A stretch of 45,105 nucleotides of DNA from positions 1 to 45,105 of the forward strand of contig CAMDDX010000015.1 in the NCBI GenBank assembly GCA_945893075.1, written 5' to 3'. Origin of the DNA: Planctomyces sp. SH-PL62. GTDB lineage: Bacteria; Planctomycetota; Planctomycetia; Planctomycetales; Planctomycetaceae. Both the position numbers and the translations under genes were made by a program. The notes beneath the pieces were generated by a model that worked only from the letters and a program-made list of their open reading frames with translations, ran no database searches and was not told the origin of the DNA. Positions 1-45,105 of the stretch are shown piece after piece. Numbering within the stretch: position 1 is the first letter of the stretch; the number at the start of each line of letters is the position of its first letter.

Positions 1-4
1 CCAT

Positions 5-205
5 TCACCGGAGCTGGCAAAAAATGAAGGGCGGAAAATGATCCGCTGCTGCGAACTCCGCGGCACTTTGAACACCGCTGCAATGCCTTAGAAAACCTCC
101 TTCCAAACGCCACACAGGTCTCATCAGCCACGACAGACCCGGAAGAACCATAAAAAAACTGTTCTCGCGCTTCGTCCATTCGGCGATGCACACTTCGACG
201 CTCAT
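5..205 (-). pseudogene. Short ORF coupled to the XRE gene, probably a broken toxin-type partner
   Basis: The start codon overlaps the stop of the upstream XRE gene in an ATGA junction, the usual translational coupling of two-gene toxin-antitoxin operons such as hipBA. The 66-residue product (starts MSVEVCIAEWTKREN) has no domain I recognise, and it closes only a few bases before the window edge. HipA-type toxins are about 400 residues long, so if this is the partner it is truncated or frameshifted. The identification rests on position only and could be wrong; it could equally be a short unrelated gene. Confidence 0.3.
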
Positions 206-516
206 GACTTGGACCGCCGGATGCGTTTCGGAAGACGCTGCTCATCCAGATGCAGCCCCAGGTCGTCGGCGGCCGGAGCGGCCAGACTCGCCAGCCGATC
301 ATGCAATTGGAGAATGAACGCGGCGGTCGCCAACGTTCCCATCGCCACGGTGGGATCACCTCGCTCCAAGCGCCAGAGAGTATCTCGACTCACAAACAAC
401 CGCTGGGCCATGTCGCTGGTGGAGATGCCCCGCTTGCGTCGAGCGAGAGCCAGATCGCGTCCCAGCGTTCGCAAGGCATGAGCGGCAGGCAGTGGAAGGG
501 CAGTTGTTTGCGGCAT
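202..516 (-). CDS. XRE-family helix-turn-helix regulator (antitoxin-like)
   Basis: This is a 104-residue DNA-binding protein. A single HTH_3/XRE domain covers about residues 17-70: 'LALARRKRGIS' leads to the recognition helix around 'FVSRDTLWRLERGDP', a classic Cro/CI signature. The C-terminal tail is basic (KRIRRSKS). Its stop overlaps the next start in an ATGA junction, as antitoxin genes do with their toxins. Upstream lie a consensus TTGACA -35 hexamer and a perfect 10-bp inverted repeat that probably is its own operator, so autorepression is likely. The regulator class is clear; the antitoxin role is inferred from layout. Confidence 0.8.
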   Translation of the reverse strand: MPQTTALPLPAAHALRTLGRDLALARRKRGISTSDMAQRLFVSRDTLWRLERGDPTVAMGTLATAAFILQLHDRLASLAAPAADDLGLHLDEQRLPKRIRRSKS

Positions 517-526
517 GAGTCAGAGT

Positions 527-573
527 GTCTGCCATAGCAGGCGCGATGTCAATTTGAGTCTGATATGGCAGAC
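527..573 (-). promoter_or_regulatory. Promoter and palindromic operator of the XRE gene
   Basis: A perfect 10-bp inverted repeat (GTCTGCCATA at 527-536, TATGGCAGAC at 564-573) brackets a minus-strand TTGACA -35 box at 547-552. A plausible -10 (GACACT) lies 17 bases further on, overlapping the proximal half-site. The start codon of the XRE gene is 11 bases beyond the repeat. Dimeric repressors of this family bind such half-sites, so this is a likely autoregulatory operator. Confidence 0.6.
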
Positions 574-630
574 GCTAGTGTTGATCAGCCGGAACGGGCC
601 AGTGTCCGGTTCCGTGGGAGACTCTGGGAA

Positions 631-693
631 GTCACGCTCGCCAAGAGCGTGGGTTTGATCGGTGACACCCCACGCTCTGGCGAGCGTGGCTAC
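631..693. repeat. Palindromic repeat, family 1 (CACGCTC type), copy 1
   Basis: Two arms (CACGCTCGCCAAGAGCGTGGG-like and its near complement) are separated by about 15 bases. Related copies lie at 7675-7743 and 20130-20195. The right arm overlaps the stop codon of the DUF6288-like gene (TAG on the minus strand at 690-692), so the element abuts or supplies the gene's end. It could act as a bidirectional terminator or mRNA stabiliser. Confidence 0.85.
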
Positions 694-3182
694 CTCACTA
701 TCTTGCCCGATCCTATGCGGCGCAGTGGTGGATGTTCCTTGGCGGCTTCGATGGATTTGATGGCGTCCTCGACGGCGCGGACTCTGCGATCGTTGAGTTC
801 GCCGCCGGGGAATTCGCGCCGCTGAACTTGATCGTTGAGGGACACGATCACCTCTTTCAGAAGCGGCACGGCGTCCTTGGCGGCTGAGCCGTAGCTCGCG
901 ATCTCCTGCATGATGATCCCGGTTCTGGATTCGCTGCCGTGTCCTCCCTGAGTCTTCGCGAAGATGACGCCCGCTTCAATCCCCTCTTTGTAGTGATGTT
1001 TGGTCAGCGCTTTGAACGCGCCCATGCGGATGTCGTTCGTAAACATCGTGTCGGCCGGGCACGTGGTGGTAACCGCGGCCAAGAGATCCGGAGCCAACGC
1101 CTGCACGTCTTCGAGGGTCAAGTTGTTCGCGAAGTAGCCGCCCAGTTTCCCGCGCGCCATTCCATCCGGATTCAAGGCGATGACCCGGATCGCCGGATGG
1201 AGCAGCTTCGGATCGGCTTTCTTGACGGCGTCGGTCAGTGGGCCGGCGAACAAGGCGGCGGCCAATTGGCCGTGAGTCAGTTGAATGGGATCGGCCCAGG
1301 CGATCGGCTCAAGTGGCTCGGCGGTTTTGACAACCGCCTGGAGCACTTCAGCGATGGACGGCTTCGCCTCGCCGCCCATCTTCTTGATGGCCTCCGCTGC
1401 TTTGAATCGCAGCCAGCGGTCTTCATGAGACAGCAGCCGGACCAACACGGGGAGCGCATCAACGCTCTTGATGTAACCGAGCGCCTCGCAGGCTCCCTGG
1501 CGAGCATGCAGGTCTTTGCCTTCCGCCAGCTTGATCAGTTGGGGCACCATCGCTTTGGCTTCCGGACGCCGAGACAACTCTTCGGCCGCCCAGCCACGGA
1601 CGATGGGGGACCAATCGCCGAACGCCACCACGAGTTCCTGCGCAGTTTTCTCTTTGCGGTCCAAATCGAACTTACCGGAGGCGATGGCAGCGGCCGCCTC
1701 TTGCTTGCTCAGCAGGTTTGAGGGATTCACTCCCTTGCCGGTGATGCAGAGTTGTTTCAGAGGCAGCGCATAAGTGAGGACATAGGTCGCGTTCGGACTG
1801 AGACCGTAATAGCCGCTCTTGCCGTAGTAGGTGTTGTCGTCCGTTTTGCCGGGGCCGAATTGCTCGCTACCGTCGTAGGTAAATGATCCGTCGCTGCGCC
1901 TTACCAAGTCGAGGTGCCAGGATGCCTCTTTGAAGAAGGCCGCTGTTGCTGCGGGACCGCCAGCGTTGGCTCCGAGGGCGCTCCACAGGTAACTGAAGCC
2001 CTGGCCGGTGTGTCCGCATTCGCGGCTCCGGTGTCCCGCCGTGGCCATCTTCGCGAAGAATTGCGACTCCTTGATCCGGTCCGGCTGGAGAGAAAACATC
2101 ACAGCGGTGATGGAGTTCTTGCCATTGTTTTCGTGGTAGGGCCAAGGCTCGTGTTCGCCGTAGGGGATCGCTCCCTTGTCCACGAAGTAACCGAAGAACC
2201 TGGAGGCGGTCGCGATGGCGCGGTCGACCTCAGGATGTTTCACGCCGCACCTCTGGCCCATCACGATGGAGAGATTGGCCGGCAGCCCCGCCATGTTCAC
2301 CGGGCCATAGGGCGGGATCGAACCGTGCAGCTCGCCCTTGGCGGTCCGGTCGGAAACACCGTGCCCGAAGGTGCCATACATGCTCTGCCCCTTGGCGAGC
2401 GTGACCGTGTACTCATTGATGGCGTGCAGCACCTCTTTGTCACCGGTCAGTAAAAAGTATTCGCAGAGGAAAAGATTTCGATAGCTCCAGTCCCACACGA
2501 CCATCCCCGCTTTCAATTCCAGCTTGAGCGTGGTTGGCCCGATCTTCCGAGCGAACGCCTGCACCTTCGGCAGATATTCGGGCTTGCCGGTCGCCAGCAA
2601 AGCCAAACCGTTGATCGCACCATGCCAGTTTTCCTCCAGCGGTTCCTTCTCCAGAACCTGACAAGCCTCGTCGAAGATCCGCTTTGATTTCGGACAGTTC
2701 CACGGCGCGGTGTCGCTATAGGTTCCCATCACTTTCAGTTTGAGCTGCACCTCTTCGCTCTTCCCCGCGCGCGAGACGGTCAACTTCAAGATGCCGCCAT
2801 TGGCTGTCTTCTCGGCTTCCTGAATCGCCACGGCGATGCTCTTACGAGCGTCGTCGCCAAACAGTTGTCCGCCGACACCGAGGATCACGTCATCGACTTT
2901 CACCACACCATCCGCCGGCGACTTGGAGCCAACATGCGTGACCAGAATCTGCCGACTGGCCGCCGTCGTCCGCCCCTGCAAACCATCGAAGTGAGTCAGC
3001 GGCTGGGTGTGAATCCATCCGCGCAGGCCAGTGGCCCCCAAGTTGTAAGTCTGATTGCGATCAACCTTGCTGCCGTGCTCAAGAACCGGCGGGATCGGAG
3101 ACTGCGCCGAGACGAGCGGACAACACGTCAGAATCGCAAAGCTGGCAACAACTGAGGCGAGACGCGGAACACGGGTTTGCAT
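690..3182 (-). CDS. Exported PDZ/HEAT-repeat protein, DUF6288 type
   Basis: The product has 830 residues from ATG 3182; the longer frame opens only with a TTG. It begins with a signal peptide (MQTRVPRLASVVASF, cleaved after about VSA). Residues ~60-150 look like a PDZ domain (ILVTHVGSKSPADG, 'VDDVILGVGG'). A long alpha/alpha-barrel-like region follows (~160-480, with 'WHGAINGLALLATG' and 'YGPVNMAGLPANLS'), then HEAT-type helical repeats (~500-620, 'RQGACEALGYIKSVDALP'). This architecture matches planctomycete proteins annotated as DUF6288. No enzyme activity is known to me. It probably acts in the periplasm. The stop codon lies inside a palindromic repeat. Confidence 0.7.
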   Translation of the reverse strand: MQTRVPRLASVVASFAILTCCPLVSAQSPIPPVLEHGSKVDRNQTYNLGATGLRGWIHTQPLTHFDGLQGRTTAASRQILVTHVGSKSPADGVVKVDDVILGVGGQLFGDDARKSIAVAIQEAEKTANGGILKLTVSRAGKSEEVQLKLKVMGTYSDTAPWNCPKSKRIFDEACQVLEKEPLEENWHGAINGLALLATGKPEYLPKVQAFARKIGPTTLKLELKAGMVVWDWSYRNLFLCEYFLLTGDKEVLHAINEYTVTLAKGQSMYGTFGHGVSDRTAKGELHGSIPPYGPVNMAGLPANLSIVMGQRCGVKHPEVDRAIATASRFFGYFVDKGAIPYGEHEPWPYHENNGKNSITAVMFSLQPDRIKESQFFAKMATAGHRSRECGHTGQGFSYLWSALGANAGGPAATAAFFKEASWHLDLVRRSDGSFTYDGSEQFGPGKTDDNTYYGKSGYYGLSPNATYVLTYALPLKQLCITGKGVNPSNLLSKQEAAAAIASGKFDLDRKEKTAQELVVAFGDWSPIVRGWAAEELSRRPEAKAMVPQLIKLAEGKDLHARQGACEALGYIKSVDALPVLVRLLSHEDRWLRFKAAEAIKKMGGEAKPSIAEVLQAVVKTAEPLEPIAWADPIQLTHGQLAAALFAGPLTDAVKKADPKLLHPAIRVIALNPDGMARGKLGGYFANNLTLEDVQALAPDLLAAVTTTCPADTMFTNDIRMGAFKALTKHHYKEGIEAGVIFAKTQGGHGSESRTGIIMQEIASYGSAAKDAVPLLKEVIVSLNDQVQRREFPGGELNDRRVRAVEDAIKSIEAAKEHPPLRRIGSGKIVR

Positions 3183-3211
3183 TTTTGCTCTTAGGGTGAG
3201 GGTTATGCGGA

Positions 3212-3273
3212 GGGGTCGGGTGTTCAAATTTCAAAAGTGCCAAGGCAATTTTGAAAATTGAACACCCGACCCC
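3212..3273. repeat. Long palindrome upstream of the DUF6288-like gene
   Basis: A 25-bp left arm (3212-3236, GGGGTCGGGTGTTCAA...) pairs with 3249-3273 (...TTGAACACCCGACCCC) around a 12-base loop with very few mismatches. It sits between the start of the DUF6288-like gene and the end of nhaR. It is probably a dispersed REP-like element; only one copy is in this window. The rest of 3274-3454 holds nothing I can identify. Confidence 0.8.
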
Positions 3274-3454
3274 AGACTGGTTGAACCGTGGGCTAGCGTC
3301 CAACACGAATGGCGGAGCGCCGCGTTATGGTAACTCGTGCCCTGCATCGGATTCTTGGCTGACTCCATCACATCGACATCAATATGCGCATACCGCCGCT
3401 GTCCTCGACCGGTCCCGTTTTCTCGCCCATGCTGATCCGTTTTTGCCTTTCGGC

Positions 3455-4354
3455 TCAACGGAAGATTTCCTGTCGCGCCGTTTCTGTGATCGCCACGACG
3501 GCGGGGTGCTTGAGCTTTCGCTCGCCGGAGATGGCGTAGAACTGCTCGCGGATGGAGTCGATGCGGCCGACGACTTCGACTTGGTATTGCTGGCGGACTT
3601 CGGCCTCGATCACGGTGGGAGCGGGAAACAGCCCTTCGCCCACTTGGCCGAAGACCTTCAGCAGAGCGCTGTCGTCAAATTCGGCGCGGATGATGGGGCG
3701 AATGTCGTTCGCATCGAGCCAACGGTCGAGTTCACGTCGCAGCGACGAGGGCCTCGTGGGCAGCAGAAGCGGAGCGCCATTCAGCGAAGCCGGAAACCCG
3801 CGACGGTATTTCTTCACGAGTCCCTTCGTGCCGAGAATCGAGACGGAAGATTCTCCGAGAAGATGGTTGAACGCGCGGACCTTCATGGCCGATGTCACCG
3901 GTGAATCCGACAAGACGATGTCCACGGAATTCTGGGCGAGTTCCAGCAACAAGTGGTCGAGCGAATCCTCGAGACAGATCAGGCGCACGGCCTCAGGCAA
4001 CCGCAGCGCGGGTTCCAGCAATCGTTTGGCAATCAGCTTCGGCAGAACATCGACGATGCCCACGACCAGTTTTACCGGGCCGCCCACCGGCCGGCCGTGG
4101 GCCGTATCGAGCAGTTCGCGGCCGAGCGTGAAGATTTCATCGGCGTAGCGGTAAACGACGCGGCCTTGTTCGGTCAGCTCCAGCTTGCGACCGGACTTCT
4201 GAAACAACTTCTGGCCGAGCGACTTTTCCAATCGTCGGATTTGCGTGCTGATCGCCGGTTGGCCGAGATGCAACTTCTCGCCCGCGCGGGCGATCGTACC
4301 TTCGCGAACGACGGTCCAGAAATACAACAAATGGTGATAGTTGAGCCAGTCCAT
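3455..4354 (-). CDS. nhaR: LysR-type regulator, NhaR subfamily
   Basis: This is a 299-residue LysR-family regulator. The winged HTH is at residues 1-60 (MDWLNYHHLLYFWTVVREGT, 'QPAISTQIRRLEKSLG'), followed by the effector-binding domain. The start 'NYHHLLYFW', the segment 'VYRYADEIFTLGRELLD' and the C-terminal 'GRIDSIREQFYAISGER' follow the pattern of E. coli NhaR, the Na+/H+-responsive activator of nhaA and of the pga biofilm operon. The length is normal. It is divergent from the formyltransferase/deacetylase pair. The DNA just upstream of its start (4342-4456) recurs at 6327 and 17668, ahead of other operons, which suggests a shared operator. No nhaA gene is in the window, so the inducer here (Na+, alkalinity or another signal) is unknown. 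Confidence 0.85.
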   Translation of the reverse strand: MDWLNYHHLLYFWTVVREGTIARAGEKLHLGQPAISTQIRRLEKSLGQKLFQKSGRKLELTEQGRVVYRYADEIFTLGRELLDTAHGRPVGGPVKLVVGIVDVLPKLIAKRLLEPALRLPEAVRLICLEDSLDHLLLELAQNSVDIVLSDSPVTSAMKVRAFNHLLGESSVSILGTKGLVKKYRRGFPASLNGAPLLLPTRPSSLRRELDRWLDANDIRPIIRAEFDDSALLKVFGQVGEGLFPAPTVIEAEVRQQYQVEVVGRIDSIREQFYAISGERKLKHPAVVAITETARQEIFR

Positions 4355-4456
4355 GCCGGGACTTTACTTCGATTTAATGAATGCTTCAATGAATCACTTT
4401 CAATCCGTTGAGACTCAACGGCGCGCGTAGGCTTTGCCGATCTCACAGAGACAGGC
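4342..4456. promoter_or_regulatory. NhaR-region regulatory element, copy 1 (divergent promoter region)
   Basis: This ~110-bp stretch covers the first codons of nhaR and its upstream DNA and is repeated at 6327-6440 and 17668-17790. The shared core includes CTTCGATTTAATGAATG, the dyad TTCAA-TCCG-TTGAG at 4399-4412, and GCGCGTAGGCTTTGCCGA. TTCAA-N4-TTGAA fits the T-N11-A box of LysR-type operators. Here it lies between nhaR and the divergent formyltransferase gene, where an autoregulatory site is expected. Its function is inferred from conservation and position. Confidence 0.6.
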
Positions 4457-4551
4457 CAGCGGGCGGAACGGGCTGCCCCCTCCGGTTCGTCGCAGACACA
4501 GCATTCGTAACCGCGAGATGATTCTGTCTTCCGATCTTGTGGAGTCGTGGC

Positions 4552-5475
4552 GTGATAGAACTGGAATCGCTCTCTCGTGATGGCTTGGGGCGACCGGAAA
4601 ATCCTTCGAGCGGCGGCTCGACAAGCACTCGCACGATTGCGGAGTGGTCGTCGCAGACCGGGCCGAGCGAGAGGACGGGCAGCGCACTGCCGCGCACGGT
4701 CTTGATCTGTCATGCGGACGATGCGCTGAATCGTGAAGGGCTGGCGCGCTGGCTGGCGGCCACGACTTCGCTGGTCGGCATCGTTGTTCTGGAAGAGCCT
4801 CCGCAGCGGATGCGGCGGCGGGTGAAGCGCGAGATCAGACGAGTCGGCTGGTGGCGATTTCTCGACGTACTGGCGTTTCGCGTTTATTACAGATTGTGTC
4901 TGGCGAAACAGGATGCTGCGTGGGAAGCGAGAACGCTCGACGATCTCTGCCGGCGATTTGCTCCGCTCGCTCAGTCCACGAAAGTCCTCCACGCTCCGTC
5001 GCCGAATGCGGCTGAGGTTGAGGCGTTTCTGCGCGACGTGGCTCCCGATCTGCTGCTGGCTCGCTGCAAGACACTGCTCAAGCCGAGTGTCTTTTCGATT
5101 CCGACCGCGGGCACGTTCGTCCTGCATCCCGGCATCTGTCCGCAGTACCGGAATGCGCATGGTTGTTTCTGGGCGTTGGCTCAGAATGACCGAGCCAACG
5201 TCGGCCTGACGCTGCTCAAGATCGACCAGGGTGTCGATACCGGACCGGTCTACGGGTACTACCGCTGTGACTTCGACGAGACGACGGACTCGCACCACGT
5301 CATCCAACACAAGGTGGTCTTCGACAACCTCGACGCCTTGCGGGACAAGTTGCTCGAAATCCATGCCGGCCGAGCGACAACGCTCGACACACGCGATGCT
5401 CCTTCCGGCGAATGGGGCCAGCCGTGGCTCTCGGCTTACTGGCGCTATCTGCGGCGCGCGAAACGGAATCCGTGA
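4552..5475 (+). CDS. Formyltransferase-like protein (Fmt/PurN fold)
   Basis: The GTG at 4552 is preceded by GGAG at 4541-4544, so I chose it over the TTG at 4537; the product is about 307 residues. After a low-complexity N-terminus the folate-dependent formyltransferase fold begins near 'PRTVLICHADDALNREG'. Its signature region reads 'GTFVLHPGICPQYRNAHG' and 'IDQGVDTGPVYG'. The asparagine of the usual N-x-H-P-S motif is replaced by a 'VLHPG' context, so the substrate is probably not initiator methionyl-tRNA. Only 57 bases separate it from a polysaccharide deacetylase, a pairing common in surface-polysaccharide loci, so it may formylate an amino sugar. The specificity is inferred. Confidence 0.65.
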   Translation: MIELESLSRDGLGRPENPSSGGSTSTRTIAEWSSQTGPSERTGSALPRTVLICHADDALNREGLARWLAATTSLVGIVVLEEPPQRMRRRVKREIRRVGWWRFLDVLAFRVYYRLCLAKQDAAWEARTLDDLCRRFAPLAQSTKVLHAPSPNAAEVEAFLRDVAPDLLLARCKTLLKPSVFSIPTAGTFVLHPGICPQYRNAHGCFWALAQNDRANVGLTLLKIDQGVDTGPVYGYYRCDFDETTDSHHVIQHKVVFDNLDALRDKLLEIHAGRATTLDTRDAPSGEWGQPWLSAYWRYLRRAKRNP

Positions 5476-5532
5476 CGATTGTTCTCTCGACAAGAATCAT
5501 TTGCTTGCGAGCCTAACTCTGGATGAAAGACG

Positions 5533-6330
5533 ATGCCGATTACCTTGCTGTATCACGATGTCACGCCGATCCAGGCCGAAGACTCCAGCGGATTCGCTGG
5601 CCCGGAAGCGGCACGCTACAAGTTGACGCCGGAGGAATTCGCGCGTCATTTGGCTGCACTGGCTGGCAAAGTCACTCGGTCGCCATTGGCAGCGTCGACG
5701 CCGAATGAACTGCGGTCCGCCCCTCGCGATGCGTGGCTGCTCACGTTTGACGATGGGGGCACCTCGGCAATCACGGAGATCGCCGGTCAACTCGAACGAC
5801 GCGGTTGGCGCGGCTGGTTCTTTGTCTCCACCGACTTCATCGGGACTCCCTCGTTCTGCACGCACAGCCAATTGCGGGAACTGCGAGAGCGCGGCCATGT
5901 GATCGGCAGTCACTCCTGTAGCCACCCCGAACGCATCTCGCGCTGCTCGCCCCGGCAGCTTCTCGACGAGTGGCAGCGGAGTCGCGCGGTGCTTTCAGAG
6001 ATCCTCGGCGAGCCGATCACCACGGCGTCGGTGCCCGGCGGCTTCTACTCCGCCAAGGTCGCTCGCGCGGCGGCCACTGCGGGGATCGAGGTGCTGTTCA
6101 ACTCGGAGCCAACGACCAGACTGTCCGCAGTGGATGGCTGCCTGGTCGTCGGTCGCTACTGCGTTTATCGCGGGATGAGCGACACCGACGCCACCTGTTT
6201 GATCGGTGATCCTCTGCGGCGCTGGCGACAGTCGGCATCTTGGAACGCCAAGAAGATTGCCAAGAAGATTGCCGGACCAGCCTACAAATTACTTCGCCAG
6301 CAACTTCTTCGTCGCGTCTCCGAGACGTGA
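5533..6330 (+). CDS. Polysaccharide deacetylase (NodB-fold)
   Basis: This 265-residue protein carries the NodB homology domain of carbohydrate esterase family 4. Motif 1 is 'LLTFDDGGTSA' (the DD pair gives the catalytic base and a metal ligand) and motif 2 is 'GSHSCSHPERIS' (metal-binding histidines, H-x3-H spacing), followed by 'ASVPGGFYSAKVARAA'. No clear signal peptide is seen, so it may be cytoplasmic or exported by other means. It probably removes acetyl groups from N-acetylated sugars, acting with the preceding formyltransferase. Its stop codon TGA (6328-6330) is the first part of the duplicated regulatory element that follows, showing that the element was joined exactly at the gene end. 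Confidence 0.8.
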   Translation: MPITLLYHDVTPIQAEDSSGFAGPEAARYKLTPEEFARHLAALAGKVTRSPLAASTPNELRSAPRDAWLLTFDDGGTSAITEIAGQLERRGWRGWFFVSTDFIGTPSFCTHSQLRELRERGHVIGSHSCSHPERISRCSPRQLLDEWQRSRAVLSEILGEPITTASVPGGFYSAKVARAAATAGIEVLFNSEPTTRLSAVDGCLVVGRYCVYRGMSDTDATCLIGDPLRRWRQSASWNAKKIAKKIAGPAYKLLRQQLLRRVSET

Positions 6331-6440
6331 CTTCGATTTAATGAATGCTTTTGAACAACACTTTCAATTCGTTGAACCTCAACTGGCCGCGTAGGATTCG
6401 CCGACTTAAAGAGACAAGCGAGCGGCCAGTATGTGCTGGC
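6327..6440 (+). promoter_or_regulatory. NhaR-region regulatory element, copy 2 (upstream of the hpf run)
   Basis: It matches copies at 4342-4456 and 17668-17790: GTGACTTCGATTTAATGAATG, the perfect dyad TTCAA-TTCG-TTGAA at 6363-6376, GCGTAGGATTCGCCGA and AAGCGAGCGGCCAGTA. It starts exactly at the deacetylase stop codon and lies about 170 bp before hpf. It probably carries the operator and promoter of the hpf-csrA-ABC-sbtA run. Confidence 0.6.
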
Positions 6441-6520
6441 GAGCGATGACGCAGAGCGTTGGCCCGCGAGCACGGCATCGACATCGGGGTGAAATGCCCA
6501 CGCTCGCCGGTCTTGAAGGT

Positions 6521-6562
6521 GGTTGCGGGGCTGCCGTGCGTGCGAGCGCGGCAGCCCGCAAC
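6521..6562. repeat. Hairpin in the hpf leader
   Basis: The arms GGTTGCGGGGCTGCCG (6521-6536) and CGGCAGCCCGCAACC (6549-6562 and one base on) form a strong stem. The homologous leader at 17790-17898 lacks it, so it looks like a later insertion into the 5' untranslated region of hpf. Confidence 0.75.
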
Positions 6563-6611
6563 CCCGACTCAGAGACCGAACGGCATTCCAGAACTCGCGG
6601 GAGACGCAGCC

Positions 6612-6977
6612 ATGCTGATCGACGTGCTGGATCGGGATGTGACCTTGGATGAGGGGACTCTGGAGTGGATCGAGCGGCGGTTGCAGTTTGCTCTGGGGCG
6701 GTTTGCCGGACGGATTCGGCGAGTGCAAGTGGTCCTCAGCGACATCAATGGCCATCGCGGCGGCATGGACAAGCAATGCCGGCTGCGCATCACGTTGATC
6801 TCCAAAGAGGAGATCTTCGTTGAGGACGTGGACACAACCGTTGAGGCGGTGACGGCGAACGCGGTCGAGCGAGCGGCCCGGTCGGTGGCGCGCTGGCTGG
6901 AACGGCAACGTGACTTCGGAACTGCCTCTGAGAGTGCTTTGTTGGTGCCGATGTCGCGATTCACCGAATCGGCTTAA
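6612..6977 (+). CDS. Ribosome hibernation promoting factor-like protein (HPF/RaiA)
   Basis: The 121-residue protein matches the short HPF/YfiA (sigma-54 modulation) fold. It begins 'MLIDVLDRDVTLDE', has the typical helix 'LEWIERRLQFALGRF', then strands 'IRRVQVVLSDINGHRGGMDK' and 'CRLRITLI', and a second helix 'VTANAVERAARSVARWLER'. HPF proteins bind the small ribosomal subunit and silence ribosomes in starvation. The length agrees with short HPF; there is no long C-terminal dimerisation domain. It opens a plus-strand run with BON and csrA genes, so the front of the run looks like a growth-state module. A decayed copy of its first codons lies at 17899. Confidence 0.75.
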   Translation: MLIDVLDRDVTLDEGTLEWIERRLQFALGRFAGRIRRVQVVLSDINGHRGGMDKQCRLRITLISKEEIFVEDVDTTVEAVTANAVERAARSVARWLERQRDFGTASESALLVPMSRFTESA

Positions 6978-7005
6978 CGCGGCACGAACGGTGGGGAGGT
7001 GTTTG

Positions 7006-7059
7006 ATGTGGTGGAGCTTCAAGAACAATCAAACTGCTTTGACGGCGGAGCAATTGTAG
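7006..7059 (+). other. 17-codon ORF in frame with, and stopped just before, the BON gene
   Basis: ATG 7006 follows a strong Shine-Dalgarno (GGGGAGG at 6994-7000) and reads MWWSFKNNQTALTAEQL, then TAG at 7057-7059. The next codon, GTG 7060, starts the BON-domain reading frame in the same frame. It may be a leader peptide coupled to the BON gene, or the real N-terminus cut off by an amber mutation. Confidence 0.45.
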
Positions 7060-7302
7060 GTGGAGATCAATCTCCACACTCAGTCGTGGATTCAGGATCT
7101 CCGCGTCGAGCTTGTGGGGCGGCAGATCACCGTCCACGGCATCGTCGATTCGTATGGCGCGTTGCAAACGGTGATCGCGACGCTGCTGGACCTCCAGATC
7201 AAGCACGGGCTGCGGGTGGTGCTGGACGTGAAGTGCTTCAGCAGCCGGTTACCGAACAACAGCGGCCAAAAGTCTGAGGCGACGAAGGTCGCGTCAGAGT
7301 GA
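7060..7302 (+). CDS. BON-domain-like small protein
   Basis: The 80-residue product opens at GTG 7060. Residues ~5-60 ('SWIQDLRVELVGRQITVHG', 'VDSYGALQTVIATLLDL') have the alpha-beta pattern and the internal 'V.L.G..VTVHG.V.S' of BON domains, which bind membranes or ligands in envelope and stress proteins. No signal peptide is visible. An upstream ATG with a much better ribosome-binding site is in frame but is separated by a TAG, so the true N-terminus is uncertain. It sits between hpf and csrA. BON is my best reading, not certain. Confidence 0.55.
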   Translation: MEINLHTQSWIQDLRVELVGRQITVHGIVDSYGALQTVIATLLDLQIKHGLRVVLDVKCFSSRLPNNSGQKSEATKVASE

Positions 7303-7373
7303 GACAGCCCGACAATCGTTGCGGCACAAGTCGCCGCCTCCAGTCAGAACCACGAACCATCAAGGAGAATCAC

Positions 7374-7601
7374 ATGGTGCTCATCAGTCGCAAGGAAGCG
7401 GACACGGTTCAGATTGGCGGTGATGTGTCCGTGACAGTGATCCGATCTTCGAACGGCGAAGTGCTGCTGGGCATCGCAGCCCCGGAAGGGACACGCATCC
7501 TGCGCAGCGAACTGGTGGAGCCAAGCCCTCTCGCAGAGCAAGATTTGATTTCGCTGCTCTTTCCGACCGACGAGGAACGTCTGCGGCGAAAAGTCAGTTG
7601 A
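7374..7601 (+). CDS. csrA: CsrA-like RNA-binding regulator
   Basis: The 75-residue protein is of CsrA size and pattern: 'MVLISRKEADTVQIGGDVSV', then 'VLLGIAAPEGTRILRSEL', aligned with the five-strand CsrA core in which the first and last strands carry the RNA-contacting arginines (R6 in 'SRKE' and R in 'ILRSEL'). AAGGAG at 7362-7367 lies 7 bases from ATG 7374, so this start is well supported. CsrA dimers bind GGA motifs near ribosome-binding sites and switch carbon metabolism and biofilm formation. Its targets here are unknown. It stands between the BON gene and the ABC exporter and may be co-transcribed from the promoter at 6327. Confidence 0.85.
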   Translation: MVLISRKEADTVQIGGDVSVTVIRSSNGEVLLGIAAPEGTRILRSELVEPSPLAEQDLISLLFPTDEERLRRKVS

Positions 7602-7674
7602 GAAATCATCGGGCTGTTCGACTTGGCGCACGATGATCGAATAGAACTCGCACGGCCATGATTGAGACCGGCGA

Positions 7675-7743
7675 GTAGCCACGCTTGCCAGAGCGTGGGT
7701 TTACAGGCTTGTACTTGCCCACGCTCTGGCGAGCGTGGCTACA
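7675..7743. repeat. Palindromic repeat, family 1, copy 2
   Basis: The arms GCCACGCTTGCCAGAGCG (from 7678) and CGCTCTGGCGAGCGTGGC (to 7739) resemble the repeats at 631-693 and 20130-20195. It lies between csrA and the ABC exporter gene. A GTG inside its right arm could be mistaken for the ABC start. Confidence 0.85.
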
Positions 7744-7761
7744 CCAGCGAATGAATCGACG

Positions 7762-9918
7762 ATGACTCAGCCGGAGACCAACGGACCCGCACCGCAGACG
7801 ACGACAACGGCGGTGGATGGATTTGGAGAGATAGGAGCCGAAGCCATTCGGCTGTTGTGCGGGGAACGGCGTCGAGTGGACGTCTCCGCCATTCGCCGCT
7901 CGTTGGCCGATGCGATGCTGGCGTGGCCGGGGACGGCGGAAGAGCGGTGGTGGAAGTGGCTGGTCGAGACGGGTCGCGGGCTGAGCTACGCCGTGCGAGT
8001 GATTGATGCGTCTCCGCGCGAAGTCTTCGAGTTGCTGCGGCACGGCGTCGAGGCGGTCACGATGGGCGATGGCAGCGAACCGAAGTTGCTCGTGCTGACG
8101 GGGGCCAAGCGGCAGAAGTTTCGCTTGTGCGCGTTGCCGGGCGAGCCGGCGGGGCGATGGGTTTCGCAGCGGGAGTTGTCGGCGTTGCTCGGCGGGACGA
8201 AGGGGACGGTGGAGCGGCGGTGGGTCATTCTCGATCCCATGTCGGATGACATGCCGCTGGCGGCGGACGGACACGGCGAGCACGCGCATCCGACGCCCTG
8301 GTCGCGACTGTGGGAGTTCATGCGACCGGAACGGTCGGACTTGTGGATCGTGCTGATCTTCGCGTTATTCACCGGGATGCTGACACTGGCGACGCCGATT
8401 GCCGTCGAAGCGCTGGTCAACACGGTCTCATTCGGGACGTTGCTGCAACCGCTGATCGTGTTGTCGATCATCTTGCTGACGTTTCTGGGCTTCGCGGCGG
8501 CGTTGCGATTTTTGCAGCGGTTCGTGGTGGAGCTGATTCAGCGGCGACTGTTTGCTCGCGTCGTCGGGCGGTTGGCGTGGCAGTTGCCGAGGGTGCGATT
8601 GGATGCGGCTCATCAATTCACGCCGGAGTTGCTCAATCGGTTCTTCGATGTCGTGTTGATGCAGAAGATGGTGGCGCAGTTGGCACTGGATGGGTTGAGG
8701 GTCGTGCTGACGGTCGGCCTGGGCATGATCGTGCTCGCGTTTTATCACCCGTGGCTGCTGGCGTTCGACGTGGTGTTGCTGGTGATGCTGGCGTTCAATG
8801 TGTTCGTGCTGAGTCGCGGAGCGATGCGGACCAGCATCGCGGAATCGGCGAGCAAGTACGCGGTGGCCGGTTGGCTCGAAAACATCGCTCTTTGCCGAAC
8901 GACCTTCAAGGCGGTCGGCGCGGCGGAGTTCGCACTGACCCGTGCCGACCGGCTGACGACCGATTACCTCGTGGCGCGGGAAGCGCACTACCGCGTGATC
9001 ATCCGGCACATCCTCCTGGGCCTGGCGCTCGAAGCGATCGCCAGCGCGGTGCTGCTGGGACTGGGGGGGTATCTGGTGATTCAAGGGCAGATGACACTCG
9101 GCCAGCTTGTCGCGGCGGAGCTGATTGTGACGTTGATCGTGGCGGCGATCGCGAAGCTGGAGAAGCAATTCGAGAGCTTCTACGACCTGCTGACGTCGAT
9201 GGACAAGTTGGGGCACTTGTTCGATCTGCCGGTCGAGCCGTCGTCGGGCTTGATCCACGTCGGACACAGCGGCGCGGCACGCTTGACCTTGCGCGGCGTC
9301 GGCTTTTTGCACGGCGACGGCTCTGTGGGGCTGAACGAGGTCTCGCTCGAGGTGGCTCCCGGCGAAGTGGTCGCAATTACGGGGCCGACCGGTTGCGGCA
9401 AGAGCACGCTGCTGGATTTGTTGTTCCGACTGCGCGAGCCGTCGTCGGGGCGAATCTCGCTGGACGATCTCGATCTGGCCGATCTGCGCCCGGACGTGCT
9501 ACGGCAAATCGTCTCGCTCGTTCGCGGCATCGAGGTGCTCGACGGAACGCTGGCCGAGAACGTGCATCTGAATCGCCCGGAGATCACGACGACGAACGTT
9601 CGCGACGCGTTGCGGCGAATGGAGCTGACGGACGATGCGCAAAGCGACCACCGTCGCCTGAATTGGAGCCTCGACACGCATCTCGCCCACGACGGCAAGC
9701 CCTTATCGGAAAGTCAGGCGCGGCGATTGATGTTGGCTCGCGCCATCGTTGGCCAGCCACGCTTGTTGTTGATCGACGGCTTGCTCGATGCCCTGCCCGA
9801 CGAGGACGGCGAACGGTTGTTGGAAGAATTGAAACGCACACGCGGCGATTGTTCGGTGATATTGGCGACGGGTCGCAAATCGCTCATGGCGAAATGCGAC
9901 CGGATTTGTGAATTGTGA
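7762..9918 (+). CDS. Type I secretion-like ABC exporter with degenerate ATPase
   Basis: The product has 718 residues from ATG 7762. The frame extends to a GTG at 7735, but that lies in a palindromic repeat. A ~190-residue soluble N-terminus precedes about six membrane helices (from 'LWIVLIFALFTGMLTLATP') and a nucleotide-binding domain. Walker A is intact (GPTGCGKST, residues 541-549) and the signature reads 'LSESQ'. Walker B is LLLIDG: glycine (673) replaces the catalytic glutamate. The switch histidine is also lost ('LATGRKS', Gly 704). ATP binding may persist, but hydrolysis is probably weak or absent unless supplied otherwise. An HlyD gene follows and a TolC gene lies 6 kb on, so a trans-envelope pump is likely. 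The substrate is unknown; no peptidase motif is seen. Confidence 0.8.
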   Translation: MTQPETNGPAPQTTTTAVDGFGEIGAEAIRLLCGERRRVDVSAIRRSLADAMLAWPGTAEERWWKWLVETGRGLSYAVRVIDASPREVFELLRHGVEAVTMGDGSEPKLLVLTGAKRQKFRLCALPGEPAGRWVSQRELSALLGGTKGTVERRWVILDPMSDDMPLAADGHGEHAHPTPWSRLWEFMRPERSDLWIVLIFALFTGMLTLATPIAVEALVNTVSFGTLLQPLIVLSIILLTFLGFAAALRFLQRFVVELIQRRLFARVVGRLAWQLPRVRLDAAHQFTPELLNRFFDVVLMQKMVAQLALDGLRVVLTVGLGMIVLAFYHPWLLAFDVVLLVMLAFNVFVLSRGAMRTSIAESASKYAVAGWLENIALCRTTFKAVGAAEFALTRADRLTTDYLVAREAHYRVIIRHILLGLALEAIASAVLLGLGGYLVIQGQMTLGQLVAAELIVTLIVAAIAKLEKQFESFYDLLTSMDKLGHLFDLPVEPSSGLIHVGHSGAARLTLRGVGFLHGDGSVGLNEVSLEVAPGEVVAITGPTGCGKSTLLDLLFRLREPSSGRISLDDLDLADLRPDVLRQIVSLVRGIEVLDGTLAENVHLNRPEITTTNVRDALRRMELTDDAQSDHRRLNWSLDTHLAHDGKPLSESQARRLMLARAIVGQPRLLLIDGLLDALPDEDGERLLEELKRTRGDCSVILATGRKSLMAKCDRICEL

Positions 9919-9957
9919 AGACAGCGGAGAGACAGGCGAGCCGAGGGGCGTCAGGAC

Positions 9958-10057
9958 GTAGGGTGGGACCAGCGGCGCTTCGCCGCGCCGGCCCACCAGG
10001 AATCAAAGCGATTGAAGATGGTGGGCCGGCGCTCGAAGCGAGCTTGTCCCACCCTAC
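9958..10057. repeat. Long palindrome between ABC and HlyD genes
   Basis: The left arm 9958-9998 (GTAGGGTGGGACCAGCGGCG...) pairs with 10019-10057 (...GTCCCACCCTAC). Beside it, 9939-9958 holds half of another repeat type (GAGCCGaGGGGCGTCAG, like the element inside tolC). An open reading frame runs through the right arm and makes the HlyD frame look longer than it is. Confidence 0.8.
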
Positions 10058-10095
10058 CTGAGTACCGCTCACTTGCGATGCGACAGGAGCTTGCG

Positions 10096-11439
10096 ATGTT
10101 GAACACGCTGACGGGAGTTGAATTCGAGCACGTTGGATTTCCGGCGTTGCGGTTGGCGAAGTCGTCACGTCTCGCGCGTCGCGTCGCGCGGGTGTTGTTG
10201 GTGATGTTGGTGGGAGCAATCATGGCGTTGGGTTTTGCTCCGTGGCAGCAGTCGCTTAGCGGGACCGGGCGGGTCGTCGCCTACGCTCCGTTGCAACGCC
10301 AGCAAACGATTGAGGCTCCGATTTCCGGCCGCATCGTCCGCTGGGGAGATCAGGTGTTTGATGGCGTTCGCGTCGAGCAAGGTCATTTCATTTTGGAGAT
10401 TCAGGACATCGACCCGAACTTTCAGCTTCGTCAGCAAGACCAGCTCGCGGCGACGGTGCGCGAACTCGACGCGAACAAGATCGTCGTGCTGGCGTATGAA
10501 GCTCAGGTCGCGGCGTTCGAGACGGTGAAGGTGGAATCGGTCGCGGCGGCGGACGAGTACGTGAAGGTCGCCGGCGAGAAGCTACGGATCGAGGAGCGCA
10601 ACCTCGACGCCGAACAGGCGGGCGAACTGCAACAGCGGCTGGATTACGAACGGCAGAAGGAACTCGCCAAAGACGGGCTGACCTCCACGCTCAAGGTGCA
10701 AGAGGCCGAACGCAAATGGAAAGAGTTGATCGCGAAGGTCGATAAGGCCGAGGCGTACATCCGCGCCGCCAGGAATGAACTGGCCGCCAAACGAAACGAG
10801 CGGACGTCCAAAGAGCGCGAGGCGCAGGCGAAAATCGACTCGTCGAAAGCGGTCCTGCAAAAGGCGCTCGGCGATGTCGCCAAGCTCGACAAACAAATCT
10901 CCGAGTTGCAGGTGAAGATCACTCAGCAGCAAAGCCAGGTCGTGAAAGCTCCGCGCGACGGCACCATCATGCACCTGATGGCTCACTCCGGCGGTGAGAT
11001 GGTCAAGCAAGGTGAGCCGTTGTTCGTGCTGATCCCCGATGCCGAAGACCGCGCGGCCGAGATTTGGGTCAGTGGCAACGACGCTCCGCTGATCAGCGTC
11101 GGTCGCCAGGTGCGACTGCAATTCGAGGGCTGGCCCGCCGTGCAATTCACCGGCTGGCCGAGCGTCGCGGTCGGCACCTTCGGCGGCACGGTCTCGAACG
11201 TCGATGCCGCCGCCGGCAACAGCAAGAACCAGTTCCGAGTCCTCGTCGTCCCCGATGTGGACTCGCCGCCGTGGCCCAGCACCAAGTTCCTGCGCCAAGG
11301 CACACGAGCCAACGGCTGGGTGCTGCTCGACCAAGTCGGCCTGGGCTACGAAGCCTGGCGCAGACTCAATGGATTCCCTCCGTCGATTGCCTTCCCGGAA
11401 CCTTCGAGCGACGGAAGCAAGAAGGATAAAGGCAAGTAG
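10096..11439 (+). CDS. HlyD-family membrane fusion protein
   Basis: This 447-residue periplasmic adaptor starts at ATG 10096, preceded by AGGAG (10085-10089); the longer frame runs through a palindrome. One membrane anchor (~residues 34-53, 'VLLVMLVGAIMALGFAPW') is followed by a biotinyl-lipoyl half-motif ('QQTIEAPISGRIVRWGDQV'). A long coiled-coil hairpin covers ~110-300 (rich in K/E/A/Q), then the second lipoyl half ('QVVKAPRDGTIMHLMAHSGG') and a beta-barrel. The 'FLRQGTRANGWVLLD' end is typical of the HlyD family. It should bridge the ABC exporter and an outer-membrane channel. Only 45 bases separate it from sbtA, suggesting shared transcription. Confidence 0.85.
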   Translation: MLNTLTGVEFEHVGFPALRLAKSSRLARRVARVLLVMLVGAIMALGFAPWQQSLSGTGRVVAYAPLQRQQTIEAPISGRIVRWGDQVFDGVRVEQGHFILEIQDIDPNFQLRQQDQLAATVRELDANKIVVLAYEAQVAAFETVKVESVAAADEYVKVAGEKLRIEERNLDAEQAGELQQRLDYERQKELAKDGLTSTLKVQEAERKWKELIAKVDKAEAYIRAARNELAAKRNERTSKEREAQAKIDSSKAVLQKALGDVAKLDKQISELQVKITQQQSQVVKAPRDGTIMHLMAHSGGEMVKQGEPLFVLIPDAEDRAAEIWVSGNDAPLISVGRQVRLQFEGWPAVQFTGWPSVAVGTFGGTVSNVDAAAGNSKNQFRVLVVPDVDSPPWPSTKFLRQGTRANGWVLLDQVGLGYEAWRRLNGFPPSIAFPEPSSDGSKKDKGK

Positions 11440-11484
11440 CTCGGCAAAATGTCCGCAGCGCGGACGAAACCGAAAGGAGATTCG

Positions 11485-12480
11485 ATGACTTCCGATTTGA
11501 TGCAGGCGATGCAGGCCAATTTATTGTCGCCAGCAGTTTTGTTTTTCTTACTCGGCGTGTTCGCGACGTTGTGCAAGAGTGACCTGAAGTTTCCGGAGCC
11601 GTTGTATCTGGGGCTGACGATCTATTTGCTCACAGCGATTGGCTTCAAGGGTGGCGTGTCGATTGCCCGAGCGGGCGTTTCGGTGGTGTGGTGGCCGGCG
11701 CTGATGGCGATCGCGCTCAGCGCGCTGATTCCGTTGTGGAGCTATCCCGTGTTGCGGTGGCTCGGTCGCTTGTCGCCGGTCGATTCGGCGGCTGTTTCGG
11801 CGCACTACGGTTCGGTCAATGCGGTGACATTTATCGCGGCCACGAACTTTCTGAAGTCCGTTGGCCAGCCGTATGAAGAATTCGCCTCGGCGTTTCTCGC
11901 GGTGATGGAGGCTCCGGCGATCGTCATTGGCGTCGTGCTAGGCAAACTCGCGACGCAGAAGCCGGGCGAGTCGTTCGGGCCGACACTCAAGGTCGCATTC
12001 CACGAAGCGTTGCTCGGTCGCAGCGTGATCCTGCTGGTCGGGGGCCTGCTGATTGGCTACCTGTCTGGCGAGCGGGGCTATGAGGCCACTTCCGGATTCT
12101 TCGTCGCTCCCTTTCAGGGAGTGCTGGCGTTGTTCCTGTTGGAGATGGGACTGGTCGCGGCTCGGCGGTTCGGCGATCTCCGCAAGGTGGGCCTGTTTCT
12201 GATCGTGTTCGGGATCGCGATGCCGATCCTGAATGGTCTGATTGGAGTCGCATCGGGACAACTCGCGGGCCTGAGCCTGGGAGGCGCGATGCTGACGGGA
12301 ATGCTGGCGGCGAGCGCCTCGTTCATCGCCGCGCCGGCGGCCATTCGCCTGTCGCTCCCCGAAGCGAATCCAACGCTGTATCTGACCTCGGCCTTGGCAA
12401 TCACGTTCCCGTTTAACATCACTCTGGGATTGCCGATCTGTTTTGAATTCGCCAAATGGATGTACGGAGGCTCGCTATGA
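11485..12480 (+). CDS. sbtA: SbtA, sodium-dependent bicarbonate symporter
   Basis: This 331-residue inner-membrane protein has about ten hydrophobic segments and the SbtA pattern: 'LSPAVLFFLLGVFATLCKSD', 'PLYLGLTIYLLTAIGFKGG', 'VDSAAVSAHYGSVNAVTFIA' and 'LFLLEMGLVAARRFGDLRKVG'. In cyanobacteria SbtA is a high-affinity Na+/HCO3- symporter. AAAGGAG at 11473-11479 supports ATG 11485. Its stop overlaps the sbtB start (ATGA), the linkage seen for cyanobacterial sbtAB. The surrounding genes (carbonic anhydrase, two SulP transporters, larB) also handle inorganic carbon or use CO2. I am confident of the family; bicarbonate as the substrate here follows from the family and the SbtB partner. Confidence 0.9.
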   Translation: MTSDLMQAMQANLLSPAVLFFLLGVFATLCKSDLKFPEPLYLGLTIYLLTAIGFKGGVSIARAGVSVVWWPALMAIALSALIPLWSYPVLRWLGRLSPVDSAAVSAHYGSVNAVTFIAATNFLKSVGQPYEEFASAFLAVMEAPAIVIGVVLGKLATQKPGESFGPTLKVAFHEALLGRSVILLVGGLLIGYLSGERGYEATSGFFVAPFQGVLALFLLEMGLVAARRFGDLRKVGLFLIVFGIAMPILNGLIGVASGQLAGLSLGGAMLTGMLAASASFIAAPAAIRLSLPEANPTLYLTSALAITFPFNITLGLPICFEFAKWMYGGSL

Positions 12481-12779
12481 AACTGCATTCGATGAAGCTC
12501 GTGACGATCGTCTGCGAGGCGTTGGCCCGCACGTCCGTCACCGAACTGCTGCACGAAATCGGCGCTCACGGCTACACGCTGTTCCCGGTCGAAGGGGTCG
12601 GTGCGCAAGGCTCGCGCGTGGCCGACATCGAAGAGTTTGCCAACATCCAAATCGAAGTCGTGCTGCCAACGGAGCCTTCTCTGCAACTGTTGGAACGGCT
12701 GGAACGCGACTTCTTTTCCCGCTTCGCCATGATCGCGTATTCGACCGACATCGAAGTCATCCGCAGCGCGAAGTTTTGA
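12477..12779 (+). CDS. sbtB: SbtB-like PII-family regulator of SbtA
   Basis: This is a 100-residue protein whose ATG overlaps the sbtA stop, with GGAGG at 12466-12470. The fold is PII-like: 'KLVTIVCEALARTSVTELL', 'GAHGYTLFPVEGVGAQGSR' (the shortened T-loop region with the G-x-GSR element of SbtB), then 'NIQIEVVLPTEPSLQLLERL' and 'AMIAYSTDIEVIRS'. Cyanobacterial SbtB trimers bind adenine nucleotides including cAMP and plug SbtA. This protein ends at 'IRSAKF' and lacks the C-terminal cysteine-bracketed R-loop (CGPEGC) known from several cyanobacterial SbtB proteins, so redox control through that loop is not expected. Confidence 0.85.
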   Translation: MKLHSMKLVTIVCEALARTSVTELLHEIGAHGYTLFPVEGVGAQGSRVADIEEFANIQIEVVLPTEPSLQLLERLERDFFSRFAMIAYSTDIEVIRSAKF

Positions 12780-12804
12780 ACGAACCGACGACCGAAGGGA
12801 ACGA

Positions 12805-13602
12805 GTGCCAGGGATGTTTCCAGAACAGTTACGAGATTTATTACAGGCGGTGCGTTGCGGGCAAATGGAGGTCGAGTTGGCCTTTAGCGAACTGGTGGAC
12901 TTGCCGTTCGCCGATCTGGGCTATGCGACGGTGGACCATCATCGCTCGCTGCGGCAGGGAGTTCCCGAAGTGATCTTCGGACAGGGAAAAACCGCCGAGC
13001 AGATCGTCGGCATCGCGCGCGAATTGGCGCGAAAGCAGCAGAACGTGTTGATCACCCGAATGGACGCGACACAGGCGGAGTTCGTGCAGCGGGAACTGCC
13101 CGATCTCCGTTACGTTCCGTTGGCTCGGGTGGCCACGCTGGAATTTAGCGTCCCGCTGGCGATCGCGGGTTCGGTCGCGTTGGTCTGCGCGGGAACCGCC
13201 GATCTGCCGGTGGCCGAGGAATGCGCCGAGACGTTGCGCATGCTTGGCATCGGTTGCGAACGGCTGACCGACGTGGGCGTGGCCGGACTGCATCGCTTGC
13301 TCGCCAAACGAAAACGGTTCGACCGGGTTTCGTTGGCCATCGTGGTCGCCGGAATGGAAGGAGCTTTGCCGAGCGTCGTGGGGGGCTTGGCGTCGATTCC
13401 GGTGATCGCCGTGCCCACGTCCGTGGGCTATGGTGCCGGCTCCGGCGGTTGGGCGGCCTTGCTGGGAATGCTGACCAGTTGCGCCGCCGGAATCACCGTC
13501 TGCAATATCGACAACGGATTTGGTGCCGCGATGGCCGCCTATCGAATTCTGGCCTCGCGCCCCAAGCCCCCCGCGTCGGCGTTAGTTGAACGCACGAGTT
13601 AA
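12805..13602 (+). CDS. larB: LarB-family protein (nickel-pincer cofactor carboxylase type), copy 1
   Basis: The 265-residue protein has the LarB/PurE-like layout. An N-terminal region (~1-90, 'LPFADLGYATVDHHRSLRQG', 'VIFGQGKTAEQIVGIARE') precedes an AIR-carboxylase-like Rossmann domain with 'CAGTADLPVAEECAETLRM', 'VVAGMEGALPSVVGGL', 'PTSVGYGAGSGG' and 'NIDNGFGAA'. LarB carboxylates nicotinic acid adenine dinucleotide with CO2 in nickel-pincer cofactor synthesis. GTG 12805 follows GAAGGGA; it starts 25 bases after sbtB, so it is probably in the sbtAB operon. No larC, larE or larA is nearby, so the cofactor role is unproven here. Its TAA overlaps the stop of the convergent pyrC. Confidence 0.85.
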   Translation: MPGMFPEQLRDLLQAVRCGQMEVELAFSELVDLPFADLGYATVDHHRSLRQGVPEVIFGQGKTAEQIVGIARELARKQQNVLITRMDATQAEFVQRELPDLRYVPLARVATLEFSVPLAIAGSVALVCAGTADLPVAEECAETLRMLGIGCERLTDVGVAGLHRLLAKRKRFDRVSLAIVVAGMEGALPSVVGGLASIPVIAVPTSVGYGAGSGGWAALLGMLTSCAAGITVCNIDNGFGAAMAAYRILASRPKPPASALVERTS

Positions 13603-14636
13603 TCCACCAGCCGCCATTGGACTGTCTCGCCGGCACGAAACGGGATCAGGTGATCGTCGCCCACGAGGATTGAGTTGGGAACGATCCACGGTTCTTTTTC
13701 CAGAGTGATCTGTGTGGAGTTGCGCGGCAGGCCGTAGAAGTCGGGTCCGTGAAAACTCACGAAGCCTTCCAGACGCTCCAGAGCCGAACCTTGCTCGAAG
13801 ACCTCCGCGTAGAGTTCGAGCGCCGCGTGGGCGGTGTAGATGCCGGCGCATCCGCACGCGGACTCCTTGTCACGGCGGAGATGCGGAGCGCTGTCGGTGC
13901 CGGCAAAGAACCGCGGATGTCCGCTGATCGCCGCTTCCAGCACGGCCTGTCGATGTTGTTCCCGCTTCAACACGGGCCGGCAGTAATGATGCGGACGCAA
14001 GCCACCCTCGAACAGCGCGTTGCGATTGAGCAGCAGATGATGGACCGTGATCGTGGCCCCGACGTGCGGCGATGCGTCACGCACGAATTGCACGGCCTGC
14101 GCGGTCGTCACATGCTCGATCACGACGCGCAGTCCGGGAAACCGCCGCAGCACCGGAACCAGTTGGCGGTCCAGGAAGACCGCCTCGCAATCGAAGACAT
14201 CGACGCGGGAGTCGGTGGTTTCGGCATGGATCAGCAACGGCATTCCGAGCGATTCCATCGCGGCTAAAGCCGGATGACACCGCGTGACGTCGGAAACTCC
14301 GAACTGCGAATTCGTGGTGGCTCCGGCGGGATACCACTTCACCCCCTGGATGATTCCGCTGGCCTGGGCCGCGGCGATCTCGGCGGGAGACGTTTCGTCG
14401 GTCAAGTACAAGGTCATCAACGGCTGGAAGTCGCACTCGGCGGGAACAGCGGCGAGGATTCGCTCCCGATAGTGCCGCGCCAGTTCCGTTGTGGTGACGG
14501 GGACCGGCAGATTGGGCATGATGATGGCCCGCGCGAACCGCCGTGCACTGTCGTGTACGACGCGGCGCAGCAACTCTCCATCGCGCAAGTGCAGATGCCA
14601 GTCGTCCGGTCTCGTGAGCGTTAAGGTGATCGGCAC
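13599..14636 (-). CDS. pyrC: Dihydroorotase
   Basis: This 345-residue amidohydrolase matches E. coli-type PyrC in length. GTG 14636 is preceded by GGAGGG at a good distance and gives the usual start (MPITLTLTRPDDWHLHLRD). The metal ligands H14 and H16 are in 'WHLHLRD'. The carboxylated lysine is K100 in 'GVKWYPAGATTNS'; further ligands lie in 'LLIHAE', 'VVIEHVTT' and 'FFAGTDSAPH'. It closes carbamoyl-aspartate to dihydroorotate in pyrimidine synthesis. It converges with larB, with stops overlapping (13599-13602). Two fragments of a different pyrC copy lie at 21070 and 24922, both linked to bicarbonate-transporter genes. This copy appears intact. Confidence 0.92.
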   Translation of the reverse strand: MPITLTLTRPDDWHLHLRDGELLRRVVHDSARRFARAIIMPNLPVPVTTTELARHYRERILAAVPAECDFQPLMTLYLTDETSPAEIAAAQASGIIQGVKWYPAGATTNSQFGVSDVTRCHPALAAMESLGMPLLIHAETTDSRVDVFDCEAVFLDRQLVPVLRRFPGLRVVIEHVTTAQAVQFVRDASPHVGATITVHHLLLNRNALFEGGLRPHHYCRPVLKREQHRQAVLEAAISGHPRFFAGTDSAPHLRRDKESACGCAGIYTAHAALELYAEVFEQGSALERLEGFVSFHGPDFYGLPRNSTQITLEKEPWIVPNSILVGDDHLIPFRAGETVQWRLVD

Positions 14637-14650
14637 CACTGATCCCTCCC

Positions 14651-14712
14651 GTAGCCGAAGTCGTGAGACTTCGGTTTTTCCCATGTCACCGAAGTCTCAC
14701 GACCTCGTCTAC
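14651..14712. repeat. Palindrome in the pyrC/DUF6671 gap
   Basis: GTAGCCGAAGTCGTGAGACT at the left pairs with the right arm ending CGTCTAC, with inner self-complementary CCGAAGTC/GACTTCGG. A short relic of the same family (GTCGCCGAAGTCGTGAGGTTC) is at 22316-22336. It immediately precedes the ribosome-binding site of pyrC, so it lies in the 5' leader if the two minus-strand genes are co-transcribed. Confidence 0.75.
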
Positions 14713-14721
14713 AGGCGGCTC

Positions 14722-15624
14722 TCAAGGATTGCAGCGGGGACACTCCGCCGGCGAAACGTATTTCGGAACATCTTCCAAACGATGGTTTTCGCGATAGGGA
14801 CATTTGAGGCAGCCAAACACCCAAGCCAGCGGGGCATCGGTCGCGCAACCACAGGCTTCACAGCGTCGGCCGGGAACCGCTTCCACACGCGCGAATCCCG
14901 GCAGGTGGCACTGTGGACAAGCACTGCGCAGCTTTTTCACTAAGTCCTCGGCAGCCTCTCCGATCACCGACATCCGTTTGGGATTGGCGTGAGCGCGCAT
15001 GTCCGTCTCCACAAACACACGCCCGGTTTCAGACTGTTCCTGAGCCGACTCGAAAGCCTGCCGCAGTGAGTCCCAGTCGGCCAGTCCTTTCCGCACGCGC
15101 GGGTCATCCTCATCGACGGGCCGAACGATCAGTTGATGTTCCGGGAAGCCAATCAGCTCCGCGAACTTCGTGACCTCTTCCCAACCGGCGGAGGACAGGT
15201 GCGTGAAATTGGTGTTGCGGCTGCCGGCCACGCCGACGACTTCCAACTCCAGGTCGTCGTCAATCCAGACGAGCATCTCCAGGTTCCACGGAAAGAACCC
15301 AATCATGGGGTCCGGACCAAAGGAGCCTTCGCTGGCCAAACCCAGCGAGCAGCCAGCCAACCGCATCCCCTCGCGAGCTTTGGCTCGTGCCGCCTCCAGT
15401 TGCGTGCCCGCGCGCGGAATCTCGCGCGTGAACGTGCCGAGTTGATCGGTATCAAAACCGCGCACCAGTTCGACATGACATTCGAGACCGCTGGCCAACA
15501 CCGGCTCGACCACGCGCTCCTTGCCGTGCTGAGTCAGAAAGGCCACGGGCCGATTTTCGTAGCGGCCAGCCGTTCCGGCTGCACCGATACCATTCAAAGG
15601 CAGGCTTGGGATTTCGGTGCTCAT
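14722..15624 (-). CDS. DUF6671-like protein with C-terminal zinc ribbon
   Basis: A 300-residue protein from ATG 15624 (the frame extends only to a TTG). The main part (~25-220) has 'YENRPVAFLTQHGKERVV', 'GLASEGSFGPDP' and 'VFVETDMRAHANPKRM', which I associate with the DUF6671 family of unknown function. The C-terminus has paired cysteines: CPQC (~241), CEAC, CLKC and CPRC, enough for two zinc-ribbon sites. There is no signal peptide, so it is probably cytoplasmic. It lies upstream of pyrC on the same strand. I do not know its role; nucleic-acid or protein binding through the ribbons is possible. Confidence 0.65.
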   Translation of the reverse strand: MSTEIPSLPLNGIGAAGTAGRYENRPVAFLTQHGKERVVEPVLASGLECHVELVRGFDTDQLGTFTREIPRAGTQLEAARAKAREGMRLAGCSLGLASEGSFGPDPMIGFFPWNLEMLVWIDDDLELEVVGVAGSRNTNFTHLSSAGWEEVTKFAELIGFPEHQLIVRPVDEDDPRVRKGLADWDSLRQAFESAQEQSETGRVFVETDMRAHANPKRMSVIGEAAEDLVKKLRSACPQCHLPGFARVEAVPGRRCEACGCATDAPLAWVFGCLKCPYRENHRLEDVPKYVSPAECPRCNP

Positions 15625-15652
15625 GACTGCCAAAACCTCTAGTAGGGTACTC

Positions 15653-15790
15653 TCAGAAATTCCGCAGCTCCTCGGGCTTACCCACCTTGTCCAAGCGAGT
15701 CAGCCGTTGGTCATCAAAGCGGCAGAGGATTTCGATCTCTAGGCTGATGGTCAAGTCAAAGTGGGAAAGCGAAGTAGACCGTGCCCAACA
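15653..15790 (-). pseudogene. Possible C-terminal gene remnant
   Basis: The minus-strand frame reads '...LTISLEIEILCRFDDQRL' then 'TRLDKVGKPEELRNF' and a stop. It looks more protein-like than a chance frame and has no matching start before the tolC gene. It may be the tail of a gene cut off when tolC arrived. I do not recognise the family. Weak evidence. Confidence 0.25.
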
Positions 15791-15855
15791 TGCCGGTCGT
15801 AGCTCATTGGCAAACCCTGCGGGTGCCGATCTTTGTCCTACGGGATGAAGCGCGG

Positions 15856-17526
15856 ATGGAAATGACTCAATCAATGACCCTTTCACGGATGACGTTCTGG
15901 CTGCCACTGTGCCTTGGCGCGGTGGTCTTCGTGAGCGGCTGCGCGCAGACTCGCGCTCGAATCGCGGCCAATCCCGTGCCGACGCAATGGCGAGCCGGAG
16001 GGCGTCAGTCCCCGGACAATCTGAAATCGGAAATCTCAAATAGTCCTCAACTGGTCCGGGGGCTGACGCCCTCCGGCTCACCGGCAATTCAACTTGTCAG
16101 CGATGAGCAACCGGCACCAGTGCCGTCGGCCGATTCCCAGATCGCTCCGCCAGAGCCTACGGAAGTCAGCCCGACTCCGAACGCTGAGCCGTTGCAACTC
16201 GACGACGTGATCGGTTCGGTGATCGCGAGCTATCCGTTGTTGCGGTCGGCGATGCTCGGGCGGAACATCGCGCAGGGGGACTTGCTCGCGGCGAACGGTG
16301 AGTTCGATCTCAAGCTGAAGGCCGACACGCTCAACATGCCGCTGGGTTTCTACGAGAACTACCGGCAATCGGTCGGGGCCGAGCAACCGTTGTTCGGCGG
16401 CGGGTCGGTGTTCGGCGGATATCGGCTCGGGACGGGTAACTTCCCGGAATGGTACGGCGATCGCAGGACAAAACTCGGCGGCGAGTTCAAAGCGGGAGCA
16501 ACGATCCCACTGGCTCAGAACCGCAACATCGACGACCGTCGCGCCGGTGTGTGGCGAAACAATTGGGAAGTGCAATCCGTCGAGCCGGAGATTCAAGCGC
16601 AGCTCATCGAGTTCATCCGCGGCGCGTCGATCACGTATTGGAATTGGGTCGCCGCCGGCCAGAACGTGCGCATCGTCGAAGAGTTGCTCAAGAACGCGAC
16701 CGAACGGAGCGACGGCCTGCGTCGCCGAGCCGAACAAGGAGACATCCCGCCCATCGAAGTGACTGACAACGAACGCCTGATCGTGTCGCGGCAAACCAAG
16801 CTGATCGACGCCCGCCGTAAGTTTCAGCAATCGGCGTACAAGCTGTCGCTATTCCTGCGCGACGAGTCGGGCCAACCGCGCGTCATCGGCGAGTCACACC
16901 TGCCGCGCGAGTTCCCCAAGGCCGTTGATCCGGCGCAACGCGATCTCGACGCCGACATTCAGTCGGCCGTGGCGAGCCGCCCGGAGCTACGAGCGCTCGC
17001 GATCCTGCGCGAACAACTCAATATCGACTACGCCGCCGCTCAGAACTTGTGCCTGCCACAAGTCGATGCGGTGCTTGTTGGCGGACAAGACGTCGGCAAC
17101 CCGGCCGATCCGAAGAAGGACGACAAGTCCGCGTTTGAGCTGGAAGCCGGCTTGATCGCCAGCGTCCCGCTACAACGCCGCAAGGCGCGGGGCAAGTCGC
17201 AGGCCGTCGAGGGCAAACTGGCTCAACTGCAAGCCAAGACGCAGTTCACGCAAGAAAAGATCATCGCCGAAGTGCAGTCGGCAAGTGCCGCACTGAACGC
17301 CGCGTTTGAGCAGCTTGAGCTGGCTCATCAGGCGCTCGACCTCGCCCGCCAAATGGAAACCGCCGAGCGTCGCAAGTTCGACTTGGGCGACAGCAACTTG
17401 CTGTTGGTCAATCTGCGAGAACAAGCCACCGCCGACGCCGCCACGACCGAACTCGAAGCCCGCCTCAACTTCTTCGACGCCCAAGCCGACTACCGCGCCG
17501 CACTCGCCAGCGATGTCGTGCCGTAG
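15856..17526 (+). CDS. TolC-family outer-membrane efflux protein (lipoprotein)
   Basis: The product has 556 residues from ATG 15856, with a lipoprotein signal (LPLCLGAVVFVSGC, Cys as lipidation site). The two TolC-type halves follow (about 120-330 and 340-550), rich in long helices: 'GASITYWNWVAAGQNVRIVE', 'LIDARRKFQQSAYKLSLFL', 'AALNAAFEQLELAHQALDLA'. The conserved 'ESLLR'-type start is 'VIASYPLLRSAMLGRNIAQG'. It should form the outer-membrane exit for the ABC/HlyD pump at 7762-11439. Near the N-terminus, residues ~46-75 are encoded by an inserted palindromic repeat (15992-16079) kept in frame; they fall in the variable linker after the lipidation site, where an insertion is tolerable. Confidence 0.85.
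   Translation: MEMTQSMTLSRMTFWLPLCLGAVVFVSGCAQTRARIAANPVPTQWRAGGRQSPDNLKSEISNSPQLVRGLTPSGSPAIQLVSDEQPAPVPSADSQIAPPEPTEVSPTPNAEPLQLDDVIGSVIASYPLLRSAMLGRNIAQGDLLAANGEFDLKLKADTLNMPLGFYENYRQSVGAEQPLFGGGSVFGGYRLGTGNFPEWYGDRRTKLGGEFKAGATIPLAQNRNIDDRRAGVWRNNWEVQSVEPEIQAQLIEFIRGASITYWNWVAAGQNVRIVEELLKNATERSDGLRRRAEQGDIPPIEVTDNERLIVSRQTKLIDARRKFQQSAYKLSLFLRDESGQPRVIGESHLPREFPKAVDPAQRDLDADIQSAVASRPELRALAILREQLNIDYAAAQNLCLPQVDAVLVGGQDVGNPADPKKDDKSAFELEAGLIASVPLQRRKARGKSQAVEGKLAQLQAKTQFTQEKIIAEVQSASAALNAAFEQLELAHQALDLARQMETAERRKFDLGDSNLLLVNLREQATADAATTELEARLNFFDAQADYRAALASDVVP
15992..16079. repeat. Palindromic element inside the tolC coding sequence
   Basis: The left arm 15992-16017 (GAGCCGGAGGGCGTCAGTCC...) and right arm 16054-16079 (...GGCTGACGCCCTCCGGCTC) are nearly perfect complements around a 36-base centre. 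It is translated without stops as part of the TolC-like protein. A half element of this type is at 9939-9958. This is an in-gene palindrome, comparable in principle to Rickettsia palindromic elements. Confidence 0.85.
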
Positions 17527-17548
17527 AGCGAACGGCAACAGATAAGTA

Positions 17549-17641
17549 ACCCGAAGCGTGAGCGAGGGCGAACGCTTCACGGGGCACGGAATGTGGGATT
17601 CGTCACCTCCTGTAGCTCACGCTTTCGCTCACGCTTCGGGT
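17549..17641. repeat. Palindrome after tolC
   Basis: ACCCGAAGCGTGAGCGA (17549-17565) pairs perfectly with TCGCTCACGCTTCGGGT (17625-17641). It lies just past the tolC-like stop and may form a terminator-like structure, though no U-tract follows. Confidence 0.8.
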
Positions 17642-17667
17642 GACTTGAGTCCTGCCGATCGCCTAAA

Positions 17668-17790
17668 TGAGCCAGTCCAGGCCGCGAGGTGACTTCGATT
17701 TATTGAATGGTTCCACAAAAGACTTTCAATCCGTTGAACTTCAACCGATCGCGTAGGCTTGGCCGACCAACGAGACCAGCGAGCGGCCAG
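17668..17790 (+). promoter_or_regulatory. NhaR-region regulatory element, copy 3 (upstream of the carbonic anhydrase run)
   Basis: It begins with a relic of the first codons of nhaR (TGAGCCAGTCCAGGCCG, cf. 4342-4358; the ATG is now CTG and a stop follows five codons on). It then continues through GACTTCGATTTATTGAATGG, the perfect dyad TTCAA-TCCG-TTGAA at 17725-17738, GCGTAGGCTTGGCCGA and GAGCGGCCAGTA. It therefore derives from the nhaR upstream region and is the likely promoter/operator region of the genes at 18071-22752. Confidence 0.65.
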
Positions 17791-17898
17791 TACGAGCTGC
17801 CGAGGTGATGACGCACCATGGGGGTTTCGGTGTAATCGCTCCCGCTCGCCGGGCACACCAGTCACAGTCGCCCTTCGTTCAACGACGCGAGAAGCATC

Positions 17899-17990
17899 AT
17901 GTTGATTGACGTGCCGGATCGGAACGTGACTTCGCTGCGGAGTCGGACTTGCCGGTGTCGCCGTTCTGGTGACTCGCGGGAAAATCGCCG
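17899..17990 (+). pseudogene. Internally deleted copy of the hpf gene
   Basis: ATG 17899 reads MLIDVPDRNVTS, matching the hpf start MLIDVLDRDVTL. After GTGACTT the sequence jumps to one resembling the hpf 3' end (compare 17927-17970 with 6911-6962, sharing GTGACTTCG and GTGTCGC/ATGTCGC). About 290 bp are missing, probably lost by recombination between two GTGACTT-like sites. The leader 17790-17898 is also homologous to the hpf leader. It is not functional as HPF. Confidence 0.65.
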
Positions 17991-18070
17991 AGCCAGCGGT
18001 CATTGCCGGCCAAGTCACGCATCGGCCCATGTCATTTGATCACACACGGAATTCATCAGGAGAAAAACTT

Positions 18071-18613
18071 ATGCCGTTAAGTCACGTCCAATTTGAGAAT
18101 GATTGTTCTTATCCGCCTCCGCGCGGCACGGTGTTGCTCCTCACCTGTATGGACCTGCGCCTGCTGGATGAGATCATCCAGTTCATGAATCATGACAACC
18201 TGGCCAACAGGTACGACCACGTTGTCTTTGCGGGAGCGGCGTTGGGGGCATTGGGGGCACCCTGTGCGAAATCGGATTTCTCACATTGGAAGAAAACCTT
18301 TTTCGATCACCTCGGTGCCGCGGTCGAACTGCATCGCGTCGAAGATGTCTACATTCTCGAACACCGCAACTGTGGCGCATACCACACCGTGTTCGGGGCG
18401 TGCCGCAATTATGGTGATTCGGAAAAGGAACAAGCGGCCGAAGAAGCCTGTCACCTCAAGTACGCGCAGTTGCTCCAACAGGAAATTGAAGACTGGGCCA
18501 AGCAGCACAACATCAAGTTGCGTGTGACGAAGTTTCTCATGGGCCTTCGCGGTCAGGTTTCGTTGCTATCCGGGCCGAAAGCAAAGACTCAATCCAAGAA
18601 GTCGGCGAAGTAG
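18071..18613 (+). CDS. Beta-class carbonic anhydrase-like protein
   Basis: The 180-residue protein opens at ATG 18071, with AGGAG at 18058-18062. It keeps the beta-carbonic anhydrase zinc site: C26-x-D28-x-R30 in 'LTCMDLRLLDEI', and H98-x-x-C101 in 'ILEHRNCGAYHTVFG'. The Asp-Arg pair that gates the zinc is present. It is shorter than typical beta enzymes and lacks some helices; otherwise the fold ('YDHVVFAGAALGA') agrees. It should interconvert CO2 and HCO3- in the cytoplasm. A SulP transporter starts 108 bases downstream; carbonic anhydrases are known as fusions or neighbours of SulP bicarbonate transporters. Activity is likely but not shown. Confidence 0.8.
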   Translation: MPLSHVQFENDCSYPPPRGTVLLLTCMDLRLLDEIIQFMNHDNLANRYDHVVFAGAALGALGAPCAKSDFSHWKKTFFDHLGAAVELHRVEDVYILEHRNCGAYHTVFGACRNYGDSEKEQAAEEACHLKYAQLLQQEIEDWAKQHNIKLRVTKFLMGLRGQVSLLSGPKAKTQSKKSAK

Positions 18614-18721
18614 GCGGCGGAACTTGGTCGATCGCCGACAGGAAGTCGGCGCTGTGTTGCTGCCGCTGCGGAGCATCGTGCCTGCAGCCTTTCTCATTGG
18701 AAGAGACGAAAGGAACAGATC

Positions 18722-20110
18722 ATGTGGGATCGGCTGAAACTCTTTTTCACTCCGTTCGATGCGCGCTATGAAGACATGACCCGCGCCAACTGGAGGTCGG
18801 TGGTCTGGCGCGACGTCAGCGCGGCCATCATTGTGGCCATGATGGCCATTCCGATGGCGATGGGCTTCGCGATGGCCGCCGGACTGCGGCCGGAACACGG
18901 CATTGTGGCTGGTGCTGTCGCGGGCATCGTGGGCGGGTTGTTCGGCGGCTCCAAATACAATGTCTATGGGCCGGTCGCGGCCCTGATCCCGATGATCGCC
19001 GGGCTGATGGCGAAGTATGCCACTCCCGAAGATCCTTACGCCGGGCACCACTTCCTGGTGCTGATCTGCGTTTGCGCGGGACCGATGCTGCTGTTGATGG
19101 CACTGCTCGGCTGGGGGAAGGTAGGCAATCTGGTGCCGCACTCCATCGTGGTCGGCTTCAGCGTCGGCATTGCGGTCGTCATCGGACTGACGCAACTGGG
19201 CGAAGTCCTCGGTTTGAAGGAAGACGTCCGCGGAAGCTCCCTGGCCATGGTGCAGGGCATTTGGAGGAACCTGCACGAAACCCACTGGGCGGCGTTGTTA
19301 CTGGCCGGGCTGACTTTCTGGATGACCCGCTACTTGCTGAAGGTCTCGATTTTCATCCCCGCGCCGCTGATCGCCATCGGCGTGACAACGTTGTTGTCCG
19401 CGACTCTGTTGGCGAACTCCGGTCTCTCGACGGTCAAGTCGGAGTACGGGGCCATTCCGACACACTTTCTGGCATTGTCCACGCCGGCACTCCCCGCGTC
19501 GGATCTCGCGACGTTGGGGACGTTGGTGTTCTACTCGTTGGCCTTTGCCTTCGTCTGCGGGTTCGAGAGCCTGTTGTGCGCGCGCATGGCGGATCGGCAG
19601 GCCGAGAACCGTGGAACGCCGTATCACCCGGACAAAGAATTTTGGGGACAAGGGCTACTCTTGCTGCTGGTGCCGCTGCTCAACGGCATGCCGCTGTCGG
19701 GTGCTCTGGCCCGCACCTCGACCAAGATCCAAGTGGGCGGGATGACGCCGCTGTGCGAACTCTTGAAGTGCGTTTTCAAACTGCTGCTGGTTTACTTCCT
19801 GGCGAGCTTTCTGGAGCTGATCCCGATGGCGTGCGTCGGTGGCATCCTGCTGTGGGTGGCCTTCAACATGGTCAAGCCGGTAGAGATCCGAAAGATCTGG
19901 AACCTCAATCGGTTCCATGCGTTTCTGATGGTCTACACCTGCGTCATGGTGATTGCGTTCGGTTTCTTGACGGGCGTGCTTTCGGCCACGTTGATTTATG
20001 GCGTGCTCTGCAAATTCCTGGACAAGCCCCCGTCAGGCTTGACCGAATCCGATGAGTTGCGGCCGACAGTGATCCCGTTGGAGCAAGATGCGCGGGCTCT
20101 TTCGGCCTAG
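18722..20110 (+). CDS. SulP-family anion transporter without STAS domain
   Basis: This 462-residue membrane protein of the SLC26/SulP family has the family signatures 'RDVSAAIIVAMMAIPMAMGF', 'YNVYGPVAALIPMI' and 'GQGLLLLLVPLLNGMPLSGA'. About ten to twelve hydrophobic segments end near residue 435, and only ~25 residues follow, so the cytoplasmic STAS domain usual for SulP is missing. Position next to a beta-carbonic anhydrase suggests bicarbonate, as in BicA, but sulfate cannot be excluded from sequence. A palindrome separates it from the stress-protein gene. Confidence 0.85.
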   Translation: MWDRLKLFFTPFDARYEDMTRANWRSVVWRDVSAAIIVAMMAIPMAMGFAMAAGLRPEHGIVAGAVAGIVGGLFGGSKYNVYGPVAALIPMIAGLMAKYATPEDPYAGHHFLVLICVCAGPMLLLMALLGWGKVGNLVPHSIVVGFSVGIAVVIGLTQLGEVLGLKEDVRGSSLAMVQGIWRNLHETHWAALLLAGLTFWMTRYLLKVSIFIPAPLIAIGVTTLLSATLLANSGLSTVKSEYGAIPTHFLALSTPALPASDLATLGTLVFYSLAFAFVCGFESLLCARMADRQAENRGTPYHPDKEFWGQGLLLLLVPLLNGMPLSGALARTSTKIQVGGMTPLCELLKCVFKLLLVYFLASFLELIPMACVGGILLWVAFNMVKPVEIRKIWNLNRFHAFLMVYTCVMVIAFGFLTGVLSATLIYGVLCKFLDKPPSGLTESDELRPTVIPLEQDARALSA

Positions 20111-20129
20111 TAACCTGTCAGACGATTAA

Positions 20130-20195
20130 GTCGCCACGCTCGCCAAGAGCGTGGGTTTTCCACGGATGTCCCACGCTCTTGGCGAGCGTGGCGAC
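20130..20195. repeat. Palindromic repeat, family 1, copy 3
   Basis: GTCGCCACGCTCGCCAAGAG (from 20130) pairs with its complement ending at 20195 with almost no mismatches. It differs from the copies at 631 and 7675 at several stem positions; here both arms agree (CCAAGAG/CTCTTGG). It lies between the SulP gene and the universal stress protein gene. Confidence 0.88.
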
Positions 20196-20209
20196 CCAGA
20201 GACCAAGCC

Positions 20210-21031
20210 ATGATCAAACGCATTCTCGTCGGTTTGGCGGGCACTCCTTATACGCCGGTCGCAATCCAGCGCGCCTTGAAGATTGCGCAGAATCATGAAG
20301 CCGAAGTCACGGGCGTAACGCTGATCGACAAGTCCAGCCTGCTCGACGACCGAGGCGAAACGGCGTGGCAAGTCTTGGAGGGCAGACAACGCTTGACGGA
20401 TGCCGAAAACCGCATCGAACGATCCATCGCCGACTTTCGCGCGGCTTGCGATGAAATGGGAGTGGAACAGTGGCGTCTCGTGCAGGAAACCGAGGCACCG
20501 TTTACCAAACTGATTGAGCTGGCCCGTTACCACGATCTGATGGTGTTCGGGCTGAAGAGCATTTTTGAAAACGACTTCCTGTGCCGGGATCCGGAAGGAT
20601 TGCTGGTCCGCATCGTGGCCGCCGGCGTGCGTCCCTTGATTGCGGTCACGGACAAGTATCGCGCGATCCATCGCGTTCTCATCGCCTACAGTGGTTCGAT
20701 GGAATCCGCGAAGGCGATGAAGCGGTTCGTGCAACTGCGGCTGTTCCCGGAGGCTCAATTGAAGATCGTCACCTGCGAGAAATTCGAAGAGGATGGTCAG
20801 CGCCTGCTCAAAGACGCCGCCGACTACTGCCGCGCCCACGGTTTCTCAGTCGAGTGCCAGATCAGTCCCGATTCTCCGAAGACGTTCCTGCTGGAAGAGG
20901 CGCGTGCCTGGGAGGCCGACCTGATCGTTATGGGGAACAGCGCTCGGAGCGTGCTGATGCGGAAGATTCTGGGCGATACCGTTCTGGCGACGCTCCGTCA
21001 CACGCCGATTCCGCTGTTTCTCGCACAATAA
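20210..21031 (+). CDS. Tandem universal stress protein (UspA family)
   Basis: The 273-residue protein has two Usp-type domains: residues ~1-145 ('MIKRILVGLAGTPYTPVAIQ', degenerate) and ~150-273 ('HRVLIAYSGSMESAKAMKRF'). The second ends in 'DLIVMGNSARSVLMRKILGD', close to the Usp nucleotide-binding G-x2-G-x9-G(S/T) motif though with substitutions, then 'ATLRHTPIPLFL'. Usp proteins bind ATP or AMP and respond to starvation and energy stress. Placed between a SulP transporter and larB, it might sense energy state for transport control, but this is only inferred. Confidence 0.8.
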   Translation: MIKRILVGLAGTPYTPVAIQRALKIAQNHEAEVTGVTLIDKSSLLDDRGETAWQVLEGRQRLTDAENRIERSIADFRAACDEMGVEQWRLVQETEAPFTKLIELARYHDLMVFGLKSIFENDFLCRDPEGLLVRIVAAGVRPLIAVTDKYRAIHRVLIAYSGSMESAKAMKRFVQLRLFPEAQLKIVTCEKFEEDGQRLLKDAADYCRAHGFSVECQISPDSPKTFLLEEARAWEADLIVMGNSARSVLMRKILGDTVLATLRHTPIPLFLAQ

Positions 21032-21069
21032 GGGTTGATCGACAGGGCGAAAGTCTTGCGAACCGCGCC

Positions 21070-21437
21070 ATGCCACTGACCGAACGATTGACACTCACGA
21101 AACCGGACGATTGGCACCTGCATGTGCGCGATGCGGAACTGTTGCGACGGGTTGTGCCCGATAGCGCTCGGCGTTTCGCGCGGGCGATCATCATGCCCAA
21201 TCTGCGGCCGCCGATCACCACCACCGACCTGGCTCGCCAGTATCGCGAGCGGATCCTCGCCGCGGTCCCTGGCGGTCTGAACTTCCAGCCGCTGATGACG
21301 CTGTTTCTGACTGACGAGACATCTCCGGCCGAGATCGCCAAGGCCAAGGCCAGCGGGATGTGGGTGACGATTCCGTGATCCCGTTTCGCGCGGGTGAAAC
21401 CGTCGCTTGGCAATTGGCGGGAGCGGAATCGAAATGA
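21070..21437 (+). pseudogene. pyrC pseudogene (N-terminus joined to C-terminus)
   Basis: ATG 21070 starts a dihydroorotase frame, '[20 protein letters not shown]', intact to about residue 96 ('AEIAKAKASG'). The sequence then jumps to the pyrC C-terminus in another frame ('GDDSVIPFRAGETVAWQLAG' then ESK and TGA at 21435-21437). About 230 codons, including the carboxylated lysine and most metal ligands, are gone. The original TGA overlaps the larB start (ATGA), showing an ancestral pyrC-larB operon. Its sequence is closer to the fragment at 24922 than to the intact pyrC at 13599. Confidence 0.85.
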
Positions 21438-22297
21438 CCACCAAGACACCGATGAGCGACGATCCGCAGGAGGATCACACCACCAAGTTGCGGGCCATGT
21501 TGCACGCCTTGCAGGTGGGCGAGATTGACGTGAACCATGTGCTCGGTGAGCTAACCGACCTGCCGTTCGCTGACTTGGGTTACGCGACCGTGGACCATCA
21601 CCGGGTTCTGCGGCAAGGCGTAGCGGAGGTGATTTTCGGCTCCGGGAAGACCGCCGAACAAGTGGTGGGGATCGCGCGCGAACTCATTCGCAAAGGCCAG
21701 AACTTGTTGGCCACGCGCATTGATGCCGTGCAGGCGGATTCGATTCTCCAGCAAATTGAGGCCGCGCGGTACATGCCCGCGGCGCGCGTGGTCACCATCG
21801 AGCAGTTTCCCGTAACAATGCGGCCCGTCGGTGCGGTCGTGCTGGTCTGCGCGGGAACCGCGGACCTCCCCGTCGCCGAGGAATGCGCTGAGTCGCTGCG
21901 AATGTTTGGTGTGCCTTTCGAGCGGTTGTACGACGTCGGAGTCGCGGGACTGCATCGCCTGTTGGCCAAGCGAGCGGCCTTCGACCGCGCGGCGGTGGCC
22001 ATCGTCGTGGCCGGAATGGAAGGAGCGCTCCCCAGCGTCGTGGGTGGTTTGGTGTCGATTCCCGTGATTGCCGTCCCCACCTCCGTCGGTTACGGGGCCG
22101 GAGCCGGAGGCTTCGCCGCGCTGTTCGGGATGCTGACCAGTTGCGCCGCGGGGGTAACCGTCTGCAACATCGACAATGGTTTCGGTGCCGCCTTCGCGGC
22201 GCTACGAATCCTGAATTCCGTTTCGGATTTCACAGCGCAACACAAGTCCGCCACCGGCGCGGAACCTGGCCGCGCCGGCCAGGCGGAAGCGACGTAA
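21434..22297 (+). CDS. larB: LarB-family protein, copy 2
   Basis: A 287-residue paralogue of the LarB at 12805, with the same blocks: 'LPFADLGYATVDHHRVLRQG', 'VIFGSGKTAEQVVGIARE', 'CAGTADLPVAEECAESLRM', 'VVAGMEGALPSVVGGLVS' and 'NIDNGFGAAFAALRIL'. It has a longer, polar N-terminus and a ~20-residue C-terminal tail. ATG 21434 overlaps the relic pyrC stop. The motif-rich carboxylase domain is intact, so it is probably active. Two LarB copies, each next to bicarbonate transport genes and pyrC sequences, suggest a duplicated unit. Whether both serve nickel-pincer synthesis is not known; no larC or larE is in the window. Confidence 0.85.
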   Translation: MTTKTPMSDDPQEDHTTKLRAMLHALQVGEIDVNHVLGELTDLPFADLGYATVDHHRVLRQGVAEVIFGSGKTAEQVVGIARELIRKGQNLLATRIDAVQADSILQQIEAARYMPAARVVTIEQFPVTMRPVGAVVLVCAGTADLPVAEECAESLRMFGVPFERLYDVGVAGLHRLLAKRAAFDRAAVAIVVAGMEGALPSVVGGLVSIPVIAVPTSVGYGAGAGGFAALFGMLTSCAAGVTVCNIDNGFGAAFAALRILNSVSDFTAQHKSATGAEPGRAGQAEAT

Positions 22298-22380
22298 GGC
22301 GGAGACTCGTACCTGTCGCCGAAGTCGTGAGGTTCACCAACGAACTAACAAAGGATCAAAAGTTGAATACGAACAATCGG

Positions 22381-22752
22381 ATGAACGCGGTCAGTGAAGG
22401 ACCAAGTGCCGCCACATCGACGGCATCGCCATTGCCTGCTGCGGGCTTGGTACAGCTTCTTGACCGCGACGAACGGCACTTGGAAATTCGCTATTACGAC
22501 ATTGCCGAAGCGTATCGGAGTTGGCTCTTGCCGCGCGACGACGCACAGGACTTGGTCCGCTGGTGGATCGAGCAGGGAGTCCATCAAACACTGCGGACTG
22601 GACTGTTGCCCGAGCAGAAGTTTGGCCGGATCTTTGTGTCACTCTTGAGCCAATCACAGATCTATTGCCGAGGTTCCAATCCACTGGGTTCTCCGAAGGT
22701 CACTGGGTATCAGTTTCCGCGCGCCGTCGTGGAAGCGCTCGCCATCGTCTAA
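22381..22752 (+). CDS. Hypothetical protein
   Basis: A 123-residue protein from ATG 22381; a TTG at 22363 with AAGGA (22351-22355) is a good alternative start, adding six residues. I recognise no domain. The N-terminus is low in order (Ser/Ala/Pro). The rest is compact and mixed ('LLDRDERHLEIRYYDIAEAY', 'DDAQDLVRWWIEQGVHQTLR', 'YQFPRAVVEALAIV'), with no membrane segment or signal peptide. It follows larB copy 2 on the same strand and precedes the SulP-STAS region, so a link to inorganic-carbon handling is possible. Its codon use resembles its neighbours. Confidence 0.55.
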   Translation: MNAVSEGPSAATSTASPLPAAGLVQLLDRDERHLEIRYYDIAEAYRSWLLPRDDAQDLVRWWIEQGVHQTLRTGLLPEQKFGRIFVSLLSQSQIYCRGSNPLGSPKVTGYQFPRAVVEALAIV

Positions 22753-22825
22753 TTCAATTAGCGTGGGAAGCACCTCAGAAACCAGCGGCGTCGAGGGCGT
22801 CCCCGTGATCACCCAGGCCACGGTG

Positions 22826-22909
22826 AAACACTCTGCAACTGCCGTGATGGAGGCGATGATGTTCCCGGTGCTCGGCGATCTCGGCAGCGACTTTGCTGGC
22901 CCAGTTTGA
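22826..22909 (+). pseudogene. Relic of a SulP transporter gene
   Basis: The stretch around 22867-22900 (CTCGGCGATCTCGGCAGCG then ACTTTGCTGGCCC) matches 23943-23976 inside the SulP-STAS gene nearly base for base, with weaker similarity just before it. Translated it reads 'VLGDLGSDFAGP' against 'TLGDLGSAFAGP'. A stop follows. It is the remains of a second transporter copy. Other parts of 22753-23202 hold only a palindrome and no gene I can support. Confidence 0.6.
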
Positions 22910-22977
22910 TGACCCGCGACCACGGTTAGCGATGGGAACTATGCGGCGGCGAAGACATTTGATCGACAGCGCTCGAC

Positions 22978-23152
22978 CCTGGAGTGCGGTGGCTCGACAC
23001 CCCCCTCCATTCGCTTGAAATAACGACATTCAATGTCCCAATAACCAATAACCATCGTCACGATAGCCGGCTGAGTGACTGCCGCTTTCTTGGCGATCAA
23101 CGTCCTCATTCCAACTGAAGGGAGGGCTGCGTCGAGCCGCAGCACTCCAGGG
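22978..23152. repeat. Widely spaced inverted repeat before the SulP-STAS gene
   Basis: CCCTGGAGTGCGGTGGCTCG (from 22978) pairs with the arm 23131-23152 (GTCGAGCCGCAGCACTCCAG...), with about 130 bases between them. It is probably a REP-type element that has been split by, or surrounds, inserted DNA. It lies ~50 bp before the SulP-STAS start, so it is in the promoter or leader region. Confidence 0.7.
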
Positions 23153-23202
23153 CGGTCGGAACAGCGTGTTTCTGAATTCGAGATACCGGAAGGGGCACAA
23201 TC

Positions 23203-24873
23203 ATGGAGACGAGCAACCGGTCCTCGAACAAACAGGATTTGTCGGCGAACCTGAAACAAGACGGCTTGGCGTCGATCGTAGTTTTTCTGGTGGCGTTGCC
23301 GCTGTGCATGGGTGTCGCCATTGCGTCGGGCGTGCCGACGGAGAAGGCGGCCGCGGTGGGAATCATCACGGGAATTGTCGGGGGCCTCGTGGTCGGATTC
23401 CTGGCCGGCAGTCCCCTGCAAGTCAGCGGACCGGCCGCGGGCCTCGCCGTCATCGTGGGCCAGTTGATTCAGGAACATGGGTTTGAACGGCTCGGCCTGA
23501 TCGTGATGATCGCCGGCGGCATTCAATTTCTCGCCGGCCTGCTGCGCGCGGGGCAATGGTTTCGAGCAGTCTCGCCGGCCGTGATTCAAGGCATGTTGGC
23601 CGGCATCGGCATCCTGATTCTTGCCGCGCAGTTTCATGTGATGGTGGATGACAAGCCGCCGGGCACGGGCAAAGAGTTCGGCGGAATCATGAATCTGGCG
23701 ACTCTGCCGCAGGCCGTGTGGAAAGGACTGTCCGAGACGGAACATCGTCCGGCGGCGATCCTGGGAGTGATCACTATCCTCGCCATCATTCTCTGGACGG
23801 CGTTCGTTCCCAAGAAACTAAAATTCCTTCCCGCGCCGCTGTTTGGAGTGGTCGTCGCCACAGCCGCTGCCGCGATCTTTCAAGCGGACGCGAATTTCAT
23901 CTCCGTCCCGAACAACCTGCTGGATGCGATGCAATTGCCGACGCTCGGCGATCTCGGCAGCGCCTTTGCCGGCCCCAGCTTGATCGAAAACGTGGGTCCG
24001 ATATTGCTCGCAGGCTTGGCACTGGCGTTCGTCGCCAGCGCGGAGTCGCTGCTCACCGCCACGGCCGTGGACTCGATGCAGCAGCACGCGCCGCGAACCA
24101 AGTATGATCGCGAACTGATGGCCCAAGGGACCGGCAATCTGCTCTGCGGATTGGTCGGGGCGCTGCCGATGACCGGCGTCATTGTGCGGAGTTCCGCGAA
24201 CGTCCTGGCCGGTGGCCGGACACGGACCTCGACGATCATGCACGGCGCTTGGCTGCTGGTGTTCGCCGTGCTGTTGCCGCAGGCACTGCGGTTGATTCCC
24301 ATTGCCAGCCTCGCGGCGGTGCTGGTCTTTACGGGATACAAACTGATGAACCCGGCAGCCGTGCGCAAGCTGATGGTGTATGGCCAAGGAGAAGTCGCGA
24401 TCTATTGGGCAACTTTGGTCACAGTCGTCGTGGTCGATCTCCTGACCGGCATCGTCGTGGGGATTGGACTGGCCCTGAGCAAGCTGCTTTACACGTTCTC
24501 CCACTTCATTGTCAGGCTGGAGAATGACCCGCAACGCACTCGGAGCGTGCTGCACTTGGAAGGTGCTGCGACCTTCATGGGATTGCCCAAACTGGCCTCC
24601 GTGCTGGAACACGTTCCGCCCAGCACGGAACTGCATGTGCATTTTGACGAGCTGAGCTACATCGATCACGCTTGCTTGGATCTGCTCATGAATTGGGAGA
24701 AGCAATACGAAGCCACCGGCGGCAGTCTGGTCATCGACTGGGAGAGCCTCACCGCCAAGTTTCGGCTTCCTGGCAATCACATTGGAAAGAACGGTCAAGT
24801 CGCCGCGACCACAGTCAGCGATGAGCATCAACGGGCGGTGAAGCCGTTGGAAACCACTGGCTCACAGGCTTGA
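23203..24873 (+). CDS. SulP-family transporter with STAS domain (BicA-like)
   Basis: The 556-residue protein has a SulP membrane domain (residues ~20-430) with 'LASIVVFLVALPLCMGVAIA', 'LQVSGPAAGLAVIV', 'ASAESLLTATAVDSM' and 'GLVGALPMTGVIVRSSANVL'. A C-terminal STAS domain (~445-520) contains 'STELHVHFDELSYIDHACLD'. The 'GxLxxxLP'-rich N-terminus and 'RTKYDRELMAQGTGNLLCGL' are of the group that includes Na+-dependent bicarbonate transporters (BicA) and carbonic-anhydrase-linked SulP. It differs strongly from the SulP at 18722, so the two are not recent duplicates. Bicarbonate is the probable substrate from context. A pyrC fragment follows at 24922. Confidence 0.85.
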   Translation: METSNRSSNKQDLSANLKQDGLASIVVFLVALPLCMGVAIASGVPTEKAAAVGIITGIVGGLVVGFLAGSPLQVSGPAAGLAVIVGQLIQEHGFERLGLIVMIAGGIQFLAGLLRAGQWFRAVSPAVIQGMLAGIGILILAAQFHVMVDDKPPGTGKEFGGIMNLATLPQAVWKGLSETEHRPAAILGVITILAIILWTAFVPKKLKFLPAPLFGVVVATAAAAIFQADANFISVPNNLLDAMQLPTLGDLGSAFAGPSLIENVGPILLAGLALAFVASAESLLTATAVDSMQQHAPRTKYDRELMAQGTGNLLCGLVGALPMTGVIVRSSANVLAGGRTRTSTIMHGAWLLVFAVLLPQALRLIPIASLAAVLVFTGYKLMNPAAVRKLMVYGQGEVAIYWATLVTVVVVDLLTGIVVGIGLALSKLLYTFSHFIVRLENDPQRTRSVLHLEGAATFMGLPKLASVLEHVPPSTELHVHFDELSYIDHACLDLLMNWEKQYEATGGSLVIDWESLTAKFRLPGNHIGKNGQVAATTVSDEHQRAVKPLETTGSQA

Positions 24874-24921
24874 GCTGTGCTTTCCGAAGTCCTGCATTCC
24901 ACGATCGAGAACAACCGCGCC

Positions 24922-25113
24922 ATGCCGCCGACCGAATGTTTGACGCTCACGAAACCGGATGATTGGCACCTGCATGTGCGCGATGCGGAACTATTCCGAC
25001 GAGTCGTGCCCGATAGCGCGCGGCGTTTCGCTCGGGCGATCATCATGCCCAATCTGCGGCCAACCGATCACCACCACCGACCTGGCGCGCCAGTAACTTC
25101 CTTACCGAAGTGA
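24922..25113 (+). pseudogene. pyrC fragment (5' end only)
   Basis: ATG 24922 begins '[20 protein letters not shown]', the dihydroorotase N-terminus, close in DNA to the fragment at 21070, including the bases before the ATG (ACCGCGCCATGCC). At about codon 48 an extra base (CGGCCAACCG against CGGCCGCCG) shifts the frame, and homology ends near 25093 (CGCCAGTA). Roughly 290 codons are absent. It is not functional. Confidence 0.85.
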
Positions 25114-25147
25114 AACAGGCTGCTATGAGCCGCAGGGCGCTAGCCGC

Positions 25148-25270
25148 GATTATTCATGGTCTCCCGCTGGAAGAAACAGACTGCCGCACACTAACCCGAC
25201 GCGCAAGCGAGGCCAAACCGTCACGACCGCCTCGCTTGCGCGTCGGGTTAGTGTGGAGCCATGAATAATC
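25148..25270. repeat. Nested palindromic element
   Basis: An outer perfect 12-bp inverted repeat (GATTATTCATGG at 25148-25159, CCATGAATAATC at 25259-25270) encloses a perfect 27-bp inverted repeat (25187-25213 with 25229-25255, arm starting CACACTAACCCGACGCG). It follows half of another repeat (GCCGCAGGGCGCTAGCC at 25130-25146; the complete type is at 44929). The mosaic suggests one element inserted into another. There are no flanking gene features. Confidence 0.85.
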
Positions 25271-25398
25271 TCGGCGAGCGTCCTGTTTTGGTCAACGACT
25301 CAACCGGACGCTATCGCGTTCCGGCTGATTTTGGAAAACCCACTTCGCGCAAGAAATCGAGTCTTGCCGACGACGTCTTCAGGCTCGAACCTCATTAG
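25261..25398 (+). CDS. Possible 45-residue small protein
   Basis: ATG 25261 (within the outer repeat arm) opens a frame of 45 codons (MNNLGERPVLVNDSTGRYRV ... 'DDVFRLEPH'). No good ribosome-binding site is visible, and the start sits in repeat DNA, so it may instead be the tail of a decayed gene. The composition looks protein-like, but I do not recognise it. Confidence 0.25.
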   Translation: MNNLGERPVLVNDSTGRYRVPADFGKPTSRKKSSLADDVFRLEPH

Positions 25399-25415
25399 CC
25401 GCTGGTGCGTTGGTC

Positions 25416-27059
25416 CTACCGCTTCTTCAGGTACGAGTCGGCCATCTGTTCGCCCAGCAAGAGCGTTCCCTTGGTTCCGAAATGCAGTCTCGCGTGAGGT
25501 AACTCGGATGTCTTGATGATCGTGATGCGCGGATCGGTACGAGCCAGTTCGTTGAGCGCGGTGTTGACCGATTCGATGTTGCGCCACGGGGCGTTCTTGT
25601 GTTGCTCGGAGATGAACCAGGCGAGATCGGGGAGCTTGAGGTCCGCTCGCGTCTGGTCGATCAACTGCTTCATCCACTTGGCGTTGTTCTGCGCGTACGG
25701 CCCGAAGTAAGTGTCGTTCTCGCCGGTGTGCCAGAAGATGCCTTCGAGGCTGCTCTCGAAGCCCTGCTGCTTCAGGTCATCCTGAGCCGCGCGAATGAAA
25801 CTGATGAACTTCGAATAGAGATTGCGATGTGACTCGGCCGAGCCGTTGGGAAACCAGTCGGGCCCTTGCGCTCCGCTGTGCGTGAACTTGACGATGGCCA
25901 CTCCCTCTTTCGCATCCAGCGACTTTCGCAAGCTAGCTCCAAAGCTTAGCTCAGGTCCGAAGTTGCCGAGATCGTCCACGGGGCCGAGCGGCTCCCAACC
26001 GGTTGACGACTTCACACCGCCGCCCAGCGAGTAACGAAACAAGACGTTGTTCTGATCCTTGGCCAAGGACTCGTAGCTCGGTTGCTGAGCGATCTCGGAG
26101 ACGAAGGAATCCTCACCTTCCATGTTGCGTTGACCGGCCAGCACGAACAGTCGCACGCGGGCCGGCTTGGCAATTGGCAGTCCGCTCTTGAAGCGGCGGT
26201 CGGTCGCTGCCGGCGGTTTCCCGATGTCACGGAGATACGCGGCCGCGAACGCTTCGCCCATCTGAAGCTGACCCTGAGTGCCGAAGTGATAGTGCGGCTG
26301 TCCGCTCCCCATGACTTCAAACGCCAAGTGCGACGTCGGCACCCAGCGCAGCAGCGGATCGGACTTCAGCGCTTGCTCTTGCTGCTGGCGCAGGATGCCG
26401 AGGTTGTCGCGGTGATCCATGCCCCAGATCCCCTTTTCGCTGACCTCGGCGATGTACCACTTCAACTCCGGAGCCTTCAGGTCAGCTCGCAACCGCGCGA
26501 CGAGCTTTGTCAGCCCGTCGGCGTATTGCTTGTAGAGCTTGCGGTCGAGCATGTCGTTCTCCCCCTGATGCCACATGACCGCTTCGAGCCGATAGCGAAC
26601 GCCGCGCTTGTCCAATTCTTGCAGCGACTCGCGAATCAGCTTGAGCGTTCGCGGGTAGAGCTTCTGCCCCTTCTCCGGCGCATCGGGATTCCAATCAGAC
26701 GCGACCGTCGTCCCACCGACCGCCGACTTGATGACGGCGATCGGGAATTGAGCCTGCTGCCGGACTCGTCGAGCGAACGTCACTTCCGGCCCAAACGACC
26801 GCAGCGGCTTCAGCAGAACCCAACCTTTGGAAGCTTCATCGCCATTGCCAAGGATGTACGAGTAAAGGACATCGCTCTGCGGCTCGCCCGCGCCTTTGAA
26901 GTTCGGATAGTCATTAATGCGATCCGCATGCGCGTCCGCTCCCACCATGTTCGACTGACCGGCGAAGAGGAACACTCGCGTGACCTCCTCGGCGCACGCA
27001 GACCCATTCGTCATGCAGGCCAGCAAACAGACCAAGAGCAACGAAACAATCGGTTTCAT
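25416..27059 (-). CDS. Exported double-domain SASA-type esterase, second domain without nucleophile
   Basis: This 547-residue protein has a signal peptide (MKPIVSLLLVCLLACMTNGS) and two sialate O-acetylesterase-like (SASA/DUF303) domains. In the first, the SGNH block I is 'LFAGQSNMVGAD' with Ser36, block III 'WHQGEND', and the His block 'HYHFGTQG'. In the second the same block reads 'VLAGQRNMEGED': Arg311 (codon CGC at 26127-26129) replaces the nucleophile, which AGC would restore in one base. Its 'WHTGEND' and 'LHFGTKG' are kept. So one domain is probably an acetyl-esterase on sugars and the other a non-catalytic binding domain. It begins the minus-strand glycan cluster's downstream end. Confidence 0.8.
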   Translation of the reverse strand: MKPIVSLLLVCLLACMTNGSACAEEVTRVFLFAGQSNMVGADAHADRINDYPNFKGAGEPQSDVLYSYILGNGDEASKGWVLLKPLRSFGPEVTFARRVRQQAQFPIAVIKSAVGGTTVASDWNPDAPEKGQKLYPRTLKLIRESLQELDKRGVRYRLEAVMWHQGENDMLDRKLYKQYADGLTKLVARLRADLKAPELKWYIAEVSEKGIWGMDHRDNLGILRQQQEQALKSDPLLRWVPTSHLAFEVMGSGQPHYHFGTQGQLQMGEAFAAAYLRDIGKPPAATDRRFKSGLPIAKPARVRLFVLAGQRNMEGEDSFVSEIAQQPSYESLAKDQNNVLFRYSLGGGVKSSTGWEPLGPVDDLGNFGPELSFGASLRKSLDAKEGVAIVKFTHSGAQGPDWFPNGSAESHRNLYSKFISFIRAAQDDLKQQGFESSLEGIFWHTGENDTYFGPYAQNNAKWMKQLIDQTRADLKLPDLAWFISEQHKNAPWRNIESVNTALNELARTDPRITIIKTSELPHARLHFGTKGTLLLGEQMADSYLKKR

Positions 27060-27087
27060 GAGACGTTTCCATTCGGAGGAGTGTTTT

Positions 27088-27152
27088 CATTCGCTGCCTC
27101 TCTTCATTCGCTGTCAAAACAATCGACAGCCAATGAAGAGAGACAGCGAATG
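27088..27152. repeat. Palindromic repeat, family 2 (ATTCGCTGCC type), copy A
   Basis: CATTCGCTGCCTCTCTTCAT (from 27088) faces its complement ending at 27152. Related copies lie at 28775, 35970, 38406 and 40047, all in gaps between minus-strand genes. It lies between the start of the SASA esterase and the end of the sulfatase gene. Confidence 0.9.
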
Positions 27153-27161
27153 TTGGGACGG

Positions 27162-28736
27162 TCAGTTTGTTGTCGTGGATTCGTGGCGGCCAGCGGTGTG
27201 GCCGCTGGCTTTGCTGGCTTCCAAAAGCGTCTTGAATTCTTTCACGATATCAGGACGCTCGAAGCAGAGGTTCGTGGTCTCGCCGGGGTCGGTTGCGAGA
27301 TTGTAGAGCTGGCCGGGGGCGTCGGGGGCTGTGTCGGGCAGATGGAACGGCTTGAGGCCGGGGTCGTTCTCGTAGCGATTGCCGCCGGAGCCGGTGTGGT
27401 CGAGGTATTTCCACGGACCTCTTCGAATGGAAAGGGTCCGTTGTCCGCCGAAGGCTTGCTGCAAGAGATAGGGGCGGATTGGTGCTCGGTCCTCGCGAAG
27501 CCATGCGGGCAACATATTGAAGCTGTCTTCTGCGGCGTTGTCTGGGAGCTTCGCGCCGATGATGGCGGCGACCGTCGCCATCACATCCGTGAGACTGGTG
27601 AGCTGCGTGCTGGTCGTGCCCGCTTTCACCTTGCCGGGCCAGCGGACGAGGAAGGGCACGCGATGGCCGCCTTCCCAACTATCGCGTTTGACTCCGCGCC
27701 AAGGGCGAGCTCCGTCGTGACCAAAGTCCGCACGCATGTGGATGACGCTGGTGGTTTCCGGGCCGTTGTCGCTGGTGAAGATGACGATCGTGTTGTCGGC
27801 GACTCCGAGTTTCTCCAGCGTCGTCAGCAGTTCTCCGACTACATGATCGAGCTGATGAATGAAGTCTCCATGCGGGCCAGCCTTCGTCTTCCCTTGGAAC
27901 TGCGGCGCGGCGAACGACGGCAGATGCACGGCCTGCGCGGAGTGAAACAGGAAGAACGGTTTGCTCGGCGACTGGCGAACGTGCTGCTCCAGGAACTCGC
28001 GACTCTTCTTCAGGAAGACGAGGTCCACTTCCTCCATCGGAAAGTCGGGCGCGAGCAGCCCGGCGCGGCAATCGTTCGCGTAGGGATGTTTTGGTAAACG
28101 CGACTTGTCGAGCGGTCCGGTCGGCGGCACAGGCACTAAATCGTTTTCAATGAATGCGTAGAGCCAGTCTGTCGTGGGACAACATGCGGTCCCGAAGAAC
28201 GATTGAAAGCCATGATCGACCGGCCCGCCTGTGATGCGTCGCGAGAAATCGACGCGACGCACCGCTTCGACGCCATCGCCGCGCACCGGCTGACCGTCCT
28301 TGTCGAAGAACGTCATCCCGACATGCCACTTGCCAACGCACGCCGTCGCATAGCCGTTGTCGCGCATCATGCTCGGCAGCGTGAGCCGACCGGACGCGAT
28401 CAGCGACGGCCCGCCGACTCCTGTGAAGACCGTACCGCCATTCGGTACGCGAAAGGCCATTTGTCCCGTCATCAAGCTGTAGCGCGTCGGCGTGCAAACG
28501 GTCGCCGGGCTGTGCGCGTCGGTGAATCGCATTCCCTCTCGCGCGAGTCGGTCGATGTGCGGAGTCGGAACCTTCGACTGGTCGTTGTAGCAACGCACAT
28601 CCCCGTACCCGAGATCGTCGGCGAGGATGAGAACGATGTTCGGCTTGCCGGCGGCGTTCAGCAGGAACGGCGAGCTGGCGAAGATTGCGGCGAACGCAAC
28701 ACATGTGAGGATGAGCTGGTTGGATTTCATGATCAT
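27162..28736 (-). CDS. Exported sulfatase, formylglycine type
   Basis: The product has 524 residues with a signal peptide (ILTCVAFAAIFASSPFLLNA). The calcium-binding motif 'IVLILADDLGYGD' and the formylglycine-directing motif C81-T-P-T-R with 'YSLMTGQ' are intact, followed by 'GKWHVG' and 'IVIFTSDNGPE'. It should be converted by an FGE or anSME enzyme, which is not in the window. It hydrolyses sulfate esters, probably on a polysaccharide. Two starts are possible: ATG 28736 or 28730. It is one of two sulfatases in the cluster and not a close duplicate of the other. Confidence 0.88.
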   Translation of the reverse strand: MIMKSNQLILTCVAFAAIFASSPFLLNAAGKPNIVLILADDLGYGDVRCYNDQSKVPTPHIDRLAREGMRFTDAHSPATVCTPTRYSLMTGQMAFRVPNGGTVFTGVGGPSLIASGRLTLPSMMRDNGYATACVGKWHVGMTFFDKDGQPVRGDGVEAVRRVDFSRRITGGPVDHGFQSFFGTACCPTTDWLYAFIENDLVPVPPTGPLDKSRLPKHPYANDCRAGLLAPDFPMEEVDLVFLKKSREFLEQHVRQSPSKPFFLFHSAQAVHLPSFAAPQFQGKTKAGPHGDFIHQLDHVVGELLTTLEKLGVADNTIVIFTSDNGPETTSVIHMRADFGHDGARPWRGVKRDSWEGGHRVPFLVRWPGKVKAGTTSTQLTSLTDVMATVAAIIGAKLPDNAAEDSFNMLPAWLREDRAPIRPYLLQQAFGGQRTLSIRRGPWKYLDHTGSGGNRYENDPGLKPFHLPDTAPDAPGQLYNLATDPGETTNLCFERPDIVKEFKTLLEASKASGHTAGRHESTTTN

Positions 28737-28774
28737 GATGACCTCGCGTTTTATTCTCCCTTCGCCCGATCGCT

Positions 28775-28838
28775 ATTCGCTGCCTCTCTTCATTCGCTGT
28801 CAAAATGTTCGACAGCGAATGAAGAGCGGCAGCGAATG
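28775..28838. repeat. Palindromic repeat, family 2, copy B
   Basis: ATTCGCTGCCTCTCTTCATT pairs with its complement ending at 28838, with one unpaired change (GAAGAGCGGCAGCG against the usual GAAGAGAGGCAGCG). It lies in the gap between the two sulfatase genes. Confidence 0.9.
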
Positions 28839-28856
28839 TTGGGTAAGGCGTCCAAC

Positions 28857-30224
28857 TCAATCGTCCTTGTCTTTGGTCTTGAGGTATTCCTTCGGCAGCG
28901 TGGCGACCCAGGCTTCCACTTTCACGGAGAGCTTCTTGACGATGTTGGGATGCCGCGCGGAGAGGTTCTTTGACTCGGCGGGGTCGGCGGTGAGGTCGTA
29001 GAGTTCGAGTTCGCCATTTTTCTTGCGCGTGGGGTGACGCAGTTTCCATTGGCCTTCGCGAATGAAGGACTCGCTGCCGGGTGAGCTGCTTTTCCAGAGG
29101 AGCGGTTTCGTTCGCACATGCGGGCCTTTGCCGAGCCACGCGGCAGATGTGTCTTCGCCATCGAAGTCATTGGCGTCGATCTTCACGCCCGCGATGGAGC
29201 AGAGCGTCGGCAGCCAGTCCGCGCCGCTGAGGACGGATTGCTCGTCGGTGCGGCCAGCGGGAACGTGACCGGGCCAGCGGACGATCCACGGCACGCGCAC
29301 GCCCCCCTCCCAATGCGTGTGCTTGCCGCCGCGGTGCGGGCCGTTGAAGCCCATTTGATTGACGCGCAAGTCGCCGAGCGCCGCCTTGGTCATGTCCGCG
29401 CCTTGGTCGGTACTGAAGACGACGATCGTGTTGTCGCGCAGGCCGAGTTCATCGAGCCGCTTGAGCAGCCGGCCCACGCTGTCGTCGAGCGATTCGACAT
29501 CGGCCAGATAGCGGCGCATCCCGTCGTGTACGTCGCCGCCGGCTTGGCGCACGTCGTTGAACTTGCCGTGCATCTGCGCGGGGAAATCGCTGTCCTTCAC
29601 GTTCAGCGCGCTCCAGCGTTTCACCAGCGTGTCGTTGGGGTTCACGGGATTGTGCGAGATGTGGCCCCACACATTCACATAGAACGGGCCGCTCTTGTGC
29701 TGCTCGATGAACTTGATGGCGGCGTCGTAGATGGGCGCGTCGCGGCCTCGATCATCGCCGCGTTTCTTCTTCTTTCCGCCTCGTTCGTCCTCGGCCGCGC
29801 CAATCGAGTCGATGCCGTAGGTGCCGGGTTTCTGTTCCGGCCCGATGTGCCATTTGCCGAAGTGACCCGTGGCATAGCCCTGCTTCTTGAGCAGCTCGGT
29901 GATCGTGACGCGGTTCGCGAAGCCGCCGTTGGCAGGGTAGGTCGGATACGTCGCCGGGAACTTCGAGGTCATCAGCCCCGTGCGAGTCGGGCAGCAAGTG
30001 GAACCCGTGGCATAGAACTGCGTAAAGCGAGTACCGTCACGCGCGAGCGAATCAATGTGCGGCGTGCGCGAATACGGATGCCCATAGCAATGCAGGTCGC
30101 CGCCGCCGAGATCGTCGGCCAGGAGGAACACGATGTTGGGCTGCTGTGCGGCCTTGTCGGCCGCGAAGACATGACTGCTCAAGAGCAGGGACAGCGTGGC
30201 GAAGATGAGTGCGGTTGTTTTCAT
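28857..30224 (-). CDS. Exported sulfatase, formylglycine type
   Basis: The product has 455 residues from ATG 30224, chosen because a signal peptide follows at once (MKTTALIFATLSLLLSSHVF). It has the metal motif 'IVFLLADDLGGGD', the modification motif C77-C-P-T-R with 'TGLMTSK', 'GKWHIG' and 'VVFSTDQGAD'. A lysine-rich insertion (KKKKRGDDRGRD, ~160) is unusual and may be a surface loop. The C-terminal part ('GELELYDLTADPAESKNLS') is typical of arylsulfatase A-like enzymes. The substrate is not readable from sequence. Confidence 0.88.
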   Translation of the reverse strand: MKTTALIFATLSLLLSSHVFAADKAAQQPNIVFLLADDLGGGDLHCYGHPYSRTPHIDSLARDGTRFTQFYATGSTCCPTRTGLMTSKFPATYPTYPANGGFANRVTITELLKKQGYATGHFGKWHIGPEQKPGTYGIDSIGAAEDERGGKKKKRGDDRGRDAPIYDAAIKFIEQHKSGPFYVNVWGHISHNPVNPNDTLVKRWSALNVKDSDFPAQMHGKFNDVRQAGGDVHDGMRRYLADVESLDDSVGRLLKRLDELGLRDNTIVVFSTDQGADMTKAALGDLRVNQMGFNGPHRGGKHTHWEGGVRVPWIVRWPGHVPAGRTDEQSVLSGADWLPTLCSIAGVKIDANDFDGEDTSAAWLGKGPHVRTKPLLWKSSSPGSESFIREGQWKLRHPTRKKNGELELYDLTADPAESKNLSARHPNIVKKLSVKVEAWVATLPKEYLKTKDKDD

Positions 30225-30278
30225 GGTCACGCTCATTGAATGAAATCGTCTTGAAACCGTTCGAACCAGCAACTCACA

Positions 30279-33200
30279 TCACTGGGAAGACTTTCCGTCA
30301 ATTGAATGGAGTCGCACGAGGCGCCAGAGGCCGCCGTTGGCGAGGGAGTTGTGGATGCGGATCACGAGCACGTTGTCTTTGTCGGCATGCAGTCGCTCGG
30401 CGGGGAGATCGACGGTGAAGGGGGATTCCCACAAGACGTTGATCGACTGGCCTTCGGACTTTTCGGTGTGCTCGCGGACCAGGTGGCCGTTGAGGTAGAC
30501 CCAGGCTTGCTCATCCGCCGAACCGATCAACAGGCGCACGCGGCGGTCTTTCCATTCGGACGGCAACTTGAAGGTCGTGCGGTGCCAACCGTAGCCGGTG
30601 TATTTGCCGACCGCTTCGGTCTCGGCCCAGAACGACGGGACGGGCATCGCGAGCCACTCCTTCAACGGCGTCTCGGCGTTCTGCCAACCTTCTTTCAAAC
30701 CGACTTCGAGCGGGTCCGTGCGGAACAGCCAGCCGCTTGGGCCGAGCGGGATCGTGTGCTTGAGCGGCTCCCAGTCCGCGGGCGACTCGAAGCTGTCGGT
30801 GTAAAGTTTTTCTCGGAGCACGGTCAGCGGGTGCTTCATCGGCGGTGCGACGGCGGCTGCCGGGGCTTCGAAGACGAGTTCGCCGAAGTCGTTGCGGTCG
30901 TCGAGGACTTTGGGGATCGAACTGGCAGACCATAAGAGCCGTTCGGACTGCGGGATGTTGGTCGGAGTCGTATGCACTCGCGCGATGTTGCCTCGCCAGA
31001 ACGTGCCGCTGGAGGGCGCATCGACGCCGAGCGTCTTGAACGGGATCGATAGCCGTGCGATCCAGCGGCGAGGTCCGGCTTCGAGCTTCGATTCGTAGTG
31101 CCACTCACCGTTCCAATCAGGGTCGAACTTGCCGAAGCGCAGATCGAGCGGATCGGTGTTGATGCCGTTCGCCGCATCTTGCTTTGAGTCCGCCGCATGG
31201 CCGACGGTGAAGCGGTAAATGATGTTGCCGGATGCTCGCGTTTTCTCGGTGCGAGCAGTTGGTTCGAGATAGACCTCGATGATGTCCGTCGCCGATGCCA
31301 GAGGCAGATCGGTCTCAACTCGGATGTGAATTTGCTGGTCATCGGCCAGTGCTCGCGCGGTTGTCTTGAGCCTCTTCGGATCGGTCCCCTGCACTTCCAA
31401 ATTGGCGTTTGACAGGACGACCGGAGTCGCAACGTCGACGACGGCGGCTTGCTCCCACTGCGGCGAGTCGGCCGCGATCTTTTCTGTCACAGTCTTCACC
31501 GTCAGCCGTTTCGCTCCGGGGAGCGGTGTGAAGCGCATCGCTTTCGTGTCCCAGTTCATCACCGAGTTCGCGAATGGTTCTTGATAGCCGTCGTGTGCCA
31601 GTCGCAGGTGCTTCGCGTCGTGTCCGAGTTGCGGGAAGGGCACGAACGAAAAGCCCGCGAGCGGCGTCGGGCCGTTGCGCGGCGCGGTGAACAGCGAGTC
31701 GATGTAGGCGTTGCGAGCGTCGACCGCGTTGAGCACTCGTTCGCGCGACGCGAGATCGGGCTGCGTCTGATAAGCGTGATAGAGATGCACGACCTTGATG
31801 AGTGCCTGGAGGTAATCGAACTCGCGCCGCACGAGCGCGAGTCGCTGCTTGACCTTCTCCGAATCCGCGAGCTTCTCGGCGGCGGCGAGGTCGCGCTCGA
31901 GGGCTTGCAGCAGGCTCGGCGAATAAAGGAAGCCGAGGAACTGCAGCGGGTCGGTGAGGTGCTTGCGGCGGCGGCCGTAGATGTCCTGATAAGCCCACGC
32001 CGGGTCGCGCGTACCGAGGTAGTTCGCGTAAAGTTCGATGCCGTGATTGAGCTGCCCGTAGAACGAGATCATCACCGGAGCCGATCGCCCGAACGCCGCT
32101 CCGCAGAACTCTTGCACGAGCCCCTTCGCCGTCAGGTTCCGCGGGTCATCGAACATGCGGCCCATCGTGTAGTAAGTCGGACCCTCCAGCCCGTAGAGGT
32201 CGCCCGGCCCGTCGCGATAGACCGACTGAATCTGGTTGGCCGCGAGCCGCTTCACCTGCGCCTCGACGAACAGCGGCGTCCGCATCGGCGTGTACCGCGT
32301 GCCGAGATTCGGGCACCAGTTGTAGATGTACGACGAATAACTCCCCGGCACCTCGTGCCCGCGCCACGGAGCGATGTCCTCCTCATTCGTGCCCGTCAGC
32401 AGGATGCGCGTGTTCGACGGGAACGCCCGGAAAGACTTCGGCGGCAGCTCGGTCTGAATGTACGACATCATCGTGACGAGCTTGCCGGGCCGAGCCTTCT
32501 CGACCCGCTCGGCCAGGTTGCGATGCAGAATCCACAACTTCTCCGCCCAGTCCTTGCCGGTGCCGAAGAGCTTGTCGCACGCCTCGCACTGGCAGGCTCG
32601 GAAACCGTCGGGCTGACCGAGATCAACGCACTCGTAGCCGCGATCAATCGAGTCGATCAAATCCTTGTAGAAGAGTTCCTGCACCTCCGGGTTCGAGATG
32701 CAGTACTGAGCGTTGCCCGGTTCGCTCGCCGTCCGCTTGCCGCCGATCAACGCGAAGTATTCGGGATGCGGAGTGGCATAGGTCTCGCGCGGGACGGCTC
32801 GTTCGTAGGTATGCCCGCCGAAGATCGTGTCGACGAGCGGGAACCGATTGTGAGCGAGGTCATAAAAACTGCCGCGAGCCGGATGCGCGGTGTTGAACTC
32901 AATCAGCGGCGTCTTCGAGACGTTGAGATCGTTCGGCACCACAATCGGATCGGTCTTCACAAACTCAAACGCCGGCGAGTTGAGGAGGTCGATCTTCGAC
33001 GCATTCCCGATCGGCTGATACGGCGAGAGATCGGGATAGAGGAACCGCGTGCCGACGTACTGCTGCGCGAAGTCAACGACGCCTTTCGCGGTTCCAAACC
33101 GATCCCAACTCGTGCGTCGCTGCTGTCCGACCGCCGCCGGAGCCGCATGATCTCGACCCGCGATCACGACATCGTTGCCGACGACCTTCAGCACATAGCC

Positions 33201-33506
33201 CCAACCTTTGAGCTTGCTCAATTCGATCTTCTGTTCTTTGGCAAACGCCGTATCCCCGAGCCAAATCGTCGGCTTCTGGGGATCGCGCTTCGACTCGGCG
33301 ACAACGGGCACCTCCGCCCCATTGGCCTTGAGCGCGACCTGCAACAACCGCGCGGTCTGCTGCAATCCTTCACCCACGCTCGAAGCCGGAGCGGCCTCGG
33401 GAATGACGATCTGGTGGTCACTTTTGCCGCCTCGTGCGAGCACAAGATCGGCAGCCTGCGCGGAAAGAGCGCTTACGAGCGCGGCAAGAAAGAAGAATGA
33501 TCTCAT
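30279..33506 (-). CDS. Large exported DUF4838 protein with carbohydrate-binding modules
   Basis: This 1075-residue protein starts with a signal peptide (MRSFFFLAALVSALSAQA). A DUF4838/glycosidase-like region spans residues ~30-560 (N-terminal 'PTIWLGDTAFAKEQK', then 'YVGTRFLYPDLSPYQPIGN', 'GYECVDLGQPDGFRACQCEA', 'TMMSYIQTELPPKSF'). A CBM9/DOMON-like domain lies at ~690-880 ('HIRVETDLPLASATDIIEVY', 'GTFWRGNIARVHTTP') and a galactose-binding-like domain at ~910-1065 ('YGWHRTTFKLPSEWKDRRVR', 'AWVYLNGHLVREH'). DUF4838 proteins are linked to plant or algal polysaccharide use but are poorly characterised. It lies 54 bases from the preceding sulfatase without a repeat between, so co-transcription is likely. 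Confidence 0.8.
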   Translation of the reverse strand: MRSFFFLAALVSALSAQAADLVLARGGKSDHQIVIPEAAPASSVGEGLQQTARLLQVALKANGAEVPVVAESKRDPQKPTIWLGDTAFAKEQKIELSKLKGWGYVLKVVGNDVVIAGRDHAAPAAVGQQRRTSWDRFGTAKGVVDFAQQYVGTRFLYPDLSPYQPIGNASKIDLLNSPAFEFVKTDPIVVPNDLNVSKTPLIEFNTAHPARGSFYDLAHNRFPLVDTIFGGHTYERAVPRETYATPHPEYFALIGGKRTASEPGNAQYCISNPEVQELFYKDLIDSIDRGYECVDLGQPDGFRACQCEACDKLFGTGKDWAEKLWILHRNLAERVEKARPGKLVTMMSYIQTELPPKSFRAFPSNTRILLTGTNEEDIAPWRGHEVPGSYSSYIYNWCPNLGTRYTPMRTPLFVEAQVKRLAANQIQSVYRDGPGDLYGLEGPTYYTMGRMFDDPRNLTAKGLVQEFCGAAFGRSAPVMISFYGQLNHGIELYANYLGTRDPAWAYQDIYGRRRKHLTDPLQFLGFLYSPSLLQALERDLAAAEKLADSEKVKQRLALVRREFDYLQALIKVVHLYHAYQTQPDLASRERVLNAVDARNAYIDSLFTAPRNGPTPLAGFSFVPFPQLGHDAKHLRLAHDGYQEPFANSVMNWDTKAMRFTPLPGAKRLTVKTVTEKIAADSPQWEQAAVVDVATPVVLSNANLEVQGTDPKRLKTTARALADDQQIHIRVETDLPLASATDIIEVYLEPTARTEKTRASGNIIYRFTVGHAADSKQDAANGINTDPLDLRFGKFDPDWNGEWHYESKLEAGPRRWIARLSIPFKTLGVDAPSSGTFWRGNIARVHTTPTNIPQSERLLWSASSIPKVLDDRNDFGELVFEAPAAAVAPPMKHPLTVLREKLYTDSFESPADWEPLKHTIPLGPSGWLFRTDPLEVGLKEGWQNAETPLKEWLAMPVPSFWAETEAVGKYTGYGWHRTTFKLPSEWKDRRVRLLIGSADEQAWVYLNGHLVREHTEKSEGQSINVLWESPFTVDLPAERLHADKDNVLVIRIHNSLANGGLWRLVRLHSIDGKSSQ

Positions 33507-33524
33507 AGATGTCTCTCCTGTTTG

Positions 33525-33704
33525 GGACTGCGGCAGCCTGCTGCCGCTTTACGTCCGACAGCCTGCTGTCGGACGCATTCACTCAGCGTTCTTCTCAATC
33601 CGGTCATTCAAACTGCGGAGGTCACTAACGAAGGAAGCTCGATCGATGGTGCTAATGGCAGCAGGCTGCCATTAGAGAAAGCGGCAGCAGGGCTGCCGCA
33701 GTCC
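33525..33704. repeat. Nested palindromic repeat, family 3 (GGACTGCGGCAGCC type), copy 1
   Basis: The outer arms GGACTGCGGCAGCCTGCTGC... and its complement bound the element. Inside are two hairpins: GTCCGACAG/CTGTCGGAC with loop CCTG, and AATGGCAGC/GCTGCCATT. A second copy is at 43653-43777, where the first inner stem is GTCCAACAG/CTGTTGGAC, a paired change. It fills the gap between the DUF4838 and GH99-sialidase genes. Confidence 0.88.
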
Positions 33705-33713
33705 AGAGGTTGA

Positions 33714-35957
33714 TTATCTCTGCCCGGTTGCTTTGTTGACGAGCATCCGCAATTTAGTCGCCGAGCTGGCTTGACCGGCAATGATGTCGGCTTCGTTTGT
33801 GATGGCCAGCAGGATCTCGCGGTGAGACGACCGGCCTCGGTCGTAGATGATGTAGAGCTTGCCGTCCGGCGTCTCGACGGTGTCGGGATACGAGACCTGT
33901 TCGCGATCATCGAGCAGCAAGCGATGCGGCCAAGTCTTGCCGTCGTCCTCGGACAGCATCGCCGTGAGATGACTGCGCTGAGCCAAGATCGGCGCGGTCG
34001 GCGAAAACCCAAAATGATTGACGAGCAGCAGTCGCCCGGACTTCAAACGCCGCACATGAAACCGCGAGCCAGGTCCGGCCAGCGCCGAGCGAACCGGTTC
34101 GCTCCAAGTGACACCGCCGTCGCGCGAGGTCGTTTCGGCCAAACCGTCTTTGATCCGCATCGGCATCCACAACGAGCCGTTTTTGCGTTCGATGATGATG
34201 TGCTCCATGCCGCCGCCCGAGGCGGTTCCAATCCAGTCGGCGTTGCGACCAGGAGCACCGCCGATCCACTCGAACGTCCGGCCTTGATCGGTCGAACGGA
34301 CAATGCCCGCTCCATGCTTGCGGTCGTACCAATGCGCAACCGGCAGCAGCCAACTTCCATCGCGAAGCACGGTCGGCTTATTGAGCATGATGCCATCGCG
34401 GATTCGCACCGGCTCGGTCCATGCGGCATCGGCTCGCGCGGGTTCGTTGCAGATCGAGTACCACACGCCCCAACGGCCGTCGTGCAGATTCTTCGTCGCC
34501 TCGTTCTGGCAATAGAAGAACCACAACCGCCCATCGGGCGACGTCCACAAGCAGGAATCGAACGTGCGAACGGGATGCGGCGGATCGACGACCAGCACCG
34601 GTTCGGTCCAGGTCGCCCCGTCGTCGCCACTGGTCACCACCAGCACATAGTTTTCGACCGATTCGCCTCGGCCGCCGGAATACCAAGTGGCCCACAGTCG
34701 CCCCGACTTCTCATCGCGAGCAATCCCGGGCACCCCTTGATACAGCCGCGCCGCCGACTGGTACTCCGCCCCCGGCTTCGTATTCAGCGGCGTCACCACG
34801 AGCGCCGCATCTTGAGCGGCAGCGTTGTTCACGACCGGAGGCTGGAGCGCATGGAGTGCTTTCCCCAAAGCAACAACACGGGAGTCGTCGGCCTTCTCAT
34901 CGGCTCCGCGCGTGGGCTGGAGCCAGCCCCCTTCGTCGTGCTCGTTCCAGGCATAGATGATGATGGCATTGGCGGGATCCAGATCGCGATGAGTTGCCGC
35001 CCATTTGACCGCCTCACCGACATGCGCGGCGAGTTCGTCGGGAGTGGCCGTGACGCCGTCGATGAGTGGTTTTTGCTGTGCCGTCGGAGTGGGATCGGGC
35101 TCGGCCTTGATTTCATTCTTCATCCAGAACGGCGGTCGCTCGTTGCGCGGGCGAGTGTCCCAGCCCGCACTGGCAAAGGTGATGCTGGGCACGCGCAGGG
35201 CCTGCCACTTCTCCCAACGCTCACGGCGGATGAGGACGCACTGCTCGGCATAAGTCGGCTGTGTCATGCTGTAGCTGCCGCCGCGAGCGTAGGCGGACAC
35301 GGCGTCGAATCCGATCGCGGTCATGTCCTGCGCATCCTGCTCGGGACGGTAGCCCATCAGCACGAGATACGGCGACTTCAAGCCGGCGGCGAGCGTTTGA
35401 CGCCGCAAGTCATCCCACTCGGCCTTGCCGAGCGTCGTCGGTTTCCCAAACACAAACAACAGCGGACGCCCATCGAGCACGGTCTGGTAATCGGGCCGTT
35501 GAAAGTGTTCGACCAGTCGCTTCCAGCCCGCGCTGCCGATCTTGTCCAGTCGATGACCTTCCTCGACCAGACAGTAGCGGATTCCACGTTTGTCTTTGGC
35601 GGCGAGATAACGGTTCAAGGCGATGCTCATGCCCGGAGCCTCATCCCAATAGTCCACGACGGCCCAGTAGTTCAACCGTGCGGCCGCGGCATAGGCGAGC
35701 TCCTGCTCCATGATGGCCTGAGAATCGCCGTTGATCCGCACCGAGCCATCGCTCTGCAACTGCGCGAACCACGGCAGGCGAAAATGATACTTCGGCTGCC
35801 CGAGCGATGCCTCGACAGCCTTTGTCACGGTCCCCTCTCCATACCAGCCATCCCAGCGGATCGCGCCGACGATGGGGCTCTCGTCACCAGCCCGCAACGC
35901 AGCCAGCGGCGCGAGCAGAAGGGACAAGGCGGCGAAACGGAGTGCGGTTGATTTCAT
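33714..35957 (-). CDS. GH99/GH71-like domain fused to a sialidase-type propeller
   Basis: A 747-residue exported protein with a signal peptide (RFAALSLLLAPLAALRAG). Residues ~27-375 form a GH99/WbsX-like barrel: 'AIRWDGWYGEGTVTKAVEAS', 'RLNYWAVVDYWDEAPGMSIA', 'GRPLLFVFGKPTTLG' and 'AIIIYAWNEHDEGGWLQPT', the last a typical acid-carrying end. The rest is a BNR/sialidase-type six-blade propeller with four Asp boxes: SGDDGATW, STDQGRTF, SRDGGVTW and SEDDGKTW. The join is near 'LHALQPPVVNNAA'. No start or stop divides the two, so it is one protein. It may cut two linkages in a complex glycan; activity is untested and the sialidase triad cannot be confirmed by eye. Confidence 0.75.
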   Translation of the reverse strand: MKSTALRFAALSLLLAPLAALRAGDESPIVGAIRWDGWYGEGTVTKAVEASLGQPKYHFRLPWFAQLQSDGSVRINGDSQAIMEQELAYAAAARLNYWAVVDYWDEAPGMSIALNRYLAAKDKRGIRYCLVEEGHRLDKIGSAGWKRLVEHFQRPDYQTVLDGRPLLFVFGKPTTLGKAEWDDLRRQTLAAGLKSPYLVLMGYRPEQDAQDMTAIGFDAVSAYARGGSYSMTQPTYAEQCVLIRRERWEKWQALRVPSITFASAGWDTRPRNERPPFWMKNEIKAEPDPTPTAQQKPLIDGVTATPDELAAHVGEAVKWAATHRDLDPANAIIIYAWNEHDEGGWLQPTRGADEKADDSRVVALGKALHALQPPVVNNAAAQDAALVVTPLNTKPGAEYQSAARLYQGVPGIARDEKSGRLWATWYSGGRGESVENYVLVVTSGDDGATWTEPVLVVDPPHPVRTFDSCLWTSPDGRLWFFYCQNEATKNLHDGRWGVWYSICNEPARADAAWTEPVRIRDGIMLNKPTVLRDGSWLLPVAHWYDRKHGAGIVRSTDQGRTFEWIGGAPGRNADWIGTASGGGMEHIIIERKNGSLWMPMRIKDGLAETTSRDGGVTWSEPVRSALAGPGSRFHVRRLKSGRLLLVNHFGFSPTAPILAQRSHLTAMLSEDDGKTWPHRLLLDDREQVSYPDTVETPDGKLYIIYDRGRSSHREILLAITNEADIIAGQASSATKLRMLVNKATGQR

Positions 35958-35969
35958 CTTCTTCCCGTA

Positions 35970-36033
35970 ATTCGCTGCCTCTCTTCATTCGCTGTCGATT
36001 GATTTGACAGCGAATGAAGAGAAGCAGCGAATG
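35970..36033. repeat. Palindromic repeat, family 2, copy C
   Basis: ATTCGCTGCCTCTCTTCATT pairs with a complement ending at 36033 (GAAGCAGCGAATG, with one change). It lies 12 bases upstream of the GH99-sialidase start. Confidence 0.9.
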
Positions 36034-36090
36034 GTTTGTTCGTATTCGTCTCCGCGACTTGCCAAGACGCAGGTGACGTGACTCTCGGTC

Positions 36091-37203
36091 CTATTTTGTT
36101 GATCCCAACAACTCCGCCATCGCGCGGCCGAGTCGTTCGCCGGTTTCGTAGTAGGTCTCGGCGTTGTGGTTGTAGTGGTGGCCCTGATTCACCGGAGACA
36201 CGTCCGCTTCGCGCCACAGGTCGCGTGAATCAACAGCTTTCACGTTGCCTTTGAACTCCGGGTATTTTCCTTTGTCGCCATCGACCGCCAGTTGAGCTTC
36301 GGCGATCTGCAATCCAAAGCCCTCGCGTCCCGGATTGCCGCAGCCTGTGGCCAACACAAACTTCGCGTTCGGTGAATCAAAATCCTTGCGCAGTATTTTG
36401 ATGAGATGCACGAGGTTCTGCTCATAGCGACCGGCCAGCGCGGCGCTTTGGTCTTTGTGTCCCTGCCACCAGACAAAGCCTGCGACTTCGTAGCCCTGAC
36501 CTTGGTAGCCGGGGTAGTACTTTTCGAGGTTCTTCAACACGGCTTTCGCATGCGCCGTATCGGCGTCGTACTGCCGACCCGCGTACCACGGAACGGGCTT
36601 CGGTTCGGCTCCCTTGTCCCAGAAGTTGGCGACGTCCTTGGAGCCTGCGTAGATCTTGCCTTCGAACTCGAAACGCTCACTGCCGGGCGGCAGCAAATCC
36701 CAACCGAGACTGCGATTCCCGATGCACGCTTTGAGCAACAGCACGGGCTCGTCGTGAAAGTGCCCCATCACATGCCCGAAGCCCAGTTCGGGACCGAACG
36801 ATCCCTTCGGAGTCAGCCATTCGTTGCGGACGTCGCCGAACTTCTCCATGTCCTTGTAATCGACGCCGCGCTGATCCATCACATGGACGTACCGCACATC
36901 CTGCCGCGTCGTCCAATTTCCCGCGTCATCAACCAAGTGTTGATACTTGCCCTTCTCCTTGACCAGGAACTCCAACGAGCCCTTCGTCTCCTTCGGCCCC
37001 ACCCTGCCAAAGCCGAGCATGTTGGACTGCCCCAGCATGACGTAGACCTTGATCGGCTGGCTGTGATCGCCGGGCTTGCCATCCGGCTTCGGCAATTGGA
37101 GTTTCGAATCAGCCTCGAGTTTCTCCGCCGCCGATGCGTTGGCGGTCCCTATGACCGCTGCGACCAACAGCGTCAGCAATGCGAATAACGAGTTCCAGGT
37201 CAT
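36091..37203 (-). CDS. Exported SASA-type carbohydrate esterase
   Basis: The 370-residue product starts at ATG 37203, followed by a signal peptide (FALLTLLVAAVIGTANASA). Block I of the SGNH fold is 'YVMLGQSNMLGFG' with the serine present. 'VWWQGHKD' matches block III and 'HHYNHNAETYYETGERLGRA' carries the His near the C-terminus. It should remove O-acyl groups from sugars, and it complements the double-domain esterase at 25416. The family is safe; sialic acid as the substrate is not proven, because SASA domains act on xylan and other sugars too. Confidence 0.82.
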   Translation of the reverse strand: MTWNSLFALLTLLVAAVIGTANASAAEKLEADSKLQLPKPDGKPGDHSQPIKVYVMLGQSNMLGFGRVGPKETKGSLEFLVKEKGKYQHLVDDAGNWTTRQDVRYVHVMDQRGVDYKDMEKFGDVRNEWLTPKGSFGPELGFGHVMGHFHDEPVLLLKACIGNRSLGWDLLPPGSERFEFEGKIYAGSKDVANFWDKGAEPKPVPWYAGRQYDADTAHAKAVLKNLEKYYPGYQGQGYEVAGFVWWQGHKDQSAALAGRYEQNLVHLIKILRKDFDSPNAKFVLATGCGNPGREGFGLQIAEAQLAVDGDKGKYPEFKGNVKAVDSRDLWREADVSPVNQGHHYNHNAETYYETGERLGRAMAELLGSTK

Positions 37204-37293
37204 GTCGTTGTCTCCATTCCTTGTTGCCTTGGCATTGAGTTCGTGCTGCGCATCAATGGCCAGCGTGTGCAATGTGTCGCGCGAAGCGTGACG

Positions 37294-38373
37294 CTATTTG
37301 TAGAAGCTGGGTTTTCTCGGCACGATGTTGAGCTGCTTGTAGGCAAAGCCGCTGTCGGGCGGGTTGTATTCGCCAACAAGATCCATGCAGGATTTGTCGT
37401 TGATGTCGGCTTCCATGTGTTGGCACCAGTAGGCCGCATTCACGGTCAGGCGACGAAGTCCCTCACTTTGAAAATCCTGGGCGCTGCCCATCGTCACATG
37501 GAAGACTCGCGCGGTGTGCCCGGTGTTTCCGGTCCATGTTTTCACCCAGGCCACCGGTAATGGAATCAGCTCTGGATTCACCGCGTCATCGTGTTTGCGT
37601 CCCATCAGCGGCTGGCCGTTGACCAGCGGCAGGCAGCCTTCGGGGAGGCTGCCACCTTCCTTGTAGGTGCGATAGACATCCGACGTGCCCCAGATGTCTT
37701 TGACGCCCTTCAGGACGGGATGAGCTTTGTTCTGTTCGACAATGATGCCGCGAGTGGAATCCTGCTGCCAGCGGCCATGATGATTGCGGAATGAACCACC
37801 CAGCACGGCTTCGCCAAAGTCGACCTTCTTGCCGTCCTTTTGGTAGTCGAAGCCAATGAAGCCGTGATTGGCGGTGCGGATGCCGATGATCGGCTTTCCG
37901 GAATCCAGGTAGTTGTAGAGGTGCTTCAATTGCTCGGGCGGTAGCGAAAGAAGCCGGCTGAACAAGATGACGAGATCGCACTTCTCCAAATGTTCGAGGC
38001 CGGGAATGTTGTGCGTGACCGTCTTGTCCTCCCAGCGAATCTTTTGGGTGGGATCGACATCGTTGTCCTTGTTCAAACTGAAGAGGACGGTGCAGTGAAA
38101 CCCATGATGCTTGGCCAGGAGCCTCGCCAGCATCGGCATCGAATGCTCGCTGCGGTATTCCTGGTCCGCTGCGATCAGGACGATGTGCTTGCCCGCACCC
38201 GGTCCCTTGTCGCCGGAATACGTCAGCCACAGCGGGCTTTCGGGAACAGGATGATCGGCGGCATTCAATCGGTGAGCATTGCCTGGAATCGCGACCAGAA
38301 CACCCAGAACGAAAGTGATGAGGACAGCGGCCGTTGGTTTCGATGAAGACATTTCCGGTTTCCGATTGATCAT
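37294..38373 (-). CDS. ThuA-domain protein, exported
   Basis: This is a 359-residue protein from ATG 38373, with GGAG just upstream; the longer frame opens with GTG. A hydrophobic segment (VLITFVLGVLVAIPGNAHR) is probably a signal peptide. The main domain (~60-330) is ThuA-like (glutamine-amidotransferase-related fold): 'HIVLIAADQEYRSEHSMPML', 'CDLVILFSRLLSLPPEQLKH', 'YLDSGKPIIGIRTANHGF'. ThuA family members take part in sugar breakdown, such as trehalose use in rhizobia; the biochemical role of planctomycete members is unclear. It sits between a SASA esterase and a dehydrogenase-like propeller. There is no palindrome in the 90-bp gap downstream. Confidence 0.75.
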   Translation of the reverse strand: MINRKPEMSSSKPTAAVLITFVLGVLVAIPGNAHRLNAADHPVPESPLWLTYSGDKGPGAGKHIVLIAADQEYRSEHSMPMLARLLAKHHGFHCTVLFSLNKDNDVDPTQKIRWEDKTVTHNIPGLEHLEKCDLVILFSRLLSLPPEQLKHLYNYLDSGKPIIGIRTANHGFIGFDYQKDGKKVDFGEAVLGGSFRNHHGRWQQDSTRGIIVEQNKAHPVLKGVKDIWGTSDVYRTYKEGGSLPEGCLPLVNGQPLMGRKHDDAVNPELIPLPVAWVKTWTGNTGHTARVFHVTMGSAQDFQSEGLRRLTVNAAYWCQHMEADINDKSCMDLVGEYNPPDSGFAYKQLNIVPRKPSFYK

Positions 38374-38405
38374 TGGTCTCTCCACAACTTCGAACGTATG
38401 CGTCC

Positions 38406-38486
38406 CATTCGCTGCCTCTCTAAATTCGCTGTCGATCTCTTGTCGCCCGGTAGGATTCGACAGCGAATTTAGAGAGGCAGCGAATG
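38406..38486. repeat. Palindromic repeat, family 2, copy D with compensated arms
   Basis: Arms read CATTCGCTGCCTCTCTAAAT and its complement (GAATTTAGAGAGGCAGCG...). The usual TTCATTC/GAATGAA is replaced on both sides by TAAATTC/GAATTTA, so pairing is preserved. The loop is longer than in copies A-C. Confidence 0.9.
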
Positions 38487-38495
38487 GGAGAATCG

Positions 38496-40049
38496 TTAGG
38501 GGATCTCATTGACGGTGTAGAACGCGTTGCGGTGCAGCAGTTCTTCCTGGTCGCGCGAACGCAGACGGGCCAGATCGAGTTCGTACACGAATCCTTGGTC
38601 GAGCTTTTCCAGAGTGATCCGAACCGACAGTCCGTCTTCGGCCAGTGAGACCGCTTTCACGCCGGGCTGATGCTGTTCGATTTCCGGCCCGCCGTAGGCC
38701 CCGTGGTAGGGGTGAGTAAACGCGGAGATCGCATAGGAGGCCGGTGACCGGCCGGTGACTTGATCGACCGGTTTGGTAAACGTGACTTTGAATCCATCCG
38801 ATTCGATCGTGACCCGGTTGATTTCGAAAGGCATCTTGCCACTCCACTCGAGTCGTTCGAGCGCGAACGGTTTGATTCCTCGAACGGGCCAGCCACGATT
38901 GGTGCCGCCACAGAGCAGCTTGCCTCCGGGAGTGAATTCGACGTTGAGGATTCCTGTCGAAAGGCCCTCGCGGAACGGATAGCAGGCTCCCTGCCAGACG
39001 CCGTTGATCTGCTCGGTCGTGGCGCGCATCAGGATCGACTGCGTGTAGTCCCCCAGGAACATCTGATTTTCAAAGGGGCCGAACTTGCCCTGCGTTTGAT
39101 TCACGCTGAAAGCCGTGATGGACCGACCCATGCGGATATAGGGAAAAATGACGGCATAGGGGACCAGTTGTTTGACGCGGTTCTTCTCGGTCGCGATGCG
39201 AGTTCCCGACTTCGGCGTTTCAGGCACAGGCCCCAGTTCGGGCGAGTGCTTGTACCACTCGAAGCTGGCCGGGTGACCGTGAAAGCTGTTCGGCGACACC
39301 GCCTTCAAACTGCAAGAACAATTCCACGGCCCCTGACTTTCCACATAGAACAACGCGCGGTGCTCATCGAACCCGATCCCGCCGGGACTGCGCAGGCCAC
39401 TGGCGAATGCGGTGGTCTTTCCATCGGGCGTGACCTTCATGATGAAGCCACGGTTCAAGGCATGTGAGTAGTACGACTCCGACAGGCCGAGCGAGATGAA
39501 CTGGTTTCCGTCCGCATCGAGCTTTGAGCCGAACGCGTACTCGTGGTAATTCGCATATCCCCAGGCATCCGAGATCGTTTCAAAGCGATCTGCCACACCA
39601 TCGCCGTTTGCGTCACTGACGCGAGTCAATTCGCAGCTTTGGGTGACGCGGAACGCGTTGTCTTTCCAAGTCAGCCCGAAGATCTCATCGAGTCCCGTTG
39701 CGAACCGATGAAACGTAGGAGTTGGTTTCGCTGCATCGACTCCGTCAATCAGATAGATCTCGCCATGCCGCGTGCCCACAGCGACTCGCCGATCCGGTAG
39801 CACGGCGAAGGCTCCGGTCTCGATGACCGTGTCCTTCGGCAGGGGAATGTTGACGATCGGATAATACTCACGCTCGCGTTCCTCGGTTCCCCAGCGCTCG
39901 CCAACCTCCTCGGCACGCAGCGGTTTCATCGCGGATAGAGCAATCACAAGAAGCAGCCAAAGGCGTAGACTAGGCCGATGGATACCGCGGATTGAAGAAC
40001 ATTCTGATGCCACTTGATCGGGCACGAATTGTTTCCTGACCAAAGTCAT
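38496..40049 (-). CDS. Exported beta-propeller protein, sugar-dehydrogenase-like
   Basis: The 517-residue product starts at ATG 40049, which lies at the end of a palindromic repeat; a GTG at 40010 would shorten it. The hydrophobic signal segment is 'LRLWLLLVIALSAMKPLRA'. The body is a six-blade-type propeller like soluble PQQ sugar dehydrogenases: 'VLPDRRVAVGTRHGEIYLID', 'RFATGLDEIFGLTWKD', 'ASGLRSPGGIGFDEHRALFY'. The C-terminus ('GFKVTFTKPVDQVTGRSPAS') is a planctomycete-type extension. It lies just downstream of a pentahaem cytochrome, so electrons might pass from sugar oxidation to the haems. The PQQ ligands cannot be checked by eye; it could also be a non-catalytic propeller. Confidence 0.6.
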   Translation of the reverse strand: MTLVRKQFVPDQVASECSSIRGIHRPSLRLWLLLVIALSAMKPLRAEEVGERWGTEEREREYYPIVNIPLPKDTVIETGAFAVLPDRRVAVGTRHGEIYLIDGVDAAKPTPTFHRFATGLDEIFGLTWKDNAFRVTQSCELTRVSDANGDGVADRFETISDAWGYANYHEYAFGSKLDADGNQFISLGLSESYYSHALNRGFIMKVTPDGKTTAFASGLRSPGGIGFDEHRALFYVESQGPWNCSCSLKAVSPNSFHGHPASFEWYKHSPELGPVPETPKSGTRIATEKNRVKQLVPYAVIFPYIRMGRSITAFSVNQTQGKFGPFENQMFLGDYTQSILMRATTEQINGVWQGACYPFREGLSTGILNVEFTPGGKLLCGGTNRGWPVRGIKPFALERLEWSGKMPFEINRVTIESDGFKVTFTKPVDQVTGRSPASYAISAFTHPYHGAYGGPEIEQHQPGVKAVSLAEDGLSVRITLEKLDQGFVYELDLARLRSRDQEELLHRNAFYTVNEIP

Positions 40050-40126
40050 TCGCTGCCTCTCTTCATTCGCTGTCGCGCACCCGTTGCGACGCAGAATCGA
40101 CAGCGAATGAAGAGAGGCAGCGAATG
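40047..40126. repeat. Palindromic repeat, family 2, copy E, overlapping a start codon
   Basis: CATTCGCTGCCTCTCTTCAT (40047 on) pairs with a complement ending at 40126. The loop is long and contains GCGCACCCGTTGCGACGCAG. The first three bases (40047-40049) are the ATG of the propeller gene on the minus strand, so the repeat supplies that start. Confidence 0.9.
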
Positions 40127-40146
40127 GCTCAGAGCCTCGCGGGCAA

Positions 40147-42525
40147 CTACTTCTTGAGTGGTTCATAAATGAACTCCAGAGATGATTTGCCTTGGGGAAT
40201 TGGCAGGCGCAGCAGCAACTCGGATCGCTTCGGTTCGTCGGACAGCGATCTCAGTTTCGTATCGGTCGGGGGAATCGTCAGCCGCAATCGGCCGCTGCGG
40301 AAGACACGCTCGGACTCCTGGCGGATGTCTCCGGTGAGCGCTCGAAACCAAACGGTTTGCGGCATCGGCGAGTCAAATTGTATGACACGCTTGAGCTGTC
40401 GTTGTTCTTCGGCTCCGGTCACCACTGACCGATCTTCGATCTCAATCGTGCCGCTGCGATACAGGAACATGGGAATGGACGATTCGCCGAGGACATATCC
40501 ACGGAATTGATACCCGACATTCTTGGGATAGAGCGGATTGGGATTGGTCCGAGCCTCTTTGGTCATCACCGGCATCAGCGGCCACGGAGTTTTGTCATCG
40601 GCAAGCGGCACGAACGAGACATCCTGAGCCAGAGTGATTGGCTCGCTACTCGGATTGAAGTCCCCGGAACCTTGACCGCTCCAATTCACGCCAATGAAGT
40701 CGCCCTGCCAGATGGCTGAGAGTGTTCCGGTTTCGGCGTTGAAGGCGTAACTCAGCTTCTCTGGTAAGCCGACGGCGATCCCTCGAAAGCCAGCCACTCG
40801 ACTCCGTCCGCGATACGTTTTCGCTTGATCATCGACGGTCAGTTTCGTGCTCACTCCGCGGATGCCGGACGGATCGGCGGCCGAAGTGCCGAGCGAGAGG
40901 TAGTACCAGATGGCTTCGATCTGCGTGTCGGTGTTGCCATCGAGAATCGTTTTGTGAGCGGCCACACCATTGGGCCAAGCGGTCGGCATGATGGTCCGTG
41001 GACGAAACGCGCCCGGGTTTCGCAAGTAGCTGTTGAACCAGCCGGGTTGAAGTCGCTGATACGAGGTCGGCAGGTCGATCCCTTGATTGACCAGCGCGGC
41101 CTTCCCATTGAAGTTGTGACAGGCGACGCAATTCAGGCCCTTGTCGCCCAGCAATTCTCGTCCCCCCGCGCGAAGCAGTTTCTCTCGTTCGCGTTCACTT
41201 TCTGTGCGACTCTCCGGACTCGGAATCTTCATCTCCGCCCCTTTCAAAACGTCGAGGCGACTGAAGACGGCCGGCAAGTGTTGAAGATTGGCAGTGCCGT
41301 ACTGCGGCATGCGAGTGGCCATGTAATGGCGGACGCTTTCACCATCGAAGAGCACCTTCTTCATCCAGGCAGGTTGTAGCTTGGCCCCGACCAGTGTGAG
41401 CGGCGGTGGGATGCGACCGTCGTCACCCAGCTTCAGTTCGCTGCCGGCAAAGAACGGGTTGTGTGTGTCGTGGACGCCACCGAATTCCTCGCGAGTGTGA
41501 CAGGCAATGCAGTGAAATGCGGTCAGCGTTTTCGCCGCCAAAACTTTGTCCGAGTCGGCAGTCGGTTCTTCCCGAAGCGACGCGACGATCGCTTTGACCT
41601 GAGCCTCTTCGAGTTGGAACCGGGGACTCCGCACACTCGTCTTGGACAAACAGCCGCGAGACAGATCCGCGTTTCTCAGCGAACCAATCAGAGGAGCTGC
41701 CGCAATGCCGGGGAGTGAATGGCACGCCGCGCAATTCAGATCCTGAAAGTATTTTTTCCCTTTCGCCACCAACGATGCCTCTGGAACCAAAGCCTTTCCC
41801 GGTTGTGGCTGTTCTCCAATCAGATAACCGGCGATCGCCAGCGACTCTGCGGGAGTCAGCTTCATGTCCGGCATTCGCCCGGAGCTTCTGACACGCAGCG
41901 GCTGAAACAGGAACTCGCTGAGCGACTTCGCGCTGTACTTGGCGGCGACATGCCCCAGTGGGACGGCCGTTGGCTTGACGGTCTTCTTCTTAGGAGCAGG
42001 ATCGTCGTCGTCATCCTCGTCGTTGCGTTTTGGTTTCTGCGGCGCGTCGGCGAGTGCTTCCTTCGGACCATGACATGCAACGCAGCCGACCGAGTGAAAC
42101 AGCGCTTTGCCTTGCTGGCGATCAATCGGCTCGGTTGCCTCAGTCTGAAAGACGGCCTTCGACTGGGCGATCAAAAAGTGAGTCAGAGCTTCAGCGATCC
42201 GGTCTCGTTCCGCTTCCGGTTGCGACACCAACACGTCCGGCATTGTTGTCCCAGGATGGGCGGACGACGGAGATGCGAGATATCGCCGGAGGTATGCGGG
42301 TGAGATCCGCGCACCGGCTTCGGACAAATCAGGAGCCAACTTTTCCGGCAGGGAACCTCGTTGAACGCCACTGTGACACGCGGCGCAGCGCAGTTCCGAG
42401 ATCAGCACATTCCCCGCCTGGGCCTGAGTGAGCGGATGGTTTCCGGGCAGAGCCGGGTCGCCAGCAGCGACAAACGAGTTGGCGATCACGAGCCAGGAAG
42501 TCATGAACCCGGAAATTCGTCTCAT
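40147..42525 (-). CDS. Exported pentahaem c-type cytochrome
   Basis: This 792-residue protein starts at ATG 42525 with a signal peptide (MTSWLVIANSFVAAG). Five CxxCH haem-binding motifs are present: C47 (CAACH), C148 (CVACH), C265 (CAACH), C339 (CIACH) and C466 (CVACH). A charged stretch (DEDDDDDPAPKKK) separates the second and third. The C-terminal ~250 residues carry no haem motif and look beta-rich ('RGRSRVAGFRGIAVG', 'GTIEIEDRSVVTG'). It is an electron-transfer protein of the periplasm or outer envelope. The gene pair with the propeller downstream points to oxidation of a sugar or other substrate. The haem-CXXCH count is read directly. Confidence 0.85.
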   Translation of the reverse strand: MRRISGFMTSWLVIANSFVAAGDPALPGNHPLTQAQAGNVLISELRCAACHSGVQRGSLPEKLAPDLSEAGARISPAYLRRYLASPSSAHPGTTMPDVLVSQPEAERDRIAEALTHFLIAQSKAVFQTEATEPIDRQQGKALFHSVGCVACHGPKEALADAPQKPKRNDEDDDDDPAPKKKTVKPTAVPLGHVAAKYSAKSLSEFLFQPLRVRSSGRMPDMKLTPAESLAIAGYLIGEQPQPGKALVPEASLVAKGKKYFQDLNCAACHSLPGIAAAPLIGSLRNADLSRGCLSKTSVRSPRFQLEEAQVKAIVASLREEPTADSDKVLAAKTLTAFHCIACHTREEFGGVHDTHNPFFAGSELKLGDDGRIPPPLTLVGAKLQPAWMKKVLFDGESVRHYMATRMPQYGTANLQHLPAVFSRLDVLKGAEMKIPSPESRTESEREREKLLRAGGRELLGDKGLNCVACHNFNGKAALVNQGIDLPTSYQRLQPGWFNSYLRNPGAFRPRTIMPTAWPNGVAAHKTILDGNTDTQIEAIWYYLSLGTSAADPSGIRGVSTKLTVDDQAKTYRGRSRVAGFRGIAVGLPEKLSYAFNAETGTLSAIWQGDFIGVNWSGQGSGDFNPSSEPITLAQDVSFVPLADDKTPWPLMPVMTKEARTNPNPLYPKNVGYQFRGYVLGESSIPMFLYRSGTIEIEDRSVVTGAEEQRQLKRVIQFDSPMPQTVWFRALTGDIRQESERVFRSGRLRLTIPPTDTKLRSLSDEPKRSELLLRLPIPQGKSSLEFIYEPLKK

Positions 42526-42571
42526 TGTGATTTCGATCGCTGTTGAATGACGCGGATGGTGAAGTCCGTAA

Positions 42572-42629
42572 CCCAGAGTAGCTCGCTTCGCGAGCAACCC
42601 TGGGCTGTGAGACGCAACTCCTTCGGAGT
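42572..42629. repeat. Double-hairpin repeat upstream of the cytochrome gene
   Basis: CCCAGAGTAGCTCGC then CGCGAGC...CCTGGG (42572-42604) forms one stem and ACTCCTTCGGAGT (42617-42629) a second. It lies in the leader of the cytochrome gene. Confidence 0.75.
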
Positions 42630-42666
42630 AATGACAGGGCTCATCCCGCCAAACTTGGAACTGCTG

Positions 42667-43614
42667 TCACGCGCAATACGACTTTCCCGACCAGTTGTTC
42701 CACCACTGCTGGAAGAGTTTCAATTGCGCTTCGGCAAAGTGTTTTTGACTGGGTGAGAGCCGATCGGATTCATTGAAGTTCAATTCATAATCCGTGTCGC
42801 CGAGCAGCACGAGCAGATACTTGTAGTACAGCACCAGGTCGGGCCCTTCGTCGAAACGGGACAACTCGGTGAGGGCCTCTTCCAGTTCTCGCGCCAATCG
42901 CCGGGCTTCGACGTCACCGGCCGCAGCCTGTTTGCAAAGCGCGATCAGGTGCAGCACTTCGCGGGGCAGGCAATTCCCGATTCCGGTGATCGCACCGACC
43001 GCACCGCAGCGAATGAAGCCATGACACACTTGCGTATCCACGCCCACCATCAGCAGGACGTTGTTGTCGGCATGAGTGATGTGCTCGGCGGCGTAGCTCA
43101 AAGAATCCGCGCCGCCGAATTCTTTGAAGCCGACGAGATTCGGAAACTCGCGCCGCAGATCGAAGAACAAGTCTGCTTTGGTCTCGAAGCCGTAGTAGGG
43201 ACTGTTGTAGATCACGGCGGGCAGTTCGGGAGCCGCTGCCAGGATGCCAGCGAAGTGAGCTCGCTGAGCCGCCGGAGAAGTTCCGCGTGACATCAGGCGG
43301 GGAATGACCATTAAACCCTTCGCTCCAACTCGCTGCGCGTGAGCGGCGTGTGCGGCAGCCCGCGCGGGATTCTGAGCACCCGTGCCGACGATGACGGGGA
43401 CTCCGACTTCGGTCAGCCGGCGAACACCTTCCTGTCGTTGCTCATCCGTCAGCAGCGGCCAGTCTCCCATCGAGCCGCAGTACACGACTCCATTCATGCC
43501 AGCGGCCAGCAGGGCCTGAGCCTTCTTCACCAGGGCCGAATAATTCGGTGTGCGATCAGATAGGCAGGGCGTCATCAGCGCTGGGACACAGCCCTGGAAA
43601 ATGTTTGAGTTCAT
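42667..43614 (-). CDS. DHDPS-superfamily enzyme, probably 1-pyrroline-4-hydroxy-2-carboxylate deaminase
   Basis: This 315-residue TIM barrel starts at ATG 43614; the longer frame runs through a repeat. It has the catalytic Tyr136 ('VIYNSPYYG') and Schiff-base Lys164 ('VGFKEFGG') of the DHDPS/NAL superfamily. 'VPALMTPC', 'VVYCGSMGDWPLLTDEQR', 'GAKGLMVIPRLMSRG' and 'FDEGPDLVLYYKYL' follow the known pyrroline-4-hydroxy-2-carboxylate deaminases of hydroxyproline breakdown, which yield 2,5-dioxopentanoate and ammonia. An enolase-superfamily gene lies just upstream and fits the same pathway group. No signal peptide: cytoplasmic. N-acetylneuraminate lyase is the main alternative, given the sialidase-like gene, but the motifs favour the deaminase. 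Confidence 0.75.
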   Translation of the reverse strand: MNSNIFQGCVPALMTPCLSDRTPNYSALVKKAQALLAAGMNGVVYCGSMGDWPLLTDEQRQEGVRRLTEVGVPVIVGTGAQNPARAAAHAAHAQRVGAKGLMVIPRLMSRGTSPAAQRAHFAGILAAAPELPAVIYNSPYYGFETKADLFFDLRREFPNLVGFKEFGGADSLSYAAEHITHADNNVLLMVGVDTQVCHGFIRCGAVGAITGIGNCLPREVLHLIALCKQAAAGDVEARRLARELEEALTELSRFDEGPDLVLYYKYLLVLLGDTDYELNFNESDRLSPSQKHFAEAQLKLFQQWWNNWSGKSYCA

Positions 43615-43652
43615 CGTGCTTCCTCGCCAAAGGGTTTTCGGATTGTCTTTTT

Positions 43653-43777
43653 GGACTGCGGCAGCCTGCTGCCGCTTTCTGTCCAACAGCCTGCTGTTGG
43701 ACGATCTGTTGCATGCTCCGACCTCACTCTCGGCAGCAGGCTGCCTCGGACAAAGCGGCAGCAGGCTGCCGCAGTCC
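43653..43777. repeat. Nested palindromic repeat, family 3, copy 2
   Basis: Outer arms start GGACTGCGGCAGCCTGCTGC and end with its complement at 43777; the inner hairpin GTCCAACAG/CTGTTGGAC is a paired variant of the copy at 33525. It fills the gap between the deaminase-like gene and the enolase-superfamily gene. Confidence 0.88.
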
Positions 43778-43793
43778 AAGACTTCTAGGATGT

Positions 43794-44897
43794 TCAAATC
43801 ACGTCGACAACTCGTTTGCCGAGCACGTTCATCTTCGGCTCAATGCCCAGCCCCGGCGAACGGCTGGCGGCCATGAAGCCTTGCTCGCGTTGCGGTGCGC
43901 CAGCCGCCGTGCTGACGGTGACGTAGCTGTTGAAGTCGGTGCTCGTGAAGCGGAACTCTTCCGGCGTGCTGTGAGCCAGATGAGCAATCGCGGCGGTTGT
44001 GATGTCGCCCCCCCAACTGTCTTCCAGAGTCATGGCAATTCCCATGCTCACACAGAGATCGCGAACCTGTTTGGTTTTCGTCAGGCCGCCGAGCTTGCTG
44101 ATCTTCAGATTGGCGACGTCCAGCGCCAGATCGGCTTTCGCTCGCAGCAGCATGTCGAGACTGTCGATGTTCTCATCCAGCACGAAAGGATGATCGGTGT
44201 GACGTCGCACGGCGAGACACTCTTCGTAACTGAGGCACGGTTGCTCGATGTAGACGTCGACGTCGCGAACCGCGCGGACCACGCGCATCGCCTCGTGCTG
44301 AGTCCAGCCGGTGTTCGCATCAGCCACGAGCCGATCGGTGGGGAGCAGCATCGCGCGGACGGCTCGGATGCGTTCGATGTCCGTGTCCGGGTCGCCGCCG
44401 ACCTTCAGTTGAAAACGGGTGTAACCGGCGGCTCGATAACCGGCGACCTTCCGCGCCATCTCGTCGGGCGACTCTTGCGAGATGGCTCGATACAGCCGCA
44501 CGCTGTCGCCGAAGCGACCCCCCATCAGCACACAGACCGGCAAGCCCGTCGCCTTGCCGAGGATATCCCAGCACGCGATGTCGATCCCCGACTTCACATA
44601 CGGATGCCCCTTGAGCGCCGCGTCCATTCGCTGATTCAACTTCGCCAACTCGCGCGGATCGCAGCCGATGAGATGCGGCGCGAGTTCACGCAGACCCGCG
44701 CGCACCCCCTCGGCATAGGCCGGCAGATAGAACGGTCCGAGCGGACAGACCTCGCCATAGCCGGTGAGGCCGGCGTCGGTCTCGACACCGACGATCGTGC
44801 TGTCGAACACCGAAACCGATTTGCCGCCGGACCACTTGTAGCTCCCCTCGTGCAGCGGCAGTTCCACGCGATGAGCAAAGATGCGAGTGATTTTCAT
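43794..44897 (-). CDS. Enolase-superfamily enzyme, hydroxyproline-betaine epimerase / cis-3-hydroxyproline dehydratase type
   Basis: The 367-residue protein has the mandelate-racemase/muconate-lactonising fold. Catalytic lysines are K165 ('FQLKVGGD') and K265 ('NLKISKLGG'); metal ligands D193 ('VADANTGW'), E218 ('YIEQP') and D241 ('VLDENID') are present. '[20 protein letters not shown]', '[16 protein letters not shown]' and 'TDFNSYVTV' match the subgroup that includes hydroxyproline-betaine 2-epimerase and cis-3-hydroxy-L-proline dehydratase. The neighbouring gene fits hydroxyproline breakdown. Which of these two reactions it performs cannot be told from motifs alone. Confidence 0.78.
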
Positions 44898-44928
44898 GAG
44901 CGGATTCCTTCTGAGTTTGATCAGCCGC

Positions 44929-44978
44929 AGGGCGCTAGCCCCGGTTCTCTGACGAGCACAAACCGGGGCTAGTGCCCT
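44929..44978. repeat. Palindromic repeat (AGGGCGCTAGCCCCGG type)
   Basis: AGGGCGCTAGCCCCGGTT (44929-44946) pairs with AACCGGGGCTAGTGCCCT (44961-44978) with one G-T type mismatch. A half copy is at 25130-25146. It lies between the enolase-superfamily gene and the transposase end. Confidence 0.85.
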
Positions 44979-44979
44979 G

Positions 44980-45105
44980 TCAGGTCTTGATTTTGGGGTA
45001 GAGTTTTTTGAGTTTGATGCGGGCGTCTTTGAGTTGGAAGTGCCAGTCGACGCCGCGTTGTTTGGTGTTGGTTTTTTCTGACCAAGCGGCGATTTCGAAT
45101 TGGAG
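44980..45105 (-). mobile_element. IS630-type transposase, 3' end only (runs off window)
   Basis: The last 41 codons of a minus-strand gene are visible ('[20 protein letters not shown]', '[20 protein letters not shown]'), stop TGA at 44980-44982. The C-terminal pattern 'W.F...DARIKLK.LYP' is typical of IS630-family DDE transposases. The catalytic part lies outside the window, so activity and the ends of the element cannot be judged. The stop sits directly next to the palindrome at 44929. Confidence 0.7.

Follow-up and report, generated by a model that had tools for sequence, protein, structure and literature searches.

Why would a presumed heterotroph keep genes for predicted bicarbonate transport beside second copies of biosynthetic genes? 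This question is raised by the window analysed here, a stretch of 45,105 nucleotides from Planctomyces sp. SH-PL62 (contig CAMDDX010000015.1). It is probable, in our judgement, that the window carries a horizontally acquired low-CO2 kit, in which bicarbonate uptake is combined with extra CO2-dependent anabolic enzymes. The first-pass annotation had named sbtA-sbtB, two larB genes, an intact pyrC with two relics and two SulP genes, and profile scores find every one of them; it had overlooked the DUF6671 gene and the NhaR-type regulator, as well as the acquisition of the island by horizontal transfer. The gene content read from the sequence is given in Table 1. Note that the low-CO2 gene set seems to begin further upstream than had been thought, with the gene of the NhaR-type LysR protein.

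Table 1. Features of the island, with positions in the window
Feature	Position	Strand	Evidence
NhaR-type LysR regulator, candidate for island	3455..4354	-	NF008284 240.9 bits (cut-off 219)
Ribosome hibernation protein, RaiA/HPF-like	6519..6977	+	PF02482 34 bits (cut-off 23.7)
Regulator, CsrA-like	7371..7601	+	PF02599 49.8 bits
ABC exporter of the type I secretion kind	7735..9918	+	ABC_tran 80.4 bits; 85% identity, G008
Membrane fusion protein HlyD	10012..11439	+	PF13437 47.5 bits; 80% identity, G008
SbtA, predicted sodium-dependent bicarbonate transporter	11449..12480	+	PF05982 372 bits; Synechocystis SbtA 7cye
PII protein, SbtB-like	12456..12779	+	PF00543 64.9 bits; solved SbtB relatives
LarB1, member of island clade	12805..13602	+	NF033503 282 bits; tree
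PyrC, class II dihydroorotase, intact, foreign second copy	13599..14684	-	TIGR00856 460 bits
DUF6671, marker gene of the island family	14722..15633	-	PF20376 184 bits; Ci pumps beside homologues
Outer membrane efflux protein (OEP)	15781..17526	+	PF02321 107 bits; 71% (G008), 73% (G001)
Beta-carbonic-anhydrase-like protein, remote	18071..18613	+	CxDxR + HxxC; Pro_CA_2 23.9 bits (cut-off 30)
SulP1, SulP transporter without STAS	18722..20110	+	PF00916 220.6 bits
Universal stress protein (Usp)	20210..21031	+	PF00582 80.6 bits
pyrC relic 1	21088..21404	+	Similar to pyrC 5' part, then to stretch near 3' end
LarB2, member of island clade	21407..22297	+	NF033503 271 bits; tree
SulP2, SulP-STAS transporter	23203..24873	+	PF00916 196 bits, STAS_2 33.8 bits
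pyrC relic 2	24913..25095	+	92% identical to relic 1
Repeat, about 130 bp	4342..4477, 6320-6453, 17668-17815		Copies 77-81% identical

The SbtA score lies far above the PF05982 cut-off of 27 bits, and the sole solved chain matched is that of the Synechocystis transporter (E 9e-32). The start of sbtB overlaps the end of sbtA; the PII family match covers 12486-12779, and the solved relatives of the protein are TTHA0516 and SbtB. We infer that SbtA would import bicarbonate under the control of the PII-like SbtB. RuBisCO has no match in the host's own genome (G000, 92.9% complete), as the first-pass annotation had stated for the locus, and a RuBisCO-based CO2-concentrating mechanism was rejected for the host because of this. 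None was found in genomes G001 or G008 either. Among 23 island genomes checked RuBisCO was matched in nine, in one of them via a short piece. Uptake of inorganic carbon (Ci) for anabolism, without autotrophy, as the first-pass annotation had suggested, is supported by the absent RuBisCO match in G000, G001 and G008, as well as by conservation in a congener and by recurrent islands with CO2-linked enzymes, but the carbonic-anhydrase-like protein and both SulP transporters are only putative Ci proteins.

Specifically, the supposed beta-carbonic anhydrase keeps the zinc residues CxDxR...HxxC, as read from the sequence, but stays under both Pfam cut-offs (Pro_CA_2 23.9 vs 30, Pro_CA 17.1 vs 25.7); phmmer against solved structures gave no relative and the lone-sequence structure model has a pLDDT of 49. 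The proposed BicA type had to be abandoned for both SulP proteins, which score 112.1 (SulP1) and 112.5 bits (SulP2) against model NF050096 with its curated cut-off of 880. Among solved chains SulP1 matches 6ki1 best (E 3.4e-21); its title reads low affinity sulfate transporter, but we take it to be BicA. On a Methylocystis plasmid a homologue 57% identical to SulP2 is encoded next to a carbonic anhydrase.

The extra enzymes of the island would need CO2 or bicarbonate: CO2 would be the substrate of the two LarB proteins and would form the active-site lysine carbamate of the second PyrC. Both LarB copies exceed the NF033503 equivalog cut-off of 175 bits. In the LarB tree the island copies of G000 and G008 form one clade with LarB from a myxococcal DUF6671 locus (support 100/100), separate from 18 other LarB, and G000 has three LarB over the cut-off versus one LarC match. 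LarB1 retains the Cys-bearing end of the alignment, and this Cys is presumably the catalytic residue. The window PyrC (TIGR00856 cut-off 293) has the metal ligands H H K H H D, Lys included, and agrees with a class II dihydroorotase. The TIGR00856 cut-off is passed in 2 of 59 genomes, and the housekeeping PyrC of G000 is of the TIGR00857 type and lies on contig C400; by these comparisons the window PyrC is a foreign second copy. Its two relics, with matches at 21088-21357 and 24940-25062, share 92% identity over 183 bp, and their identity with the intact gene is 78-80%. Dihydroorotase does not catalyse carboxylation and uses CO2 only as an active-site lysine carbamate. The intact gene and the relics listed earlier among the CO2-related genes are therefore real, but grouping them with carboxylations was wrong.

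The CO2-dependent residues are retained in LarB and PyrC of the window. Since the Lys is kept, we discarded the idea that the window PyrC itself is independent of CO2. Elsewhere this position differs: of 13 island PyrC rows, three have Glu in place of the carbamate lysine of E. coli, versus 0 of 7 other rows. One of the three is from Pollutimonas subterranea, and in the genomes of all three a second PyrC has Lys. The Glu-type island PyrC is predicted to be a CO2-independent isozyme, and the extra copies in general would serve a kinetic purpose. Plasmid-borne pyrC is found also away from Ci genes: the copies in a Nostoc record and a Piscinibacter record, when inspected, had no Ci island around them.

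What connects the window with other bacteria is DUF6671, a family for which our literature search (subscription literature lay outside it) found no paper by name. Two patterns yielded at least 586 confirmed stretches, which are stretches and not loci, and in one order 43 of 399 genomes carry the family. The loci bear titles from many phyla, so we dropped the idea that DUF6671 is peculiar to the kin of the window; as many are MAGs, an individual title may be in error. Of 80 genome loci, 55 have a Ci pump in the neighbourhood of DUF6671 (SbtA at 34 loci, DabA at 19, SulP at 6), and 16 have neither a pump nor a CO2-linked enzyme of our panel. SbtA or DabA accompanies 11 of 12 plasmid loci. In a further set it accompanies 24 of 36 loci, as compared to none of 39 random stretches taken from the genomes of that set. 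DUF6671 would then be a core partner of low-CO2 islands. Its structure model, built on an alignment of 53 of the 80 loci, has a pLDDT of 91.5; the best fold match is ITPase/Ham1 at E 2.2e-3, none reaching 0.001, with a TM-score by target of 0.42. This weakly ITPase-like fold gives a hint of an enzyme or sensor of the nucleotide pyrophosphatase-like kind. PADLOC, run on DUF6671, had no match.

In G008 a core block of eight genes is kept at 71-87% identity, and the same contig has RaiA/HPF-like homologues, RaiA being found on plasmid pSDM007 too. The neighbourhood presented earlier as one island is conserved in part: the SbtA-LarB-PyrC-DUF6671 half is present in G008, but a search of the island contigs of G008 (whose contig ends inside OEP) and G001 turned up no carbonic-anhydrase-like protein, SulP1, Usp, LarB2 or SulP2, and a homologue of the first was found nowhere in these two genomes. 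The island is partly common to distant bacteria and their plasmids, in plasmid and transposon settings. Sequence comparison demonstrates its foreign origin and its recurrence in many groups.

Regarding the enzymes gathered at the 80 loci, IlvD, TsaC, PyrC, PurK, PurE and BioD are enriched (p 5e-5), with a mean of 3.2 loci per enzyme for 14 CO2-linked enzymes versus 0.36 for 58 others. The CO2-linked list (carB, purK, purE, bioD, tsaC, pyrC, ilvD, accB, accC, accD, murD, murE, murF, folC) was set after some of its genes had been seen at these loci, so this first test was not blind; the labels follow for the most part general biochemical knowledge, and it was the first locus set that gave rise to the idea. 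The chief consumers of bicarbonate do not appear, carB, accB, accD, murD and folC being found at 0 of 80 loci and accC and murE at one each, while BioA (6 loci), CysD (4) and leuB (3) are enriched without CO2 use of their own. The test was repeated with the same list in 36 further loci (42 of 43 genomes over the cut-off, minus two in the first set, minus four duplicates of 40). Here the rank test gave p 0.0014; the 39 random stretches, which are contig starts and in several cases short, gave p 0.026, stemming from accB, accC and pyrC, once each. The 36 loci gave hit totals of 20 and 8 and the random stretches 3 and 3, which is no significant difference (Fisher p 0.36); by locus a hand count gave 15 of 36 versus 2 of 39. 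These comparisons show a selective enrichment of some CO2-linked enzymes. IlvD at DUF6671 loci comes from five groups of the IlvD tree; some from betaproteobacterial loci cluster with housekeeping copies and may not be second copies. A CO2-independent IlvD was rejected, as CDK is kept in all 32 rows shown. The window's own CO2-linked enzymes are the foreign second PyrC and the two LarB of the island clade.

The NhaR-type LysR protein probably turns the islands on. It is 42-53% identical to products of LysR genes in 10 DUF6671 loci (plasmid pSDM007 and nine genome loci, one of which bears the title Rhodopirellula); with the product of a LysR gene adjoining SbtA in genome G028 it shares 51% identity. 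One copy of the repeat of about 130 bp precedes the LysR gene, and the core pattern of the repeat was observed 3 times versus 0.00 expected. The core was not found on the G008 contig, so a shared operator is a candidate only.

The NhaR-type regulator would also suit an island for alkaline, sodium or metal stress, with Ci uptake as one part of the response. Plasmid islands and the island contig of G008 carry a TerC/Alx protein; RaiA occurs in 6 of 80 loci, and, near DUF6671, a P-type ATPase cluster in 8 and a calcium/sodium antiporter cluster in 4 of 90 clustered loci; one representative of each cluster matches calcium models best, just under or under the cut-offs. Stress of this kind predicts neither the joint presence of PurK, PurE, BioD, TsaC, IlvD, PyrC and LarB nor the replacement of Lys by Glu in PyrC. 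Moreover, it could equally well set off a low-CO2 response, because high pH lowers CO2. We regard stress as the main function as unlikely, though of the alternatives to a low-CO2 kit it deserves most attention.

There is little probability that the neighbourhood arose mostly by chance, with metabolic genes and relics gathered by recombination. Relics and duplications in the window, the plasmid and transposon settings, the absence of carB and most acc genes and the p of 0.026 in random stretches speak for this. However, most of the enzymes found enriched are CO2-linked and were met again at other loci, IlvD was drawn from five tree groups, and the eight core genes of G008 are well kept. Handling of sulfate or another oxyanion by SulP1, SulP2 and CysD-bearing relatives, with bicarbonate as the exchange anion, is similarly improbable. 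Two of the four loci with CysD near DUF6671 also have SulP, and both SulPs of the window fall under the BicA cut-off; however, the usual partners of DUF6671 are SbtA and DabA, not SulP, and the close kin of SulP2 adjoins carbonic anhydrase.

Beyond the low-CO2 kit of this host we put forward, tentatively and with somewhat less than even confidence, a general model. Mobile low-CO2 survival islands marked by DUF6671 would occur across phyla and couple Ci pumps to backup CO2- or bicarbonate-dependent isozymes, including dihydroorotases whose built-in Glu replaces the lysine carbamate and frees that pyrimidine step from CO2. If this is true, a widespread family gains a testable physiological home, the Glu-type protein is a candidate natural CO2-independent dihydroorotase, and CO2 or bicarbonate is a nutrient whose scarcity, much like that of zinc, can drive the selection of transferable islands in heterotrophs. 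Zur-regulated zinc-sparing paralogues are backup isozymes, PyrC included, for a scarce cofactor. The island resembles them in its backup isozymes, again with PyrC; the scarce factor here would be CO2 or bicarbonate.

A literature search, which left subscription literature aside, found no description of islands joining bicarbonate transport to these enzymes. The nearest known systems share single features. Island LarB scores above the family cut-off and LarB1 keeps the Cys-bearing end, as in LarB of nickel pincer cofactor synthesis; in contrast, the island copies form a separate clade together with Ci genes, with one LarC match in the genome. Judging from excerpts of PMC10880623, the dissolved inorganic carbon toolkit (SbtA-SbtB, DAB, SulP, CA) has the transporter families and the PII-like partner in common with the island, whereas the island has no RuBisCO match in G000, is joined to DUF6671 and second CO2-dependent biosynthetic enzymes and is partly plasmid-borne. 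Heterotrophs require bicarbonate for anabolic carboxylations, according to the portion of PMC9894237 used here, and its account of Ci uptake for this need in E. coli and Cupriavidus necator follows the same physiological logic; the systems in that portion are pumps and CA, whereas here we find islands of paralogous enzymes.

DUF6671, the marker gene of the island family, was not mentioned in any source found by our literature search. GTDB genomes hold at least 586 confirmed DUF6671 stretches (matched by two patterns, so that the same locus can be counted double). In Burkholderiales, to which Azonexus belongs, 43 of 399 genomes carry it, 42 above the cut-off. Within the fetched stretch of the best 80 loci of the GTDB scan, SbtA is matched in 34, DabA in 19 and SulP in six, and any of these three inorganic-carbon pumps in 55. 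Four of the six SulP matches reach just 24–27% identity, and each of these four loci also has SbtA. Of these matches, 25 to SbtA and 15 to DabA lie within 400 bp of DUF6671. The SbtA-bearing loci are not independent because many come from Limnohabitans and kin. SbtA or DabA is present in 24 of 36 new DUF6671 loci from the Azonexus order as compared to none of 39 random stretches. Twelve plasmid records carry DUF6671; scoring the neighbourhoods against our own set of query proteins gave DabA in seven and SbtA in four (three Arthrobacter records, two of them from one strain, and pSDM007). Methylocystis pGW6_1 has neither near DUF6671 but PyrC, IlvD and an acyl-CoA carboxylase close by.

De novo clustering of neighbours at 90 loci (80 genomic, 10 from plasmids) gave PyrC/TsaC, IlvD, BioA, PurK, PurE, BioD and CysD among the clusters found in at least four loci, together with LysR, transposase, transporter and other clusters. 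For PurK, PurE, BioD, BioA, TsaC, IlvD and CysD, the single representative checked in each case passed its curated model. TsaC, PurK, PurE, BioD and LarB all work with CO2 or bicarbonate, and PyrC and the Mur ligases have a carbamylated lysine. Such a lysine is described for IlvD-family enzymes (PMC5770437). We counted matches to a panel of E. coli enzymes (72 in all, 14 labelled CO2-linked and 58 others) with the threshold set low, at 28% identity and 25% query coverage. Of the 80 genomic loci, ilvD was matched in nine, tsaC and pyrC in seven each, purK, purE, bioD and bioA in six each, cysD in four, leuB in three and murF in two; ten further enzymes occur in one locus each, and carB, accB, accD, murD and folC, all labelled CO2-linked, in none of the 80. 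The mean is 3.2 loci per CO2-linked enzyme versus 0.36 per other enzyme (Mann-Whitney p 5e-5), and 7/14 versus 3/58 enzymes occur in at least two loci. The 36 new loci have tsaC (6), ilvD (5), purK and purE (3 each), pyrC and cysD (2 each) and seven more enzymes once, i.e. 20 CO2-linked versus 8 other matches (rank test p 0.0014). This rank test is liberal, since the 39 random stretches, with three matches of either kind, also give p 0.026; match totals of new loci and random stretches do not differ significantly (p 0.36). A CO2-linked panel enzyme is found in 28 of the 80 loci, 19 of which have a pump too, and 16 of the 80 have neither.

The predicted structure of DUF6671 (pLDDT 91.5) has ITPase/Ham1 proteins as best solved matches (E 2e-3, TM about 0.42–0.43 by target; none at E 0.001), a likeness that is suggestive only. 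CysD, which has no obvious CO2 link, immediately adjoins DUF6671 in three loci (L077, L080, L121). Near DUF6671 there are also a P-type ATPase cluster in 8/90 loci (best model of calcium type, under cut-off), a calcium/sodium antiporter cluster in 4/90 (just under cut-off) and, on a Methylocystis plasmid, two copies of formylmethanofuran dehydrogenase subunit A.

In our PyrC alignment, Glu (in G-E-A-F-L) stands at the column of the carbamylated E. coli Lys in island PyrC of Pollutimonas subterranea (an isolate), Lautropia and Uliginosibacterium (both MAGs), and these proteins have one extra residue inserted. Glu is thus seen in 3/13 island rows versus 0/7 others, E. coli and one random stretch being among the seven. 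The remaining five metal ligands are kept in Pollutimonas subterranea and Lautropia; the Uliginosibacterium protein is incomplete and lies on a chimeric contig. A second PyrC with Lys is present in all three genomes. The three Glu-type proteins form one clade in the PyrC tree and therefore have one origin. Judged by sequence, Glu-type PyrC is predicted to be CO2-independent. Loss of CDK was not seen in IlvD, where it is kept in 32/32 rows.

A search of 12 genomes found four with two IlvD above cut-off, one of them island-borne: Pseudomonas CC6-YY-74, Pollutimonas, Pseudarthrobacter HLT1-5 and Thiobacillus RG. Two full PyrC are present in Pollutimonas and Lautropia. Island PyrC is the sole PyrC found in Acidithiobacillus ferrianus and a Lysobacterales MAG; that of Pseudomonas CC6-YY-74 is split in the deposited sequence. 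IlvD of DUF6671 loci falls into five tree groups, with finer joins limited by long branches: Methylocystis/Fuscovulum, Arthrobacter (near its housekeeping IlvD), Pseudomonas, Thiobacillus/Pollutimonas, and a betaproteobacterial group that includes housekeeping copies.

The genes named by the first-pass annotation are located in the window where it had placed them. SbtA and both island LarB score far above curated cut-offs, and PyrC is a complete class II dihydroorotase. The proposed carbonic anhydrase has its zinc residues and scores under the Pfam cut-offs; neither window SulP is BicA by the curated model. Further along the window lie two pyrC fragments. Relic 1 resembles the pyrC 5' part, then weakly matches a stretch near the pyrC 3' end (80% over 45 bp) and continues into larB2; this layout suggests that a second pyrC was probably once present in the island beside larB2. 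The LysR gene passes the NhaR model and is similar to LysR genes of ten DUF6671 loci. A repeat of ~130 bp contains a TTCAA-N4-TTGAA-like dyad, and its core occurs three times versus 0.00 expected.

Coordinates of features in the window and in other loci
Feature	Position	Remark
DUF6288/HEAT protein and two sulfatases	690-3227 and 27162-30272	island flanks
LysR gene	3455-4354
~130 bp repeat	4342-4477	ahead of LysR gene
~130 bp repeat	6320-6453	ahead of RaiA-like gene
~130 bp repeat	17668-17815	ahead of carbonic-anhydrase gene
Relic 1, weak match	21360-21404
Self-complementary repeats, 64-88 bp	27088-27152, 28775-28843, 35970-36034, 38403-38489, 40044-40129	3' of island
P-type ATPase	L126 12189-15850	example
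Formylmethanofuran dehydrogenase subunit A	L073 1410-3047 and 14149-15786	two copies
sbtA pair	L041 9251-11272	tandem, genome G044

Our distribution survey covered 59 genomes, that of the window included. LarB is above cut-off in 58, as a rule in one copy, and the window genome has three, with one LarC match. TIGR00857 PyrC is above cut-off in 56, the window genome among them, class II PyrC only in the window genome and its congener G008, SbtA is present in 17, and DUF6671 and the carbonic-anhydrase-like gene in four each. In the LarB tree (22 rows, drawn from loci at hand) both window copies, that of G008 and that of a myxococcal DUF6671 locus form a long-branched clade (100/100). The 18 other LarB stand apart; they include the third copy of the window genome, which groups with its genus. 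The window PyrC pairs with that of G008 (100/100) amid proteobacterial class II PyrC. A single G008 contig has ABC, HlyD, SbtA, SbtB, LarB, PyrC, DUF6671 and OEP at 71–87% protein identity, and additionally a TerC/Alx gene and RaiA-like genes; the ~130 bp repeat core was not found on it. Genome G001 keeps SbtA, SbtB, DUF6671 and OEP, and G028 an NhaR-type LysR gene, SbtA, OEP and HlyD. The island contigs of G008 and G001, of which the former stops inside OEP, did not show the half with carbonic anhydrase, SulP1, Usp, LarB2 and SulP2; absence of SulP refers to these contigs, and the carbonic anhydrase has no match anywhere in either genome.

RuBisCO gave no match in 14 and a match in nine (one a short piece only) of 23 island genomes checked, and therefore islands occur in both settings. 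CarB and acetyl-CoA carboxylase, the two largest bicarbonate users, are not among the enzymes added by islands. Anabolic carboxylations of heterotrophs are described as needing bicarbonate, a need that pumps can supply (PMC9894237); the islands would supplement such a supply with several anabolic CO2-linked enzymes.
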